From: a virus
DNA length: 39,669 bases
Direction: 5' to 3' (one strand)
Virus record (IMG/VR): IMGVR_UViG_3300046504_000062
Location: 1 to 39,669 of that record
Below, one piece after another: positions 1 through 39,669 of the stretch (the first letter of the stretch is position 1; the number at the start of each line of letters is the position of its first letter). A program made the translations under genes and the position numbers. Below the pieces are notes generated by a model. The model was given only the letters and a program-made list of their open reading frames with translations, did no database searches and was not told the origin of the DNA.

Positions 1-1
1 G

Positions 2-553
2 ACAACAGGCAGGGACGATCATAAACATGAAATTACTCAACTTGCAATTATTGTAGAAATCAATGGCGAGGTAAAAGAGGAAGTCAGTTGGCGTTGTCAG
101 CCGACTAATTGGGATGTCATTGAACAAGGGGCCCTGGATGTTACTGGGGTAGGGATTGAGGAATTAAAAAAACTTCCTCCTCCAGAAGAGATGTTCAAAA
201 ATCTCATGGATCTATTCGATAGATATGTGAGCAAGTTTGATCGCGCTCCTCAGAAGTTCTATCCAGCGGGACATAACGTTGGTTTTGATCTTAAGTTCCT
301 CGATGCCTTTATTAAAAAACATGGGAATGCAGATAACCAGAAGTGGGGCATTACCTCATATCAAAACTGGAGATCACTGGACAGTCGTGTAATGGCTAAT
401 TTTTTCTTAGTCAAAGAGAAAATATTTACAGACGATGTTCGCCTAGAAACACTTTGTAAATTTTATGGGATTGATATTAGTGCGCACGACGCTTTGAGCG
501 ATATTCGCGCGACCAGATCCTTAATACAGAGAATGATGCAGGAGATAAAATGA
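2..553 (+). CDS. DEDDh 3'-5' exonuclease (DnaQ/epsilon-like), 5' partial
   Basis: The reading frame is open from the first bases of the window, so the true start lies upstream. The visible protein opens with TTG, the tail of the Exo I motif D-x-E-T-T-G. Exo II is seen as GHNVGFDLKF and Exo III as HDALSDIRATRS, with the HxAxxD spacing of the DEDDh class. Proteins of this family remove 3' nucleotides using two metal ions, as proofreading subunits or stand-alone exonucleases. No polymerase domain follows, so this is a stand-alone exonuclease here. The ATG inside the frame at 191 is too late, because it would remove the N-terminal third of the fold. The stop overlaps the next start as ATGA (550-553), which implies translational coupling. 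The family call is firm; the exact role in phage replication is inference. Confidence 0.88.
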   Translation, partial: TTGRDDHKHEITQLAIIVEINGEVKEEVSWRCQPTNWDVIEQGALDVTGVGIEELKKLPPPEEMFKNLMDLFDRYVSKFDRAPQKFYPAGHNVGFDLKFLDAFIKKHGNADNQKWGITSYQNWRSLDSRVMANFFLVKEKIFTDDVRLETLCKFYGIDISAHDALSDIRATRSLIQRMMQEIK

Positions 554-1137
554 AAATACTAATTTGTGGCGTTGGCGCCATAGGATCAAATCTAACAACA
601 AACCTCGTAGCCGACCTAAAAGGAAAGCACGAGATTACTGTTTTGGACATGGATACCGTTGAAGAGCGGAATGTCACTCCTGGAACTCAATTTTATACAC
701 CTGACCAAGTAGGGATGACTAAGGTTGAAGCACTACAATTTAATGTGTATAAGCAATTTCAAAAGGATATAGAATTTATTTCTGGAAAAATTGGAAGAGG
801 CGGACCAGACGTTGAAAAATATGATTTGATCATCGACTGTTTTGATAATTTTGAAGCACGTAGTTATTTACAGGAATTATGGCAAGAGAATCTTTTAGAT
901 ACTGCCTTATTGCACATTGGTTTTTCAGATCAATTTACATTTGCAATTGAATGGGCACAAAAATATAAAGTGCCAACCGACATTACGACTGGCTTTGATA
1001 TTTGCGAGATGCCTGGTGCAAGGTCATTTGTAGCCACTGTAGCGGCCCTAGGAAGTCTTGTGGCCCAGAAGTGGATAGAAGATAGCTCTCATATGGAAAT
1101 CGTGGGTGGAAAGTACACTCATACACTGATTAAATAA
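550..1137 (+). CDS. ThiF/E1-like adenylyltransferase (Rossmann-type)
   Basis: A 195-residue protein with the ATP-binding GVGAIGSN loop at residues 7-14, a D-x-D pair at 33-35, E38/R40/N41 and a lysine at about 58. This is the usual ThiF/MoeB/E1 pattern, completed by the acidic IIDCFDN segment near residue 95. Family members adenylate the C-terminus of a ubiquitin-like sulfur carrier or of a substrate. The protein is close to a bare catalytic domain: the longer C-terminal part of MoeB or ThiF and the paired Cys zinc ligands are absent. No ubiquitin-like, E2 or JAB gene is visible nearby. It is coupled to the exonuclease by ATGA and to the next gene by TAATATG. Phage use is unknown; modification of a protein or small molecule is inference. 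Confidence 0.82.
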   Translation: MKILICGVGAIGSNLTTNLVADLKGKHEITVLDMDTVEERNVTPGTQFYTPDQVGMTKVEALQFNVYKQFQKDIEFISGKIGRGGPDVEKYDLIIDCFDNFEARSYLQELWQENLLDTALLHIGFSDQFTFAIEWAQKYKVPTDITTGFDICEMPGARSFVATVAALGSLVAQKWIEDSSHMEIVGGKYTHTLIK

Positions 1138-1138
1138 T

Positions 1139-1477
1139 ATGGAAATTTCTAACGCCAAAATAGAATCTACCATGCTTGGTTTCGAGGACCATGGAATTTT
1201 TACGTGTCTGTTGTATTTAGATTATGGTGGGTCGAGCCAAGGATTTGGACAACACTGTCTCGCGAGTGAGCATCCTAAAGATAAAGCAACATATCCATTT
1301 AATTATGGAGCAAACTATATCATGGGCATTTTGAAAGCAGTGGGTGTAGAGAAATGGGAAGACTTAGAGGGTAAATACGTTCGCGTCAAAAGAGAAGATG
1401 GATGGAACGGAAAGATTGTTGCAATAGGACATATTGTTGAAGACAATTGGTTTAACCCCGACGACCTTCTCAAATAA
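1139..1477 (+). CDS. conserved-looking phage protein of unknown function
   Basis: A 112-residue, soluble, mixed alpha/beta protein that I cannot place in a named family. It is rich in aromatic residues and glycines (LDYGGSSQGFGQH) and ends in an acidic segment. There is no signal peptide or membrane segment. It begins one base after the ThiF-like stop in a TAATATG junction, with no Shine-Dalgarno of its own, so translation probably depends on the preceding gene. A strong TTGACA promoter box follows its stop, so it closes the first transcription unit in the window. Its position suggests a role linked to replication or nucleic-acid metabolism, but nothing in the sequence proves it. Confidence 0.75.
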   Translation: MEISNAKIESTMLGFEDHGIFTCLLYLDYGGSSQGFGQHCLASEHPKDKATYPFNYGANYIMGILKAVGVEKWEDLEGKYVRVKREDGWNGKIVAIGHIVEDNWFNPDDLLK

Positions 1478-1483
1478 TTTAAG

Positions 1484-1512
1484 TTGACAATGTTGATGTA
1501 TTATAATATACT
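1484..1512 (+). promoter_or_regulatory. sigma70-type promoter before the Cas4-like gene
   Basis: TTGACA at 1484-1489 and TATACT at 1507-1512 are separated by 17 bp. A perfect TATAAT (1502-1507) overlaps but sits only 12 bp from the -35. With the 17-bp pair, transcription would begin near 1519, downstream of the first ATG (1513). The effective start codon of the next gene could then be 1528 or 1540. Confidence 0.7.
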
Positions 1513-2553
1513 ATGTTTAATCAAGATATGGATCAAACAATGAAATGGAGCTTTGCAAGCATCTGGAATGAGTCGGTCTTAAACAGACCTGAACGACCTG
1601 CACAACCACGAGATCATATTTGGGCATCAGAATTAGGGAGCCCTCTTGTGGATAGATACCTCAAAATGACAGGCGTGACCCCAACCAATCCTCCTGGGGC
1701 ACGTTCCCTACGCAAGTTTGACGCGGGGAATATTTGGGAGTGGATTATAGGAGTAGTTTTGAAACGATCTGGCATTCTTATAGAGTCACAAAGATGGATC
1801 CAATATCAATACCCTGGTTTATTGCCTGTTACTGGTAAACTCGATTTCTTGGCTGGTGGCAATCCAGACTGGGATAAAGCAAAAATAGAAATCCATAAAC
1901 TTGGATTACCAGACTTCCTCACCTATCGCTCTAATGCAATCATTGACTCCTTTAGACAACATTATCCTAATGGACTCGACATTATAACACTAGAAATCAA
2001 AAGTGCTTCCTCAATGTCTTTCGAAAGATTTCTTCGCCTCCAAGCCCCCGATCCAAAACATAAATTACAAGCTTTTCATTATTTAAAAGCCCAAGATAAA
2101 CCCGAAGCCCACGTGGTATATGTCTGTAAGGATGACGCGCGCGTACTGGAATTTGGAGTGTTCAATCCTTCCGACGTGGAAGGTATTTATTACAACGACA
2201 TTAAAAATCTGACTGAGTATATAAATACAAAGACACTCCCTCCCCTCGAAAAAGAGATACTCTTTGACCATGGAAAGTTCACCAAAAACTGGAAAGTTGC
2301 ATATTCTCCGTTTCTTACCATGTTGTACGACTATAAAGATACTGACGCATTTGATAGTAAGTATGGGAAAAAAGTTCAACAGTGGAATCGTGTTTTTGGA
2401 CGCGTCGTCAAGGGAGATAAAATTACGGACTTAAATAAAGAGGTCATCGAAGACATAAAATTAACGTTTAGCAACTTCGATCAACTTGTTGATGAAACTA
2501 AATCTAGTGGCATTTTAGATCTAGAGGAGGAAGGAGGTGAACCAAATGAATAA
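1513..2553 (+). CDS. Cas4/RecB-like PD-(D/E)XK nuclease
   Basis: A 346-residue protein with the RecB-family nuclease core: an upstream acidic helix (SELG near residue 40), GKLD with catalytic D111, LEIKSAS with E161 and K163, and the QAFHY motif (Q186, Y190) typical of Cas4, AddB and lambda-exonuclease-type enzymes. The cysteines of a Cas4 iron-sulfur cluster are not evident, so a cluster-free RecB-like exonuclease is more likely. It would resect or process DNA ends in recombination or replication, fitting the SSB, RusA and RecA-like genes nearby. The start is uncertain: ATG 1513 touches the promoter -10 box, and in-frame ATGs at 1528 and 1540 would leave the domain intact. The 3' end overlaps the SSB gene by 8 nt and carries its Shine-Dalgarno. 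Confidence 0.86.
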   Translation: MFNQDMDQTMKWSFASIWNESVLNRPERPAQPRDHIWASELGSPLVDRYLKMTGVTPTNPPGARSLRKFDAGNIWEWIIGVVLKRSGILIESQRWIQYQYPGLLPVTGKLDFLAGGNPDWDKAKIEIHKLGLPDFLTYRSNAIIDSFRQHYPNGLDIITLEIKSASSMSFERFLRLQAPDPKHKLQAFHYLKAQDKPEAHVVYVCKDDARVLEFGVFNPSDVEGIYYNDIKNLTEYINTKTLPPLEKEILFDHGKFTKNWKVAYSPFLTMLYDYKDTDAFDSKYGKKVQQWNRVFGRVVKGDKITDLNKEVIEDIKLTFSNFDQLVDETKSSGILDLEEEGGEPNE

Positions 2554-2944
2554 CACAAACGATGGATGGGAAAAAATGGGTAACGATAAGAAAAACTCAA
2601 ATATTCCAGCATGGAATCCAGCAGTAGAAAAAGAAATCTTTGGAATCTATGTTGAAAAAGCAGTCGGCGTCGGACCAAACAACTCCAACATGTACTATTT
2701 GCAGCTTGCAGATGGTAGTAAAAAAGGAGTCTGGGGATCTTACGTGGTCGATGATCGCTTTCAGAATATTCAACCAGGGTATGAAGTGAAAATTGTTTCT
2801 CTTGGAAAACGAGAGAATCCAAAAACTCACAGAGCATTCTGGGATCTTGAATTTTTTGTTCGCAAACCAAGACCAGTACAAGCAGCTCAAACAGCAGCAC
2901 CTGCTGTTGAAGAAGAAGTAAATCCTGACGATATACCCTTCTAA
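2546..2944 (+). CDS. ssb: single-stranded DNA-binding protein with DDIPF tip
   Basis: A 132-residue protein that I read as a beta-rich OB-type domain (about residues 20-110), followed by an Ala/Pro/Glu linker and the terminal sequence NPDDIPF. That acidic-hydrophobic tip is the hallmark of bacterial SSB and recruits repair and replication proteins. The OB portion itself is divergent from canonical SSB, so the call rests on the tip, size and neighbourhood. Start: AAGGAGGTGA lies 6-15 nt upstream of ATG 2546; the GTG at 2537 is part of that Shine-Dalgarno and is not used. It overlaps the nuclease gene by 8 nt, so nuclease and SSB are probably made together. It should coat single-stranded phage DNA. 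Confidence 0.8.
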   Translation: MNNTNDGWEKMGNDKKNSNIPAWNPAVEKEIFGIYVEKAVGVGPNNSNMYYLQLADGSKKGVWGSYVVDDRFQNIQPGYEVKIVSLGKRENPKTHRAFWDLEFFVRKPRPVQAAQTAAPAVEEEVNPDDIPF

Positions 2945-2979
2945 GATAATTAAATCTTTTTGAAAGGAGGTTGAATACA

Positions 2980-3297
2980 ATGAGAAATTTCTCATATATT
3001 ACTGTCGGGAAAATCCTCGATGAGCTCTGGGAAGAGAAAAAAACATCTGGAGCATCAGAGGCTGATCTGTGGAAGATTAAACCCGATGGGAAAAAAGTAA
3101 AAAAATATCCTGTTACAAGGGTAACTTTTTATCGATTAGAAGAACGTTTAGGATTACCAAAAGGACAAAAAACGAATGGTAAACTTCAGTGGCGCGTTTA
3201 TTCGCGTGATGAAGCAGACCAAGTGAAACAACGTATAAAGGGAGAATATAATCTGTCCCACGATTATCCAGTGGCACAGGTCATAGCTACAACATAA
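2980..3297 (+). CDS. MerR/excisionase-like winged-helix protein
   Basis: A 105-residue basic protein. Its centre reads VTFYRLEERLGLP followed, after a short loop, by WRVYSRDEADQVKQRI. This is the helix-turn-helix plus wing plus helix pattern of MerR-like and excisionase domains. No effector domain follows. AAAGGAGG (2963-2970) precedes ATG 2980 with good spacing; the TTG at 2971 is too close to that site to be the start. It probably binds DNA as a small regulator or architectural protein for the early region. The fold is inferred by eye; specificity is unknown. The stop leads into the next gene through TAATATG. Confidence 0.65.
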   Translation: MRNFSYITVGKILDELWEEKKTSGASEADLWKIKPDGKKVKKYPVTRVTFYRLEERLGLPKGQKTNGKLQWRVYSRDEADQVKQRIKGEYNLSHDYPVAQVIATT

Positions 3298-3298
3298 T

Positions 3299-3700
3299 AT
3301 GGAACAACCTGTCGGATGGCCTCAAAAATTTGTAAGTTCTAATTGGACGCGTAAATTTACTGCGGCTGTCTATGGGCTGGCTTTCTTCGCATGTCTCATG
3401 CACATTATGTTACACGTTGCTACTAGCTCTCTTAGTGAGGCTGATGGCGTGCGCGTTATGGCTATGACTTGGATGGTAACTGGATATTTAAGCTTTTTGC
3501 GAGCATCGAGACTCGAAGATGGCTTAGATAAGGTTATTGAGGCAACGAAGATAACTGTGGAAACATTATCTCTTGAGAACCAAGCCTTAAGCAATTCATA
3601 CAACAATGTTGTAGAAACGCTTGATAGAATTGATAAACGAGTCCTGATGAAGCATGGAATATCTATATCCCTAACTAAACCAGAAAAACTCAAAAATTAA
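3299..3700 (+). CDS. small two-helix membrane protein
   Basis: A 133-residue protein with two likely membrane segments, about residues 21-42 and 51-68, then a long cytoplasmic C-terminal part that looks helical and may form a coiled coil (about 72-115). There is no signal peptidase site and no recognisable enzyme motif. It starts through a TAATATG junction with the preceding gene and its stop touches the next ATG, so it sits in a tightly coupled run. Function unknown; a membrane anchor for a replication or host-takeover complex would fit the position, but that is speculation. Confidence 0.7.
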   Translation: MEQPVGWPQKFVSSNWTRKFTAAVYGLAFFACLMHIMLHVATSSLSEADGVRVMAMTWMVTGYLSFLRASRLEDGLDKVIEATKITVETLSLENQALSNSYNNVVETLDRIDKRVLMKHGISISLTKPEKLKN

Positions 3701-3955
3701 ATGTCTAACCTGCCTACATCCGTACAAAAACACGGAAATCTTGCCCAAGCTCTGTTTACTTTCGAGGTCCCTGGGGAAACTTTAGTGGCGCTATATAATG
3801 CGCTTTCTTTTGTTGTGGAGAATGAAGATGATTACATTATGAAAATTCACCCATGTAAAGAATGCCTGCCCGCGCTCAAAACGTTTCGTTTGTATCTCGA
3901 AAGTATTACAAAAAAGGCGTCGTTATTTGCTAAAGAACCGCCCCTATCCAACTGA
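3701..3955 (+). CDS. hypothetical early protein (84 aa)
   Basis: An 84-residue protein, mostly helical by composition, with one CKEC pair near residue 53 but no second pair to complete a zinc site. Its ATG follows the preceding stop with no gap (TAAATG), and there is no independent Shine-Dalgarno. No family recognised. It is the last gene before a possible promoter at 3966-3994. Confidence 0.6.
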   Translation: MSNLPTSVQKHGNLAQALFTFEVPGETLVALYNALSFVVENEDDYIMKIHPCKECLPALKTFRLYLESITKKASLFAKEPPLSN

Positions 3956-3965
3956 TTTGCATTCC

Positions 3966-3994
3966 TTGCAGTAGTGTGATAGCGTTTGTATATA
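3966..3994 (+). promoter_or_regulatory. possible promoter before zinc-ribbon gene
   Basis: TTGCAG (3966-3971) and TATATA (3989-3994) with 17-bp spacing lie directly before ATG 3996. The -10 almost touches the start codon, as at 1507-1513, so the real start of translation or of transcription may differ from the annotation. Confidence 0.4.
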
Positions 3995-3995
3995 C

Positions 3996-4259
3996 ATGGA
4001 AAAACCTGCCAAGAAATATCCTGAAAAGTATAAACCCACGGTCTATCAAATAGTCTGTTGGCACTGTAAAAGAGCCCACGTAACCCTCTATAATATCCCC
4101 TTCGAAGGAAAAAAATCTAACGATTATACTTGTGCAGATTGTAAGGTTTGGGGAGCTCCTCCGATTTGGAATGCTTCTCGTATTATATTAAAGAAAGCAC
4201 AACCAACAGTGACCCCACCCACTGAGAAATTAGATGCCAAAACTCTGCCTAGTGTGTAG
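3996..4259 (+). CDS. zinc-ribbon protein
   Basis: An 87-residue protein with two CxxC knuckles, C21/C24 (CWHC) and C46/C49 (CADC), spaced as in a zinc ribbon, followed by a proline/lysine-rich tail. Such small phage proteins often bind nucleic acid or host transcription proteins; which applies here is unknown. Its last 26 nt overlap a second zinc-finger gene in another frame (start 4234). Expression could use the promoter-like pair at 3966-3994. Confidence 0.7.
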   Translation: MEKPAKKYPEKYKPTVYQIVCWHCKRAHVTLYNIPFEGKKSNDYTCADCKVWGAPPIWNASRIILKKAQPTVTPPTEKLDAKTLPSV

Positions 4260-4413
4260 TACGCCTTTAACACAAAGAGCTCACGAAAGTAAAGCAAGAT
4301 TTCAAAAGAAACGATTCTGTTCAGCAAAATGTTCTCGTGTGTACATGAAAGAACATAAATTAGGATGGTGGAGTGCGAGTTCTAATATTTCATCCCGAAA
4401 GGATTGGAATTAA
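4234..4413 (+). CDS. small FCS-type zinc-finger protein (59 aa)
   Basis: A 59-codon frame from ATG 4234 to TAA 4411-4413. It has a CxxC pair (C5, C8), a basic middle, and an FCSAKCSR segment giving C29 and C33. This C-x2-C plus F-C-S-x2-C layout is typical of small phage zinc fingers. The gene fills what would otherwise be a 155-base gap and joins the RusA gene through a TAATATG junction (4411-4417). Both points argue that it is translated. It overlaps the end of the zinc-ribbon gene by 26 nt in another frame. Function unknown; nucleic-acid or protein binding is likely. Confidence 0.72.
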   Translation: MPKLCLVCSTPLTQRAHESKARFQKKRFCSAKCSRVYMKEHKLGWWSASSNISSRKDWN

Positions 4414-4414
4414 T

Positions 4415-4771
4415 ATGCAATTTACTCTAACTAAACCACCAACCACTAATCATATCTATGGAATCACCGCCCGTGGTGGTTTTGCTCAGATGTACATTAC
4501 TAAAGAGGGTAAAGAATGGATTGCTGAAAACACCCTTCTTATCAAGAGTCAGTGGAAGAAAAAAACTCCTATTACTCAGGACTGTGAGATCTGGATTATT
4601 GTCTACACATCTACTAAAAGAGATGCTGACGGATCAACCAAGCCTATTATGGATATTTTCCAAAAAGTAGGAGTTGTTGAAAACGATTATTTATTCTCTC
4701 GTGTCCACGCAATTCGTGAGAAAGTTGCCAAGGGAGAAGATAAAGTAGTGGTAGATATTAATGAATTCTAG
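4415..4771 (+). CDS. rusA: RusA-family Holliday junction resolvase
   Basis: A 118-residue protein, the usual RusA length. It begins with the family N-terminus KPPTTNHIY and carries KRDADGSTKPIMD followed by ENDYLF. The acidic residues fall at D70, D72 and D91 with K76, the same positions as the catalytic residues described for E. coli RusA. It should bind four-way junctions as a dimer and cut symmetrically, resolving recombination intermediates made by the SSB and RecA-like proteins of this arm. ATG 4415 is chosen over an upstream GTG (4373) because it lies in a TAATATG junction and starts exactly where RusA proteins start. Confidence 0.9.
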   Translation: MQFTLTKPPTTNHIYGITARGGFAQMYITKEGKEWIAENTLLIKSQWKKKTPITQDCEIWIIVYTSTKRDADGSTKPIMDIFQKVGVVENDYLFSRVHAIREKVAKGEDKVVVDINEF

Positions 4772-4778
4772 CTTCTCG

Positions 4779-4807
4779 TTGACTTTCTCTGTATAATATG
4801 ATATATT
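4779..4807 (+). promoter_or_regulatory. promoter with about 90-nt leader before HTH gene
   Basis: TTGACT (4779-4784) and TATATT (4802-4807) at 17 bp. The predicted start near 4814 gives a leader of about 90 nt that ends in AAAGGAGGTGA (4890-4900). A CTTTC segment about ten bases upstream can pair with the GAAAG at the start of that ribosome-binding site, so some translational control is possible. Confidence 0.6.
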
Positions 4808-4905
4808 ATACGAACTCAAGAGAAATATGGCTCAACACGACCTTCTACATTTAGTCATTCACAATTTTAACGCTTTCTTTTTTGTTATGAAAGGAGGTGA
4901 ACAAC

Positions 4906-5235
4906 ATGTCAATGACAATTCAATCGGTTCGTCCAGAACCTAAAACTCTTCAATCGAATATTATCTCTAGAATGCTTGGACCAGTAAAATACCAGTCATT
5001 TTTGGGTAATTATCGAAAAAATCGTAAATCTTTACGAATGAATCGCGAAGACTGGCTTTCTCAACCATTAACAGCGAAAGAGCACACATTTATGTATGAC
5101 TATCTAAATGAATTAGGTAGCTCCATTACAGAATTGGGTCGCAAACAAGAGATGAAACCAGCTGGAGTTCACGCTCAAGCTCTTAGAATTTGCGCTCGTT
5201 ACTTATTTCAAAATAAGGACAAGATCACACGATAA
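4906..5235 (+). CDS. putative helix-turn-helix regulator
   Basis: A 109-residue basic protein. Its C-terminal half (about residues 55-100) has the rhythm of a region-4-like helix-turn-helix: LTAKEHTFMYDYLNEL, then SSITELGRKQEM and a recognition-like helix rich in Ala/Arg. The N-terminal half is basic with no known motif. Start ATG 4906 has an optimal Shine-Dalgarno (AAAGGAGGTGA ending 5 nt upstream); the GTG at 4897 lies inside that site. It has its own promoter and strong ribosome binding, so it is probably made early and in quantity. It stands directly before the tRNA island. The DNA-binding role is inferred. Confidence 0.6.
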   Translation: MSMTIQSVRPEPKTLQSNIISRMLGPVKYQSFLGNYRKNRKSLRMNREDWLSQPLTAKEHTFMYDYLNELGSSITELGRKQEMKPAGVHAQALRICARYLFQNKDKITR

Positions 5236-5240
5236 TGGTC

Positions 5241-5269
5241 TTGAAAAAATGTGTACTATATGATATAGT
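5241..5269 (+). promoter_or_regulatory. promoter for structured RNA
   Basis: TTGAAA (5241-5246) and TATAGT (5264-5269), 17 bp apart. The predicted start is about 5275-5276, which coincides with the base of the long hairpin RNA that follows. Confidence 0.65.
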
Positions 5270-5273
5270 ATTC

Positions 5274-5349
5274 AGAGAAGCGCCATCCAAGTGAACCTCA
5301 GGGCCTTCACGCCCGACGTTCTCTATCCAAAACTTGGGTGGCCTTCTCG
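5274..5349 (+). ncRNA. structured small RNA of unknown class
   Basis: About 76 nt that close on themselves. GAGAAG (5275-5280) pairs with CTTCTC (5343-5348). After one bulged C (5281), 5282-5292 pairs with 5332-5342 over 11 bp including one G-U. Inside, GGGC (5301-5304) pairs with GCCC (5311-5314) around CTTCAC, and GAAC (5293-5296) with GTTC (5318-5321), leaving an unpaired TCTATCCAAA. It has its own promoter upstream, and the promoter for the first tRNA begins only a few bases after it. It is not a tRNA, has no U-tract and no start codon with a useful frame. T4 also has small stable RNAs of unknown role beside its tRNAs, which is a loose parallel only. Confidence 0.7.
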
Positions 5350-5353
5350 TAAC

Positions 5354-5381
5354 TTGACAATCCTGTCTAAAATGATATAGT
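5354..5381 (+). promoter_or_regulatory. promoter of the tRNA / RNase P RNA island
   Basis: TTGACA (5354-5359) and TATAGT (5376-5381), 16 bp apart. Transcription should begin at about 5388-5391, on or next to the first base of the first tRNA, so this tRNA would need little or no 5' trimming. Confidence 0.72.
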
Positions 5382-5390
5382 TTAGGTATT

Positions 5391-5476
5391 GGACTGGTTG
5401 GGAGCGGGTATCCCGATGTGTTCGCTAAACACATGGTCTGAAATATGGCTCATAGGTTCGAATCCTATCCTTTCCG
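5391..5476 (+). tRNA. tRNA-Ser(GCU), irregular
   Basis: 86 nt with a long variable arm, as in tRNA-Ser. The T arm is ATAGG-TTCGAAT-CCTAT (5452-5468) and the D stem is GGGA/TCCC. The anticodon region holds GCT followed by AA, fitting Ser. Irregularities: the acceptor GGACTGG/CCTTTCC has two mismatches, and the anticodon loop is either seven bases with C at position 33 or nine bases on a shorter stem. CCA is not encoded. It may be a functional odd tRNA or a decaying one. Confidence 0.72.
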
Positions 5477-5479
5477 CTT

Positions 5480-5647
5480 ATGGCACACAAAAAGAAATCA
5501 AAAGGGACTGGAACTTATGCGTCTCAACATCATTACGAGAAAAATAAAGTCCGTAAATTAGAGACGTATATTGCACATAATCCAAATGACTTGGAGTCAA
5601 TGAAAAAATTACAAGCGCTAAAAGAAGAGTGGAAGAGTATTTTATAA
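5480..5647 (+). CDS. basic 55-aa protein locked between two tRNAs
   Basis: ATG 5480 lies three bases after the tRNA-Ser discriminator base, and TAA (5645-5647) is directly followed by the first base of tRNA-Pro (5648). The product starts MAHKKKSKGTGTYAS and continues as a charged helical peptide ending in EEWKSIL. It is lysine-rich and without membrane segments. There is no Shine-Dalgarno. Cleavage at the tRNA ends would release an mRNA consisting of little more than this frame. Function unknown; nucleic-acid binding is plausible from the charge. Confidence 0.65.
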   Translation: MAHKKKSKGTGTYASQHHYEKNKVRKLETYIAHNPNDLESMKKLQALKEEWKSIL

Positions 5648-5720
5648 CAGGATGTAGCGAAGTTGGTATCGCGCACGGCCTGGGACCGTGAGATCGAGGG
5701 TTCGAGTCCCCCTATCCTGA
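5648..5720 (+). tRNA. tRNA-Pro(UGG)
   Basis: A regular 73-nt cloverleaf: acceptor CAGGATG/TATCCTG, D stem GCGA/TCGC, anticodon stem CACGG/CCGTG with loop CCTGGGA, T loop TTCGAGT. The anticodon is UGG for Pro. Position 33 is C instead of the near-universal U, and one T-stem pair is A-C. No encoded CCA. Its 5' end abuts the stop codon of the preceding mini-ORF. Confidence 0.88.
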
Positions 5721-5721
5721 C

Positions 5722-5748
5722 AAAAAAAGTCGTTCGAGACCGAACGGC
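5722..5748 (-). terminator. leftward intrinsic terminator
   Basis: On the minus strand an 8-bp stem (5741-5748 with 5729-5736, four-base loop) is followed by exactly seven T (5728-5722). This matches the seven-T terminators of the late leaders. It would stop leftward transcripts running out of the late arm before they read antisense through the first tRNAs and the replication genes. Confidence 0.6.
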
Positions 5749-5759
5749 TCACCTATAAT

Positions 5760-5872
5760 CAATAACTTGGCTGTGCACGGCATAACCAGCAATTGAGTGA
5801 GCGATAAGGTGTTCTACAGCTGCAATAATGCTGGGCTCAGTGAAAGCTTAGCTTAACGATTTCTCACTCAAT
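5760..5872 (+). ncRNA. second structured RNA of unknown class, abutting tRNA-Gly
   Basis: No reading frame is evident here. ATTGAGTGAG (5792-5801) pairs perfectly with CTCACTCAAT (5863-5872) over 10 bp, enclosing about 60 nt with smaller stems, for example CAGC/GCTG near 5817-5834 and AAGC/GCTT near 5844-5855. GCTG/CAGC upstream (5770-5790) gives another stem. The long stem ends at 5872 and tRNA-Gly starts at 5873, so RNase P cleavage would form its 3' end. TATAAT at 5754-5759 could start it, though a -35 box is weak. It does not match tRNA, tmRNA or a hammerhead core by eye. Confidence 0.55.
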
Positions 5873-5943
5873 GCGTTCATAGCGTAATGGCAACGCCTCT
5901 GTTTTCCAAACAGAAGATGAGGGTTCGATTCCCTTTGGATGCT
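5873..5943 (+). tRNA. tRNA-Gly(UCC)
   Basis: A 71-nt cloverleaf: acceptor GCGTTCA/TGGATGC with G-U pairs, D stem GCGT/ACGC, anticodon stem TCTGT/ACAGA with loop TTTCCAA (anticodon UCC), T arm GAGGG-TTCGATT-CCCTT. U33 is normal here. CCA is not encoded. An ORF starts three bases downstream. Confidence 0.92.
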
Positions 5944-5946
5944 CAT

Positions 5947-6072
5947 ATGAAATTTCGTCGCAAAAAATCACAGCGACAAGTGCGCTGTACATTGTGTACT
6001 CCGTATAAATGGATGGGCAACAGTAAACAGAGATTAAAGAAGAGAGATTTAATAAATTTAGAAAAAAGTTGA
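5947..6072 (+). CDS. small basic protein (41 aa) after tRNA-Gly
   Basis: ATG 5947 follows the end of tRNA-Gly by three bases and TGA (6070-6072) falls inside the -35 box of the next promoter. The 41-residue product is strongly basic (MKFRRKKSQRQ), has one CTLC pair and an aromatic YKWMGN segment. A longer frame begins inside the tRNA at 5887, but that would translate tRNA sequence and is unlikely. No Shine-Dalgarno is present. Nucleic-acid binding is a guess from charge. Confidence 0.5.
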   Translation: MKFRRKKSQRQVRCTLCTPYKWMGNSKQRLKKRDLINLEKS

Positions 6073-6097
6073 CAATACTGTTTTAGTTGGATATGGT
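6069..6097 (+). promoter_or_regulatory. leaderless-type promoter for the nuclease
   Basis: TTGACA (6069-6074), 17 bp, TATGGT (6092-6097), then six bases and ATG at 6104. The predicted transcription start coincides with the A of the start codon. No Shine-Dalgarno exists. Confidence 0.65.
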
Positions 6098-6103
6098 TTA
6101 ATA

Positions 6104-6493
6104 ATGAACCTGTCCAGCTCACAATATAAAGGCGACGTGGCAAAGTCCATGGCCATATCAACATTTACAAAAATGGGATTTAACATCGGAATGCTATTAA
6201 CCGAATCTGCTCATTATGACTTGCTAGTTGATACATTAAAAGGAGTCAAGAGAGTTTCTATTAAATATTTAGGAAGTAAAAATGGAATGTTGGATTTGAG
6301 AAGTATACACTCAAATTCATCTGGGTATGTAATTAGAAAAACAGAAGAAAATGAATATGATTGGTTGTATATCTATACAAAAGATGGTAAAGAATATTTA
6401 TATGAGGAATGTCTTAATGGGAAAAGTTCTATAAAGCCTAAAGAAGAAAAAATAATTGGAAGGATTGAGCAATTGGTCGCTCAGCAATCTTGA
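6104..6493 (+). CDS. PD-(D/E)XK endonuclease, homing/PDDEXK_5-like
   Basis: A 129-residue protein with the start of this fold, YKGDVAKSMAISTFTKMGF, then SAHYDLLVD (catalytic D39) and VKRVSIKY, where K54 fits the last catalytic lysine; the usual Q/E two residues earlier is S. The layout resembles Pfam PDDEXK_5, which includes I-Ssp6803I-like homing enzymes. Free-standing nucleases in phage tRNA islands often promote spread of the island. Its 3' end is also the 5' half of tRNA-Ser(UGA): codons from 6458 onward double as acceptor, D arm and anticodon stem. Processing of that tRNA would cut the mRNA before its stop codon. The promoter gives a leaderless mRNA. Confidence 0.75.
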   Translation: MNLSSSQYKGDVAKSMAISTFTKMGFNIGMLLTESAHYDLLVDTLKGVKRVSIKYLGSKNGMLDLRSIHSNSSGYVIRKTEENEYDWLYIYTKDGKEYLYEECLNGKSSIKPKEEKIIGRIEQLVAQQS

Positions 6494-6543
6494 AAATTGC
6501 CGTTCGAAAGGACATTGAGGTTCGAGCCCTCATCTTTCCGCCA
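6458..6543 (+). tRNA. tRNA-Ser(UGA) with encoded CCA, overlapping a CDS
   Basis: Acceptor GGAAGGA (6458-6464) pairs with TCTTTCC (6533-6539), discriminator G, then CCA (6541-6543). D stem GAGC/GCTC, anticodon stem GCAAT/ATTGC with loop CTTGAAA, variable arm GTTC-GAAA-GGAC, T arm TGAGG-TTCGAGC-CCTCA. This is a clean type II serine tRNA. The first 36 nt lie inside the nuclease gene, and the anticodon TGA (6491-6493) is physically the stop codon of that gene. Confidence 0.92.
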
Positions 6544-6592
6544 GGACAGCTTGGAAGCTGGTAGTCTTGCTTACATAAAGAACTTCCATCAT
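6544..6592 (+). other. 49-nt spacer with tRNA-like 5' half
   Basis: Between tRNA-Ser(UGA) and tRNA-Cys. It contains a GGACAGC...GCTGGTAGTC stretch that resembles an acceptor plus D arm, but no anticodon arm or T arm can be closed. It may be a tRNA remnant or just spacer. Confidence 0.3.
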
Positions 6593-6665
6593 GGCCCGTT
6601 GGTGAAGTGGAAACACGGGAGTCTGCAAAACTCTAATCGCAACGGTTCGATTCTGTTACGGGCCT
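6593..6665 (+). tRNA. tRNA-Cys(GCA)
   Basis: 73 nt. Perfect acceptor GGCCCGT/ACGGGCC, D stem GTG/CAC, anticodon stem GGAGT/ACTCT with loop CTGCAAA (GCA), T arm AACGG-TTCGATT-CTGTT. No encoded CCA. Confidence 0.94.
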
Positions 6666-6671
6666 CATAAT

Positions 6672-6746
6672 ACGCGCGTAGTTCAGCGGTAGAACGCTTC
6701 TCTGATAAAGAAGAGGTGCATGGTCCAACTCCATGGGTGCGTACCA
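6672..6746 (+). tRNA. tRNA-Ile(GAU)
   Basis: Acceptor ACGCGCG (6672-6678) with GGTGCGT (6736-6742; last pair mismatched), D stem GTTC/GAAC, anticodon stem CTTCT/AGAAG with loop CTGATAA (GAU), T arm CATGG-TCCAACT-CCATG. The discriminator is A6743. The following CCA (6744-6746) shares two bases with the P1 helix of the RNase P RNA, so tRNA 3' end and ribozyme 5' end meet here. Confidence 0.9.
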
Positions 6747-7040
6747 ACATCGAGACAAGGCCCCGAAAGGGGAGGAAACTCCAGACTCCAAGAGCAACCT
6801 GCCTCAATAAAATGAGGGCACCGAAAGGTGACAGTTTAGAGCAACAGTGACGAATCTAGCGGTGAATTATCCTGTGTATACATGGGGTGGGCATTCAAAC
6901 CCATAATCAAGTGCTAGGGTGAAACGGGCAATCCTCGGTGGAGCAAGTCCCGAGCTGATGATAAGGCTGACTCGGCCAAAGCAGAGGCGGACGCATTAGA
7001 TAGATCTTGTCATAAAACAGAATCTGGGTTACGGGTGTTG
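6745..7040 (+). ncRNA. rnpB: RNase P RNA (catalytic subunit)
   Basis: About 296 nt. P1 is CAACATC (6745-6751) with GGTGTTG (7034-7040). P2 is GACAAG (6754-6759) with CTTGTC (7006-7011). P3 is CCCC-GAAA-GGGG (6761-6772). The universal 5' core motif GAGGAAACTCCAGACTCC (6772-6789) differs from E. coli M1 at few positions. P4 forms as AC-(U)-CCAGA (6778-6785) with TCTGGGT (7023-7029), keeping the bulged U; E. coli has AG-(U)-CCGGG with CCCGGCU, so several pairs show compensatory change. AGGGTGAAACGG (6917-6928), GGAGCAAG (6940-6947) and ACAGAATCTGGGTTACGG (7017-7034) are the other conserved blocks. The RNA should remove tRNA 5' leaders with a host or phage protein subunit; no protein gene is visible. 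It is short because helices between AGGGTGAAA and GGAGCAAG are missing. Confidence 0.93.
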
Positions 7041-7043
7041 AAT

Positions 7044-7118
7044 ACTAACGTGGCTAAGGGGTAACAGCGCTTCTCTTATAAAGAAGGTCACACGTAGGTC
7101 CGAATCCTACCGTTAGTA
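7044..7118 (+). tRNA. tRNA-Ile(UAU)
   Basis: 75 nt. Perfect acceptor ACTAACG/CGTTAGT, D stem GCT/AGC, anticodon stem CTTCT/AGAAG with loop CTTATAA (UAU, reading AUA), T arm GTAGG-TCCGAAT-CCTAC, where the T loop starts TC instead of TT. No encoded CCA. It begins three bases after the RNase P RNA. Its anticodon stem is identical to that of tRNA-Ile(GAU), which suggests duplication of one tRNA-Ile around the ribozyme. Confidence 0.9.
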
Positions 7119-7120
7119 CA

Positions 7121-7354
7121 ATGAAGTCAGAAAAAGTTGCCATCGTTGATCTTAAATTGACTCAGCAAGAGCTCGAAGTCCTCTTCTATATCGTCGATGA
7201 CTGGAGAACTATGAAATCAGATGGTCAGCTAGACGTTATTTACCCAAATCATTCCACTTCTTCTACTCGTCTTATTCAAACTTTCGATCTTATTTTACGA
7301 GAAATGCGACAAGGGCCTGCTAAACGTTTACTTGACAAACCAGACTCGAACTGA
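7121..7354 (+). CDS. hypothetical protein (77 aa) starting at a tRNA end
   Basis: A 77-residue helical protein, VDLKLTQQELEVLFYIVDDW then a loop and LIQTFDLILREMRQG. No family recognised. Its ATG is the third base after tRNA-Ile(UAU), with no Shine-Dalgarno, so a tRNA 3' cut would yield a nearly leaderless mRNA. The last codons hold the -35 box of the promoter for the next gene. Confidence 0.6.
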   Translation: MKSEKVAIVDLKLTQQELEVLFYIVDDWRTMKSDGQLDVIYPNHSTSSTRLIQTFDLILREMRQGPAKRLLDKPDSN

Positions 7355-7360
7355 TATCAT
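7332..7360 (+). promoter_or_regulatory. leaderless-type promoter for recombination operon
   Basis: TTGACA (7332-7337), 17 bp, TATCAT (7355-7360), then six bases and ATG at 7367. The predicted first transcribed base is the A of the start codon. There is no Shine-Dalgarno. Confidence 0.68.
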
Positions 7361-7366
7361 TTATAT

Positions 7367-7990
7367 ATGACTGAAGAAGGAATTGTCTTACAAAAAGATG
7401 AATTAATGACCATTGGAGATCATTACGATCAGTACCTCGATAAACTCCAAACCTACGAAGATTATCTTTCATTTTATTCACAATTAGACGAAGCCTCTAG
7501 TGCGTTTTCATGGGTACGCGCAGATGTATTACTTCAGATGGTCATGAATCTGGGGGATAAGTCTGTCGAAGAATTAGCTAAAGATTTAAAACAACCACGT
7601 AGTACCGTCACTAATTATGTACGAGTAGCGCGTGCATTCCCCCCAGATAAACGAGAACCTATCGTACCATTTTCTACTCACTACCAAGCTTCTTATGCAG
7701 ATTCCTATAACGAAAAAACCAAAGTGTTTGATGGGGAACTGAGATTCGAATTAATCAAAAAAGCAGCAGATGATGGACTTTCAGTGCGCCAAGTCATTAA
7801 ACAGATGCAAGAAACCAAAGCTCTCAAATCTGCTCCAGACGAAGATACCGCAAGAATGATTGCTGATGCAGAACAAAAGGCCCACGATATTATGAAAATG
7901 TGTGGCTCTCTACGTGATGACGTTAAAACTGGCAATAAACAATCCTACGAATCATTATTCAAAATTCACGAGTTTGTCTTTCCACATTAA
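7367..7990 (+). CDS. ParB/KorB-like helix-turn-helix protein
   Basis: A 207-residue soluble protein. Residues about 66-90 form a clear helix-turn-helix, SVEELAKDLKQPRSTVTNYVR, and a second motif, LIKKAADDGLSVRQVIKQM, resembles the helix that follows the HTH in ParB/KorB-type proteins. A ParB nuclease or CTPase box is not evident. The C-terminal part is helical. It is first in a short operon with the RecA-like gene, which starts two bases after its stop. It may regulate the operon or help load recombination proteins; both are inference. Confidence 0.65.
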   Translation: MTEEGIVLQKDELMTIGDHYDQYLDKLQTYEDYLSFYSQLDEASSAFSWVRADVLLQMVMNLGDKSVEELAKDLKQPRSTVTNYVRVARAFPPDKREPIVPFSTHYQASYADSYNEKTKVFDGELRFELIKKAADDGLSVRQVIKQMQETKALKSAPDEDTARMIADAEQKAHDIMKMCGSLRDDVKTGNKQSYESLFKIHEFVFPH

Positions 7991-7992
7991 TT

Positions 7993-8859
7993 ATGGCCAA
8001 GAAACCTGCCGAACCAACAACAGAGCCAAAACCTACTCTCAATCGTATCATCGCTGAATTAAATAAAAAGTTCGGACTAAATATTATTGGCAGATTGGGT
8101 GACATGCCCACTATTCAAATTCCTCGTTTATCCACTAGCATTGCTCCTTTAGACGTAGCTACAGGTGGCGGCTTACCAGCTAAAGGCATGATTGAATTAT
8201 TTGGTATCCCCTCTAGCGGTAAAAGTCTCATTTCGCTTCTCACTATAGCTCAGGCACAAAAAGAAGGAAAAGAATGCGTCTATATTGACGCAGAAAATTC
8301 ATTCGATCCTCATTTTGCAGAACAATTGGGTGTTGATGTTAAAAAATTAGTAGTGACACAGGTTTCTATTGGAGAAGATACCATTGACTTGCTTTGTAAA
8401 TTACTTCCCTCAGTGCCTGCCATTATTGTTATCGATTCTATCGCGGCCCTTATTACACAAGATGAAGTTGATGAGCCAATGGAAAAGAATTTTATGGCTG
8501 TGAAGGCTAGATTGCTTTCCCGAGCACTCGCTAAAATTAATGTTTTAAATAAAGGGACACTTATCATCGGTATTAATCAGTTACGGTCTACAATGGCACT
8601 ATACGGGCCACAAACTACCACTCCAGGAGGACGTGCTGTAGGTCATTGGTCATTGATGAGAATTGAAGTTAAAAAAAGCGAACTACTCTACGAAGAAGAT
8701 AAAAAAACGAATCCAGTTATTGGGCAATTAGTCTCATGCACTGTGGTTAAAAATAAGACAGCTCCTCCATATAAATTGGGATCATTCAAGTTTTTCTATG
8801 ATCCAATGAGGGTGGAGGTTAATCGTGAAAAAGTGGAAGAAAAAGGAACAGAAGGATAA
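7993..8859 (+). CDS. RecA/UvsX-like recombinase
   Basis: A 288-residue protein with Walker A GIPSSGKS (71-78), the catalytic glutamate in DAENSFD (E101), Walker B IIVIDS (144-149), the INQLRS segment and a TTPGGRAVG stretch in the L2 region. It should form ATP-dependent filaments on single-stranded DNA and drive strand exchange, working with the SSB and resolving via RusA. It is shorter than bacterial RecA (about 350) because the C-terminal domain is missing, as in other phage versions. The N-terminal residues are Pro/Lys-rich. Its 3' end overlaps the next gene by 35 nt. Confidence 0.92.
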   Translation: MAKKPAEPTTEPKPTLNRIIAELNKKFGLNIIGRLGDMPTIQIPRLSTSIAPLDVATGGGLPAKGMIELFGIPSSGKSLISLLTIAQAQKEGKECVYIDAENSFDPHFAEQLGVDVKKLVVTQVSIGEDTIDLLCKLLPSVPAIIVIDSIAALITQDEVDEPMEKNFMAVKARLLSRALAKINVLNKGTLIIGINQLRSTMALYGPQTTTPGGRAVGHWSLMRIEVKKSELLYEEDKKTNPVIGQLVSCTVVKNKTAPPYKLGSFKFFYDPMRVEVNREKVEEKGTEG

Positions 8860-9154
8860 AGAATTCTTTGGTGGTACTCTTCAGCGCGGTAGTGGAAATC
8901 AGTGGGCATTCCCTGGTGACATAAAAACTGCCGATCTTCTTATCGAAAGCAAACAAACAGATAAAAATTCCTTCACAATTACCAGACAACTTTGGGATAA
9001 AATTTATGAGGAAGCACTGTTATTATACAGATATCCCTTGATGTCCATCAAAATTAAAGATATAGATTTAGTAGTGATGAGTAGAGAAGATTTTAACCGT
9101 CTAACTTGTGGAGCTCTTTTGCCGCCTGCTGACCATATTCCTCATAAAGAATAA
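8825..9154 (+). CDS. PD-(D/E)XK nuclease, resolvase-like
   Basis: A 109-residue protein with the compact nuclease core RGSGNQWAFPGDIKTADLLIE... D32, E41 and K43 (in ESKQT) fit the PD-(D/E)XK metal site. This resembles small Hjc/phage resolvase-type enzymes. The start is GTG 8825, supported by GGAGG six bases upstream within the RecA-like gene. It is the last plus-strand gene, and its 3' end overlaps the convergent DUF1599-like gene by 62 nt. It would cleave branched DNA or DNA ends; which one is not visible. Confidence 0.75.
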   Translation: MKKWKKKEQKDKEFFGGTLQRGSGNQWAFPGDIKTADLLIESKQTDKNSFTITRQLWDKIYEEALLLYRYPLMSIKIKDIDLVVMSREDFNRLTCGALLPPADHIPHKE

Positions 9155-9467
9155 TACACAGAATTGCATATACGGCCATATCCATTAAGGTGTCCGTGAA
9201 CGATTCACCCACGAGATCTTTTTTCCCTTTGGCAAGTTCTTGAAGACGCGACCACTTGTCTGACATCCGAACCAAAGCACCGAGATATGCGGGGATTCCG
9301 AAAGATTCACTTTGTTTAAGATTTGAAAGGGGATCGGTATCTTTGGAGTAATTGTTGTTTTTTCTGTCATGGAGATCTTCCATTTCTTTGAGAAGTGCAT
9401 AGAAGCGAGGATGCCCGTGATGTAGGTTTTCTCTTATTTGTACAGCTTGTCCCTGTTTCTGTCCCAT
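9093..9467 (-). CDS. DUF1599/Nmad1-like nucleotide-modification protein
   Basis: A 124-residue helical protein. HPRFYALLKEMEDLHDRKNN, then LVRMSDKWSRLQEL and ESFTDTLMDMAVYAIL give the acid-rich EXXLH / DKxxRL / DTLMDxAxYA pattern of DUF1599 (Nmad1), a relative of MazG-type all-alpha NTP pyrophosphohydrolases found in phages. It probably acts on a modified or non-canonical nucleotide. It overlaps the MazG-like gene by 34 nt, and its 3' end lies antisense to the plus-strand nuclease gene. Confidence 0.78.
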   Translation of the reverse strand: MGQKQGQAVQIRENLHHGHPRFYALLKEMEDLHDRKNNNYSKDTDPLSNLKQSESFGIPAYLGALVRMSDKWSRLQELAKGKKDLVGESFTDTLMDMAVYAILCIILYEEYGQQAAKELHKLDG

Positions 9468-9847
9468 ACTGATTTAAGTTTAGCTCTTGCCTCATCTCTT
9501 GTCAATCCCCCATCCATCAGCTCTTGCATTTCGACAGGATTATACTTGTGGTAATTTCTGGTCATCTTGGCCCCGAGGGTTTGAGGAAGATCGATGCTGT
9601 AGCGATTAGCAATTTCAACTGCAAATAGGATGACATCAGCCAATTCTGCTCCAACTGCGTCAGAGTCGCCCATTAAAATTGCTTCGTGTAATTCTTGGGT
9701 TTCTCCTTTAAGCATTTCCATGAGACTTTGAGGAGTCTGCTCAGCGTTTAGCCCTTTAGAAAATTGCGCATAAATACCTTGGAGTTCGTGGACTCCCTCA
9801 ATTGGCGTTATGGTGCTTCTAATTTCATTTGGACTACTCTCTACCAT
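9434..9847 (-). CDS. MazG-like nucleotide pyrophosphohydrolase
   Basis: A 137-residue protein with the MazG metal-binding pattern: KGETQELHEAI (ExxE) followed by GAELADVILFAVEIA (ExxD), and the tail KMTRNYHKYNP. Members hydrolyse NTP to NMP and pyrophosphate, cleaning the nucleotide pool or lowering alarmone levels. It starts inside the end of the metallophosphoesterase gene (14-nt overlap), so the two are probably coupled. Confidence 0.85.
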   Translation of the reverse strand: MVESSPNEIRSTITPIEGVHELQGIYAQFSKGLNAEQTPQSLMEMLKGETQELHEAILMGDSDAVGAELADVILFAVEIANRYSIDLPQTLGAKMTRNYHKYNPVEMQELMDGGLTRDEARAKLKSVWDRNRDKLYK

Positions 9848-10814
9848 GACTGGCTTTCCCCTTATGTTGCATGAAATTCAACAATATTAAACTTCTCATA
9901 ATCTCTTTGCCTGAATCAGCATTTCCTACTAATTCAAACTTTTTCTGGTCTGGCCAAAGGAAAAAGGCATAGCCTGGTTCTCCAGCTGGGCCTAATCCCC
10001 ACTTTTTTCCCGTCGGATCGTTCATTTTATACGTTCCGCCATCAATAACTAATTTCCTTTCACCTGCCCGACTAAATAATTCTGCACTAGCCTGATGATC
10101 ATGGCCAGTTAATATAATATCGGTTCCAGGATAGGAGAATTCTAATGCGCGCTTAGGTCCATTTGTCAAGTTTAATTTACTCGTTCCCCAGTGCTTATGA
10201 GTAATGCCAACATTGTATTCTTGGTTGCCCGCGTGGATAGATAAAACACCCCCGTGAGAAAAGATTGGAGCCTTAATATCGCGCATCCACGTATTGTAGT
10301 AATCATATCCAGACAAACTCTGCCAATCCTCATGATTACCATAACAAATAACGCCTAATTTATTGGAGCGATCCAACTCTTTTAATTTTTCCATGAATGT
10401 TTGAGCTTGCATCTGAGGGGAAATAGCGTCACCCATAATGCCCGCGTCGGCATGTTTTACTCCGAAGTTATCAATGCCATCTCCACCCATAATAAGGAAG
10501 GTGTTTGGAAGGTGTTCTACGATATCCAAATGACGACTTAAACGGTCATAATCCACGCCAATAGATCCATAGTGTACGTCAGTCATGTAGACGATCATGG
10601 ATGGTAATTCAGGGAATTTAGGTTGAAGATTCCACGTAGCATGTTCTTGACCTACCTCAGCATCCTCATTCAAAGACTGTGCTTCTTTAATGAATCGTGT
10701 TACTCGGCCAAAATCAATGTGAGCTTCTTTTTTATCAGGAAAGATAGTGCCAGACTCTGGTAGACCAGGTAGTGCATTTTGTTCAGCTGGTCCGTTAAGA
10801 GTTTCTGCTGGCAT
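9834..10814 (-). CDS. calcineurin-like metallophosphoesterase
   Basis: A 326-residue protein with the complete metallophosphoesterase signature: TDVH (78-81), GGD (110-112), GNHE (159-162) and GHDHQ near the C-terminal third. The first 60 residues are a polar extension without homology that I recognise. The family hydrolyses phosphomono- or diesters using two metals; DNA ends, cyclic nucleotides and capped products are all possible. AAGGAG just before ATG 10814 supports the start. It stands between the holin and the MazG-like gene, so it belongs to the end of the late operon. Confidence 0.9.
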   Translation of the reverse strand: MPAETLNGPAEQNALPGLPESGTIFPDKKEAHIDFGRVTRFIKEAQSLNEDAEVGQEHATWNLQPKFPELPSMIVYMTDVHYGSIGVDYDRLSRHLDIVEHLPNTFLIMGGDGIDNFGVKHADAGIMGDAISPQMQAQTFMEKLKELDRSNKLGVICYGNHEDWQSLSGYDYYNTWMRDIKAPIFSHGGVLSIHAGNQEYNVGITHKHWGTSKLNLTNGPKRALEFSYPGTDIILTGHDHQASAELFSRAGERKLVIDGGTYKMNDPTGKKWGLGPAGEPGYAFFLWPDQKKFELVGNADSGKEIMRSLILLNFMQHKGKASHGRE

Positions 10815-10822
10815 AAATCTCC

Positions 10823-11122
10823 TTAGAAGCGGGTAATACCCGCAGTGAGGTTACTGGTTTCTCCAGTAATTTCCTCTTTAGCTTTTCCGACTTCGTGAAG
10901 CCATTTATCTATAGATCGTAGACCTGTTGTTACAAGACCAACGATATAGAGTTTGGTTGTTGGATCAACGTGTGCGCCTAGAATCGCTTCAACTAACAAG
11001 GAAATAACTCCTGTGGTAATAATATAAGAAACGACGGCGAGAGCGATAACACGAGAGCCTTCTTTAAGGCCTTCTCTAATTGCGCTTGGGATTTGTTCCC
11101 ATAATGCTTGGATTTTGTTCAT
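10823..11122 (-). CDS. holin (two membrane segments)
   Basis: A 99-residue protein: a charged amphipathic N-terminus, two hydrophobic stretches (about residues 26-46 and 54-75) and a charged tail. Downstream of a CHAP endolysin this is the expected holin, which would form membrane lesions and time lysis. ATG 11122 has AAAGGGGGTGA five bases upstream and its own promoter (11146-11173). A longer frame starts further upstream but would pass through that ribosome site. Host membrane location is inferred. Confidence 0.75.
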   Translation of the reverse strand: MNKIQALWEQIPSAIREGLKEGSRVIALAVVSYIITTGVISLLVEAILGAHVDPTTKLYIVGLVTTGLRSIDKWLHEVGKAKEEITGETSNLTAGITRF

Positions 11123-11309
11123 AAATGTCACCCCCTTTCTTTGTTTGTATAACACTAATAAAAGTTTTGTAAAGGTGTTTATACCTTATACACGGCATAT
11201 GCTCTTCGATGAATAATGGCTTTAATACGCGATATTCATTAAGACTCTTGCAAAATAGAACCGTTCCGCAATATTCGCAGGAAAGCGGCCCCTCTGAAAA
11301 TAAAGACAT
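11076..11309 (-). CDS. possible small zinc-binding protein (77 aa)
   Basis: ATG 11309 follows the endolysin stop in a TAATATG junction. The product starts MSLFSEGPLSCEYCGTVLFC and has two close cysteine pairs but no second knuckle further on. The frame runs across the holin promoter and ends 46 nt inside the holin gene, which weakens the case. The junction motif, shared with many real genes here, argues for it. Confidence 0.45.
   Translation of the reverse strand: MSLFSEGPLSCEYCGTVLFCKSLNEYRVLKPLFIEEHMPCIRYKHLYKTFISVIQTKKGGDIYEQNPSIMGTNPKRN
11146..11173 (-). promoter_or_regulatory. promoter for holin
   Basis: Minus strand TTTACA (11173-11168), 16 bp, TATACA (11151-11146) with TAGTGT just upstream of the -10, as in the other late promoters. 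The 5' leader is about 17 nt and carries AAAGGGGGTGA. Confidence 0.55.
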
Positions 11310-11310
11310 A

Positions 11311-12174
11311 TTATTCTCGATGAAATAATTTATTCCAAAAATTCTTCACACAGGTATTGAATGCGTTTTTCTTCGCCTCTACCAAGTCAGATTTCAACTG
11401 AGCTACCTGACGATTATATGTTTTTTCTGTCTCTGACCATTTGGTTTTTTGCTCAATTAATTCGGTATTCTGAGCTTCTAGTCCAGGCACCTTTTTGGCC
11501 TGTTCTGATAGGCTCGTATTCTGGATAGTAAGTTCTTCAACTTGGGCATTGAGTGTGGTGATTTGAGCATTCAATTGCACAATATCATTATTTCTATCAT
11601 TAATTTGTTGATTAAGGTTGTCTGTAAGCTGTTTTTGCTTGTCAAGGTCTGTTTTATTCACCAAATCACCAGACTGCACACGAACCAAGATATCAACAGC
11701 AACTTTCATACTCTCTGCGTTAGACAAATCGTATCCTTTATACATATTTGGTCCACCAGCTGCTGACTTAAATCGAAGCCATCCTAAAACACCATTATAA
11801 CTATGGGTTACTGTTTCACAGTATTTGTGTGCATTCCAATTCTGATCGAAAGATTTGAAGGTATTTGCATCTCCACTCTCAAAAATGGCAACGTGTCCGT
11901 ATTGTCCTATTGCAGTGCCCCAAAACATAATATCTCCTTTTTGAGGGACTCCTGTTGGGGTGTTCTCTATTCTATCGAAGTGTTCATTACCTAAAATAGT
12001 TGGGAAGTTAATATACACATCTTTTGCAGCGGGCGCCGCAAGAATTCTACCATCGGTCAAACCACAGACTTCGACGACATATTGATGCATTAAATCCATG
12101 CATTGTTCGCCGTAAACTCCATCAAAATCTATTCCCTTAGTGTTCCATTTGACTATAAAATCATCAAATATCAT
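11311..12174 (-). CDS. CHAP-domain endolysin with coiled-coil tail
   Basis: A 287-residue protein. The CHAP domain spans about 1-140, with catalytic C25 (GEQCMDL), H94 (YGHVAIF) and FDQNW at 109-113. CHAP enzymes cut peptidoglycan as amidases or endopeptidases. Residues about 165-270 are a long Gln/Asn/Glu-rich coiled coil with regular heptads, in place of the usual cell-wall-binding repeats. There is no signal peptide, so a holin is needed; one follows. AAGGAGG lies three bases before the ATG. Context (XhlA-like, membrane protein, holin) makes this the lysis enzyme. Confidence 0.88.
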   Translation of the reverse strand: MIFDDFIVKWNTKGIDFDGVYGEQCMDLMHQYVVEVCGLTDGRILAAPAAKDVYINFPTILGNEHFDRIENTPTGVPQKGDIMFWGTAIGQYGHVAIFESGDANTFKSFDQNWNAHKYCETVTHSYNGVLGWLRFKSAAGGPNMYKGYDLSNAESMKVAVDILVRVQSGDLVNKTDLDKQKQLTDNLNQQINDRNNDIVQLNAQITTLNAQVEELTIQNTSLSEQAKKVPGLEAQNTELIEQKTKWSETEKTYNRQVAQLKSDLVEAKKNAFNTCVKNFWNKLFHRE

Positions 12175-12182
12175 AAGCCTCC

Positions 12183-12620
12183 TTATTCAGCTGATTTAGT
12201 TACATTAAATGTGTTAGACGTACTTCTTATAACAACTGTTCGAAGAGGGTTTGGATGATAGGTGACTGCCGTTTCTAGCTTGTATGGTCCTGGAGAAATT
12301 TCCTTAGGTAATTTAATTGATCTTGTATCTTTTCTACATCCAACCGCTGCATTAATCGGTTCTTCTGGGAAAGAAATAACAATGTCATCAATAATTTTTC
12401 TTTGTACTGTCCCTGGAATATCCATATATTTACAATAATCGACTGTAAAATAAAGAGTTTCTCCTGATCTTACATTCGTAGCGTTAACGTAAACTGGAGT
12501 GTTGAGTTTTAAAATTTGATATGGCCAAAATAACATGTAATAAATGTAAGACATTAAACCTATTGCAAGGCCGAGGGTGATCCAAGAAACTATGTGAAGT
12601 AAACGAGTAATTTTAGGCAT
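12183..12620 (-). CDS. membrane-anchored beta-domain protein of lysis cassette
   Basis: A 145-residue protein with one long hydrophobic segment (about 11-35), which could be a signal anchor, followed by a beta-rich domain of about 100 residues with two cysteines that could pair. The predicted topology places this domain outside the cytoplasmic membrane. It lies between the XhlA-like and endolysin genes, so a spanin-like or envelope-disrupting role is possible, but no family is recognised. It starts through TAATATG. Confidence 0.65.
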   Translation of the reverse strand: MPKITRLLHIVSWITLGLAIGLMSYIYYMLFWPYQILKLNTPVYVNATNVRSGETLYFTVDYCKYMDIPGTVQRKIIDDIVISFPEEPINAAVGCRKDTRSIKLPKEISPGPYKLETAVTYHPNPLRTVVIRSTSNTFNVTKSAE

Positions 12621-12621
12621 A

Positions 12622-12849
12622 TTATTTTTTGATAATTACCAAAGCCATAATGGCTCCAATAACAGCTAGTAGCACGACGGAAACTAGCCCATAGACTATT
12701 TTTTTAACTGGATCGAATTCTTCTTTGGTCACATAATGACCTTCCAGTTTGGATTCGATACTAGTAACTTTTGATTGAATGTTATCAACCTTCTCGCCGA
12801 TAACCGCTATTTGTGTTTCTACACTTTGATCTGACATTTTATTTTTCAT
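12622..12849 (-). CDS. XhlA-like single-TM coiled-coil protein
   Basis: A 75-residue protein: an N-terminal coiled coil (QIAVIGEKVDNIQSKVTSIE), a short hinge, then one membrane helix (about 50-72) and two terminal lysines. This is the layout of haemolysin XhlA-type proteins that act with holins. An internal ATG at 12837 is an alternative start. It is the first gene behind a late leader whose terminator ends just upstream. Confidence 0.7.
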   Translation of the reverse strand: MKNKMSDQSVETQIAVIGEKVDNIQSKVTSIESKLEGHYVTKEEFDPVKKIVYGLVSVVLLAVIGAIMALVIIKK

Positions 12850-12868
12850 ATTTCTAATCGGTGCACAT

Positions 12869-12902
12869 AAAAAAAGACCATCTTACACGTGTAATGATGG
12901 TC
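12869..12902 (-). terminator. leader terminator before XhlA-like gene
   Basis: GACCATC pairs with GATGGTC, extended by TTAC/GTAA, followed by seven T (12875-12869) on the minus strand. Confidence 0.75.
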
Positions 12903-12970
12903 CTCTCGAAGCGGTGCTCGCTTTAGAAAGCTATTATTTTTATGTAAACACACTATCCTGGTTCTGTCAA
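12869..12970 (-). promoter_or_regulatory. late leader copy 6 (lysis module)
   Basis: TTGACA (12970-12965), nine bases, TAGTGTG, -10 TTACAT (12947-12942), then TAATAG. Next is a small hairpin AAGCG-AGCAC-CGCTT (12923-12909) and the terminator 12902-12869. Gene start 12849. Confidence 0.7.
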
Positions 12971-12971
12971 A

Positions 12972-13508
12972 CTATTTGGCAGGTAAAAATGCTTTAACTG
13001 CTGCTTCCATGTTTGGCAACCAATGTGGGTTATTGTCCCCTACGGGGGCATATCCAGAGGCCTGGAGTGTTTGTGGAGAAGGGTTCTTTCTAAATTGCTC
13101 GTAGGCTGGATTTGTGCTCAATCTATAAGCAACGCGAGACGTAATATATTGAGGGCTATAATCCTGCAAAGGGTAAGGCTGGACACGAGTTCCCCAGTTA
13201 AAATAGTTTCCTGGATGAGTCACATTTTTACCCAATGATGTCTCTGCATAAGGAATAGCAGGGTAAACTGGATATAAAGAAGGATTTTGTTCAATTTGTT
13301 TAGCCATGACTGGAATTTGAGCCATAAGATCAGGAGTAGCTCCTCCCAACTTTTGATAGGCATCGGTAATAAGAGCTGCATAATTAGGTTTTGTAGTAGG
13401 TTGAAACCCATCTGGAAGAGGAGAAACCACTTTAGGGCTACCCCCTCCAAGGAGCTGTAATAATCCTACAATGCGAGATTTAGCTTCTTCTAATGCACTT
13501 GGTTTCAT
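12972..13508 (-). CDS. lysozyme/glucosaminidase-like virion protein
   Basis: A 178-residue protein. Its middle reads PVYPAIPYAETSLGKNVTHPGNYFNWGTR. A glutamate followed by S-x-G-K and then N-Y-F-N-W-G is the active-site layout of lysozyme-like glycan hydrolases and lytic transglycosylases. Its start overlaps the end of the giant gene as ATGA, so it is translated with it and is more likely a virion-associated wall-opening enzyme for DNA entry than the lysis enzyme. The call rests on this one motif region. Confidence 0.6.
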   Translation of the reverse strand: MKPSALEEAKSRIVGLLQLLGGGSPKVVSPLPDGFQPTTKPNYAALITDAYQKLGGATPDLMAQIPVMAKQIEQNPSLYPVYPAIPYAETSLGKNVTHPGNYFNWGTRVQPYPLQDYSPQYITSRVAYRLSTNPAYEQFRKNPSPQTLQASGYAPVGDNNPHWLPNMEAAVKAFLPAK

Positions 13509-16500
13509 GGTCTCCCCAATCCTGATAAAGCTTTAATTGATGTTCTGAGTTTTGGGGTAGTGATACCTGATTTAGGCATAGAAAGCATTGATGGTGCAGT
13601 TGGTCTTTTAGTTCTAATACTACTTGCCGCTGTACGACGTGCTGGAAGTAATTTAGATCCAAGACCAAAGTTGGTACCTAATTTTCGACTAGCAACCTTA
13701 TATGATGGTGATTTTGCAGATGTATAATCAAATTGTGCTTTAGAAGCAGCGCCAGCTGGAAGCATTTTGTATCCTCCAGTCTTAGAATCCCATCCTACGC
13801 GCTTCAAATAAGCTCCCTGATCTTTGCTCAAGTATTGTTCATCGACCAATTTACCGATCAAAGTGTCAGTAAGTAATGGCTTTCTGGTTCCCTCTGAAAC
13901 ACGTCTCATTGAGACAAGTGAAGCAAGTAAATCTTCTCCTTTTAACCCGTTAATCTCTGTTTGAATTTCAGATAGCTGTACATCATCTGGAAGGCTAGTT
14001 TTATCATCGTAGAGTAGAGCTTCTTCTGTAATAGAATGTTTATCCATCGCAGTCTGAAGAGCATCTCCTCCTAGTCCTGTACCATCAAATTTATTGCGTA
14101 GCGCGCGAACATAAGTGAATTCTTTTGATCGAGCAAGCATCCCCTGAGCATCAGCTGAAAGACCTTTTTGTGGAATAGCCATGTCTTTAGTCAAGAAATT
14201 CTCATAGGCACTATCAAAGTTAATACCGTATTTTTCAATAGCTCCTTGGATTTTATCTCTAGTTTCCTGTGTGGTAGCCGTATCATAGGCGGTGAGCAAG
14301 GTGTCAACTTGTTTCTTCTGCACATCAAGGGCTGCGTTCATTTGAGTTTTAGTGCTTCCTGTCGCGACTTTTGCTCCACCCATAATTGCATCCAACTCTT
14401 TCTGAGCTGCATTTTTAAAGTAATTAGCCTGAGATGTAAGTTGATTTTCCTGCAAAACGTCTTTGTATGGTTGTTCCATTGCTGGATTAGCCTGACCAAG
14501 TGACCATGGGAAAATATAATCAGTGATATTTCGTTTTGCTTCCTGTCCATAACTATCTGTGATAGCTGGGAGATTCTTACTTGCCCATGGAATATTTTTA
14601 GTTAATCCAGCGATGAATCCACTGGCTTTTCTAAATGTAGGATCAACAACGTGGGTAATATCCCCCATCAAGCTATTAAGTGGCATTAATTGTCCAGCGG
14701 TGAATGCTAGGTTGCTTGCGGTGCTATAATCAACGTTTCCTTCAAATGTTTGCACAAATCCACCAAGTCCAGACAATGGAGTTGATTGTGACCACTGATT
14801 AAGTGAGGACATCATAAGTGAGAATACTTTTTGTCCAACTGAATCGGTTAATGCGGTTTTACTATCAGCAAAATAATGTTTGTAAGCAGCGGCCATACCA
14901 AATGGAAGAGCCCATGGACCTAGATAAGCAAAAGGTACCCATTGCTGTCCAAAAGGAGTATCTATTTGGAATGAGAATGGTTTTCTACCTGTATCATAGA
15001 ATTTAGTTTTCTCTTCTGGGTCAGTTGGGGCGGCCCAAGTGGTGTGTCCTGCAAGAGCCATCATGGCTCCAAATCCAACGACAGCGGCTCCAACACGAGC
15101 CTTTGAATATTGTTCCCCAGGGTCAGCTGCGCCAATGGCGGTGAAAGGTCCAACAATTGGGTTATATTCCATGCCCATTTTTGCGACAGCCATAGGAACA
15201 CGAACGAACATAGCGAACCATCCAATTGGTGGAAATGCCGTTCTTCCTTTTAATACCCACTCAGTAAGACGATCCATCGTTTGTAATAACTTGCCTTGTC
15301 CACTTTTTCCCGTAGTATCTGTTGGAGATTTATATAATAGATCAGATGCTAGAATTTTAGCTTTAGCTAGGGCTTGAGCTTCTGGCATACCAAGAGATTG
15401 AAGTCTTGCGTATTCCGCATTTCTAATTAAGGTGACAAAGAATTGATCAGCGCCTTCAAGTGCGCGACCAGCAACAGTCAAATATCCAGGGACTCTTTCT
15501 GCCATACCCTGATTAAAGGTAGCAAAGTCTCCAGAGACATCAGATTTGCCCATCGCTGCATTTGGATTTGATACTGTCTTTAAGAAGGCTTGTGTGCCCT
15601 CCTGCATAGAACCAAAGAGTGAGCGATAATAGATAGGAACTTCTTTGAAGAAACGTGTTTTCTCTTTGCCCGTCAAACCGCTTTTTACTGCATCCCATGT
15701 GGCCATATCAAGCACCTGAAGTGGTTTAACTATTGTGGCGTTGAATGCGTTATTTGTGATGTTTCTTAAATGGGTTCGAATACCTGAAAGGGCATTCTGG
15801 TAACGATATGCATCGATAATGGTTCTGGCTGGAGTTGGAATTGGTTTGAGAATTTCCTGCATCAAGTCATGTGTCTCTTTTGCTCTAAGATTCTCATCTG
15901 GAATAAGAGAAATATCTCCCATGCGCTGTTTAATTCTAGCGACCATATCCTCTGACAATGAAAGTTTCCAATTCTTATTACCAGTTAATCTCTGTGCTGC
16001 TCGTCCAATGCTGAGATTTTGCATCTCATTTGCTTGGTCATAAATATCACGAGCCCATCCTACCAATGAATCTGGTGTTGAGTAAGACCATAGATGATAA
16101 AACTGAAGGGCCTGAGCTGCTGGTGTAGCTTTTCGAGCCATTGCGTTTCCAACCTCGATGGCCTGATTTTTGATAGACTCATAGTCAGCAAGTCTTCCTG
16201 CTGCTTTTGCTTCTGCGGCTCTACGTTGTAAATCTTGGAATAATTCCAAACCAATACCTTGAATTTCATTTGAAAGGGGAACTTCGTCAGAGAGCACCTG
16301 TTGCATAGAACCTGCATAATCTTTTTTAACTGCTTCTTTTCCATATTCAATACGACCCGCATCTGAGGTCATGTCATACACTCCAGAAACTCCAGCGCGA
16401 ACATCTGGATTAATTTCTGGGTTAGATCTGATAGAAGTGACTAAACCACGCTCAGCTTGCCCTGCCACTGGCTTTTCCATTGGTGGAGGCTGAGTGGGAG

Positions 16501-19500
16501 CCACTGTAGTGCCCGTAGAAGGCGCAGAAACTTGAGGGCTGACTGTTGGAGCCTGTGGATTTATGGCTGCTGGAGTTGGGGCTGGTTCTGGGACTGGTAT
16601 TGGACCCTGAGGAACCAAACTTGTCTTACTTCGATATTCATTCAACTGTTTCATTGCCAATTCCTGATCGCTTGGAGTTGGTGCTGGTTGTTCATAAACA
16701 GGAACAGTGTCGCGAGACACTTCCATGACATGTTTATCAATTGCAGCAATACTTCGTTTTAATTCAATGATGGTTTCTTTGACGGTCCCTTTAGAAGCCA
16801 TGCGAGGATCAGCTTTCGCAATAAGATCATAATTTTTGTAGGTTGCTTGTGCATTATCAAGTTCCGTTTGGAACTCTGTCTTCATTTTATTGAGACGATT
16901 AACTTGGGTGGTTGCGCTACGAGATAACTCGGTACCAATTTGTTTTGGTGGAGCCTCAAGAACATCACCACGATATTTTCTGAGATTTTCTAACGCGAGC
17001 TGAGCATCCTCATTTGTAGGATTTTGAGAAGATTTTACGATGCGGAATTGGGCGTCGCTGGTTTGATTGGATTCTTTTGGAAGAATGTCACCTGCGTTCC
17101 CTGTTCCGTTGAGACTGGTGCCACTGGTAGCCCCTTGTCCTTGAGTTGCTGATTGGCCTTGGATACCATTTTGCGTAGCTCCTCGGCTGATGAGTTGGTC
17201 ATAAGTGTCATTAGTATACACTTTTAGGTCATAATTGTCAAACTTTGCATCGGTTGCAAGGCCACTTTGTTTCAATGTATCTACGGCCTGAAGAGCTGCT
17301 TTTAGCCAGTCTTCTTGTTCCATAGAATCAAATGCTTTAATATTGTATGAGAATGCTTCACCAGTTGATTGATTAAGAGTTAAACCAATCCCTGCTTCGT
17401 TGGCAGTTTTTTCAATAGCTAAAACTTCTTGATTAGTGAGATTTGGTTTGAATGTAAAAGTGACCCCGAGAGTGTCACCAGCAAATGAATGGTTGGCGGC
17501 GATAAATGATTCCTGATTGTGATCTTTAGCAAACTGAGCAATATCTGCAATAGTTTTCTCTGAATTATTAGATGTGACGTTAAGCCAATATGATGGCTCT
17601 GGCGTACCGAAATATAATCCATGTGTATTTGTTTCTAATCGATTAATTTTTGTAACCCCATCACTAAGTAATGATGTTAATTGATCTTTGGTTGCAGCTG
17701 TTGCTTCTTGCAATTTAGCAAGACCCTCATCAATCTTGCCTGCTTCAAACAAAGCATTCCCCTCAGCAATAATAGGAGCTGTGGTTTGAGATGCATTCTG
17801 AGCTGAAGTTATACCAACTTGCATTGGCTGTGGTTGTACACCTCTTTGGCTCATATTCATCATGGCAGCACTATCCTCAGCGCCGCGAATCTTGTGTACT
17901 TCAGTGGTTAAATTGCTAAACAAATCCGCTTCTGGTCCGCTAAACGTTTGTTTTCCAGATATAAACTGAGGAAAATCTTCTGCTAATTTTTCAATAGCCG
18001 TAGCATCACTCATTTTTACATCCGTTTTAACAGCTTCGATGGCTGCTTTATATAATGTTGGATCGGCAATTTTATCAACCAAAGCGTGGAATGCCTCGTG
18101 ATAAACAGTTTGTGATTCTACTTTTCCACCTTGTTCGACGACTGCGATAACAGAATCAAAATATTTTCCATGAGCAATAGATCCATCTGGAGCCACAATG
18201 ATTCCTTTTGGATTTAAGACTTCGAGTTCTTGATTAGATAATAAACTCTTAAGCACTCCTGAAGCCGTCTCACTTGGCATGTCAAATGCAGCATTGGCCG
18301 CAGGTGATGTATCATATGCTGGTTGTGCAATAGCAGTTTGTCCAACATTGGCATTCATCGGAGTTTCTGTTCCTTGTCCTAACTGAATATTCATGTCTTT
18401 AAGAATCGCTTGAGCTGCTGGATTTTGAGATGTGGTATCTAGGTTCTTTCCAATATTATTTTCTAGTCCTGGCATTGGTTGATCCTGTATATCAATCGCC
18501 ATTCTATTTTTAAGTTCCTGAATAACATTATTAATTTTCCCAGCTGATCCTAATCGTTTATCAATGTAGTTACTTGCCAATGCGCGAATCGTATCTTCAG
18601 ATTTCTGATATCGAGGACTCATGAAATCTTCAATGCTTGTGGCGCTGTCTAAATATTTAATTGCATCTTCCGCGATAGCTAAATCATCTGGATGCATAGG
18701 AACATCATAGAGCGTGGTTGGTGTTCTAAATTGTGGAGCAATGGCTGGTACTCCAAAATTAGGGCTTTCCTGGCCTACGGAAGCTAAGTCTGTAATATTT
18801 GGCACTCTAAGTGCTTGAGTGCTAATAGGGCTCTCAGGAGCAGCAGGTCTACTCATGAGTGCTTGCTCGTCCTGATTTAATCCTTCATTCAATGCTTTAA
18901 ATTTTTGAGCTAGATCTGGTTTTGGTGCTCCATTTGCTTCGAAACTTTCTGGAAAAATGCTACGAAGAATATCCCAAATTTTTCCTTGTTTAGGAGTCAA
19001 CTCGGTGACAGTTACATCTCCAGCACTACGAGCAACACTTGCTGTCATTCCTTTTTGATTCAATATTTTAACTTGTGCAATTTCTTCTGGGGTTCCATTG
19101 TTACTTAAAACTTTAAAAATTAAATCGCGATTTGCCATGAATGTATTTGCATCTTTACCAAACGTAGAAACCAATTTACTTCCAACGGCTTGGATAACAG
19201 AACCAGCGGCTCCCATGCCTGCTCCCATCCCAGCCATCGTTCCAACTCCCCTTGCTACATTTTCAGCTCTTTGAGCAGGAGAAGCGACAGGAATACCAGC
19301 GAGAATACCATAAGGAGCTAATTCGATTGCCCCCTTTGCGGCGCCTGCCAATACCTTCCCAACAACACCAACACCAGCTGGAACAGCTCCAGCTAATTTA
19401 GCGGTCCATGGATTTACAATAGCTCCAAGACCCATTGCAAGAGGAATATAAGGAACTTGTTCTCCCACAAAACGAGAAACACCTGCCCCAAATCCAGTTC

Positions 19501-19936
19501 CTTCTGGCTGAGAAAGTGCTTTAAATTTGCTGGCTAACTCTGGATTAAAGTTGCCCATAATTGGAGCAACGGCATTACGAATACCTCGTTCAAGTTGTCC
19601 GTAAATAGGAATATTTTTTTCAGCATTTAATTGTCCTTGAGCTAAACCTTTTCCAAAATTTGTTGCTGCTTGTTGTGGGTTTTGGACTACGCCTTTAACA
19701 CCATTTATAATGTTAGAAGCAAAATTGACAGCCTGTTGATCGCGTTGACGCGCTAAGGCATTTTGTTGATTACCATAATTTTGAAGACCTTGAGAGAAGT
19801 TATTATATAAACTCGTGGCTGTTTGAGATATAGGGGCAGCTGCCTTCTGAAAGCCAGAGGCAAAATTAGATACTCCAGATCTGACGAGATCGAGAGCGTC
19901 GTCCAAAGCAGATTTTTTGGTTGAATAAGATGTCAT
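13505..19936 (-). CDS. giant polyvalent virion protein with zincin domain and LPD38-like region
   Basis: A 2143-residue protein. Residues about 160-250 hold glycine/alanine-rich hydrophobic segments that could enter a membrane. HEAFH at 613-617 with an AIEKLAEDF acidic segment about 35 residues later fits a gluzincin-type metallopeptidase as in MPTase-PolyVal domains. Residues about 900-950 are Gln/Gly/Thr-rich linker, and Pro-rich linkers follow near 1090-1150. Residues about 1380-1710 (NALSGIRTHLRNITNNAFN ... LGPWALPFG) look like the LPD38 region of phage polyvalent proteins, which are packed in the virion and injected with DNA. The tail is basic and Ser/Arg-rich. I infer an ejection protein with protease activity. 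No Shine-Dalgarno is evident at ATG 19936. Confidence 0.75.
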   Translation of the reverse strand: MTSYSTKKSALDDALDLVRSGVSNFASGFQKAAAPISQTATSLYNNFSQGLQNYGNQQNALARQRDQQAVNFASNIINGVKGVVQNPQQAATNFGKGLAQGQLNAEKNIPIYGQLERGIRNAVAPIMGNFNPELASKFKALSQPEGTGFGAGVSRFVGEQVPYIPLAMGLGAIVNPWTAKLAGAVPAGVGVVGKVLAGAAKGAIELAPYGILAGIPVASPAQRAENVARGVGTMAGMGAGMGAAGSVIQAVGSKLVSTFGKDANTFMANRDLIFKVLSNNGTPEEIAQVKILNQKGMTASVARSAGDVTVTELTPKQGKIWDILRSIFPESFEANGAPKPDLAQKFKALNEGLNQDEQALMSRPAAPESPISTQALRVPNITDLASVGQESPNFGVPAIAPQFRTPTTLYDVPMHPDDLAIAEDAIKYLDSATSIEDFMSPRYQKSEDTIRALASNYIDKRLGSAGKINNVIQELKNRMAIDIQDQPMPGLENNIGKNLDTTSQNPAAQAILKDMNIQLGQGTETPMNANVGQTAIAQPAYDTSPAANAAFDMPSETASGVLKSLLSNQELEVLNPKGIIVAPDGSIAHGKYFDSVIAVVEQGGKVESQTVYHEAFHALVDKIADPTLYKAAIEAVKTDVKMSDATAIEKLAEDFPQFISGKQTFSGPEADLFSNLTTEVHKIRGAEDSAAMMNMSQRGVQPQPMQVGITSAQNASQTTAPIIAEGNALFEAGKIDEGLAKLQEATAATKDQLTSLLSDGVTKINRLETNTHGLYFGTPEPSYWLNVTSNNSEKTIADIAQFAKDHNQESFIAANHSFAGDTLGVTFTFKPNLTNQEVLAIEKTANEAGIGLTLNQSTGEAFSYNIKAFDSMEQEDWLKAALQAVDTLKQSGLATDAKFDNYDLKVYTNDTYDQLISRGATQNGIQGQSATQGQGATSGTSLNGTGNAGDILPKESNQTSDAQFRIVKSSQNPTNEDAQLALENLRKYRGDVLEAPPKQIGTELSRSATTQVNRLNKMKTEFQTELDNAQATYKNYDLIAKADPRMASKGTVKETIIELKRSIAAIDKHVMEVSRDTVPVYEQPAPTPSDQELAMKQLNEYRSKTSLVPQGPIPVPEPAPTPAAINPQAPTVSPQVSAPSTGTTVAPTQPPPMEKPVAGQAERGLVTSIRSNPEINPDVRAGVSGVYDMTSDAGRIEYGKEAVKKDYAGSMQQVLSDEVPLSNEIQGIGLELFQDLQRRAAEAKAAGRLADYESIKNQAIEVGNAMARKATPAAQALQFYHLWSYSTPDSLVGWARDIYDQANEMQNLSIGRAAQRLTGNKNWKLSLSEDMVARIKQRMGDISLIPDENLRAKETHDLMQEILKPIPTPARTIIDAYRYQNALSGIRTHLRNITNNAFNATIVKPLQVLDMATWDAVKSGLTGKEKTRFFKEVPIYYRSLFGSMQEGTQAFLKTVSNPNAAMGKSDVSGDFATFNQGMAERVPGYLTVAGRALEGADQFFVTLIRNAEYARLQSLGMPEAQALAKAKILASDLLYKSPTDTTGKSGQGKLLQTMDRLTEWVLKGRTAFPPIGWFAMFVRVPMAVAKMGMEYNPIVGPFTAIGAADPGEQYSKARVGAAVVGFGAMMALAGHTTWAAPTDPEEKTKFYDTGRKPFSFQIDTPFGQQWVPFAYLGPWALPFGMAAAYKHYFADSKTALTDSVGQKVFSLMMSSLNQWSQSTPLSGLGGFVQTFEGNVDYSTASNLAFTAGQLMPLNSLMGDITHVVDPTFRKASGFIAGLTKNIPWASKNLPAITDSYGQEAKRNITDYIFPWSLGQANPAMEQPYKDVLQENQLTSQANYFKNAAQKELDAIMGGAKVATGSTKTQMNAALDVQKKQVDTLLTAYDTATTQETRDKIQGAIEKYGINFDSAYENFLTKDMAIPQKGLSADAQGMLARSKEFTYVRALRNKFDGTGLGGDALQTAMDKHSITEEALLYDDKTSLPDDVQLSEIQTEINGLKGEDLLASLVSMRRVSEGTRKPLLTDTLIGKLVDEQYLSKDQGAYLKRVGWDSKTGGYKMLPAGAASKAQFDYTSAKSPSYKVASRKLGTNFGLGSKLLPARRTAASSIRTKRPTAPSMLSMPKSGITTPKLRTSIKALSGLGRP

Positions 19937-19958
19937 ATGTCATATGTTCAGAGTTAGA

Positions 19959-21059
19959 TTAGCTCACAAGATTTCCGAACTCATCATAAGTACCAGGTTT
20001 CTTGACTGCTGCACCTTGTGCGGTTGTCTGAGAAGCTCCGATGGTCGTTGGACCTGCATTTTGCTGGAACCCTGTGACAAATGCATTAATATATGCAGCC
20101 CATTCCTGTGGACTAAACTGTCTACCAGAAACCTCTTGAAGCTTAGAAGTAGCTGCTAAAGCGATGTTATTTCTAAATTCTCGGTCAGACTGTGCAATTT
20201 GACGAGCCTGATCAACTGTTGATTGGAGAGCTGCAAGACGATCTTTGGTCTTATTGGCCTCAACGTCTGCTTTTCTCATATTAATTTCCTGTAATTTGTC
20301 TGAGAGATTAGATCTAAGTTGCTGTAGTGCCTCATTTTTAAACTGTTCAAGATCATCTTTCTTTTGCTGAACGTATTGATTTATTCTCGTATACTCTTTT
20401 CCAAAGTCAAGTGCACCCTGAGTCTGATTCTGTTGGACATTACCTTGCTGTTTGAAATATTCTTGCTGTGCAAGTTCTCCAACGGCCTGTCCAGCTGAGC
20501 TAGAACCACCGAAGCGAGCTTGTCCTTGTTGACGAAGTGCATTATATGCACGAACTGCGTCTGAAAGAGCTGATTGAATTGTCTGATTAAATTTAGATTC
20601 CTGACCTTGAGTATCTTGTGTAAGGTTCTGACCCTGAGTGTCAAATTGTCCAGACTGATTTTTAATAGAATTTTGAAGATTGGTTTCATCAATATTCTCG
20701 TTGGCCTGTGTGGCATTGTACATGTTATTCAATTCATCTTTGTAGGGCTGATAAGCATCACTAATTTGAGATCCTTCGTTACTATTCTGACCTGCCATTT
20801 GTGCAGCATAATAATTATCATCCCATGCGCCAGTTGCAGGATTAATATGTGGATTTGAATTGGTTGGAGCTGGAGCTGGTCCGCTACCAGAACCACCAGA
20901 AGGAGCAGCTGTTGGGTGAGGAGTCGTTGCCTGTGGGACATATACGTCGGCAGCTCCGCCATATCCGTAACCTGGACCCTGAAGTAGTCCACTATTAGGT
21001 GCGGCAGAAACTAACGTTAATCCGCCTGTTCCAAACCAATCTTGTAATGTATTTGCCAT
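19959..21059 (-). CDS. coiled-coil late structural protein
   Basis: About 366 residues. The first 100 are Gly/Pro/Ala-rich and disordered. The rest is strongly helical, Gln/Asn-rich, with long coiled-coil character (QNQTQGALDFGKEYTRINQY and following). No family recognised. It directly precedes the giant polyvalent protein and probably is another internal or tail-associated virion protein. ATG 21059 is preferred over GTG 21071, which lies directly after the U-tract of the leader terminator. Confidence 0.7.
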   Translation of the reverse strand: MANTLQDWFGTGGLTLVSAAPNSGLLQGPGYGYGGAADVYVPQATTPHPTAAPSGGSGSGPAPAPTNSNPHINPATGAWDDNYYAAQMAGQNSNEGSQISDAYQPYKDELNNMYNATQANENIDETNLQNSIKNQSGQFDTQGQNLTQDTQGQESKFNQTIQSALSDAVRAYNALRQQGQARFGGSSSAGQAVGELAQQEYFKQQGNVQQNQTQGALDFGKEYTRINQYVQQKKDDLEQFKNEALQQLRSNLSDKLQEINMRKADVEANKTKDRLAALQSTVDQARQIAQSDREFRNNIALAATSKLQEVSGRQFSPQEWAAYINAFVTGFQQNAGPTTIGASQTTAQGAAVKKPGTYDEFGNLVS

Positions 21060-21071
21060 GTTATTGAGCAC

Positions 21072-21104
21072 AAAAAAACCACCAAATTGTAAGTATTTTG
21101 GTGG
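21072..21104 (-). terminator. leader terminator before coiled-coil gene
   Basis: CCACCAAA pairs with TTTGGTGG, ten-base loop, seven T (21078-21072) on the minus strand. A GTG follows directly and the likely ATG 12 nt later. Confidence 0.78.
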
Positions 21105-21173
21105 CTCAATGCGTGTGCTACGCTTTTGAACTATATTTATTCGATCCTAACTAACTAGAAACTTAAATGTCAA
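21072..21173 (-). promoter_or_regulatory. late leader copy 5 (ejection module)
   Basis: TTGACA (21173-21168) two bases after the upstream stop, an 18-bp spacer with TAGTTAGT in place of TAGTGTGA, TAGGAT (21149-21144), TATAGTTCAAAA, hairpin GCGT-AGCAC-ACGC (21123-21111), then terminator. Confidence 0.7.
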
Positions 21174-21174
21174 G

Positions 21175-21660
21175 TTATTGCTGGGCTGCTGGTGGCAATT
21201 TACTTGCCATGTTTAATTGATCTCTTTGAATCAATTGTCCAAGCAATGCAACAACACTTCTAGCTGTTTCAATTTCATCTCTGTCAGTTGACTGAGCAAT
21301 ATACTGTTGTAATGCAGAGATAGCCATTGTTAATGGTTTTGATTTATCTGGGTTCTGTCCTGGTTGAAGTTGATCTGGCTGTGGTTTGCCATCTGGCCCA
21401 AGAGCTGGTTGAGGAGGAGCTGTTGGTGGTTGTGCTGGACCTGCGCCTGCACTCATCATTCCCGCCATTGCATCCATTGGAGATCCACCTGCTGAAGGAC
21501 CGCCCTGTTGAACGAATTTCATAAATGGATTACCACCTGAAGAAGGACCCCCTTGTGGAGGTTTTTGTGGACCTTGAACTGGTCCTTGTGGTGCCCCTTG
21601 AGGAGCTCCCTGGCCTTGTGCCATTCTTGCCTTTAATGCTGCGATAACTTTTGGATCCAT
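21175..21660 (-). CDS. Pro/Gly/Gln-rich late protein
   Basis: 161 residues. Residues about 13-100 are low-complexity, with repeated QGAPQGP, GGPSxGG and PPQP units; the last 60 residues are helical (ALQQYIAQSTDRDEIETARSVVALLGQLI). It has its own late leader. Possible roles are a scaffold, tail linker or phase-separating virion component; no homology is recognised. The single-gene module suggests that its amount is controlled separately. Confidence 0.65.
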   Translation of the reverse strand: MDPKVIAALKARMAQGQGAPQGAPQGPVQGPQKPPQGGPSSGGNPFMKFVQQGGPSAGGSPMDAMAGMMSAGAGPAQPPTAPPQPALGPDGKPQPDQLQPGQNPDKSKPLTMAISALQQYIAQSTDRDEIETARSVVALLGQLIQRDQLNMASKLPPAAQQ

Positions 21661-21666
21661 ATAAAC

Positions 21667-21699
21667 AAAAAAAGGTCACCGATAAATAGATTGGTGACC
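21667..21699 (-). terminator. leader terminator before Pro/Gly-rich gene
   Basis: GGTCACC pairs perfectly with GGTGACC around a 12-base loop, followed by seven T (21673-21667) on the minus strand. The ATG follows six bases later. Confidence 0.8.
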
Positions 21700-21761
21700 A
21701 AATGCCCTTGCTGGGCTGTTTGAACTATAGTCACTAAATCACACTATTAAATACTTGTCAA
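21667..21761 (-). promoter_or_regulatory. late leader copy 4
   Basis: TTGACA (21761-21756) one base after the upstream stop, nine bases, TAGTGTGA, TTTAGT (21738-21733), TATAGTTCAAA, hairpin GCCC-AGCAA-GGGC (21716-21704), then terminator. Confidence 0.75.
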
Positions 21762-21762
21762 G

Positions 21763-22929
21763 TTACATAAAAAAACTATAACCCGATTCTCTTGGAGGAT
21801 CATTATAGATGTCACTTTGCGTACTGTCTAAAGATGGACTGGTTGTTCCTGAGACAGATTGAGAATAATCAACATGGATAGCCCCAGCACCACCAGCTGA
21901 ACCAGTTCTATAACCATAATTTTCATCTACTCTCGCTGCCCCAATGGCCGTACAAATAGATGACCCTAATGATAGAACTTGTCCTTTAAGTAAAATTGCA
22001 CCAGCTCCACCTGATCCACCAGAACCTCCTTGGGCTTCTCCATTTCTCGTTCCCATATATCCGTCAGCAACAATAGATCCAGTAACTGTAATACTTTTTG
22101 CAATAATAATAATGCCTCCAGCTCCATTTCCTCCATCTCCAGCGACTCCTCCATCTGCTCCTCCACCTCCACCCGCTCCCCCCAAAGTAAATGAAGTGAG
22201 GCTTCCTGTTCCAAATTTTGCTCCCCCAGTGCCCCATTGTCCTGTGTTTGCTCCACCAGACCAATATCCTGTTTCACCAGCTACCAAAATACCGCCTCCA
22301 CCGCCGCCAGAGGCTCCAGCGTGCCATACTCCATTGGTTGGATCTCGAGATCCTCCTCCACCACCGTTTCCGTTAGCACTACGAGAATTTGAAGCTGCTC
22401 CAGAATATCCTTCTCCTTGATAGCTTTCGTTATTATTTCCTCTAAAACCTAATCCTGAAGCATTAATAATACCAGCATTAGAAACTAATCCTGTGCAGAA
22501 AAATCCCATTAATCCACCAATATTGCCATTCCAGGCAGGAGCGGAATAAATGATTCCAGAGTTAATAGTGGCAGTAAGGTATTGTTTTAATTGTAAAATT
22601 TGAGCTTGAGATGCTCCAGAATCTGTATAAGTATTAATGAGGTTATACGCCATTGTTAAGGAAGTTGATCCTCCCCCTGAGGCAATTTTGTTTAATTCCC
22701 ACCCACCAACTCCTGTTCCAGCAGTTTGATGAATTAAAACTAATTGGCCATTAGCAAAGCTAGATGCTCCATCTATGGTTAATGAGGTAGATCCACCATT
22801 ACCAGAGCATCCCGCATTAGCAGCAGCAAAAGTGGTATGTGAGGAAACAACTAGGTCTCCATCAGAACCATTACCGAATTTTTCGATCCATAAATCTGTA
22901 TCATCTGATCTAAATTGACGTTGTGCCAT
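21763..22929 (-). CDS. glycine-rich tail/fibre protein, paralogue B
   Basis: 388 residues. The N-terminus MAQRQFRSDDTDLWIEKFGNG and the C-terminus ending SGYSFFM match the gene just upstream. The centre has long Gly/Ala-rich runs, which may form a polyglycine-type or beta-helical bundle. It starts through a TAATATG junction with its paralogue. Exposed fibre tips and adhesins in phages are often glycine-rich, so a receptor-binding or decoration role is plausible; it is not proven. Confidence 0.7.
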   Translation of the reverse strand: MAQRQFRSDDTDLWIEKFGNGSDGDLVVSSHTTFAAANAGCSGNGGSTSLTIDGASSFANGQLVLIHQTAGTGVGGWELNKIASGGGSTSLTMAYNLINTYTDSGASQAQILQLKQYLTATINSGIIYSAPAWNGNIGGLMGFFCTGLVSNAGIINASGLGFRGNNNESYQGEGYSGAASNSRSANGNGGGGGSRDPTNGVWHAGASGGGGGGILVAGETGYWSGGANTGQWGTGGAKFGTGSLTSFTLGGAGGGGGADGGVAGDGGNGAGGIIIIAKSITVTGSIVADGYMGTRNGEAQGGSGGSGGAGAILLKGQVLSLGSSICTAIGAARVDENYGYRTGSAGGAGAIHVDYSQSVSGTTSPSLDSTQSDIYNDPPRESGYSFFM

Positions 22930-22930
22930 A

Positions 22931-24106
22931 TTACATTAAAAAGGAATAACTTTGTGCGTTAGGTAAATCTAAAAATATTGGATCCGTTGATGAATCTAAT
23001 GTTGGGGTTGTTCCACCAGAAAGAAGGGTAGAGTAATCTACATGAATACGTCCTACTGATCCAGCACCACCCGCTCCTCCCCAATGGCCACCTCCACCCT
23101 GGGCTCCACCATTTCCTTGTAATGCTGAAATGTTTGATCCGAGAGTAATTGTTTGTCCCTTAAAGAGGATAGAACCACCAGCTCCACCTCCACTTGCAGC
23201 ACCGCTAAAATATCCATCAGTACCAGTTAATCCACTCGTTTGTATACTGCCTGATCCAACTGTAATAATTTTTGAGACAATTACAACGATTCCACCACCA
23301 GCCACACCACTTTTTCCATTTTGATTATCGTAGTCACCTCTTCCTCCACCGCCACTTCCTCCACCTAAATTAATTAAAGTCAATGCCGCATTACCGACGG
23401 ATGATCCACCATCTCCTCCATCAGTTCCGCCACCTGGACAACTTGCTCCACCTGATCCTTTTGTACCCGTCGCGTAGTGTCCACCTCCACCACCTCCACA
23501 GCCAGCAGCCCCACCAGTAGAGTGGTCGTGACCACCACCAGCACCATTTCCGTTTGCCGCTCCATTATTTTCAACACCAGCGCCTCCAGTACCTTCGCCT
23601 TGAAAAGCATTTCCTCCACCATCTCCATATCTTCCACCTCTAAAACCTATTCCAGTCGCGCTGATAGCTCCCTCTAATGTGGTTGTACCTAAGCAAAAAA
23701 ATCCATAGATGCCACCAGTTGATCCATTCCATGCTTTTCCTATGACTGTAACTTCAGTATTTATATTTGCTGTTGAATATTGTTTAAAAACAACAACCTG
23801 AGCATTCGTAGTGTATGTATTAGTCAAATTATATGCTGTGGTTATAGTTCCAGCGGAATAAGAAGCAATCCTATTAAATTCCCAACTACCGACTGTGCCA
23901 CCCTGTGTTCGATGAATGAAAATTAATTGACCTGTCGCAAAAGAAGCATTGGTTGCACTAAGTGAGGTTGTGTCTTCTGTACCAGTACATGCAGAATCAA
24001 TTGGAGCGTCGGTAGATGTTGAAGGAGTATACACGCCATCTGAACCATTACCATATCGATCCGTCCATAGAGAAGTATCATCTGTTCTAAATTGTCTTTG
24101 AGCCAT
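22931..24106 (-). CDS. glycine-rich tail/fibre protein, paralogue A
   Basis: 391 residues, opening MAQRQFRTDDTSLWTDRYGNG and ending QSYSFLM. The first ~150 residues are beta-rich (INRIAS / FIHRTQGG / AYNLTNTYT segments shared with the next gene), followed by a glycine-rich region at about 170-350. The gene pair arose by tandem duplication; the ends are conserved and the core has diverged. It is joined to the tail gene before it by TAAAATG. Confidence 0.7.
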   Translation of the reverse strand: MAQRQFRTDDTSLWTDRYGNGSDGVYTPSTSTDAPIDSACTGTEDTTSLSATNASFATGQLIFIHRTQGGTVGSWEFNRIASYSAGTITTAYNLTNTYTTNAQVVVFKQYSTANINTEVTVIGKAWNGSTGGIYGFFCLGTTTLEGAISATGIGFRGGRYGDGGGNAFQGEGTGGAGVENNGAANGNGAGGGHDHSTGGAAGCGGGGGGHYATGTKGSGGASCPGGGTDGGDGGSSVGNAALTLINLGGGSGGGGRGDYDNQNGKSGVAGGGIVVIVSKIITVGSGSIQTSGLTGTDGYFSGAASGGGAGGSILFKGQTITLGSNISALQGNGGAQGGGGHWGGAGGAGSVGRIHVDYSTLLSGGTTPTLDSSTDPIFLDLPNAQSYSFLM

Positions 24107-24107
24107 T

Positions 24108-24887
24108 TTATAAAGCTCTGCCTAAGACTGTGAGGTCTGAAGCAGTGCCTCCCCCATTGTCTATGTCGAAGGTAAGGATATCTCCTGGATTCAAGGTTCT
24201 GAGACCAATAGAAGCAGTTGAGACAAAAGTGCCTCCAGCAGGAAATACTAAACGAGTGTTTTGATCAGTGAAAATACTTACCCCATTTTTATTAATATCA
24301 AGAAGTAATGATCCTCCAGAGACTGGTGTTCTCGTAACAGCACAGAAAAATTGAAGAAGACCTGCTTGTGGGATTGGAAGTGGTTTTCCGACAGCTGTAG
24401 TAGCAAGAGAAACTAAACCTCCAACTGACCAACCTGGATTAATAGGGAAATTACCTGTTATAGAAGCTCCTGATGCGTTTATATGAGTATATACGCGCGC
24501 GACTGACATCGTGGCAGTTGAGCTGATAACCACATTTCCATTAACATCATGAGACACTGAAAGCCAATCAAGTAAATCACCCCAGTGAGTGATAGACATT
24601 GCTTCTTCAATAATGGCACCTGAGTTATGGGCTTGATTTGTAGATCCAGCTAGACCACGAGAACAACCCGTAAGTTGACTACCTGAAATACCTGTATAAG
24701 AGATGTATTCGCGGACTGTTGGAGTGTTATTTCCATTACCATCAGTTCTGTCGATAACAAGCACACCAGGAAACTGTAAACCAGTTACAGTTGTAAGAGT
24801 GATAGTACCATCTGAACCAGTGATACTACCATTTAGAGTGGTAGAGAAGGCGTTAACTGTCGCCGCTTTCCAGAGTTTTGCTGCCAT
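24108..24887 (-). CDS. tail protein, beta-rich
   Basis: 259 residues. The segment REYISYTGISGSQLTGCSRGLAGS is typical of phage tail and baseplate-periphery proteins that list surface properties of fibres. The C-terminal half (PGDILTFDIDNGGG) looks like a jelly-roll or similar beta sandwich. First structural gene behind late leader copy 3. Probably an adhesion-device component upstream of the glycine-rich paralogues; the exact role is unknown. Confidence 0.68.
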   Translation of the reverse strand: MAAKLWKAATVNAFSTTLNGSITGSDGTITLTTVTGLQFPGVLVIDRTDGNGNNTPTVREYISYTGISGSQLTGCSRGLAGSTNQAHNSGAIIEEAMSITHWGDLLDWLSVSHDVNGNVVISSTATMSVARVYTHINASGASITGNFPINPGWSVGGLVSLATTAVGKPLPIPQAGLLQFFCAVTRTPVSGGSLLLDINKNGVSIFTDQNTRLVFPAGGTFVSTASIGLRTLNPGDILTFDIDNGGGTASDLTVLGRAL

Positions 24888-24897
24888 ATATTTTTAT

Positions 24898-24936
24898 TTA
24901 CTTCTTTTTCTTTTTGTTTTTTCCCTTGCAAGCCAT
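24898..24936 (-). CDS. possible 12-aa lysine-rich leader peptide
   Basis: ATG 24936 to TAA 24898-24900 encodes MACKGKNKKKKK. It lies between the leader terminator and the tail gene start (24887). A run of lysine codons could slow ribosomes, or the run may simply be A-rich leader sequence. There is no Shine-Dalgarno. Weak candidate. Confidence 0.25.
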   Translation of the reverse strand: MACKGKNKKKKK

Positions 24937-24946
24937 AAGAATGCAC

Positions 24947-24979
24947 AAAAAAAGCGGCCCATATAAAATTATGAGTCGC
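24947..24979 (-). terminator. leader terminator before tail gene
   Basis: A nine-position stem (24971-24979 with 24954-24962, one mismatch) followed by seven T (24953-24947) on the minus strand. Confidence 0.7.
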
Positions 24980-25046
24980 CCAATGCCTGTGCTAGGCTTT
25001 TGAACTATATTACTTCAACCAAATCACACTACGAAAGTAATGTCAA
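24947..25046 (-). promoter_or_regulatory. late leader copy 3 (tail module)
   Basis: TTGACA (25046-25041), nine bases, TAGTGTGA, TTTGGT (25023-25018), TATAGTTCAAAA, hairpin GCCT-AGCAC-AGGC (24997-24985), then terminator. Confidence 0.75.
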
Positions 25047-25048
25047 GA

Positions 25049-26998
25049 TTACACGTTCCAGGCTGAAGGAGAATTTCCTCTAGCTTGTGGAATAGCGATG
25101 GTTTTGACACCCAAAAGTTCATAGTTATCTGTCTTTCCAGTAGTACGGACTTCGAGCTGGAAAATACGTGATGATTTGTAAATGAATGCCTTACGTGGAA
25201 GTTCAAGAGATGAGAATTGAGCGATATTATTCGTTAATCCAAATTTAGTCGTACCAAACATATCCGTACCAAATCCTGAGGTTCCTGATGATCCAGTAGC
25301 TGTGATGGTAAAGGATTTAGCGATGACCGTATTGCCACTACGCTCTTCAAGATAAATGTTGATATCAATAGAACCACGGATAGATCTGAAGTTCATATAA
25401 ACCTCGTTGACTGTTTTGAATAATGTCCAGTCACCAAAGTCTTCCTTTTTAGATTTAAACACGGTTCTAATAGCCGTTCCTTTATCATCTGGGAATGTAT
25501 CTGCAAACTCAGTAATATAAGCATCATTGTAATCAGCGGCAATCCATCGTTCTGTACCGTTTGAATCAACATATTTAGCCCATTGATAAATACCAAATGG
25601 AGTATCCCATGGGCCTATGAAAGAAAGACGTTCTCGATCAAAAGCAATCGTTTGTTTTGCATTAGGGAATGAAAGGAGATATTTCTTGTCAATATAGGCA
25701 GCGGCTGTAGATGTGTGGTCGGATTCAGTCATACCTTCAAAGAAAGGACGAATCTTGGCTGAAATTTCATTAGCGTTCAAAATGGTAAGAAGCTGAGGTT
25801 CGTAACGCAAAATATAGATACCTTTACGATTTGCAAACATCAAGTCATTTTCAACAGGACAGATAGAACGGTGAGATGAACATCCCTGTGAAGCTGTTAA
25901 TAATTTATATTGAGGATCAAGAACCAAGTACTGACCAAATTGAATTTGAGGCAATAGAACTTGCCATACTGAATTTTCTTTGAACACAACAAGTTTCTCT
26001 TGGTGAATTCCAAGTCCTGTAATATTTTGTCCTGAGTCTGGTTCGATATAGATATAACCACCACCAGCATACCAATCAAATCGCTCTTGGAATGGGTAAC
26101 GTCCAGAGATCATAACTTTAGTTGGTTGTCCTGGAATACCCGCAATAATAAGACGATCTTGATATCGAATGATATATTTAGCTTTTGGACCACCTGAAGT
26201 GTCAGCGACTGGAACAACACGGAAAGGGTCTGGAACAGCAAGACCCACATCATCAAATTTTAATGTTGTGTCATCTACACCACCAACCCATCTTTCATCT
26301 CCTGGAGACCCACGATAAACATTATATCCAATCAAGTCGCCTGAAGCGGCAGAAACCGCATTCCAACTGACTCTCATAACTGTTTTAGTCAAATCTTGAG
26401 GTAAAGTAGCTGAGGAGAATGGTTGAGAGGCAATTGTTTCTCCACCTGATTTACCAATAGCACTAACTCTCCAGCTCCATTGAGAAGAACCAGTTGCTGA
26501 GGACATATTGGTTGCGGTTGTACCAGTTGGAATTCCAATAGTAGCAAAGGCAGTGAGGGTAGAAAAGTCATAACGAACGAATTCACGAAGAGGGCTAACC
26601 ATATAAACGTTTCCACCCAACTGAGTAGCTTCTACAAGAGAGCCTGATGGCCAGGATGCACCAGCAATTGGAGCATACGTTGCTCCAGATTTTTTGGTCA
26701 TAATGCCCCAGTCTGTGAGAGCAAGAACTTGCTGATTGTCATTGGCATCTTTAATAGGCATGACAAAACGAGTTGCTATCGTAGTGGTTGGACCTGCTTG
26801 GTAGTAATTTTGAGATCCCCAACGCTTAGTGGGAACACCAGATCCTACAAGAAGAAGATTTGTAGAAGCAGCCATTTCAGAGCCATTAAGCTCGTTTTCG
26901 CGCAGCAAAAGATTGAGACCTTTTCTCCAAGTGTCCCAAGAAATTACCACATCTTTTGGTGGTGTGAATTTTGGTTCCTTTAATCCTGTTAATGGCAT
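25049..26998 (-). CDS. tail nozzle-like protein (beta-propeller)
   Basis: 649 residues of repeating beta segments (LALTDWGIM, LGGNVYMVSP, YQDRLIIAG, HQEKLVVFKENSVWQV, ANRKGIYIL), as expected for the propeller of podovirus nozzle proteins such as T7 gp12. An Fn3-like insert lies at about 185-260 (WSWRVSAIGKSGGETI ... GYNVYRGSPGDERW). It follows the adaptor-like gene through a one-base TAACATG junction, the same order as gp11-gp12. It would form the distal tube that channels DNA and anchors fibres. Strong by layout, moderate by homology. Confidence 0.72.
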   Translation of the reverse strand: MPLTGLKEPKFTPPKDVVISWDTWRKGLNLLLRENELNGSEMAASTNLLLVGSGVPTKRWGSQNYYQAGPTTTIATRFVMPIKDANDNQQVLALTDWGIMTKKSGATYAPIAGASWPSGSLVEATQLGGNVYMVSPLREFVRYDFSTLTAFATIGIPTGTTATNMSSATGSSQWSWRVSAIGKSGGETIASQPFSSATLPQDLTKTVMRVSWNAVSAASGDLIGYNVYRGSPGDERWVGGVDDTTLKFDDVGLAVPDPFRVVPVADTSGGPKAKYIIRYQDRLIIAGIPGQPTKVMISGRYPFQERFDWYAGGGYIYIEPDSGQNITGLGIHQEKLVVFKENSVWQVLLPQIQFGQYLVLDPQYKLLTASQGCSSHRSICPVENDLMFANRKGIYILRYEPQLLTILNANEISAKIRPFFEGMTESDHTSTAAAYIDKKYLLSFPNAKQTIAFDRERLSFIGPWDTPFGIYQWAKYVDSNGTERWIAADYNDAYITEFADTFPDDKGTAIRTVFKSKKEDFGDWTLFKTVNEVYMNFRSIRGSIDINIYLEERSGNTVIAKSFTITATGSSGTSGFGTDMFGTTKFGLTNNIAQFSSLELPRKAFIYKSSRIFQLEVRTTGKTDNYELLGVKTIAIPQARGNSPSAWNV

Positions 26999-26999
26999 G

Positions 27000-27686
27000 T
27001 TAGTCTCTACCGATACGGAAGCCCTGTTTGCGTTCAGGAGTTATGACGGTATTTGGACTAGCGTAAGAGTTGTATTTGGCCAAGTCCGCATTTTCGATCA
27101 TGGTCAATAAACGCTCACGAGCCTTCGTCTCTTCCTGTTGGAAACGAGGATCTGATCGGGCCTCGAAAATATAAGCGATAGCTCTGTCTACTAAAAATTG
27201 TGAGTCTGGGATAAGAGGAACTTCAGAGCCAGATGCTAATGAGGTTGGAGTTGAAAAATATTGAACTGCAAGAGAGGCACCAGAAGCTAATGTTCCAGGG
27301 TTAATTAAAATATTATATCCATTACTTGGATCACCCATGACTTTAACATATTTATCTGTAGAAACGTATAAACCTTCTTGTTCTGGCAAGGCTTCTCCAT
27401 AATGAGCTCCATTACTTTGCTCTCCGTTATATAAAACAACATCAGCGGCCAATTTCTTGAAATCCGCTGGAAGAGGAACTGTAGCGGCAGAGACAGTAGT
27501 GATAGATGGAAACCATACTTTACGAGAAACTTCCCAGTCGTGAGCATCAACCCATTCAAAGTAGGATCGATTGATGTATTGGAGCCATAGACCCCATTCT
27601 GCATTTCCCGCGTCTGGAGCAGCTGATTCTTGGTTAACAGTAGATGCAATCTGCTGCATGATTTGAGTGACAGTTAATCTAGCCAT
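27000..27686 (-). CDS. head-tail adaptor-like protein
   Basis: 228 residues. It opens with a helix (LTVTQIMQQIASTVN), then WLQYINRSYFEWVDAHDWEV, matching the helical start of podovirus adaptor/tail-tubular A-type proteins, followed by a beta core (INPGTLASGASLAVQYFS) and a C-terminal helix (LIPDSQFLVDRAIAYIFEARSD). It would link portal and nozzle. Its ATG directly follows the seven-U tract of the leader terminator, so no normal Shine-Dalgarno exists except G-rich bases in the hairpin. Confidence 0.7.
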   Translation of the reverse strand: MARLTVTQIMQQIASTVNQESAAPDAGNAEWGLWLQYINRSYFEWVDAHDWEVSRKVWFPSITTVSAATVPLPADFKKLAADVVLYNGEQSNGAHYGEALPEQEGLYVSTDKYVKVMGDPSNGYNILINPGTLASGASLAVQYFSTPTSLASGSEVPLIPDSQFLVDRAIAYIFEARSDPRFQQEETKARERLLTMIENADLAKYNSYASPNTVITPERKQGFRIGRD

Positions 27687-27723
27687 AAAAAAAGACCCCC
27701 TGCTAAACGTTTGCTGGAGGTCT
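27687..27723 (-). terminator. leader terminator abutting ATG 27686
   Basis: AGACCTCC pairs with GGGGGTCT (one G-U) around a 15-base loop containing AAACGTTT; seven T (27693-27687) lead straight into the start codon. Confidence 0.75.
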
Positions 27724-27790
27724 ACCGCGCTGTTTGCGCTAATAAACTATATGTGCCCTAATCCAATCACACTACTTATTACTTTGTCAA
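27687..27790 (-). promoter_or_regulatory. late leader copy 2 (adaptor/nozzle module)
   Basis: TTGACA (27790-27785, inside the end of the upstream gene), ten bases, TAGTGTGA, TTGGAT (27766-27761), TATAGTTTATTA, hairpin GCGC-AAACA-GCGC (27739-27727), then terminator. Confidence 0.72.
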
Positions 27791-28861
27791 TTCCTCGCAT
27801 CTTTCTTCAACGAGTGGAATATAATTATAGTGATTTGGTTGATGTGAAAGACGATCAGGCGCCATGGCCCAGGGAAGATCTCTTATGGGTAAATCAAGTC
27901 TCTTTTGAGGGTAATTTAGAGAAGTCATAATGCGTTCAGTTTCTCGCTTATAAAGGAAATCCTCTCCATATTTTGCTCGATATTTGTCTAAAACTTTAAT
28001 ACATGACTTAGGGAAAAATGATCCCCACCCTAATAAGGCAATCTTTTTGTCTTTATACGCTTGGATATGTCCAGGTTTCATGGCACATGTGATTCCATCT
28101 CCCGCTTCTACATACAAAGCTTCAATTGGAGCAATACAATCATCATCCTGATAATAAATCCAGTCAAACTTAGCCTTCTGAAATAACTCTTGCTTTCGAT
28201 GTGGGCTATCGCAGTGGGTCATAACTAGAATTTCTCCAAATGGCCGCATAGATACTTCATGTAAAATTTCCTGTGGATAGATTGCGTCCCTTGTGATAAG
28301 ACAAGCGGAAACATTAGATATGACAAAGGATGGCTTTTTAAAAAGATAAAAATAGAGCTGTCCATCCTCTTCGATGACCTGACGAATAATTGGCGTACCG
28401 AATATTGATGGATCAAACTTTCGAATCTTTACGTGGGTATCAATTGGATCATCATATTCATAAGCTGTGATTGCTAAATACTTGGTCCATTTGGACTGTA
28501 ATTGGTCTAATAATTGGTCTAAATCATGGTCATCGAGAACATGAAATAGCACGTCAACACACAGTAGAAGGTCGGCGCAAGGAACTGCATTTATATCAGT
28601 GGTAAAGGTCGCGCGTGGGTATAATTCATTATTTCTTTTAATGATTACATCTGAAATATCCTGCCCGACATATGATGCATTTGGATATAGTCGTAGAAGA
28701 TTTAATCCAAAATTAAAGTCGCCACATCCTACCTCAGAAATAGACTGAATATCTAGCCCTTCTAACCATTGTAGTTTCTGGGTCAGTTGATTATCATAGG
28801 AACCATATCCACTATTCCATCCTTTAGAATAGCGCATGTTCCAATAGTCTTTAGCTATCAT
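27779..28861 (-). CDS. fused methyltransferase-glycosyltransferase
   Basis: About 360 residues in two parts. Residues 1-180 are a class I methyltransferase (SEVGCGDFNFG at 42-52, YVGQDIS, CVDVLFHVLDD). From about 200 a GT-A type glycosyltransferase follows, with WIYYQDDDC near 236 as the metal/sugar-nucleotide motif and the LLGWGSFFPKSCIKVLDKY block. The second half matches the partial protein at the right window edge. ATG 28861 overlaps the previous stop as ATGA. It probably both adds and methylates a sugar of a surface glycan, or modifies two sites of one product; the target is unknown. Confidence 0.8.
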   Translation of the reverse strand: MIAKDYWNMRYSKGWNSGYGSYDNQLTQKLQWLEGLDIQSISEVGCGDFNFGLNLLRLYPNASYVGQDISDVIIKRNNELYPRATFTTDINAVPCADLLLCVDVLFHVLDDHDLDQLLDQLQSKWTKYLAITAYEYDDPIDTHVKIRKFDPSIFGTPIIRQVIEEDGQLYFYLFKKPSFVISNVSACLITRDAIYPQEILHEVSMRPFGEILVMTHCDSPHRKQELFQKAKFDWIYYQDDDCIAPIEALYVEAGDGITCAMKPGHIQAYKDKKIALLGWGSFFPKSCIKVLDKYRAKYGEDFLYKRETERIMTSLNYPQKRLDLPIRDLPWAMAPDRLSHQPNHYNYIPLVEERCEELTK

Positions 28862-29925
28862 AATATTGCAAAATCTGGGATAGAGGTGATCCACTTCCCT
28901 TTGAATTCTATTTCTCTTTTTTTGAAATAGTCTACAAAACCATAAGGAAATACCCAGAGATAATCACATTCTGGAACCTTATCTATAATAGGTACTCCAG
29001 TTGCTATGGTAAATTTACCAAATTTATCCTTATTAACGTCTACAACTCCAGGCAATGAAACGCCATAATACTGGAGAATGGTATTCATTTTGGTGGAAGC
29101 GCCATACCCATAAACGTCATGGTCCTTTAAAAATTCAACCATTTTTTGTTTATTGGTTTCCATGCGTGAGAAGAATGCTTTAAGCTCTTCGACTGTGTAT
29201 CTTTTCTCCTCAAATGGAATAGAACCAAACTTTAAGTGTCGCGCGTATACTCGGTATGATCCTCCATTAATATCATTCTTTTTGACATCAAATATCTCCA
29301 GCCCATTCTGCTCAAATAAAGTGACTAGGGATTTATATGAATAGAATTCAATATGCTCGTGACAGATATTTCCCACGTCATTATTTTCGATCATAGGATG
29401 AAGCGTCATGAGTTGAGCGATAAAAACTCCATCTGGATTCAAATGGTTCTTTATATTGATAATAAACTTATTTGGATCTGGAAGATCATAAAGCATGGCA
29501 ATTGCAGTAATAGTATCAGCCATCAGTGACCCATCATAGTCTTCCCAATAGGCATGAATCCAATTGAATTTTCCAGGTTGAATATCTGATGGATCAACAC
29601 ACCACTTATTAGGAGCCGTTGAGTGAGTAAGTAAAGTACCATCGTTTCCACCAATATCAATATGAGTAGACCCTTTAACTTCAGCGGCGATTTCCTTGAG
29701 ATTCTCTACAATGACAGGATTAAGAGCTGAACGATACCAATAGTGCTTATATAATTTCTCTCGAGGAGCTAAGTGACCCAACTGCAATAAAGTACATTTT
29801 TGACAGTATACAAGGTCCAATTCATATTTATCTCCTGGTTCAGGTTGTTCAGTGAAATCGCTAATAGCAATCTGACCAAGCGTTCCAATTTCTACTACTG
29901 GTTCTTTACATATTCTACAGTTCAT
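28858..29925 (-). CDS. sugar C-methyltransferase (NovU/TylCIII type)
   Basis: 355 residues with the three-part layout of sugar C-methyltransferases. An N-terminal zinc-binding region is seen (CRICKEP ... YCQKCTLLQL). A Rossmann methyltransferase core follows (THIDIGGNDGTLL, then CHEHIEFYS with the catalytic His/Glu/Tyr set). A C-terminal domain starts at about DVYGYGASTKMN. Family members methylate a carbon of NDP-sugars, such as 3-C-methyl deoxyhexoses. ATG 29925 overlaps the preceding stop as ATGA. It is part of the coupled glycan cassette. Confidence 0.88.
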   Translation of the reverse strand: MNCRICKEPVVEIGTLGQIAISDFTEQPEPGDKYELDLVYCQKCTLLQLGHLAPREKLYKHYWYRSALNPVIVENLKEIAAEVKGSTHIDIGGNDGTLLTHSTAPNKWCVDPSDIQPGKFNWIHAYWEDYDGSLMADTITAIAMLYDLPDPNKFIINIKNHLNPDGVFIAQLMTLHPMIENNDVGNICHEHIEFYSYKSLVTLFEQNGLEIFDVKKNDINGGSYRVYARHLKFGSIPFEEKRYTVEELKAFFSRMETNKQKMVEFLKDHDVYGYGASTKMNTILQYYGVSLPGVVDVNKDKFGKFTIATGVPIIDKVPECDYLWVFPYGFVDYFKKREIEFKGKWITSIPDFAIL

Positions 29926-30743
29926 AGCGGCCACTCCTTTGTTTGTGAGAAATGAAAATAAGCGATTTGATTCCCAAAGAATTTGTGCGCATTCTTCCAA
30001 TCTGGATGTGCCACATCTTCAATAAGTTGCCAAAGACTTCCATCGTCTTCAATTCTCAATTTTGGTACTGGACGATGTATTTCTAATCTGTCATGACCAT
30101 GAATATCAAAATATTTAGGATATCCATATCTGACAACCCCTTCTTTTTCTATATCTAACATTAAATCGCTAAACCAATGCTCGTCGGTAGCATAGAGAAA
30201 ATGATCAGCGCCAATGCCCATGCAGCCTGGACAGGGAGTTTGCACAAGCATAGTCTCCCATTGTGGTAATCTTTTAAATAAGTCAGTAATTTCTTTCTTA
30301 TTTCTCCAAAGACAAAAATTACCGTTTATCGCATGTAAATCATCTGACCAAACATCAAACTGATCCAGTTTAGAATCTGGAAGAAAGTGATCTAATCTTC
30401 CAACGACACAATCAAGACCAATAACTCCCCAAAAATCAAACTCTTTTAAATAATCTTCAAACACGGCGCCGAGAGTAATAAGAAAATCAGTCACATGATA
30501 ACTTGGGACATCAAGTGGTGTAATGAAAAGCTTGGGATTGACTCCAAGTTTTTCCTCTACTGTTTTATTGAATCCATTAATATCCATTTTTACTATCTCA
30601 ACATTCCCTTTGGACTGGAAATCATTAGGGGTAAATATTTTCCAATACCAACCATACTTTTCCAAATGCTGCACGTGATCTATATATTGCTGTGTCCATT
30701 TATGTGGACTACCAAACTGGAGAATTATAAAACATTTTTTCAT
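29922..30743 (-). CDS. glycosyltransferase, DUF6625-like GT-A
   Basis: 273 residues. FWGVIGLDCVVGRLDHFLPD, then a GNFCLWRN segment, resemble the G-x-D-x-D-x-x-x-G-D-[IVL] and G-H/N-F-x-L-x-R-N blocks of DUF6625-type glycosyltransferases; here the D-x-D is D-C-V. The C-terminal part is aromatic-rich and might bind an acceptor sugar. It shares ATGA overlaps with both neighbours. Donor and acceptor are unknown. Confidence 0.68.
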   Translation of the reverse strand: MKKCFIILQFGSPHKWTQQYIDHVQHLEKYGWYWKIFTPNDFQSKGNVEIVKMDINGFNKTVEEKLGVNPKLFITPLDVPSYHVTDFLITLGAVFEDYLKEFDFWGVIGLDCVVGRLDHFLPDSKLDQFDVWSDDLHAINGNFCLWRNKKEITDLFKRLPQWETMLVQTPCPGCMGIGADHFLYATDEHWFSDLMLDIEKEGVVRYGYPKYFDIHGHDRLEIHRPVPKLRIEDDGSLWQLIEDVAHPDWKNAHKFFGNQIAYFHFSQTKEWPL

Positions 30744-31216
30744 TTGACCGCCTTATAAATTACATGAATCGATTGAGGAATTTTAACACCATATTCTTCC
30801 TGCCAATTTACTTCTTCAGCTAATACTTTCTTGAACTGTCCAACAAACCCCTCATAGACATGATCTAGTTTATATCTATAACTATCTATATCAAAGTGTT
30901 CAAACTGTTGTAAATTCCAATGGCTTAGGTGACTAGGAGAACCAAAGTCATTACGACTCCCCGCATTAGGAATGTAGTGTTCCATAGTGCCACCATCCTT
31001 AAGCATACGCCAAATTTCATTAATAACTGTAACCTTTGCTTCTGGAACAATGTGTTCCATAAAATCTTGCGTATATATCTCATCCACGCTACTAGTTTCT
31101 ATTGTAGGTAATCCTTTGGTAACGTCCGCGACGATATCAATTCCATCAAAAGGATACATATCTACGTGTAAAAATCCTGCTTTTCTATCACTGCCAGCTC
31201 CTAAATATATTTTCAT
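30740..31216 (-). CDS. SAM-dependent methyltransferase
   Basis: 158 residues: MKIYLGAGSDRKAGFLHVDM (SAM loop and acidic residue), SSVDEIYTQDFMEHI and EIWRMLKDGGTMEHYIPN, a Methyltransf_11-like core. Such proteins in glycan cassettes often O-methylate sugars. It is ATGA-coupled on both sides. Confidence 0.85.
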   Translation of the reverse strand: MKIYLGAGSDRKAGFLHVDMYPFDGIDIVADVTKGLPTIETSSVDEIYTQDFMEHIVPEAKVTVINEIWRMLKDGGTMEHYIPNAGSRNDFGSPSHLSHWNLQQFEHFDIDSYRYKLDHVYEGFVGQFKKVLAEEVNWQEEYGVKIPQSIHVIYKAVK

Positions 31217-31854
31217 AGATCAACTCCTAATAGTTTGGCGTTTGGAACCACACAATGACCTCCAATTGGTCCCTCTTTATGGGTGAGCCAAGGACGAACC
31301 ACGTCTGGTCTGCCTAATTTAACGTATCCATCGTTATAATCCTGATTTGCTTGTTTATAAACATCCTCATAATCAACGTTATGCTTTACGCACCACTCAT
31401 AAATCTCTTTTTCCAACATAATCAAGCGGCCATATTGGGTTGTATCCCATAGTTTAAGTGCTTCAGTGGCCTTCGCTTCTTTAAAAACCTTGGTTTTGAG
31501 CCCTAAATCCGCAAATATTTGGGCAGCTTTGTCTGCATCTTTGCCCCCGAAGTATTTAACAAAGGTTCTAATACCTTTTTCTAGATGTGGATGCACGCCA
31601 CGAATAGGACTATGAACCACTTCTAGGTCATCACAGGTCCCGAACGGGGTAGTTGAATGAACAATAACTAAATCTGCTTCCTCTTTCCATTTTTCTACGG
31701 TAGTTTTAAAGCTATCTGAGTATGGAATACAAATATGAGCCACATCTACGTGTTTCTGATCCCAATTTGACTCATGACGACTATAAAATTGACCACCAAC
31801 GATTGCGTTAATAGCAATTCCTACTTCACCAAGACCGACAGTTAAATGATCCAT
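31213..31854 (-). CDS. short nucleotide-sugar dehydrogenase-like protein
   Basis: 213 residues with VGLGEVG (Rossmann loop), VHSTTPFGT, and a C-terminal PIGGHCVVPN that matches the GGHC cysteine block of UDP-glucose/UDP-ManNAc dehydrogenases. Full enzymes are about 420 residues; the third domain is absent and the second is short. It may be a reduced enzyme, an NAD-binding pseudoenzyme, or work with a partner. It overlaps the deacetylase gene by 13 nt. Confidence 0.6.
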   Translation of the reverse strand: MDHLTVGLGEVGIAINAIVGGQFYSRHESNWDQKHVDVAHICIPYSDSFKTTVEKWKEEADLVIVHSTTPFGTCDDLEVVHSPIRGVHPHLEKGIRTFVKYFGGKDADKAAQIFADLGLKTKVFKEAKATEALKLWDTTQYGRLIMLEKEIYEWCVKHNVDYEDVYKQANQDYNDGYVKLGRPDVVRPWLTHKEGPIGGHCVVPNAKLLGVDL

Positions 31855-32369
31855 TCTGATTTTCCCTTCACCGCATCAAAATGCGCGGCATTAATGCCTA
31901 ACTGAGATTTATAACAAGCCAACACCTTATCTTTTAACTCAATTTCTTCTGGAGTTGGTTTCATTTCATATGTTCCCTTGGTCCAAAGCTCTTCATGGGT
32001 ATAAGTGGTATATTGTTTAACGTAAAAGAACACTTGTTGAGCTAATTTCCCTATTAAATCGTGTTGTACGTGGCCTCCTTGAATCGCTGGAGCGTAAACT
32101 GTATCAAATCCTGAGAATTTCTTGAGTTTATCTGTAATTTCCCACTCACTAACCACATCATCTCTTAATCCTAAACGAATTACGGGGCAATTTAAGATTT
32201 TCATCGCCTCTTTTGTCTCTTCCCAGCGCTGATCTGCGGTAATATTGTCACCTCTATTAAACTGTATCCAACTGTCTGTTACTATAACAACCAAAGGATG
32301 CTCTCTCATAAGGGTATAGGCCCCAAAGAGGGCTTCATCGTCGTTATGTGGTGAGAGAAAAAGCTTCAT
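31842..32369 (-). CDS. PIG-L/LmbE family deacetylase
   Basis: 175 residues with the zinc motif SPHNDDE (H8, D11), QRWEE and GGHVQHD (H100, H103, D104). These enzymes remove acetyl groups from N-acetylglucosamine-type sugars. Here it would deacetylate a cassette sugar. ATG 32369 overlaps the HNH stop as ATGA. Confidence 0.9.
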   Translation of the reverse strand: MKLFLSPHNDDEALFGAYTLMREHPLVVIVTDSWIQFNRGDNITADQRWEETKEAMKILNCPVIRLGLRDDVVSEWEITDKLKKFSGFDTVYAPAIQGGHVQHDLIGKLAQQVFFYVKQYTTYTHEELWTKGTYEMKPTPEEIELKDKVLACYKSQLGINAAHFDAVKGKSEWII

Positions 32370-32713
32370 ATATTATTTATTTTATGTGGACATATCCCAT
32401 AATATGATTTTGTACAATTACAGTTATAACAAAGAATCTGATATCCTTGTGGATAATTATTTTTTCTAATCCATGTATAAAAAGTCTGAGATGAACATTT
32501 CGGATGTATAGCCATTCTTTCTTTTCTACCGCCGCCGTTAATATGATCTAAACATAAGAATTGAAATTCTTTTTCACCACAACAAGCACATTGATTTCCA
32601 TAGTGAGTAATGACATCTATTCTGAGCTTGTTTCTTGTTTTGATTCTGTTTGCTTTTACTTTATCTGGATTTTTATGTCTCCATTTCTTCATTGTTTCTG
32701 TGTATTTATTCAT
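32366..32713 (-). CDS. HNH endonuclease inserted in the glycan cassette
   Basis: 115 residues. CACCGEKEFQFLCLDHINGGG gives the zinc pair and DH-x-N core, and ILCYNCNCTK the second zinc pair; CPH follows. The basic N-terminus could bind DNA. This is the free-standing phage HNH type that acts as a homing or maturation nuclease. It is joined to both neighbours by ATGA, so it sits in the operon without breaking coupling. Confidence 0.88.
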   Translation of the reverse strand: MNKYTETMKKWRHKNPDKVKANRIKTRNKLRIDVITHYGNQCACCGEKEFQFLCLDHINGGGRKERMAIHPKCSSQTFYTWIRKNNYPQGYQILCYNCNCTKSYYGICPHKINNI

Positions 32714-33609
32714 GTTTTTCGTATAAACAAAACGTCACTATTATCAGCTGTCATAGCCATGCGTTTCCATTGATCTGCGTTTTTTTGCCATCTTTCATTC
32801 CCAGCTCCATCACCAGCTAGACGAGCCATAAACAAAATAGCTTCCTTAAAATTAGCGTTTATTATAAGAGCCTGTACACACGCGTCGCGCGCGTCATTAG
32901 GCATCTTCATATTCCAATAGGCTTGAGACATTACAAGAAACGCATCTGCTTTTTCTGCGAGAAAGTTAGAGACTTGGACGTACTTCCCTAAAGTGACAAC
33001 ACAATTTTCATATTCATTACGATAGCTATATTCACGACCTAAATAATAGAGGATACGAGGAGTTGGTCTGGCGGCTGCTTCTTTTTTGAGGATTCGGAAG
33101 GCTCGGTCTGGATCATTTTTATGGGCAGGGCTGAATCCAACCGTAATAGTAACATTACCAATAGAAGATCCGACGATGGAGAGAGTATTGTGGACAGCCC
33201 CCTCCCACCACACCTGTTCACAATTTTTAAATAAACGGGGGAAAAGGAACCATTGATCTTGATTTTCGGCAATGAGTTTAACGTCTACCGCAAGATCTTT
33301 GCGTGATTCTGCAATTGCCACAGCTTCTTTAACAGCGCCGACATCATGAAGAATTTCGTCAGCATCCACAGAGAGGATCCAATCAGATTTACATTTGCTC
33401 TTTGCATGATTTCTCGCTGCCGCGAAGTTATCACACCAAGTAAAATCAGTATAGACCTGATCGGTATATTGTTTAGCGATTTCAATTGTCTTGTCAGTGC
33501 TACCTGTATCTACGATTACTATCGAATCTAGTCCTTTGAGGGATTCTAGACATCGAGGAAGAAGAGCTTCTTCGTTTTTAACGATAAGCACAGCTGATAT
33601 TGTTGCCAT
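32710..33609 (-). CDS. family 2 glycosyltransferase with TPR-like tail
   Basis: 299 residues. Residues 1-100 are the GT2 start (AVLIVKNEEALLPRCLESL, VDTGSTDKT, WILSVDADE with the DxD motif), and the rest resembles WaaE/SunS-type enzymes. From about 190 TPR-like helices follow (YYLGREYSYRNEYENCVVTLGKY). It should transfer a sugar from an NDP donor. It is the first gene of the glycan cassette, behind a leaderless-type promoter. Confidence 0.85.
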   Translation of the reverse strand: MATISAVLIVKNEEALLPRCLESLKGLDSIVIVDTGSTDKTIEIAKQYTDQVYTDFTWCDNFAAARNHAKSKCKSDWILSVDADEILHDVGAVKEAVAIAESRKDLAVDVKLIAENQDQWFLFPRLFKNCEQVWWEGAVHNTLSIVGSSIGNVTITVGFSPAHKNDPDRAFRILKKEAAARPTPRILYYLGREYSYRNEYENCVVTLGKYVQVSNFLAEKADAFLVMSQAYWNMKMPNDARDACVQALIINANFKEAILFMARLAGDGAGNERWQKNADQWKRMAMTADNSDVLFIRKT

Positions 33610-33615
33610 ATATTC

Positions 33616-33644
33616 TTTACATCACACTATCGGAACATTGTCAA
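33616..33644 (-). promoter_or_regulatory. leaderless-type late promoter before glycan cassette
   Basis: TTGACA (33644-33639), nine bases, TAGTGTGA, TGTAAA (33621-33616), then six bases and ATG 33609. It shares the late promoter motif but has no TATAGT box, boxB-like hairpin or terminator. Confidence 0.65.
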
Positions 33645-34301
33645 AAAACTTCCAACTCTTATAGTGGTAGTTGATAGAGGATTAATAGCAACAGCAACCT
33701 CTCCCCATGCTCCCCCACCAGCCATATTGAATCCCAAAGTATAAAGTCCAGCGGTTGTGGTATCTAGGTGGGCAACATTAGTATTCTCGTAGCTTTGATC
33801 AACATAAGAAGCATCGCTAGATCCATATTCAACACTGTTAATAGTTTGTTCTGAAACTAGTGCCCCTAATATCTCACAATTGTCCGCATCGGTGGTTAAA
33901 TCCATGTAGTTGGCAAATCCATTACCACTTCCAACGCTTGAAGTTGTATTAACTAAATCAGCAGTATCTGCTCCAGAGAGAGGATAATAGGTGACGGAAC
34001 AATTATTGATAGTTCCATTAAAATGAGCTACAGAGTTATAAGTTCCCACTGTGGGATTAATCAGATACCAAGCTTCCGCATATAGTGGTTGTCCAGTACC
34101 TCCAGATCCTCCATAGCCCACTATTTTAGTAAATGTTTGAGAATTTCTGGTAATTGACCCAACACCAATGTTATTTGTGTTTGAATCTTGCGTGGTACAA
34201 ATGGCAATAATAACGGTTTGACCAGAAGAAATAACAAGAGAAGTGGTAATATCTCCACCAGATGCTTGACCACCAACAACAGTGCCACGTGTAATTGCCA
34301 T
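33627..34301 (-). CDS. fibre-associated beta-sandwich protein
   Basis: 224 residues, Ser/Thr/Gly-rich, with alternating beta segments (SLVISSGQTVIIAICT ... GEVAVAINPLST) and a basic C-terminus. It follows the collagen-like fibre gene and may be its tip or a cap. No family recognised. The promoter of the glycan cassette overlaps its 3' end. Confidence 0.6.
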   Translation of the reverse strand: MAITRGTVVGGQASGGDITTSLVISSGQTVIIAICTTQDSNTNNIGVGSITRNSQTFTKIVGYGGSGGTGQPLYAEAWYLINPTVGTYNSVAHFNGTINNCSVTYYPLSGADTADLVNTTSSVGSGNGFANYMDLTTDADNCEILGALVSEQTINSVEYGSSDASYVDQSYENTNVAHLDTTTAGLYTLGFNMAGGGAWGEVAVAINPLSTTTIRVGSFLTMFR

Positions 34302-34305
34302 AATA

Positions 34306-37125
<2,820 letters not shown>

Positions 37126-37129
37126 AAGT

Positions 37130-37438
37130 TTAGAACGCTACTGAAAACAAGTCATAGGTAAGACTTGCTCTCGCAGCCCATGCCGCAGCATAATTTGTAT
37201 AAGATGGATTATTAAGTATGGTTGCATAACGCAAAGAAGCGCCTGAACTGCTATCAATAGATTGAATGCACCAGGTTCCACTTTTATCTTCTTGTCCGTT
37301 ATATGTGAACGTATTAGAAACCTTCTCTACATCATTCGTTTCAAATGAATCAAGTAATTTGCCTGAAACATTTTCTGTAAGGAGTGGAATTCGATTAGGA
37401 TTCCAATTCGTTCGCATTCTATTTCCTGAACCATCCAT
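37130..37438 (-). CDS. hypothetical fibre-module protein (102 aa)
   Basis: 102 residues, Asn/Ser/Thr-rich with two tryptophans and a hydrophobic end; no membrane helix. No family recognised. It overlaps the preceding stop as TAATG and lies just before the collagen-like gene, so it may be a fibre-base or chaperone component. Confidence 0.6.
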
Positions 37439-37866
37439 TAATGACTCCCTTTCTCAAATGCACTCATGGCCTGCTTTAATGCTTGTGCTTTTGCTGCTAA
37501 TCTGACGTATTTATATACGTTTGAATATCGTCTTTCTCCCCATTCAGCGGGCTGAATTCTATCCTCCAACTTTCTAATCGTCATAAGTACATCTTCAGCG
37601 CTTTTATCTGTTGATTCTTTGTAAGCCCAGTCAGCGATAACTGAAAGTTTATCTTTAGCTGTCGCGAAGTCTCTTTGTTCTACTCCGAAGAAATTAGCCA
37701 ACTCATGGAAGAATGGATTTGTAATGTAATATCCATCCAAAAGAGGATCCGCAGGTTTTGCACTGTCTGGATCTTGAGTTGGAACCTCTGGAGCTTTAAC
37801 CTCTGGTTCTGTTATTTCGACTGTTTTTACCTCAGTTGGTTCACTGGTTGTAGTTGTTGTATCCAT
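37438..37866 (-). CDS. hypothetical virion protein (142 aa)
   Basis: 142 residues. The first ~45 are acidic, Thr/Pro/Glu-rich and disordered; the rest is helical (ELANFFGVEQRDFATAKDKL). ATG 37866 is taken because the late leader terminator ends exactly there; upstream in-frame starts would run through the hairpin. Its position at the head of the fibre module suggests an attachment or assembly factor. No family recognised. Confidence 0.65.
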   Translation of the reverse strand: MDTTTTTSEPTEVKTVEITEPEVKAPEVPTQDPDSAKPADPLLDGYYITNPFFHELANFFGVEQRDFATAKDKLSVIADWAYKESTDKSAEDVLMTIRKLEDRIQPAEWGERRYSNVYKYVRLAAKAQALKQAMSAFEKGSH

Positions 37867-37901
37867 AAAAAAAGAGACCATGATATTTCGATCACAGCCT
37901 C
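37867..37901 (-). terminator. leader terminator abutting ATG 37866
   Basis: GAGGCTGTGAT pairs with ATCATGGTCTC over 11 bp (three G-U) around a six-base loop; seven T (37873-37867) run directly into the ATG. Confidence 0.8.
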
Positions 37902-37967
37902 CCACGATTGTTTCGTCAGAAAAGCACTATATGATTTTTGTATAACTAACTCACGCTAAATAGTCAA
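37867..37967 (-). promoter_or_regulatory. late leader copy 1 (fibre module)
   Basis: TTGACT (37967-37962, inside the upstream gene), 17 bp, TATACA (37944-37939), TATAGT, hairpin ACGA-AACAA-TCGT (37916-37904), then terminator. The best -35/-10 pair of the family. Confidence 0.75.
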
Positions 37968-38688
37968 GTTTTGGCCAAAGACCTTTAGACATTAATTCCC
38001 TTAGTCGTTCTTCATATCGTCCATTAAAAAGAACATGGGCTTTATCCCATGCTTCCTGACCACCGAAATCTGAGCGGTCATGTCGGACTGTGAAAGATTC
38101 ATTTGTTTGATCGATGTAAAATTTTACTTTGCACGCATCCAATCGCGCACTTGTTTGAAGCTGGTCACCCCCGTAACCAAGAAAGTCCAAATGTTCATCC
38201 ATGCCGCCCACCCCCACAAGCAGATGTCGAGGTATACAACACCAATTCCATTCAGCATCTTGCGGAAAACATTCGTAGAATGAGCCGTACTTTGTTGTTT
38301 TTCTAGGGTCTGCCCAGATACAAATCTCTGGTTTACCCCACTTGCCTTGCGTTTCATATTGATCTCCTACTCCTGTTATGACAGACCCTGGATAATCTTG
38401 GGCAGCGATAACAAATTTTTCTATACCATCTGGATTGATCCATATCCAGTCTTGCAAAGTAATAATAAGTTCGCCCTTTGCCTGACGAAATAACTCGTTG
38501 TACATGCGGTTTAACGTCCAAAATCCACCCTCAAATGTATCTTTTACCCAGATTGCCTCTGGGATTTCTGGATCGAATTTAGATCCTATTAACCACTCGA
38601 AGTCGCTAAACGTTTGTTTAGATAATGCTTTTTGGACGATATCTAAACCGTCTTTACGAATTGTTGGTGTTACTACTGAAACTTGCAT
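37951..38688 (-). CDS. family 2 glycosyltransferase (GT-A)
   Basis: 245 residues: SVVTPTIRKDGLDIVQKAL, LIITLQDW at the metal site and a C-terminal acceptor block (EWNWCCIPRHLLVGVGGMDE ... FLGYGGDQLQTSARLD) like GT2/GT27 enzymes. The classical DxD appears as QDW. It overlaps the preceding gene by 35 nt. The -35 of the late leader lies within its last codons. Confidence 0.85.
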   Translation of the reverse strand: MQVSVVTPTIRKDGLDIVQKALSKQTFSDFEWLIGSKFDPEIPEAIWVKDTFEGGFWTLNRMYNELFRQAKGELIITLQDWIWINPDGIEKFVIAAQDYPGSVITGVGDQYETQGKWGKPEICIWADPRKTTKYGSFYECFPQDAEWNWCCIPRHLLVGVGGMDEHLDFLGYGGDQLQTSARLDACKVKFYIDQTNESFTVRHDRSDFGGQEAWDKAHVLFNGRYEERLRELMSKGLWPKLDYLA

Positions 38689-39244
38689 AAATTTTTCTAT
38701 CGCGTTCTAATGCTCCAGTTTCTAATGTCTTGGCAGCATTTAACGTCGCATTAATTTCATGGTCTATCACAACAGAGTCAACGTGTACAATTCGATCTTT
38801 TATCTTTTGTTCGAAGTCAGCGTCAGAACAGAACATTTTCAATCGTTCGTCTAACATCCCAACTTCATCTAAAATAGTGCGAGGAATAACAAAAAAATGA
38901 CCAGCGAGTAAAGGAACATCTTGTCCTCTCGTGCGCGGACAGCTAACCCTATCTGGAATACACAGATCAAAAATGTCTCCCTTGGCTACACGGGTATCAG
39001 AATTCATCACAGCAATATAATCACCGTGAGACAACTTAATACCCCTATTCACGTTTGCAGTAAAACCCGCATTTCGCGCATAAACATAAATATCACAATC
39101 TTTATAGAAAGTCGTATTATATGTACCGCCATCCTCGGTGACTATAATTTCATCGGCTTTTTGTACCGATATGAGAGCCAAATGAGCTAAGTCCTCTAGT
39201 TCTTTATTAATTGTGTATGTTGGAATGACTACGCTGAGTTTCAT
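38654..39244 (-). CDS. family 2 glycosyltransferase
   Basis: 196 residues: KLSVVIPTYTINKELEDLAH, IIVTEDGG, NAGFTANVNRGI and YIAVMNSDTRV (NSD-type metal motif), followed by VGMLDERLKMFCSDADF. These are the standard GT2 blocks. It starts inside the preceding gene; ATG 39244 is preferred to TTG 39253. It overlaps the next glycosyltransferase by 35 nt. Confidence 0.88.
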   Translation of the reverse strand: MKLSVVIPTYTINKELEDLAHLALISVQKADEIIVTEDGGTYNTTFYKDCDIYVYARNAGFTANVNRGIKLSHGDYIAVMNSDTRVAKGDIFDLCIPDRVSCPRTRGQDVPLLAGHFFVIPRTILDEVGMLDERLKMFCSDADFEQKIKDRIVHVDSVVIDHEINATLNAAKTLETGALERDRKIYASFSSNTNNS

Positions 39245-39669
39245 AGATTTCAAGTGCCCTCTCTATAGATAACTTTTTATATTGTAAATGATCTGGCTGG
39301 TTACAAAGCGCCATATCCCCCGTAGATTCTGAAAATTGAACCATGTCTCCTAAGGTAAAATTAGAATGTTTCCCTAAAAGAATCGAGAATATACGATCAG
39401 TCTCTCTGTAAAAACAATAATCCTGTCCAAATTTCTGTGTATATTGATCTAAAACTGAAATCCATTCTTTTTTAAAGAAGCTCCCCCAACCCATTAAACT
39501 CATTTGTGTGTCTCCAAAAATATTATTGGGAATATCTTTCTCATAATAATCTGGACCCGAGTGAGAAATGCATGTTGGGTCTTCAATGAATTTGTTGTAA
39601 ACATCTCTTAAATTATTGATCATGCAATCGTCGTCCTGAGTGTAAATAATGTAATTCTTTGCCCGCAAG
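39207..39669 (-). CDS. glycosyltransferase, 5' partial at window edge
   Basis: About 153 residues are visible; the frame is open to the window edge, so the N-terminus is missing. IIYTQDDDC is the metal motif, and LMGWGSFFKKEWISVLDQY ... FYRETDRIFSIL matches the second half of the protein at 27779-28861. The two are paralogues within one genome, here possibly without the methyltransferase part. Confidence 0.82.
   Translation of the reverse strand, partial: LRAKNYIIYTQDDDCMINNLRDVYNKFIEDPTCISHSGPDYYEKDIPNNIFGDTQMSLMGWGSFFKKEWISVLDQYTQKFGQDYCFYRETDRIFSILLGKHSNFTLGDMVQFSESTGDMALCNQPDHLQYKKLSIERALEIYETQRSHSNIHN

Follow-up and report, generated by a model that had tools for sequence, protein, structure and literature searches.

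Does this phage cut small mRNAs out of a longer transcript at the boundaries of its own tRNAs? tRNA punctuation of mRNAs is familiar mainly from mitochondria, and an earlier note proposed it for the tRNA island of an uncultured phage, IMGVR_UViG_3300046504_000062. The window (the whole stretch of DNA analysed, 39,669 nt) carries seven tRNAs within 5391-7119, located with ARAGORN and Rfam, and the ends of the Rfam tRNA matches were taken as the discriminator bases. The features of the island and its flanks are as follows.

5241-5269, + strand: promoter-like TTGAAA-17-TATAGT in front of the hairpin RNA (consensus match only)
5275-5350, + strand: strong hairpin upstream of the island, a possible small RNA (z -5.4)
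5354-5381, + strand: promoter-like TTGACA-16-TATAGT, predicted start a few nt upstream of tRNA-Ser
5391-5476, + strand: tRNA-Ser(GCU) (ARAGORN 5391-5477, Rfam end 5476), CCA not encoded
5480-5647, + strand: 55-aa ORF after tRNA-Ser, supported by homologues and codon usage
5648-5720, + strand: tRNA-Pro(UGG) (ARAGORN 5648-5721, Rfam end 5720)
5721-5872, + strand: structured spacer RNA between tRNA-Pro and tRNA-Gly (z -3.5)
5873-5943, + strand: tRNA-Gly(UCC) (ARAGORN 5873-5944, Rfam end 5943), CCA not encoded
5947-6072, + strand: 41-aa ORF for a basic protein, after tRNA-Gly, supported by homologues
6069-6097, + strand: promoter TTGACA-17-TATGGT in leaderless geometry, 6 nt before ATG 6104
6104-6493, + strand: PD-(D/E)XK endonuclease ORF (Pfam PF11645)
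6458-6542, + strand: tRNA-Ser(UGA) (ARAGORN 6458-6543), CCA encoded
6593-6665, + strand: tRNA-Cys(GCA) (ARAGORN 6593-6666, Rfam end 6665)
6672-6743, + strand: tRNA-Ile(GAU) (ARAGORN 6672-6746, Rfam end 6743)
6745-7043, + strand: class A RNase P RNA (RF00010), flanked by the two tRNA-Ile genes
7044-7118, + strand: tRNA-Ile(UAU) (ARAGORN 7044-7119, Rfam end 7118), CCA not encoded
7121-7354, + strand: 77-aa ORF after tRNA-Ile(UAU), coding-like (phage-like) codon usage
7332-7360, + strand: promoter TTGACA-17-TATCAT in leaderless geometry, 6 nt before ATG 7367

Rfam scores tRNA-Ser(GCU) weakly (24.7 bits against a cut-off of 29). Neither the upstream hairpin nor the spacer RNA matched anything in Rfam; the closing stem of the spacer stops at the last base before tRNA-Gly.

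The distances on which the proposal rested hold. ARAGORN, Rfam and the sequence itself agree on ATGs 3, 3 and 2 nt past the discriminators of tRNA-Ser(GCU), tRNA-Gly and tRNA-Ile(UAU), the junctions reading G73-CTT-ATG(5480), T73-CAT-ATG(5947) and A73-CA-ATG(7121). The TAA of the first ORF (5645-5647) likewise abuts tRNA-Pro, which begins at 5648, so that three starts and one stop lie within a few nucleotides of tRNA ends. ATG ORFs of at least 41 codons begin 2-3 nt downstream of 1.4% of plus-strand positions in 1-9200; three such ORFs behind seven tRNAs would then have a binomial chance of about 1e-4, a figure that ignores the generally tight packing of phage genes.

All three have support as genes, which for 7121 comes from phage-like codon usage only. 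ORF 5480 has an N-terminal homologue in Aeromonas phage Ah1 (38.6% over residues 1-51, E 8e-3), matches phrog_18475 (E 0.0018) and has coding-like codons. The ORF 5947 protein bears the motif CxLCxP(Y/H)(K/R)WxGNxK and has homologues of similar N-terminal length in 12 viral contigs; its codon usage taken alone gives no clear coding signal. Alignments running from the first residues place the starts of both ORFs at these ATGs. ORF 7121 found no homologue in searches that included Pfam and PHROG profiles.

The earlier note had also reported the absence of Shine-Dalgarno (SD) sequences. None is clear at any of the three ATGs, where pairing with the anti-SD gives about 0, -3.1 and about 0 kcal/mol before 5480, 5947 and 7121, and the -3.1 kcal/mol match falls within the acceptor stem of tRNA-Gly. 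This absence is not special to the three ORFs, however, because this phage often starts genes without one: of 30 window genes that follow closely behind another gene, 17 lack an SD, as do several others, although some genes do have one. The ORFs might therefore initiate without any processing. Numerous gene pairs in the window are separated by 0-4 nt without an SD, frequently as TAA-N-ATG, and compaction by itself is a possible if doubtful explanation: genes would begin 0-4 nt behind the preceding feature, be it a tRNA or anything else, and would be translated by SD-independent initiation on a longer RNA, or hardly at all, with tRNA cutting playing no part in the mRNAs. The adjoining stop fits this account and is ordinary, since stop-to-tRNA gaps of 0, 4 and 5 nt occur in phage T5 (AY543070). 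Directly behind a tRNA, in contrast, there is no upstream translation for coupling, and a folded tRNA would probably fill the ribosome docking site. T5 and most other arrays also keep a distance there. In T5, 13 annotated genes have a tRNA or stable RNA no more than 34 nt upstream of their start; the gap is 13-34 nt in every case, and 12 have an SD-like match. Post-tRNA ORFs in other phage arrays mostly fall into two groups, one with an SD and a gap of 14-30 nt, the other SD-less with a gap of 0-4 nt. The short gaps, here and in some other phages, leave no room for an SD behind the tRNA, unlike those in T5; abutting SD-less cases were found in L091 (gaps of 0 and 2 nt), L066 (1 nt) and L069 (4 nt), and none in the compared stretches of actinophages LinStu and Trina.

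The ORF boundaries thus fit punctuation at these junctions, but not throughout the island. The nuclease ORF 6104-6493 (PF11645, E 8.4e-11, 42.5 bits, above the curated cut-off of 26.1), presumably linked to the homing enzyme I-Ssp6803I, ends inside tRNA-Ser(UGA), its TGA stop being the anticodon of that tRNA. Excision of the tRNA would therefore take the stop codon away, and this ORF end is not compatible with processing at tRNA boundaries.

Leaderless mRNAs could also come from separate promoters inside the tRNA genes, set at each ATG as they seemingly are at 6104 and 7367. Such promoters, with the -10 ending 6 nt before the ATG, exist in this phage and in the related phage records L052 and L059. 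For the three ORFs we consider this origin very improbable: the best promoter-like sites in the tRNAs preceding 5480, 5947 and 7121 have 5-6 of 12 matches, no better than random ATGs, 66% of which reach 6/12.

The RNase P RNA reported in the island is convincing on sequence and pairing grounds, and its gene appears to be itself punctuated by tRNAs. RF00010 matches 6745-7044 over its full length (model positions 1-367 of 367) with E 1.8e-23; the 78.5 bits fall short of the gathering score, which is 100. The strands of P1, P2, P3, P4, P5, P8, P9, P11, P12 and P15 are complementary, and the P4 core pairs AAC-U-CCAGA with UCUGG-GUU (8 of 8 pairs, bulged U kept). A form without P12, as in some Microgenomatia RNase P RNAs (PMC8172020), was considered and dropped given the complementary P11 and P12 strands. 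On the 5' side, tRNA-Ile(GAU) is followed by CCA, the CA of which is shared with the P1 helix. Neither the window nor 12 other phage records yielded an RNase P protein gene (PF00825) when searched, which would leave the host to provide the protein.

We think it unlikely that this RNA is a decoy or a host-captured relic without a role in phage RNA processing. The sub-gathering score and the missing protein gene are in line with such a relic, as are the unaligned P13, P14 and P18 and a GGU motif that reads GGC. P4, however, is preserved by compensatory changes, differing on both sides from other RNase P RNAs, and pattern scans placed RNase P RNAs in tRNA arrays from about eight further viral lineages, in most cases no more than 7 nt from a tRNA. 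That count leaves out L068, L073, L075, L077, L081 and L093, which have no adjoining tRNA, because they may be host DNA; the RNase P RNAs of Microcystis phage MaAM05 and Acinetobacter phage MD-2021a, sited among bacterial genes, were also set aside.

Excision of the tRNAs, yielding near-leaderless mRNAs and a free RNase P RNA, is in our judgement the best reading of the island, and we put its chances at about even. The island would probably be transcribed from the promoter just upstream of tRNA-Ser as one polycistronic RNA that combines tRNAs with small mRNAs and structured RNAs; sites like the TTGAAA-17-TATAGT before the hairpin occur across the window about as often as expected by chance. 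This RNA would be divided by cuts at tRNA boundaries, with RNase P acting at 5' ends and RNase Z or another 3' tRNase behind the discriminator. The mini-ORFs would be left with leaders of 2-3 nt (CUU-AUG, CAU-AUG and CA-AUG), and their translation would be that of near-leaderless mRNAs. Identical cuts would free the RNase P RNA from the tRNA-Ile on either side, with RNase P itself generating the 3' end. Unless it can act alone, the phage RNA would require the RNase P protein of the host.

Several lines of evidence support tRNA excision: all three post-tRNA ORFs have 2-3 nt junctions without an SD, where T5 leaves 13-34 nt and most other arrays 14-30 nt; homology fixes the starts at 5480 and 5947, and codon usage backs 5480 and 7121; the three tRNAs contain no promoter better than random, while leaderless-geometry promoters do occur in this phage and its relatives; and a full RNase P RNA lies between tRNAs here and next to tRNAs in other arrays. 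Against it count the generality of SD-less starts, the tight packing common in phages and the nuclease ORF that would lose its stop, as well as the outcome of comparative searches. IMG/VR scans with the RecA-like, PD-(D/E)XK nuclease, exonuclease-like and Cas4-like proteins returned no close relative of the island and none with conserved junctions, the L180 homologue of ORF 5947 starts with an SD, and 7121 is without a homologue. Of the 39 IMG/VR records recovered with the glycosyltransferase, the nearer are related to this phage in their tail region, and no RNase P RNA turned up in those that were searched for one; the same protein found only distant relatives, mostly Firmicutes, among bacterial genomes.

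Each known system that we compared resembles the island in part. In mitochondrial punctuation, too, tRNAs flank mRNAs nearly without leaders and their excision would set the mRNA ends, whereas the phage has some SDs, three such ORFs only and putative cutting. The yeast mitochondrial fMet-RPM1-Pro unit (PMC3797045) likewise joins an RNase P RNA gene to flanking tRNAs, co-transcription in the phage being presumed; RPM1 RNA is organellar and fragmented in the enzyme, while the phage RNA is a compact bacterial class A form touching its tRNAs. In T5, small ORFs and homing-type nucleases are likewise mixed in with tRNAs and stable RNAs, with stops adjoining tRNAs and nuclease ORFs overlapping them; its ORFs keep at least 13 nt from the preceding tRNA or stable RNA and nearly always carry an SD, and the annotation of its tRNA region lists no RNase P RNA. 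Mycobacterium austroafricanum has extra RNase P RNA genes, proposed to have been gained by horizontal transfer and with an endonuclease gene between them; these are reported on a bacterial genome (PMC9569102). GOLLD and ROOL (PMC12286853) are also large, structured, phage-encoded RNAs near tRNA islands, but they are unrelated RNAs of unknown function, unlike the known ribozyme family here.

Our full-text literature search found no description of phage tRNA arrays that contain an RNase P RNA gene. More tentatively, we suggest an operon that processes itself: its own RNase P ribozyme, carried inside the tRNA array, would release itself on the 3' side by cleaving the tRNA that follows, the same cuts would release leaderless mRNAs, and recurrence in phage arrays would make the strategy widespread. 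If so, phages bring a catalytic RNA to process their own transcripts and have a second route to leaderless mRNAs, besides promoters set at the ATG. The arrangement would also provide a natural example in which an RNase P RNA and its substrate are linked. The self-cleaving pre-tRNA-RNase P RNA conjugates of Frank, Harris and Pace 1994, cited in PMC11143913, similarly join the RNA to a cuttable tRNA, there by laboratory design and here by natural gene order with putative cutting.

In the window, a 39,669-base IMG/VR virus record, seven tRNAs lie on the plus strand between 5391 and 7119, and three are followed closely by small open reading frames (ORFs, named by ATG position); the discriminator base is 3 nt from the ATG of ORF 5480 (after tRNA-Ser), 3 nt from that of ORF 5947 (after tRNA-Gly), and 2 nt from that of ORF 7121 (after tRNA-Ile[UAU]). 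The TAA stop of ORF 5480 directly adjoins tRNA-Pro. This arrangement, claimed in an earlier note, was borne out by the tRNA calls and the junction sequence. Among plus-strand positions in 1-9200, 1.4% have an ATG ORF of 41 codons or more starting 2 to 3 nt downstream, giving a chance of ~1e-4 that 3/7 tRNAs would have one, a figure that takes no account of tight phage gene packing. The layout is real and not likely to stem from chance.

The best single reading, to which the sequence lends about an even chance, is tRNA punctuation, as in mitochondria: tRNA excision would yield near-leaderless mRNAs of the small ORFs, and an RNase P RNA would release itself from between its tRNA neighbors. That RNA, also proposed earlier, is supported by a match at 6745-7044 to the entire model of bacterial class A RNase P RNA (RF00010; E = 1.8e-23; 78.5 bits, under the gathering score). 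Complementary strands of P1, P2, P3, P4, P5, P8, P9, P11, P12, and P15 are present; P13, P14, and P18 were not aligned in this match. P4 has 8/8 pairs and the bulged U, and consists of AAC/GUU and CCAGA/UCUGG; the other RNAs compared (that of E. coli among them) have AAG/CUU and CCGGG, CCGGA, or CCGAA with matching partners. By visual reading, the GGU motif is GGC. Free folding of the 300 nt beat shuffled sequences by only a small margin (z = -1.75), so the identity rests on the family model and helices. P1 starts within the CCA after tRNA-Ile(GAU) and ends three bases short of tRNA-Ile(UAU).

Two IMG/VR pattern scans, plus covariance searches, recovered RNase P RNAs in other tRNA arrays; because each scan used one exact core pattern, the counts are lower bounds. 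Distances to tRNAs were as follows.

L069 (463 kb record): 6 nt to tRNA-Cys, 6 nt to tRNA-Gly
L004 and near-copy L005/L072: 6 and 6 nt to tRNAs
L076: 1 nt past tRNA-Asp, touches tRNA-Ser
L066: touches tRNA-Val
L091: touches tRNA-Thr
L082 (363 kb): 1 nt past tRNA-Trp
L065: 7 nt from tRNA-Val
L085: 17 nt from a tRNA
L067: about 65 nt from a tRNA
L071: 72 nt from a tRNA

In the phage tRNA arrays of L069, L004, L066, L076, L082, L091, L065, and L085, the spacing is mostly ≤7 nt. L069 and L004, which have a common array order, may be a single lineage. Terminase-type PHROG or Pfam matches occur in the records of L069, L071, L082, L085, and L091 (phrog_2 and phrog_9 are terminase families). Neither the window nor 12 further records yielded an RNase P protein gene. 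In a phage-like record, L088, a tmRNA and an RNase P RNA lie close together (636-993 and 1449-1755), and L090 has a tmRNA and a putative RNase P-like core. In Microcystis phage MaAM05 (MW495066, L175), the bacterial genes fliM, glyS, and fabI flank the RNase P RNA match, and the record looks contaminated or mislabeled.

Searches of the open-access literature turned up nothing direct on RNase P RNA in phages, including their tRNA arrays. The closest cases are mycobacteria with extra RNase P RNA homologues (PMC9569102), the fMet-RPM1-Pro unit of yeast mitochondria (PMC3797045), self-cleaving conjugates, which PMC11143913 cites, and the GOLLD and ROOL RNAs, which occur close to tRNA islands of phages (PMC12286853).

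In phage T5 (AY543070), a tRNA or stable RNA precedes 16 annotated genes, of which 13 start within 34 nt (range, 13 to 34 nt) and the remaining three at 74 to 260 nt. An SD (Shine-Dalgarno)-like match of -4 kcal/mol or better precedes 12 of those 13, the exception being an endonuclease gene (-1.0 kcal/mol). In the other phage arrays examined, post-tRNA ATG ORFs with 50 or more codons mostly start at 14 to 30 nt with an SD, or at 0 to 4 nt without one (L091, L066, L069); one in L085 starts at 11 nt without an SD. All three post-tRNA ORFs of the window fall in the abutting class. The stop abutting tRNA-Pro, by comparison, is genuine but no special sign, T5 having gaps of 0, 4, and 5 nt.

The three ORFs do lack an SD, as had been noted, but are not peculiar in this: of 30 genes in the window that closely follow another gene, 17 lack one, as do several further genes. 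Because SD-less starts are general in the window, SD absence characterizes the phage, and probably its host too, rather than these three ORFs. The main rival to punctuation is compaction with SD-independent initiation. ATGs 6104 and 7367 have promoters in leaderless geometry, the -10 box ending 6 nt ahead of the ATG, an arrangement repeated in related phage records L052 and L059; no comparable site was found inside the tRNAs preceding ATGs 5480, 5947, and 7121.

Punctuation at every ORF end in the island fails at ORF 6104-6493, a PD-(D/E)XK nuclease whose TGA stop is the anticodon of tRNA-Ser(UGA), so that tRNA excision would leave its mRNA stopless. T5 nuclease genes overlap tRNAs likewise, making such overlap a known habit of these genes.

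As to whether the small ORFs are genes, ORF 5480 matches the N-terminus of an Aeromonas phage Ah1 protein from residue 1 (38.6%, E = 8e-3) and, weakly, phrog_18475. The CxLCxP(Y/H)(K/R)WxGNxK motif of ORF 5947 is shared by 12 further viral contigs, where the N-termini are similar; the homologue in L180 adjoins tRNA-Ser genes, yet has an SD. Searches found no homologue of ORF 7121, and its codon usage scores as coding.

Elsewhere in the window, a strong hairpin RNA (5268-5350, z = -5.4), just behind the end of a promoter-like site, had no match in Rfam, and 34306-37125 encodes a 939-aa tail-fiber-like protein consisting mostly of collagen triple-helix repeats.

Follow-up and report, generated by a model that had tools for sequence, protein, structure and literature searches.

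A predicted near-complete A-type RNase P RNA gene inside the tRNA island of a phage

On sequence grounds, the element at positions 6745–7043 (+ strand) of the tailed-phage contig analyzed here is a near-complete, phage-borne RNase P RNA of the A-type. The contig, called the window in the following, is an IMG/VR virus record of 39,669 bases and likely a fragment. Few ribozymes are as conserved as RNase P RNA, which is normally encoded by cells. We propose that the window RNA is derived from Omnitrophota, is co-transcribed with the phage tRNA island, acts with the host protein RnpA, cleaves phage pre-tRNAs and releases itself from the transcript. To this reading as a whole we assign a probability of roughly 0.72; expression and activity are inferred, with no data on either.

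Identity and anatomy of the RNA

With cmscan, positions 1–367 of the Rfam model RF00010 (RNaseP_bact_a) were matched at window 6745–7044 (+) with 78.5 bits and an E-value of 4.1e-24 for the 601 bases searched (6.3e-26 for the whole record). This lies under the Rfam gathering score of 100 bits, and a default Rfam scan thus does not report the window RNA. Its score is low because it is compact and diverged, with P12–P14 and P18 gone. An earlier note on this DNA had proposed a complete RNase P RNA gene, to be checked with Infernal and this model and to be given up if no match exceeded the threshold. The full-length match (E 4e-24) upholds the RNase P RNA; the score does not exceed the threshold, and with P12, P13/P14 and P18 missing the gene is near-complete rather than complete. 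We regard the refutation as formal only, given this E-value and the documented low scores of diverged RNase P RNAs, for which Lui and colleagues lowered thresholds in CPR genomes (PMC8172020). Curated score cut-offs hide genes like this one, as the window RNA shows.

Single-sequence folding without a model recovered P1, P2, P3, P5, P7, P8, P15 and P17. The folding energy was just mildly better than that of shuffles (z −1.87), and the identity of the RNA hence rests on the family match, not on energy. P12, absent from the window RNA in the RF00010 alignment, is near-universal in bacterial A-type RNase P RNA, not exclusive. Its lack does not exclude the RNA from the RF00010 family, as P12-less Omnitrophota RNAs score over the cut-off.

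The 5′ strand of P1 (6745–6751) pairs with 7034–7040, and its first two bases, C6745 and A6746, at the same time complete the CCA of the preceding tRNA-Ile(GAT). The 3′ strand is followed by AAU and then by the next tRNA, so that the 3′ end of the gene possibly extends to this tRNA at 7044. P2 is formed by 6754–6759 with 7006–7011, and P3 is a hairpin of 4 bp (6761–6772; 6761–6764 with 6769–6772) with a GAAA loop. CR-I and the 5′ strand of P4 follow at 6773–6785 (AGGAAACUCCAGA), and CR-V with the 3′ strand of P4 lies at 7017–7031 (ACAGAAUCUGGGUUA). In P4, 6778–6785 pairs with 7023–7029, U6780 is bulged, and 7/7 pairs are standard. The earlier pairing of P1 to P4 by hand, with the bulged U, is thus confirmed, and folding returns P1–P3. 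The stretch 6786–6801 holds the 5′ strands of P5 (6786–6789 with 6940–6943) and P7 (6797–6801 with 6936–6939); the P8 and P9 hairpins occupy 6802–6832. CR-II (6844–6857) reads ACAGUGACGAAUCU, with the Omnitrophota signature ACAGAGACGAGUCU; it contains ACAGUGA, against ACAGAGA in the hosts. CR-III and CR-IV are fused without P12 (6916–6947, AGGGUGAAACGGGCAAUCCUCGGUGGAGCAAG). In the P15-P16-P17 region (6947–6992) P15 and P17 are present and P16 is weak. L15 is GGC (6986–6988), whereas the hosts have GGU, the A-type feature that binds CCA. The exchange might alter CCA recognition.

Sequence change and constraint

The window RNA was compared with three Omnitrophota RNAs by model position, using covariance model (CM) alignments. 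Of its 76 pairs, 68 are standard, and 27 are changed on both sides relative to all pairs of the three RNAs. Outside P4 this count is biased upward, because the CM alignment favours paired states; P4 is the fairer test of constraint, since the model leaves it unpaired. Here we find two double changes relative to the hosts, G-C to C-G at 6779/7028 and G-C to A-U at 6783/7025, in agreement with the earlier observation that the P4 pairs have changed and remain complementary. A separate, sequence-only alignment gave 60 columns with conservation of 97% or more across 29 bacterial-type RNAs; six of them differ in the window RNA, and four of these six are the two P4 double changes. With 54/60 columns kept, the blocks CR-I to CR-V stand in the order claimed before, CR-II with one further change. 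Identity to the host RNAs is about 60%. Preservation of P4 by paired changes is not what one would expect of a dead copy. Activity may nevertheless be reduced or altered in view of the long terminal branch of the RNA, the changed CR-II base and the GGC in L15.

These same features are what a competitor or decoy would show, that is, an RNA that sequesters host RnpA or pre-tRNAs and so depresses tRNA maturation in the host while being a poor catalyst itself. The fast-evolving branch, GGC in L15, ACAGUGA in CR-II and a phage without rnpA would all fit. A mere protein-binding decoy would have no need of P4 and a catalytic core kept via double changes, and the position beside phage tRNAs suits processing; we hence consider a decoy unlikely, though it is the rival that survives best.

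The tRNA island and related phages

The island of the window comprises seven tRNAs, most of which do not encode CCA. The genes for tRNA-Ser(GCT), Pro(TGG), Gly(TCC), Ser(TGA) and Cys(GCA) lie at 5391–6666 (+). They are followed by tRNA-Ile(GAT) at 6672–6746 (+), which encodes CCA and abuts the 5′ end of the RNase P RNA. tRNA-Ile(TAT) (7044–7119, +) begins 3 nt after P1, and its 5′ end is an RNase P cleavage site. The placement of the RNA inside a tRNA island, as first described, is thus confirmed by a tRNA-Ile gene on either side. Abutting genes are common in tRNA arrays, and the spacing of 0–3 nt alone is therefore no proof of processing. Just upstream of the first tRNA, a promoter-like TTGACA-16-TATAGT (5354–5381, +; 11/12, TG before the −10) is a candidate island promoter that remains unproven; promoter-like sites in the island region are no commoner than in shuffles. 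An ORF resembling PD-(D/E)XK endonucleases (6104–6493) lies between tRNA-Gly and tRNA-Ser(TGA), and its end overlaps tRNA-Ser by 36 bases.

The window proteins include collagen-like tail fibres, a CHAP-domain endolysin, UvsX/RecA and a DNA repair exonuclease. A 649-aa protein with a weak tail or virion match has relatives at 37–73% identity in 17 viral contigs, and gene order is common to the window and three related phages (G001, G002, G003), the last of which has a portal-like gene. The claim that the RNA is phage-encoded hence stands on the tail fibre, endolysin and UvsX/RecA genes of the contig and on a syntenic phage family, and what would have overturned it, a bacterial chromosome, is not what we see. 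Among the structural genes, ORFs at 28858–33609 and 37951–39668 resemble glycosyltransferases or other sugar enzymes, a sequence impression that is mostly unsearched; the collagen-like tail fibre at 34306–37125 lies beside this run. G002 and G003 carry 33 and 27 tRNAs, respectively, and in both a tmRNA lies at the margin of a large tRNA island (15224–15601 of locus L038 and 10590–10891 of L044).

Along the window, tRNA-Ile(GAT) is followed by the RNase P RNA, tRNA-Ile(TAT), two small genes and RecA. G003 has these tRNA-Ile genes next to each other, with RecA after them, and in G002 they are separated by 156 nt of unrelated sequence. RNase P RNA is absent from the corresponding site in both, and a permissive Rfam scan of both G002 tRNA islands and the second G003 island found none. 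Nor was one found among the relatives identified by the tail protein or in 14 further RecA relatives, most of them distant. From the absence at the G002 and G003 site it follows that the lineage of the window phage acquired the RNA, or that the RNA was lost around this lineage, and that it is not essential to the phage family, as far as two sampled relatives can show.

Such a distribution would also be left by a functionless passenger, a decaying host copy acquired via transduction or recombination: only one family member has the RNA, the two tRNA-Ile genes sit side by side without it in G003, and the 14 RecA relatives lack it. Decay would lose pairs, whereas at about 60% identity the window RNA has kept 68 of 76 and carries changes on both sides. 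There are no host flanks, the host loci that were checked lie outside tRNA islands, and RNase P RNA recurs in other phages. We thus think a passenger improbable.

Still less credible is a cellular contig or assembly chimera in which the RNA belongs to a bacterium. IMG/VR holds such errors, and several RNase P matches were on contigs without tRNAs or clear phage context. The tRNA order flanking the window RNA, however, matches G002 and G003, RecA follows the island as in G003, and tail-fibre and endolysin genes are on the contig. tRNA, tmRNA and similar RNA genes are frequent integration sites, yet the reading as an attP copy of host rnpB can hardly be maintained for a whole diverged gene, rather than an end fragment, in mid-island position on a contig with no integrase match among about 25 window proteins searched.

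Source of the RNA

A scan of 84,980 species genomes of bacteria and archaea for the P12-less CR-III/CR-IV pattern found it in 25 contigs, of which 23 are titled Omnitrophota, one uncultured bacterium and one belongs to a Syntrophales MAG. The latter is probably a contaminant, because this MAG also contains another RNase P RNA of normal type (332.6 bits). The CR-II signature AGAGCMACAGNGACGARTCT occurred in 31/285 Omnitrophota genomes versus 1/297 of the comparison phylum, the single case being the suspect Syntrophales contig. In a tree, the window RNA, the RNA of a second phage contig (L055) and 28 P12-less Omnitrophota RNAs were grouped with support 91/93; CPR RNAs were not included. The phage branches are long (1.89 for the window RNA and 1.59 for L055; median 0.38), and with such a branch the test of nesting within versus sister position to the Omnitrophota RNAs gave no resolution (p-AU 0.228). 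The tail protein of the window phage was found in none of 384 Omnitrophota genomes searched, so that there is no prophage link to an Omnitrophota host.

An Omnitrophota host as the putative source of the RNA is supported by signature motifs, and the tree points to it, which also meets the earlier idea of host derivation, with the host itself inferred from the RNA. That the phage infects an uncultured Omnitrophota bacterium is likely, not shown, considering the long branches, the unresolved nesting, the CPR RNAs outside the tree and the tail protein result (0/384). With the P12-less Omnitrophota RNAs the window RNA shares the joined CR-III/CR-IV, the CR-II signature and, with nesting unresolved, the branch; in contrast, the host genes have P4 in its canonical pairing, and those whose surroundings were checked are not part of tRNA islands. 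A large Omnitrophota group (loci L108–L130) has P12-less RNase P RNA, while other Omnitrophota retain P12. In each of two Omnitrophota MAGs (G036 C22/C35 and G054 C74/C88) there are two loci for RNase P RNA, the result of either duplication or mixed binning, and the G036 C22 copy lies among chromosomal genes.

RNase P RNA in other phages

The second phage contig (L055 of G026, 40.9 kb) carries a P12-less RNase P RNA of 146.8 bits in a region with 19 tRNAs. Its genes include a T4-type DNA polymerase, thymidylate synthase, a co-chaperonin-like ORF and homing-endonuclease-like ORFs. RNase P RNAs of 261–280 bits were found in G024 (190 kb, with polymerase and tape-measure genes) and G022 (162 kb, with a portal gene), inside arrays of at least 26 and at least 33 tRNAs, respectively, and one of 266 bits among the 27 tRNAs of contig G018. 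The G022 RNA abuts tRNA-Thr on one side and tRNA-Gly on the other, the G024 RNA directly follows tRNA-Thr, and the G018 RNA directly precedes tRNA-Val. These three RNAs form one clade in the tree (100/96). We read them as actinobacterial from a G+C of about 70% and sequence type, without a broad tree. The contigs of this type (loci L025, L023, L019) have 26–33 tRNAs and RNase P RNA near cellular score, and the two large ones share the surrounding tRNA order.

Omnitrophota-type and actinobacterial-type captures would therefore be separate events, and unrelated tRNA-rich phages seem to take over the RNase P step of tRNA processing repeatedly. In its widest form, the proposal is a self-releasing viral RNase P: several unrelated tRNA-rich phage lineages independently captured host RNase P RNA and placed it in tRNA operons, where it is excised by cutting of the neighbouring tRNAs and matures phage tRNAs with the host protein. 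On this generalization we would accept no better than even odds.

Nine further records (G019–G021, G023, G025, G028, G029, G033 and G034) with RNase P RNA and no visible tRNA island were not counted, as they may be bacterial or prophage flanks. A blastn search of INPHARED with the window RNA gave no real match. The INPHARED records matched by other RNase P RNAs seem to be misfiled or of bacterial origin, including a Salmonella contig, an Acinetobacter contig with a prophage beside host rnpB, and unannotated fecal scaffolds. In a record named Acinetobacter phage (CAKLQF020000022.1, L158), a stretch resembling RNase P RNA occurs together with tRNA-Met and ordinary bacterial genes beside an integrase. 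Locus L160 of Microcystis phage MaAM05 (MW495066.1 109323–121518) contains an RNase P-like stretch with fliM, fabI, engB and glyS, and the record looks more like a bacterium than a phage. Locus L157 was a chance pattern match within ordinary ORFs.

Protein partner and proposed mechanism

The records of the window phage and its sampled relatives gave no match to RnpA (PF00825), which is weak evidence because several records are fragments. All 11 Omnitrophota genomes tested have RnpA. As the phage contig and sampled relatives encode no rnpA, we take host RnpA as the partner.

In the mechanism that we favour, RNase P RNA would have been captured from an Omnitrophota host; the identity of the RNA is established here, whereas the donor is read from its signature. 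The RNA would be transcribed together with the tRNA island and may assemble with host RnpA, an inference from the presence and absence of the protein gene. The presumed holoenzyme would then cut the 5′ leaders of the polycistronic phage tRNAs. Cleavage at 7044, the 5′ end of tRNA-Ile(UAU), would also generate the 3′ end of the upstream RNase P RNA, whose 5′ end would arise when tRNA-Ile(GAU) is trimmed at its CCA. Such self-release of the ribozyme from the transcript is inferred from the spacing of 0–3 nt. The benefit could be a capacity for tRNA maturation in keeping with a large load of phage tRNAs, or one that survives host shut-off. Phage control of tRNA maturation, as envisaged in the earlier note, remains an inference.

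Comparison with known systems

Among the papers searched on RNase P and large phages, none mentions an RNase P RNA encoded by a phage; only open-licence papers were covered, and the absence of a report is thus unproven. Phages with RNase P RNA would control the first step of tRNA maturation, widening the known phage translation kit of tRNAs, tmRNA and synthetases. The window RNA may also serve as a host hint for Omnitrophota phages. Its compact form and the double changes in P4, a near-invariant helix, make it a natural case for testing which positions of the core tolerate exchange.

With RF00010 and cellular rnpB, the window RNA has in common P1–P5, P7–P11, P15–P17 with a weak P16, CR-I to CR-V and the bulged U in P4. 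It differs in being phage-borne, in its place in a tRNA island, in lacking P12–P14 and P18, in two replaced P4 pairs and in GGC in L15. Loss of P12 is said to be known only from Mycoplasma fermentans, Thermoproteaceae and two CPR bins (PMC8172020). The window RNA shares this loss with the RNAs of M. fermentans and the two CPR bins, which, in contrast, are cellular; no CPR or M. fermentans genome matched the window CR-III/CR-IV pattern in the scan of 84,980 genomes.

Large tRNA sets are shared with the phage tRNA arrays with tmRNA described for huge phages (PMC7162821) and Streptomyces BE1 phages (PMC5764925), and two relatives of the window phage have tmRNA as well; RNase P RNA is unmentioned in the work on huge phages (PMC7162821). 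Like the putative RNase P RNA of the window, the theta ribozymes at phage tRNAs (PMC10879173) are phage-encoded ribozymes that shape the ends of phage tRNAs. In contrast, they are small, HDV-like self-cleaving motifs on the 3′ side of the tRNA and not a trans-acting RNase P.

Follow-up and report, generated by a model that had tools for sequence, protein, structure and literature searches.

A late promoter class with a TAGT spacer element and a putative terminator/antiterminator leader RNA in a clade of uncultured phages

Late promoters and leader modules

The window analysed here is a whole stretch of viral DNA of 39,669 nucleotides (IMG/VR record IMGVR_UViG_3300046504_000062). In this window and its relatives, most structural late units open with a ~62-nt leader, in which an imperfect 5' hairpin is followed by an intrinsic terminator and then by the gene. 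A preliminary description of this DNA reported a conserved TAGTGTG element between the -35 and -10 of late promoters at 12970, 21761, 25046, 27790 and 33644, and all five copies are present on the minus strand, with TAGTGTG 9 or 10 nt after TTGACA. As a set of leader modules, however, this list needs amendment: the copy at 33644 has no leader, and the modules at 21173 and 37967 had been overlooked. The features are as follows.

27761-27790, minus strand: late promoter, TTGACA-N10-TAGT-GTGA-TTGGAT
27720-27748, minus strand: extended leader hairpin, outer stem GUUUAUU/GGUAGAC, inner stem GCGC, loop AAACA; found by covariance model R1 (E 1e-5) outside its training set
27687-27724, minus strand: intrinsic terminator overlapping the 3' strand of the hairpin; its T-run (27687-27693) adjoins the ATG at 27686
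25018-25046, minus strand: late promoter, TTGACA-N9-TAGT-GTGA-TTTGGT
24978-25006, minus strand: extended leader hairpin, outer stem GUUCAA/UUGGGC, inner stem GCCU/AGGC, loop AGCAC
24947-24982, minus strand: intrinsic terminator upstream of gene 24108-24887
21733-21761, minus strand: late promoter, TTGACA-N9-TAGT-GTGA-TTTAGT
21696-21725, minus strand: extended leader hairpin, inner stem GCCC/GGGC, loop AGCAA
21667-21700, minus strand: intrinsic terminator upstream of gene 21175-21660
21144-21173, minus strand: late promoter, TTGACA-N10-TAGT-TAGT-TAGGAT, without TAGTGTG
21104-21132, minus strand: extended leader hairpin, outer stem GUUCAA/UUGAGC, inner stem GCGU/ACGC, loop AGCAC
21072-21108, minus strand: intrinsic terminator upstream of gene 19959-21071
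12942-12970, minus strand: late promoter, TTGACA-N9-TAGT-GTGT-TTACAT
12902-12931, minus strand: extended leader hairpin, outer stem CUUUC/GAGAG, inner stem AAGCG/CGCUU, loop AGCAC
12869-12906, minus strand: intrinsic terminator upstream of the lysis genes
33616-33644, minus strand: TAGT promoter without leader; the ATG at 33609 (glycosyltransferase) lies 6 nt past the -10
6069-6097, plus (early) strand: TAGT promoter without leader; the ATG at 6104 (PDDEXK endonuclease) lies 6 nt past the -10
37866-37967, minus strand: weaker module with a TTGACT promoter, hairpin ACGA-AACAA-UCGU and terminator
11146-11173, minus strand: weak member ('holin promoter'), TTTACA-N10-TAGTGT-TATACA, TAGT out of register
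3957-3985, plus strand: promoter-like site, TTGCAT-N9-TAGTGTGA-TAGCGT, upstream of gene 3996-4259

The lysis genes behind the terminator at 12869-12906 include 12622-12849, which weakly matches a family with a hemolysin annotation, and the endolysin gene 11311-12174. At the 33644 promoter, the TAG of TAGT also serves the upstream ORF as its stop codon. The weaker module at 37866-37967 was not detected by R1 at E<=1. The holin promoter at 11173 does carry TAGTGT as described, but its -35 is TTTACA and its TAGT lies 2 nt, rather than 4 nt, ahead of the -10.

TAGT marks a class of late promoters

A scan for TTGACA-N5-14-TAGTGT returned five copies of TTGACA-N9/10-TAGT carrying TAGTGT, against 0.10 expected in shuffles, while the TAGTGTG 7-mer taken alone shows just a mild enrichment (8 vs 4.2). 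The spacer element first noticed as TAGTGTG is therefore real and enriched after TTGACA, but across nine related uncultured phage contigs TAGT is its sole invariant part and the GTGA part varies. In these contigs TAGT occurs at the exact 9-10 nt offset in 41 of 247 TTGACA sites, compared with a background of about 1.4 at each other offset (Poisson P ~1e-32 for offset 9/10). The resulting consensus, TTGACA-N9/10-TAGT-N4-TANNNT, places TAGT at -20 to -17, ending 4 nt ahead of a poor -10 that mostly matches at 3-4 of 6 positions; the promoters without TAGT chosen for comparison bear TGnTATAAT at -10. The register was set by the leaderless TAGT promoters, two of which put the -10 four nt past TAGT, contrary to the possibility that TATAGT, a motif further downstream, is the real -10.

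Genes downstream of these promoters are structural or late cargo, and the promoters occur on both strands (6069 plus; weaker, 3957-3983 plus). TAGT is a marker of this late promoter class. Its co-occurrence with terminators is pronounced (19 of 41 sites with TAGT vs 8 of 206 without; Fisher P 2e-11). Nevertheless, 22 of the 41 TAGT promoters of the near clade lack a terminator within 170 nt, their genes being leaderless or preceded by a Shine-Dalgarno sequence. TAGT is therefore not tied to antitermination and is better described as an element of the promoter class than as a loading site for an antiterminator in its own right. A preference of the host sigma factor could be an alternative origin of TAGT. 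In a search for the host through the sole relative on a genome contig (a Neomarinimicrobiota MAG), the TAGT spacing showed no enrichment, with 6 occurrences vs 23 of the reversed pattern.

A covarying hairpin that overlaps its terminator

The leader hairpin spans about 30 nt and combines an inner stem of 4 bp, an outer stem of 5-7 bp, one asymmetric internal loop and a single 5-nt loop of the form ~ARNAM (AGCAC, AGCAA, AACAC, AATAA and similar). The 5' arm of the terminator, whose loops are long, shares bases with the outer strand of the hairpin. Folding with generous pairing gave this overlap, as a raw count, in 36 of 36 leaders, and in some leaders it shrinks to 1-3 nt. The boxB-like hairpin of the preliminary description thus exists, but as part of a longer structure that reaches into the terminator. 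In three window leaders the loop AGCAC could form a pseudoknot with GUGC 3' of the T-run.

All leader stems covary, the outer stem also inside single genomes. Across the inner hairpin and the terminator, pairing holds in 98.1% of cells and double changes are seen in 41 cells, compared with 10.6 in shuffles, none of 500 shuffles being as high. Cognate outer-stem duplexes score -4.02 vs -2.03 when swapped (sd 0.25), and swaps inside one contig gave -3.94 for cognate and -2.82 for swapped pairs (sd 0.23; 0 of 20000). The outer stem is weak in a few leaders, and in G002 cognate and non-cognate pairings are equal.

The conserved RNA starts where the promoter would initiate the transcript. The predicted start region carries the motif (T)ATARG at a variable distance from the -10, with TATAAG, TATAGG, CATAAG and ACAGTT as variants in relatives, and the bases after it form one strand of a covarying RNA stem. 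A TATAGT 3-9 bp after the -10 had been reported for most copies and likened to a -10-like pause element. The spacing was confirmed at 21761 (3), 25046 (8) and 27790 (9), but 12970 has AATAGC and 33644 has none. Because the motif sits at variable distance and is altered in relatives, it makes a poor fixed -10-like pause element.

Distribution of the leader and search for a trans-acting factor

Since scans for a degenerate -35 plus terminator became too noisy once the -35 was relaxed, a covariance model was used. This model, R1, comprises the RNA only, without the promoter, and was tested on held-out copies, recovering those at window 27689 (E 1e-5), L082:19424 (E 3e-12) and L107:15019 (E 1e-5). 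Nearly all R1 matches have TTGAC near the expected -35, with TTGACA ~35 nt upstream. The leader is common to contigs whose marker protein is down to ~45% identical, and it persists without TAGT in more distant relatives, the far ones having TRTGnTTTAAT at -10. Contigs with distant homologues of the 649-aa protein (~22-39% identity, L053-L080) gave no leader matches. The databases searched gave no equivalent of the module: Rfam had nothing over the leaders at gathering score or E<=1, and megablast of 20000-33700 against cultured phages gave no match. Searches of the literature did not turn up any account of phage leaders of this kind.

Profile searches of 12 contigs, several of them fragments, gave no match above cut-off for NusG (PF02357) or sigma-4, no match for CAT_RBD (PF03123), for which the search controls matched, and none for PF06530, the one Q family covered. 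Two proteins of the window were considered as regulators and set aside, as no evidence ties either to TAGT: a 112-aa HTH-like protein (4897-5235) with a poor model (pLDDT 55) and no further relatives, and a 108-aa winged-HTH protein (2971-3297) with weak likeness to MerR-type DNA-binding domains (RacA, CarA; best E 0.23).

A proposed late switch and its alternatives

We consider it probable, at roughly 60%, that two linked elements, the TAGT promoter class and a terminator/antiterminator leader, control the late genes of this phage clade. From the observed promoter class, module architecture, covarying hairpin, terminator, outer stem and overlap, we infer termination, antitermination, their timing and a trans-acting factor. 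Briefly, the late promoter class would drive the structural genes together with stand-alone late cargo and homing genes. TAGT at -20 to -17 would offset the poor -10, and these promoters would probably require an early-made, phage-encoded factor that binds the spacer or associates with RNA polymerase. RNA of a structural operon would begin at or near the (T)ATARG start region and fold at ~+4 to +33 into the imperfect hairpin with its conserved loop, ahead of the predicted terminator at ~+31 to +62, the 5' arm of which has bases in common with the outer strand. In the default state the terminator, as the more stable structure, would open the outer stem, leaving a short RNA of ~62 nt; if a phage protein or RNA polymerase itself kept the hairpin in place, the terminator could not fully close and the gene would be read.

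An explanation of the Q/AlpA type, in which a small phage protein binds the spacer TAGT and engages polymerase paused at a -10-like element of the start region, making it terminator-resistant with the hairpin incidental, appears unlikely. The Q-type interpretation of the preliminary description is partly supported, in that a spacer element and a close downstream terminator do occur, with a small boxB-like hairpin in between. An A/T-rich initially transcribed element, in keeping with the definition of Q and AlpA sites, TATAGT in four window leaders and the association of TAGT with terminators point the same way. A loading site, however, agrees poorly with the 22 of 41 TAGT promoters that have no terminator, with a start-region motif at variable distance and often lacking T6 (TATAAG, TATAGG), and with far relatives that keep the leader without TAGT; the search of 12 contigs, several of them fragments, with the Q family PF06530 gave no match. 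The Q mechanism has no need of a hairpin structure that overlaps the terminator, and here hairpin and outer stem covary.

Processive antitermination like that of N/boxB, put or LoaP, in which a factor recruited by the 5' hairpin, or the hairpin's own binding to polymerase, modifies the elongation complex so that it passes this and later terminators, is similarly doubtful. It would account for a conserved loop atop a sequence-variable stem right at the 5' end and for the repetition of the hairpin along the late genes, but a processive factor would not need each terminator to have its own adjoining, overlapping hairpin. The ARNAM loop is neither GNRA-like nor UNCG, a single hairpin precedes the terminator, unlike put, and no NusG paralogue was found in 12 contigs, several of them fragments. 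Less likely still is the ordinary reading that extended -10 sigma-A promoters lie by chance between an upstream gene and the terminator of that gene, with hairpins that act as 3'-end or 5'-UTR stability elements and expression arising from leaky termination. In its favour, the genomes are compact, a U-rich tract adjoining the ATG could help translation, window copies carry TGTGA beside the -10, and TRTGnTTTAAT is found in far relatives. TG at -15/-14 is present in the TAGTGTGA copies, yet the 41 TAGT promoters as a group do not conserve it. The conserved RNA starts at the expected promoter start, and the outer stem shows covariation and, in every leader folded, overlap with the terminator; these observations count against this reading.

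The module of promoter, folding RNA and overlapping stop signal has the appearance of an RNA on/off switch that recurs along the late genes. The odds are about even for the broader claim that the leaders are an undescribed phage RNA family forming a genome-wide regulon, in which every structural late operon has its own promoter to prime it but stays blocked by its own terminator until the hairpin is stabilised by a phage factor, and which together with the TAGT class makes a late switch with two locks, distinct from Q, N and put. To our knowledge, late gene control is understood in detail for few phages, where antitermination is by Q, N, put or similar. A strongly covarying leader RNA ahead of most late structural operons offers, in uncultured phages, a late switch that lends itself to direct testing, the covariance model provides a means to find more such leaders, and the leader, with its protein, is possibly a compact RNA switch.

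Comparison with known systems

Like the phage leaders, lambda N/boxB and LoaP/dfn place a small hairpin ahead of a terminator, with a conserved loop on a variable stem. However, the leader loop is ARNAM where boxB has a GNRA-like pentaloop, and the outer stem overlaps the terminator; the loops are not the UNCG of LoaP/dfn, and no NusG paralogue was found in the 12 contigs (PF02357). HK022 put is likewise a structured RNA at the 5' end of phage transcripts ahead of terminators, but it comprises ~70 nt with two long stem-loops, is separate from the terminators and acts at a distance, whereas the leaders are one 30-nt hairpin overlapping its own terminator at each operon.

Lambdoid Q or AlpA promoters have an element between the -35 and -10 and an intrinsic terminator close downstream (PMC6606751, PMC9371919). 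The late promoters share this layout with pR'/tR' and PalpB. In the phage clade, by contrast, the element is 4 bp, present in many copies and also at promoters without a terminator, and the RNA structure is conserved and overlaps the terminator; no Q-like protein was found with PF06530 in the 12 contigs, several of them incomplete.

The leaders differ from the BglG/LicT/SacY RATs of bacterial sugar operons by lying at late genes, in many copies per genome and behind a special late promoter class, and by their single 5-nt loop and lone asymmetric internal loop; no CAT_RBD protein was found in the 12 contigs. They are reminiscent of RATs in that a short imperfect leader hairpin stands right upstream of an intrinsic terminator and shares bases with its 5' arm (all 36 leaders, by folding), which would make the two structures mutually exclusive.

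Genome layout and relatives

All results given here derive from sequence. The 39,669-base IMG/VR virus record carries its virion and lysis genes on the minus strand, reading from the right end; morons, for example a glycosyltransferase and a methyltransferase, are interspersed with these late genes. The plus strand encodes functions of replication and recombination, together with a resolvase, a Cas4-like nuclease, ThiF and tRNAs. Comparison with cultured phages returned no close relative. Three regions stand out in this layout:

34306-37125, minus strand: collagen-like ORF of 939 aa with many GPTG-type repeats, among the late genes
5391-7119, plus strand: early-strand cluster of seven tRNA genes (Ser, Pro, Gly, Ser, Cys, Ile, Ile)
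21763-22929 and 22931-24106, minus strand: adjacent genes, first 75 nt 77% identical (repeat D9)

DNA repeat families D1-D6 are the repeats of the collagen-like ORF, homologues of which are present in L008, L010 and L024. Small ORFs and a PDDEXK endonuclease with its own TAGT promoter are interspersed in the tRNA cluster, and the D9 pair suggests that a tail or fibre gene was duplicated in tandem. Relatives were collected by scanning IMG/VR with the 649-aa protein 25049-26998 (25-31% at most to phage stabilisation proteins), giving 17 and later 74 loci; contigs of 11 of the nearer relatives were obtained whole or almost whole, as overlapping pieces. The near set comprised the window, L006, L007, L008, L009, L023, L024, L025 and L027, and the far set L010, L028, L029, L031, L032 and L048.

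The TAGT promoter class

All five minus-strand TAGTGTG copies listed in the preliminary description are present where it placed them, and TTGACA-N5-14-TAGTGT occurs 5 times in the window versus 0.10 expected from dinucleotide shuffles. Of 247 TTGACA sites in the near contigs, 41 carry TAGT at offset 9 or 10 (Poisson P ~1e-32), and any other single offset accounts for 0-5. The four bases 3′ of TAGT are variable, except for an A immediately 5′ of the -10, which is itself weak (mostly 3 or 4/6 matches to TATAAT); comparison promoters without TAGT, a set picked for a good -10, are mostly TGnTATAAT. At window promoters 33644 and 6069(+) an ATG lies 6 nt past the -10 predicted by the TAGT rule, and because this is the spacing of leaderless genes, the -10 register is fixed.

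Genes behind TAGT promoters, named partly from reading sequences, fall into two kinds, structural genes (portal-like, scaffold-like, tail) and late cargo that stands alone (PDDEXK and HNH endonucleases, glycosyltransferase, methyltransferase, ribbon-helix-helix proteins); since they are of these kinds, TAGT is, as judged from gene content, the mark of a late promoter class. A terminator lies downstream of 19/41 TAGT promoters versus 8/206 other TTGACA sites (Fisher P 2e-11), leaving 22/41 without one. No TAGT enrichment was found in the far group, though leaders persist there, behind TRTGnTTTAAT promoters. The promoter of the far-group leader L108 6690, on the L029 contig, has a full TTGACA-N9-TAGTGTG followed by TTTTAAT, a sequence that bridges the near and far promoter styles.

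The leader RNA

Each leader places a small hairpin and a terminator between the promoter and its gene. Across 14 aligned leaders, 98.1% of cells are paired, double changes occur in 11/11 pairs, and double-change cells number 41 versus 10.6 in shuffles (0/500 shuffles). R1, a covariance model of the leader RNA only, matches leaders left out of its building, among them window 27689 (E 1e-5), the L006 portal leader L082:19424 (E 3e-12), L081:3746, L087:3448 and, in the far group, L107:15019, L107:16172, L108:17242 and L106:17974, its E-values being rough. Although the promoter is no part of R1, TTGAC lies upstream of nearly all R1 matches with a (rough) E <1e-3, mostly 33-40 nt away, so that the predicted RNA 5′ end falls at R1 position 1, the (T)ATARG motif; L084:4784 is the exception without TTGAC, and L091:11134 and L088:18218 have the -35 at a different distance. 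The TATAGT previously regarded as a -10-like pause element after the start is thus better described as the start region, usual at leader promoters and mostly missing from leaderless ones.

Bases 3′ of the start motif pair with those immediately 3′ of the small hairpin, forming an outer stem. Over 35 leaders, in sets partly picked by eye ahead of the swap tests with the outer stem not a criterion, the cognate duplex averages -4.02 kcal/mol versus -2.03 (sd 0.25) with swapped 3′ segments; swapping within the same contig only, a control for relatedness, gives -3.94 versus -2.82 (sd 0.23), with 0/20,000 swaps as low. One contig, L007, lacks this signal, since the segments concerned hardly differ among its leaders. 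The window itself has three distinct outer pairings: GUUCAA/UUGAGC, GUUUAUU/GGUAGAC and CUUUC/GAGAG. With generous pairing, the outer strand extends into the terminator 5′ arm in 36/36 folded leaders (1-20 nt, mostly 3-10), and the terminator displaces the outer stem in most minimum-energy folds of the full leader. The simplest reading of these sequences is a terminator/antiterminator switch at every structural late operon, which would be superimposed on the late promoter class.

Two further features accompany window leaders:

21072-21174, 24940-25010 and 12860-12935, minus strand: leaders whose loop AGCAC is complementary to GUGC directly past the terminator T-run, which may be chance
24888-24940, minus strand: 12-codon lysine-rich mini-ORF (MACKGKNKKKKK) between the 25046 leader and gene 24108-24887

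Candidate factors

For the factor that would hold the hairpin, models of NusG, CAT_RBD, sigma-70 region 4 and phage antiterminator Q found nothing above cut-off in any of 12 contigs; these searches do match in control genomes, and because several of the 12 contigs are incomplete, a missing factor gene is not proof. Two window proteins are candidate regulators:

2971-3297, plus strand: 108-aa winged-HTH protein, weakly MerR-like, in a ThiF/SSB-like neighbourhood
4897-5235, plus strand: 112-aa basic protein with, by eye, a C-terminal sigma-4-like HTH

Since MerR-type proteins bind promoter spacers, the 108-aa protein, which has relatives in L007, L008, L028, L031 and L010, is a lead as a candidate TAGT factor. 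The 112-aa protein has a distant homologue in L027 (54640+), and its AlphaFold model is poor. Two ribbon-helix-helix proteins of 52-55 aa, at 43876- in L006 and 34683- in L027, each follow a leaderless-type TAGT promoter and are possible regulators of this promoter class.

Comparison with known systems

An Rfam search gave no match to the leaders. In RAT antiterminators, the antiterminator hairpin and the terminator overlap (PMC7430163). The present leaders are alike in these overlapping hairpins and differ in setting and in protein, no CAT_RBD match having been found above cut-off in the 12 contigs, several of them incomplete. Two stem-loops make up the put RNA, whose action reaches over a distance (PMC9378689), and LoaP, itself dependent on a NusG paralogue, requires a hairpin of the UNCG type (PMC12691694). 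As for the Q-type loading site suggested in the preliminary description, its outline holds as regards a spacer element with a terminator downstream, and fails in the 22/41 terminator-less promoters and in an RNA structure that is not Q-like; the Q model gave no match within the same partly incomplete contigs. Q and AlpA promoters have a spacer element and downstream terminator in common with the TAGT promoters (PMC6606751, PMC9371919), and share neither their terminator-less members nor the RNA structure.
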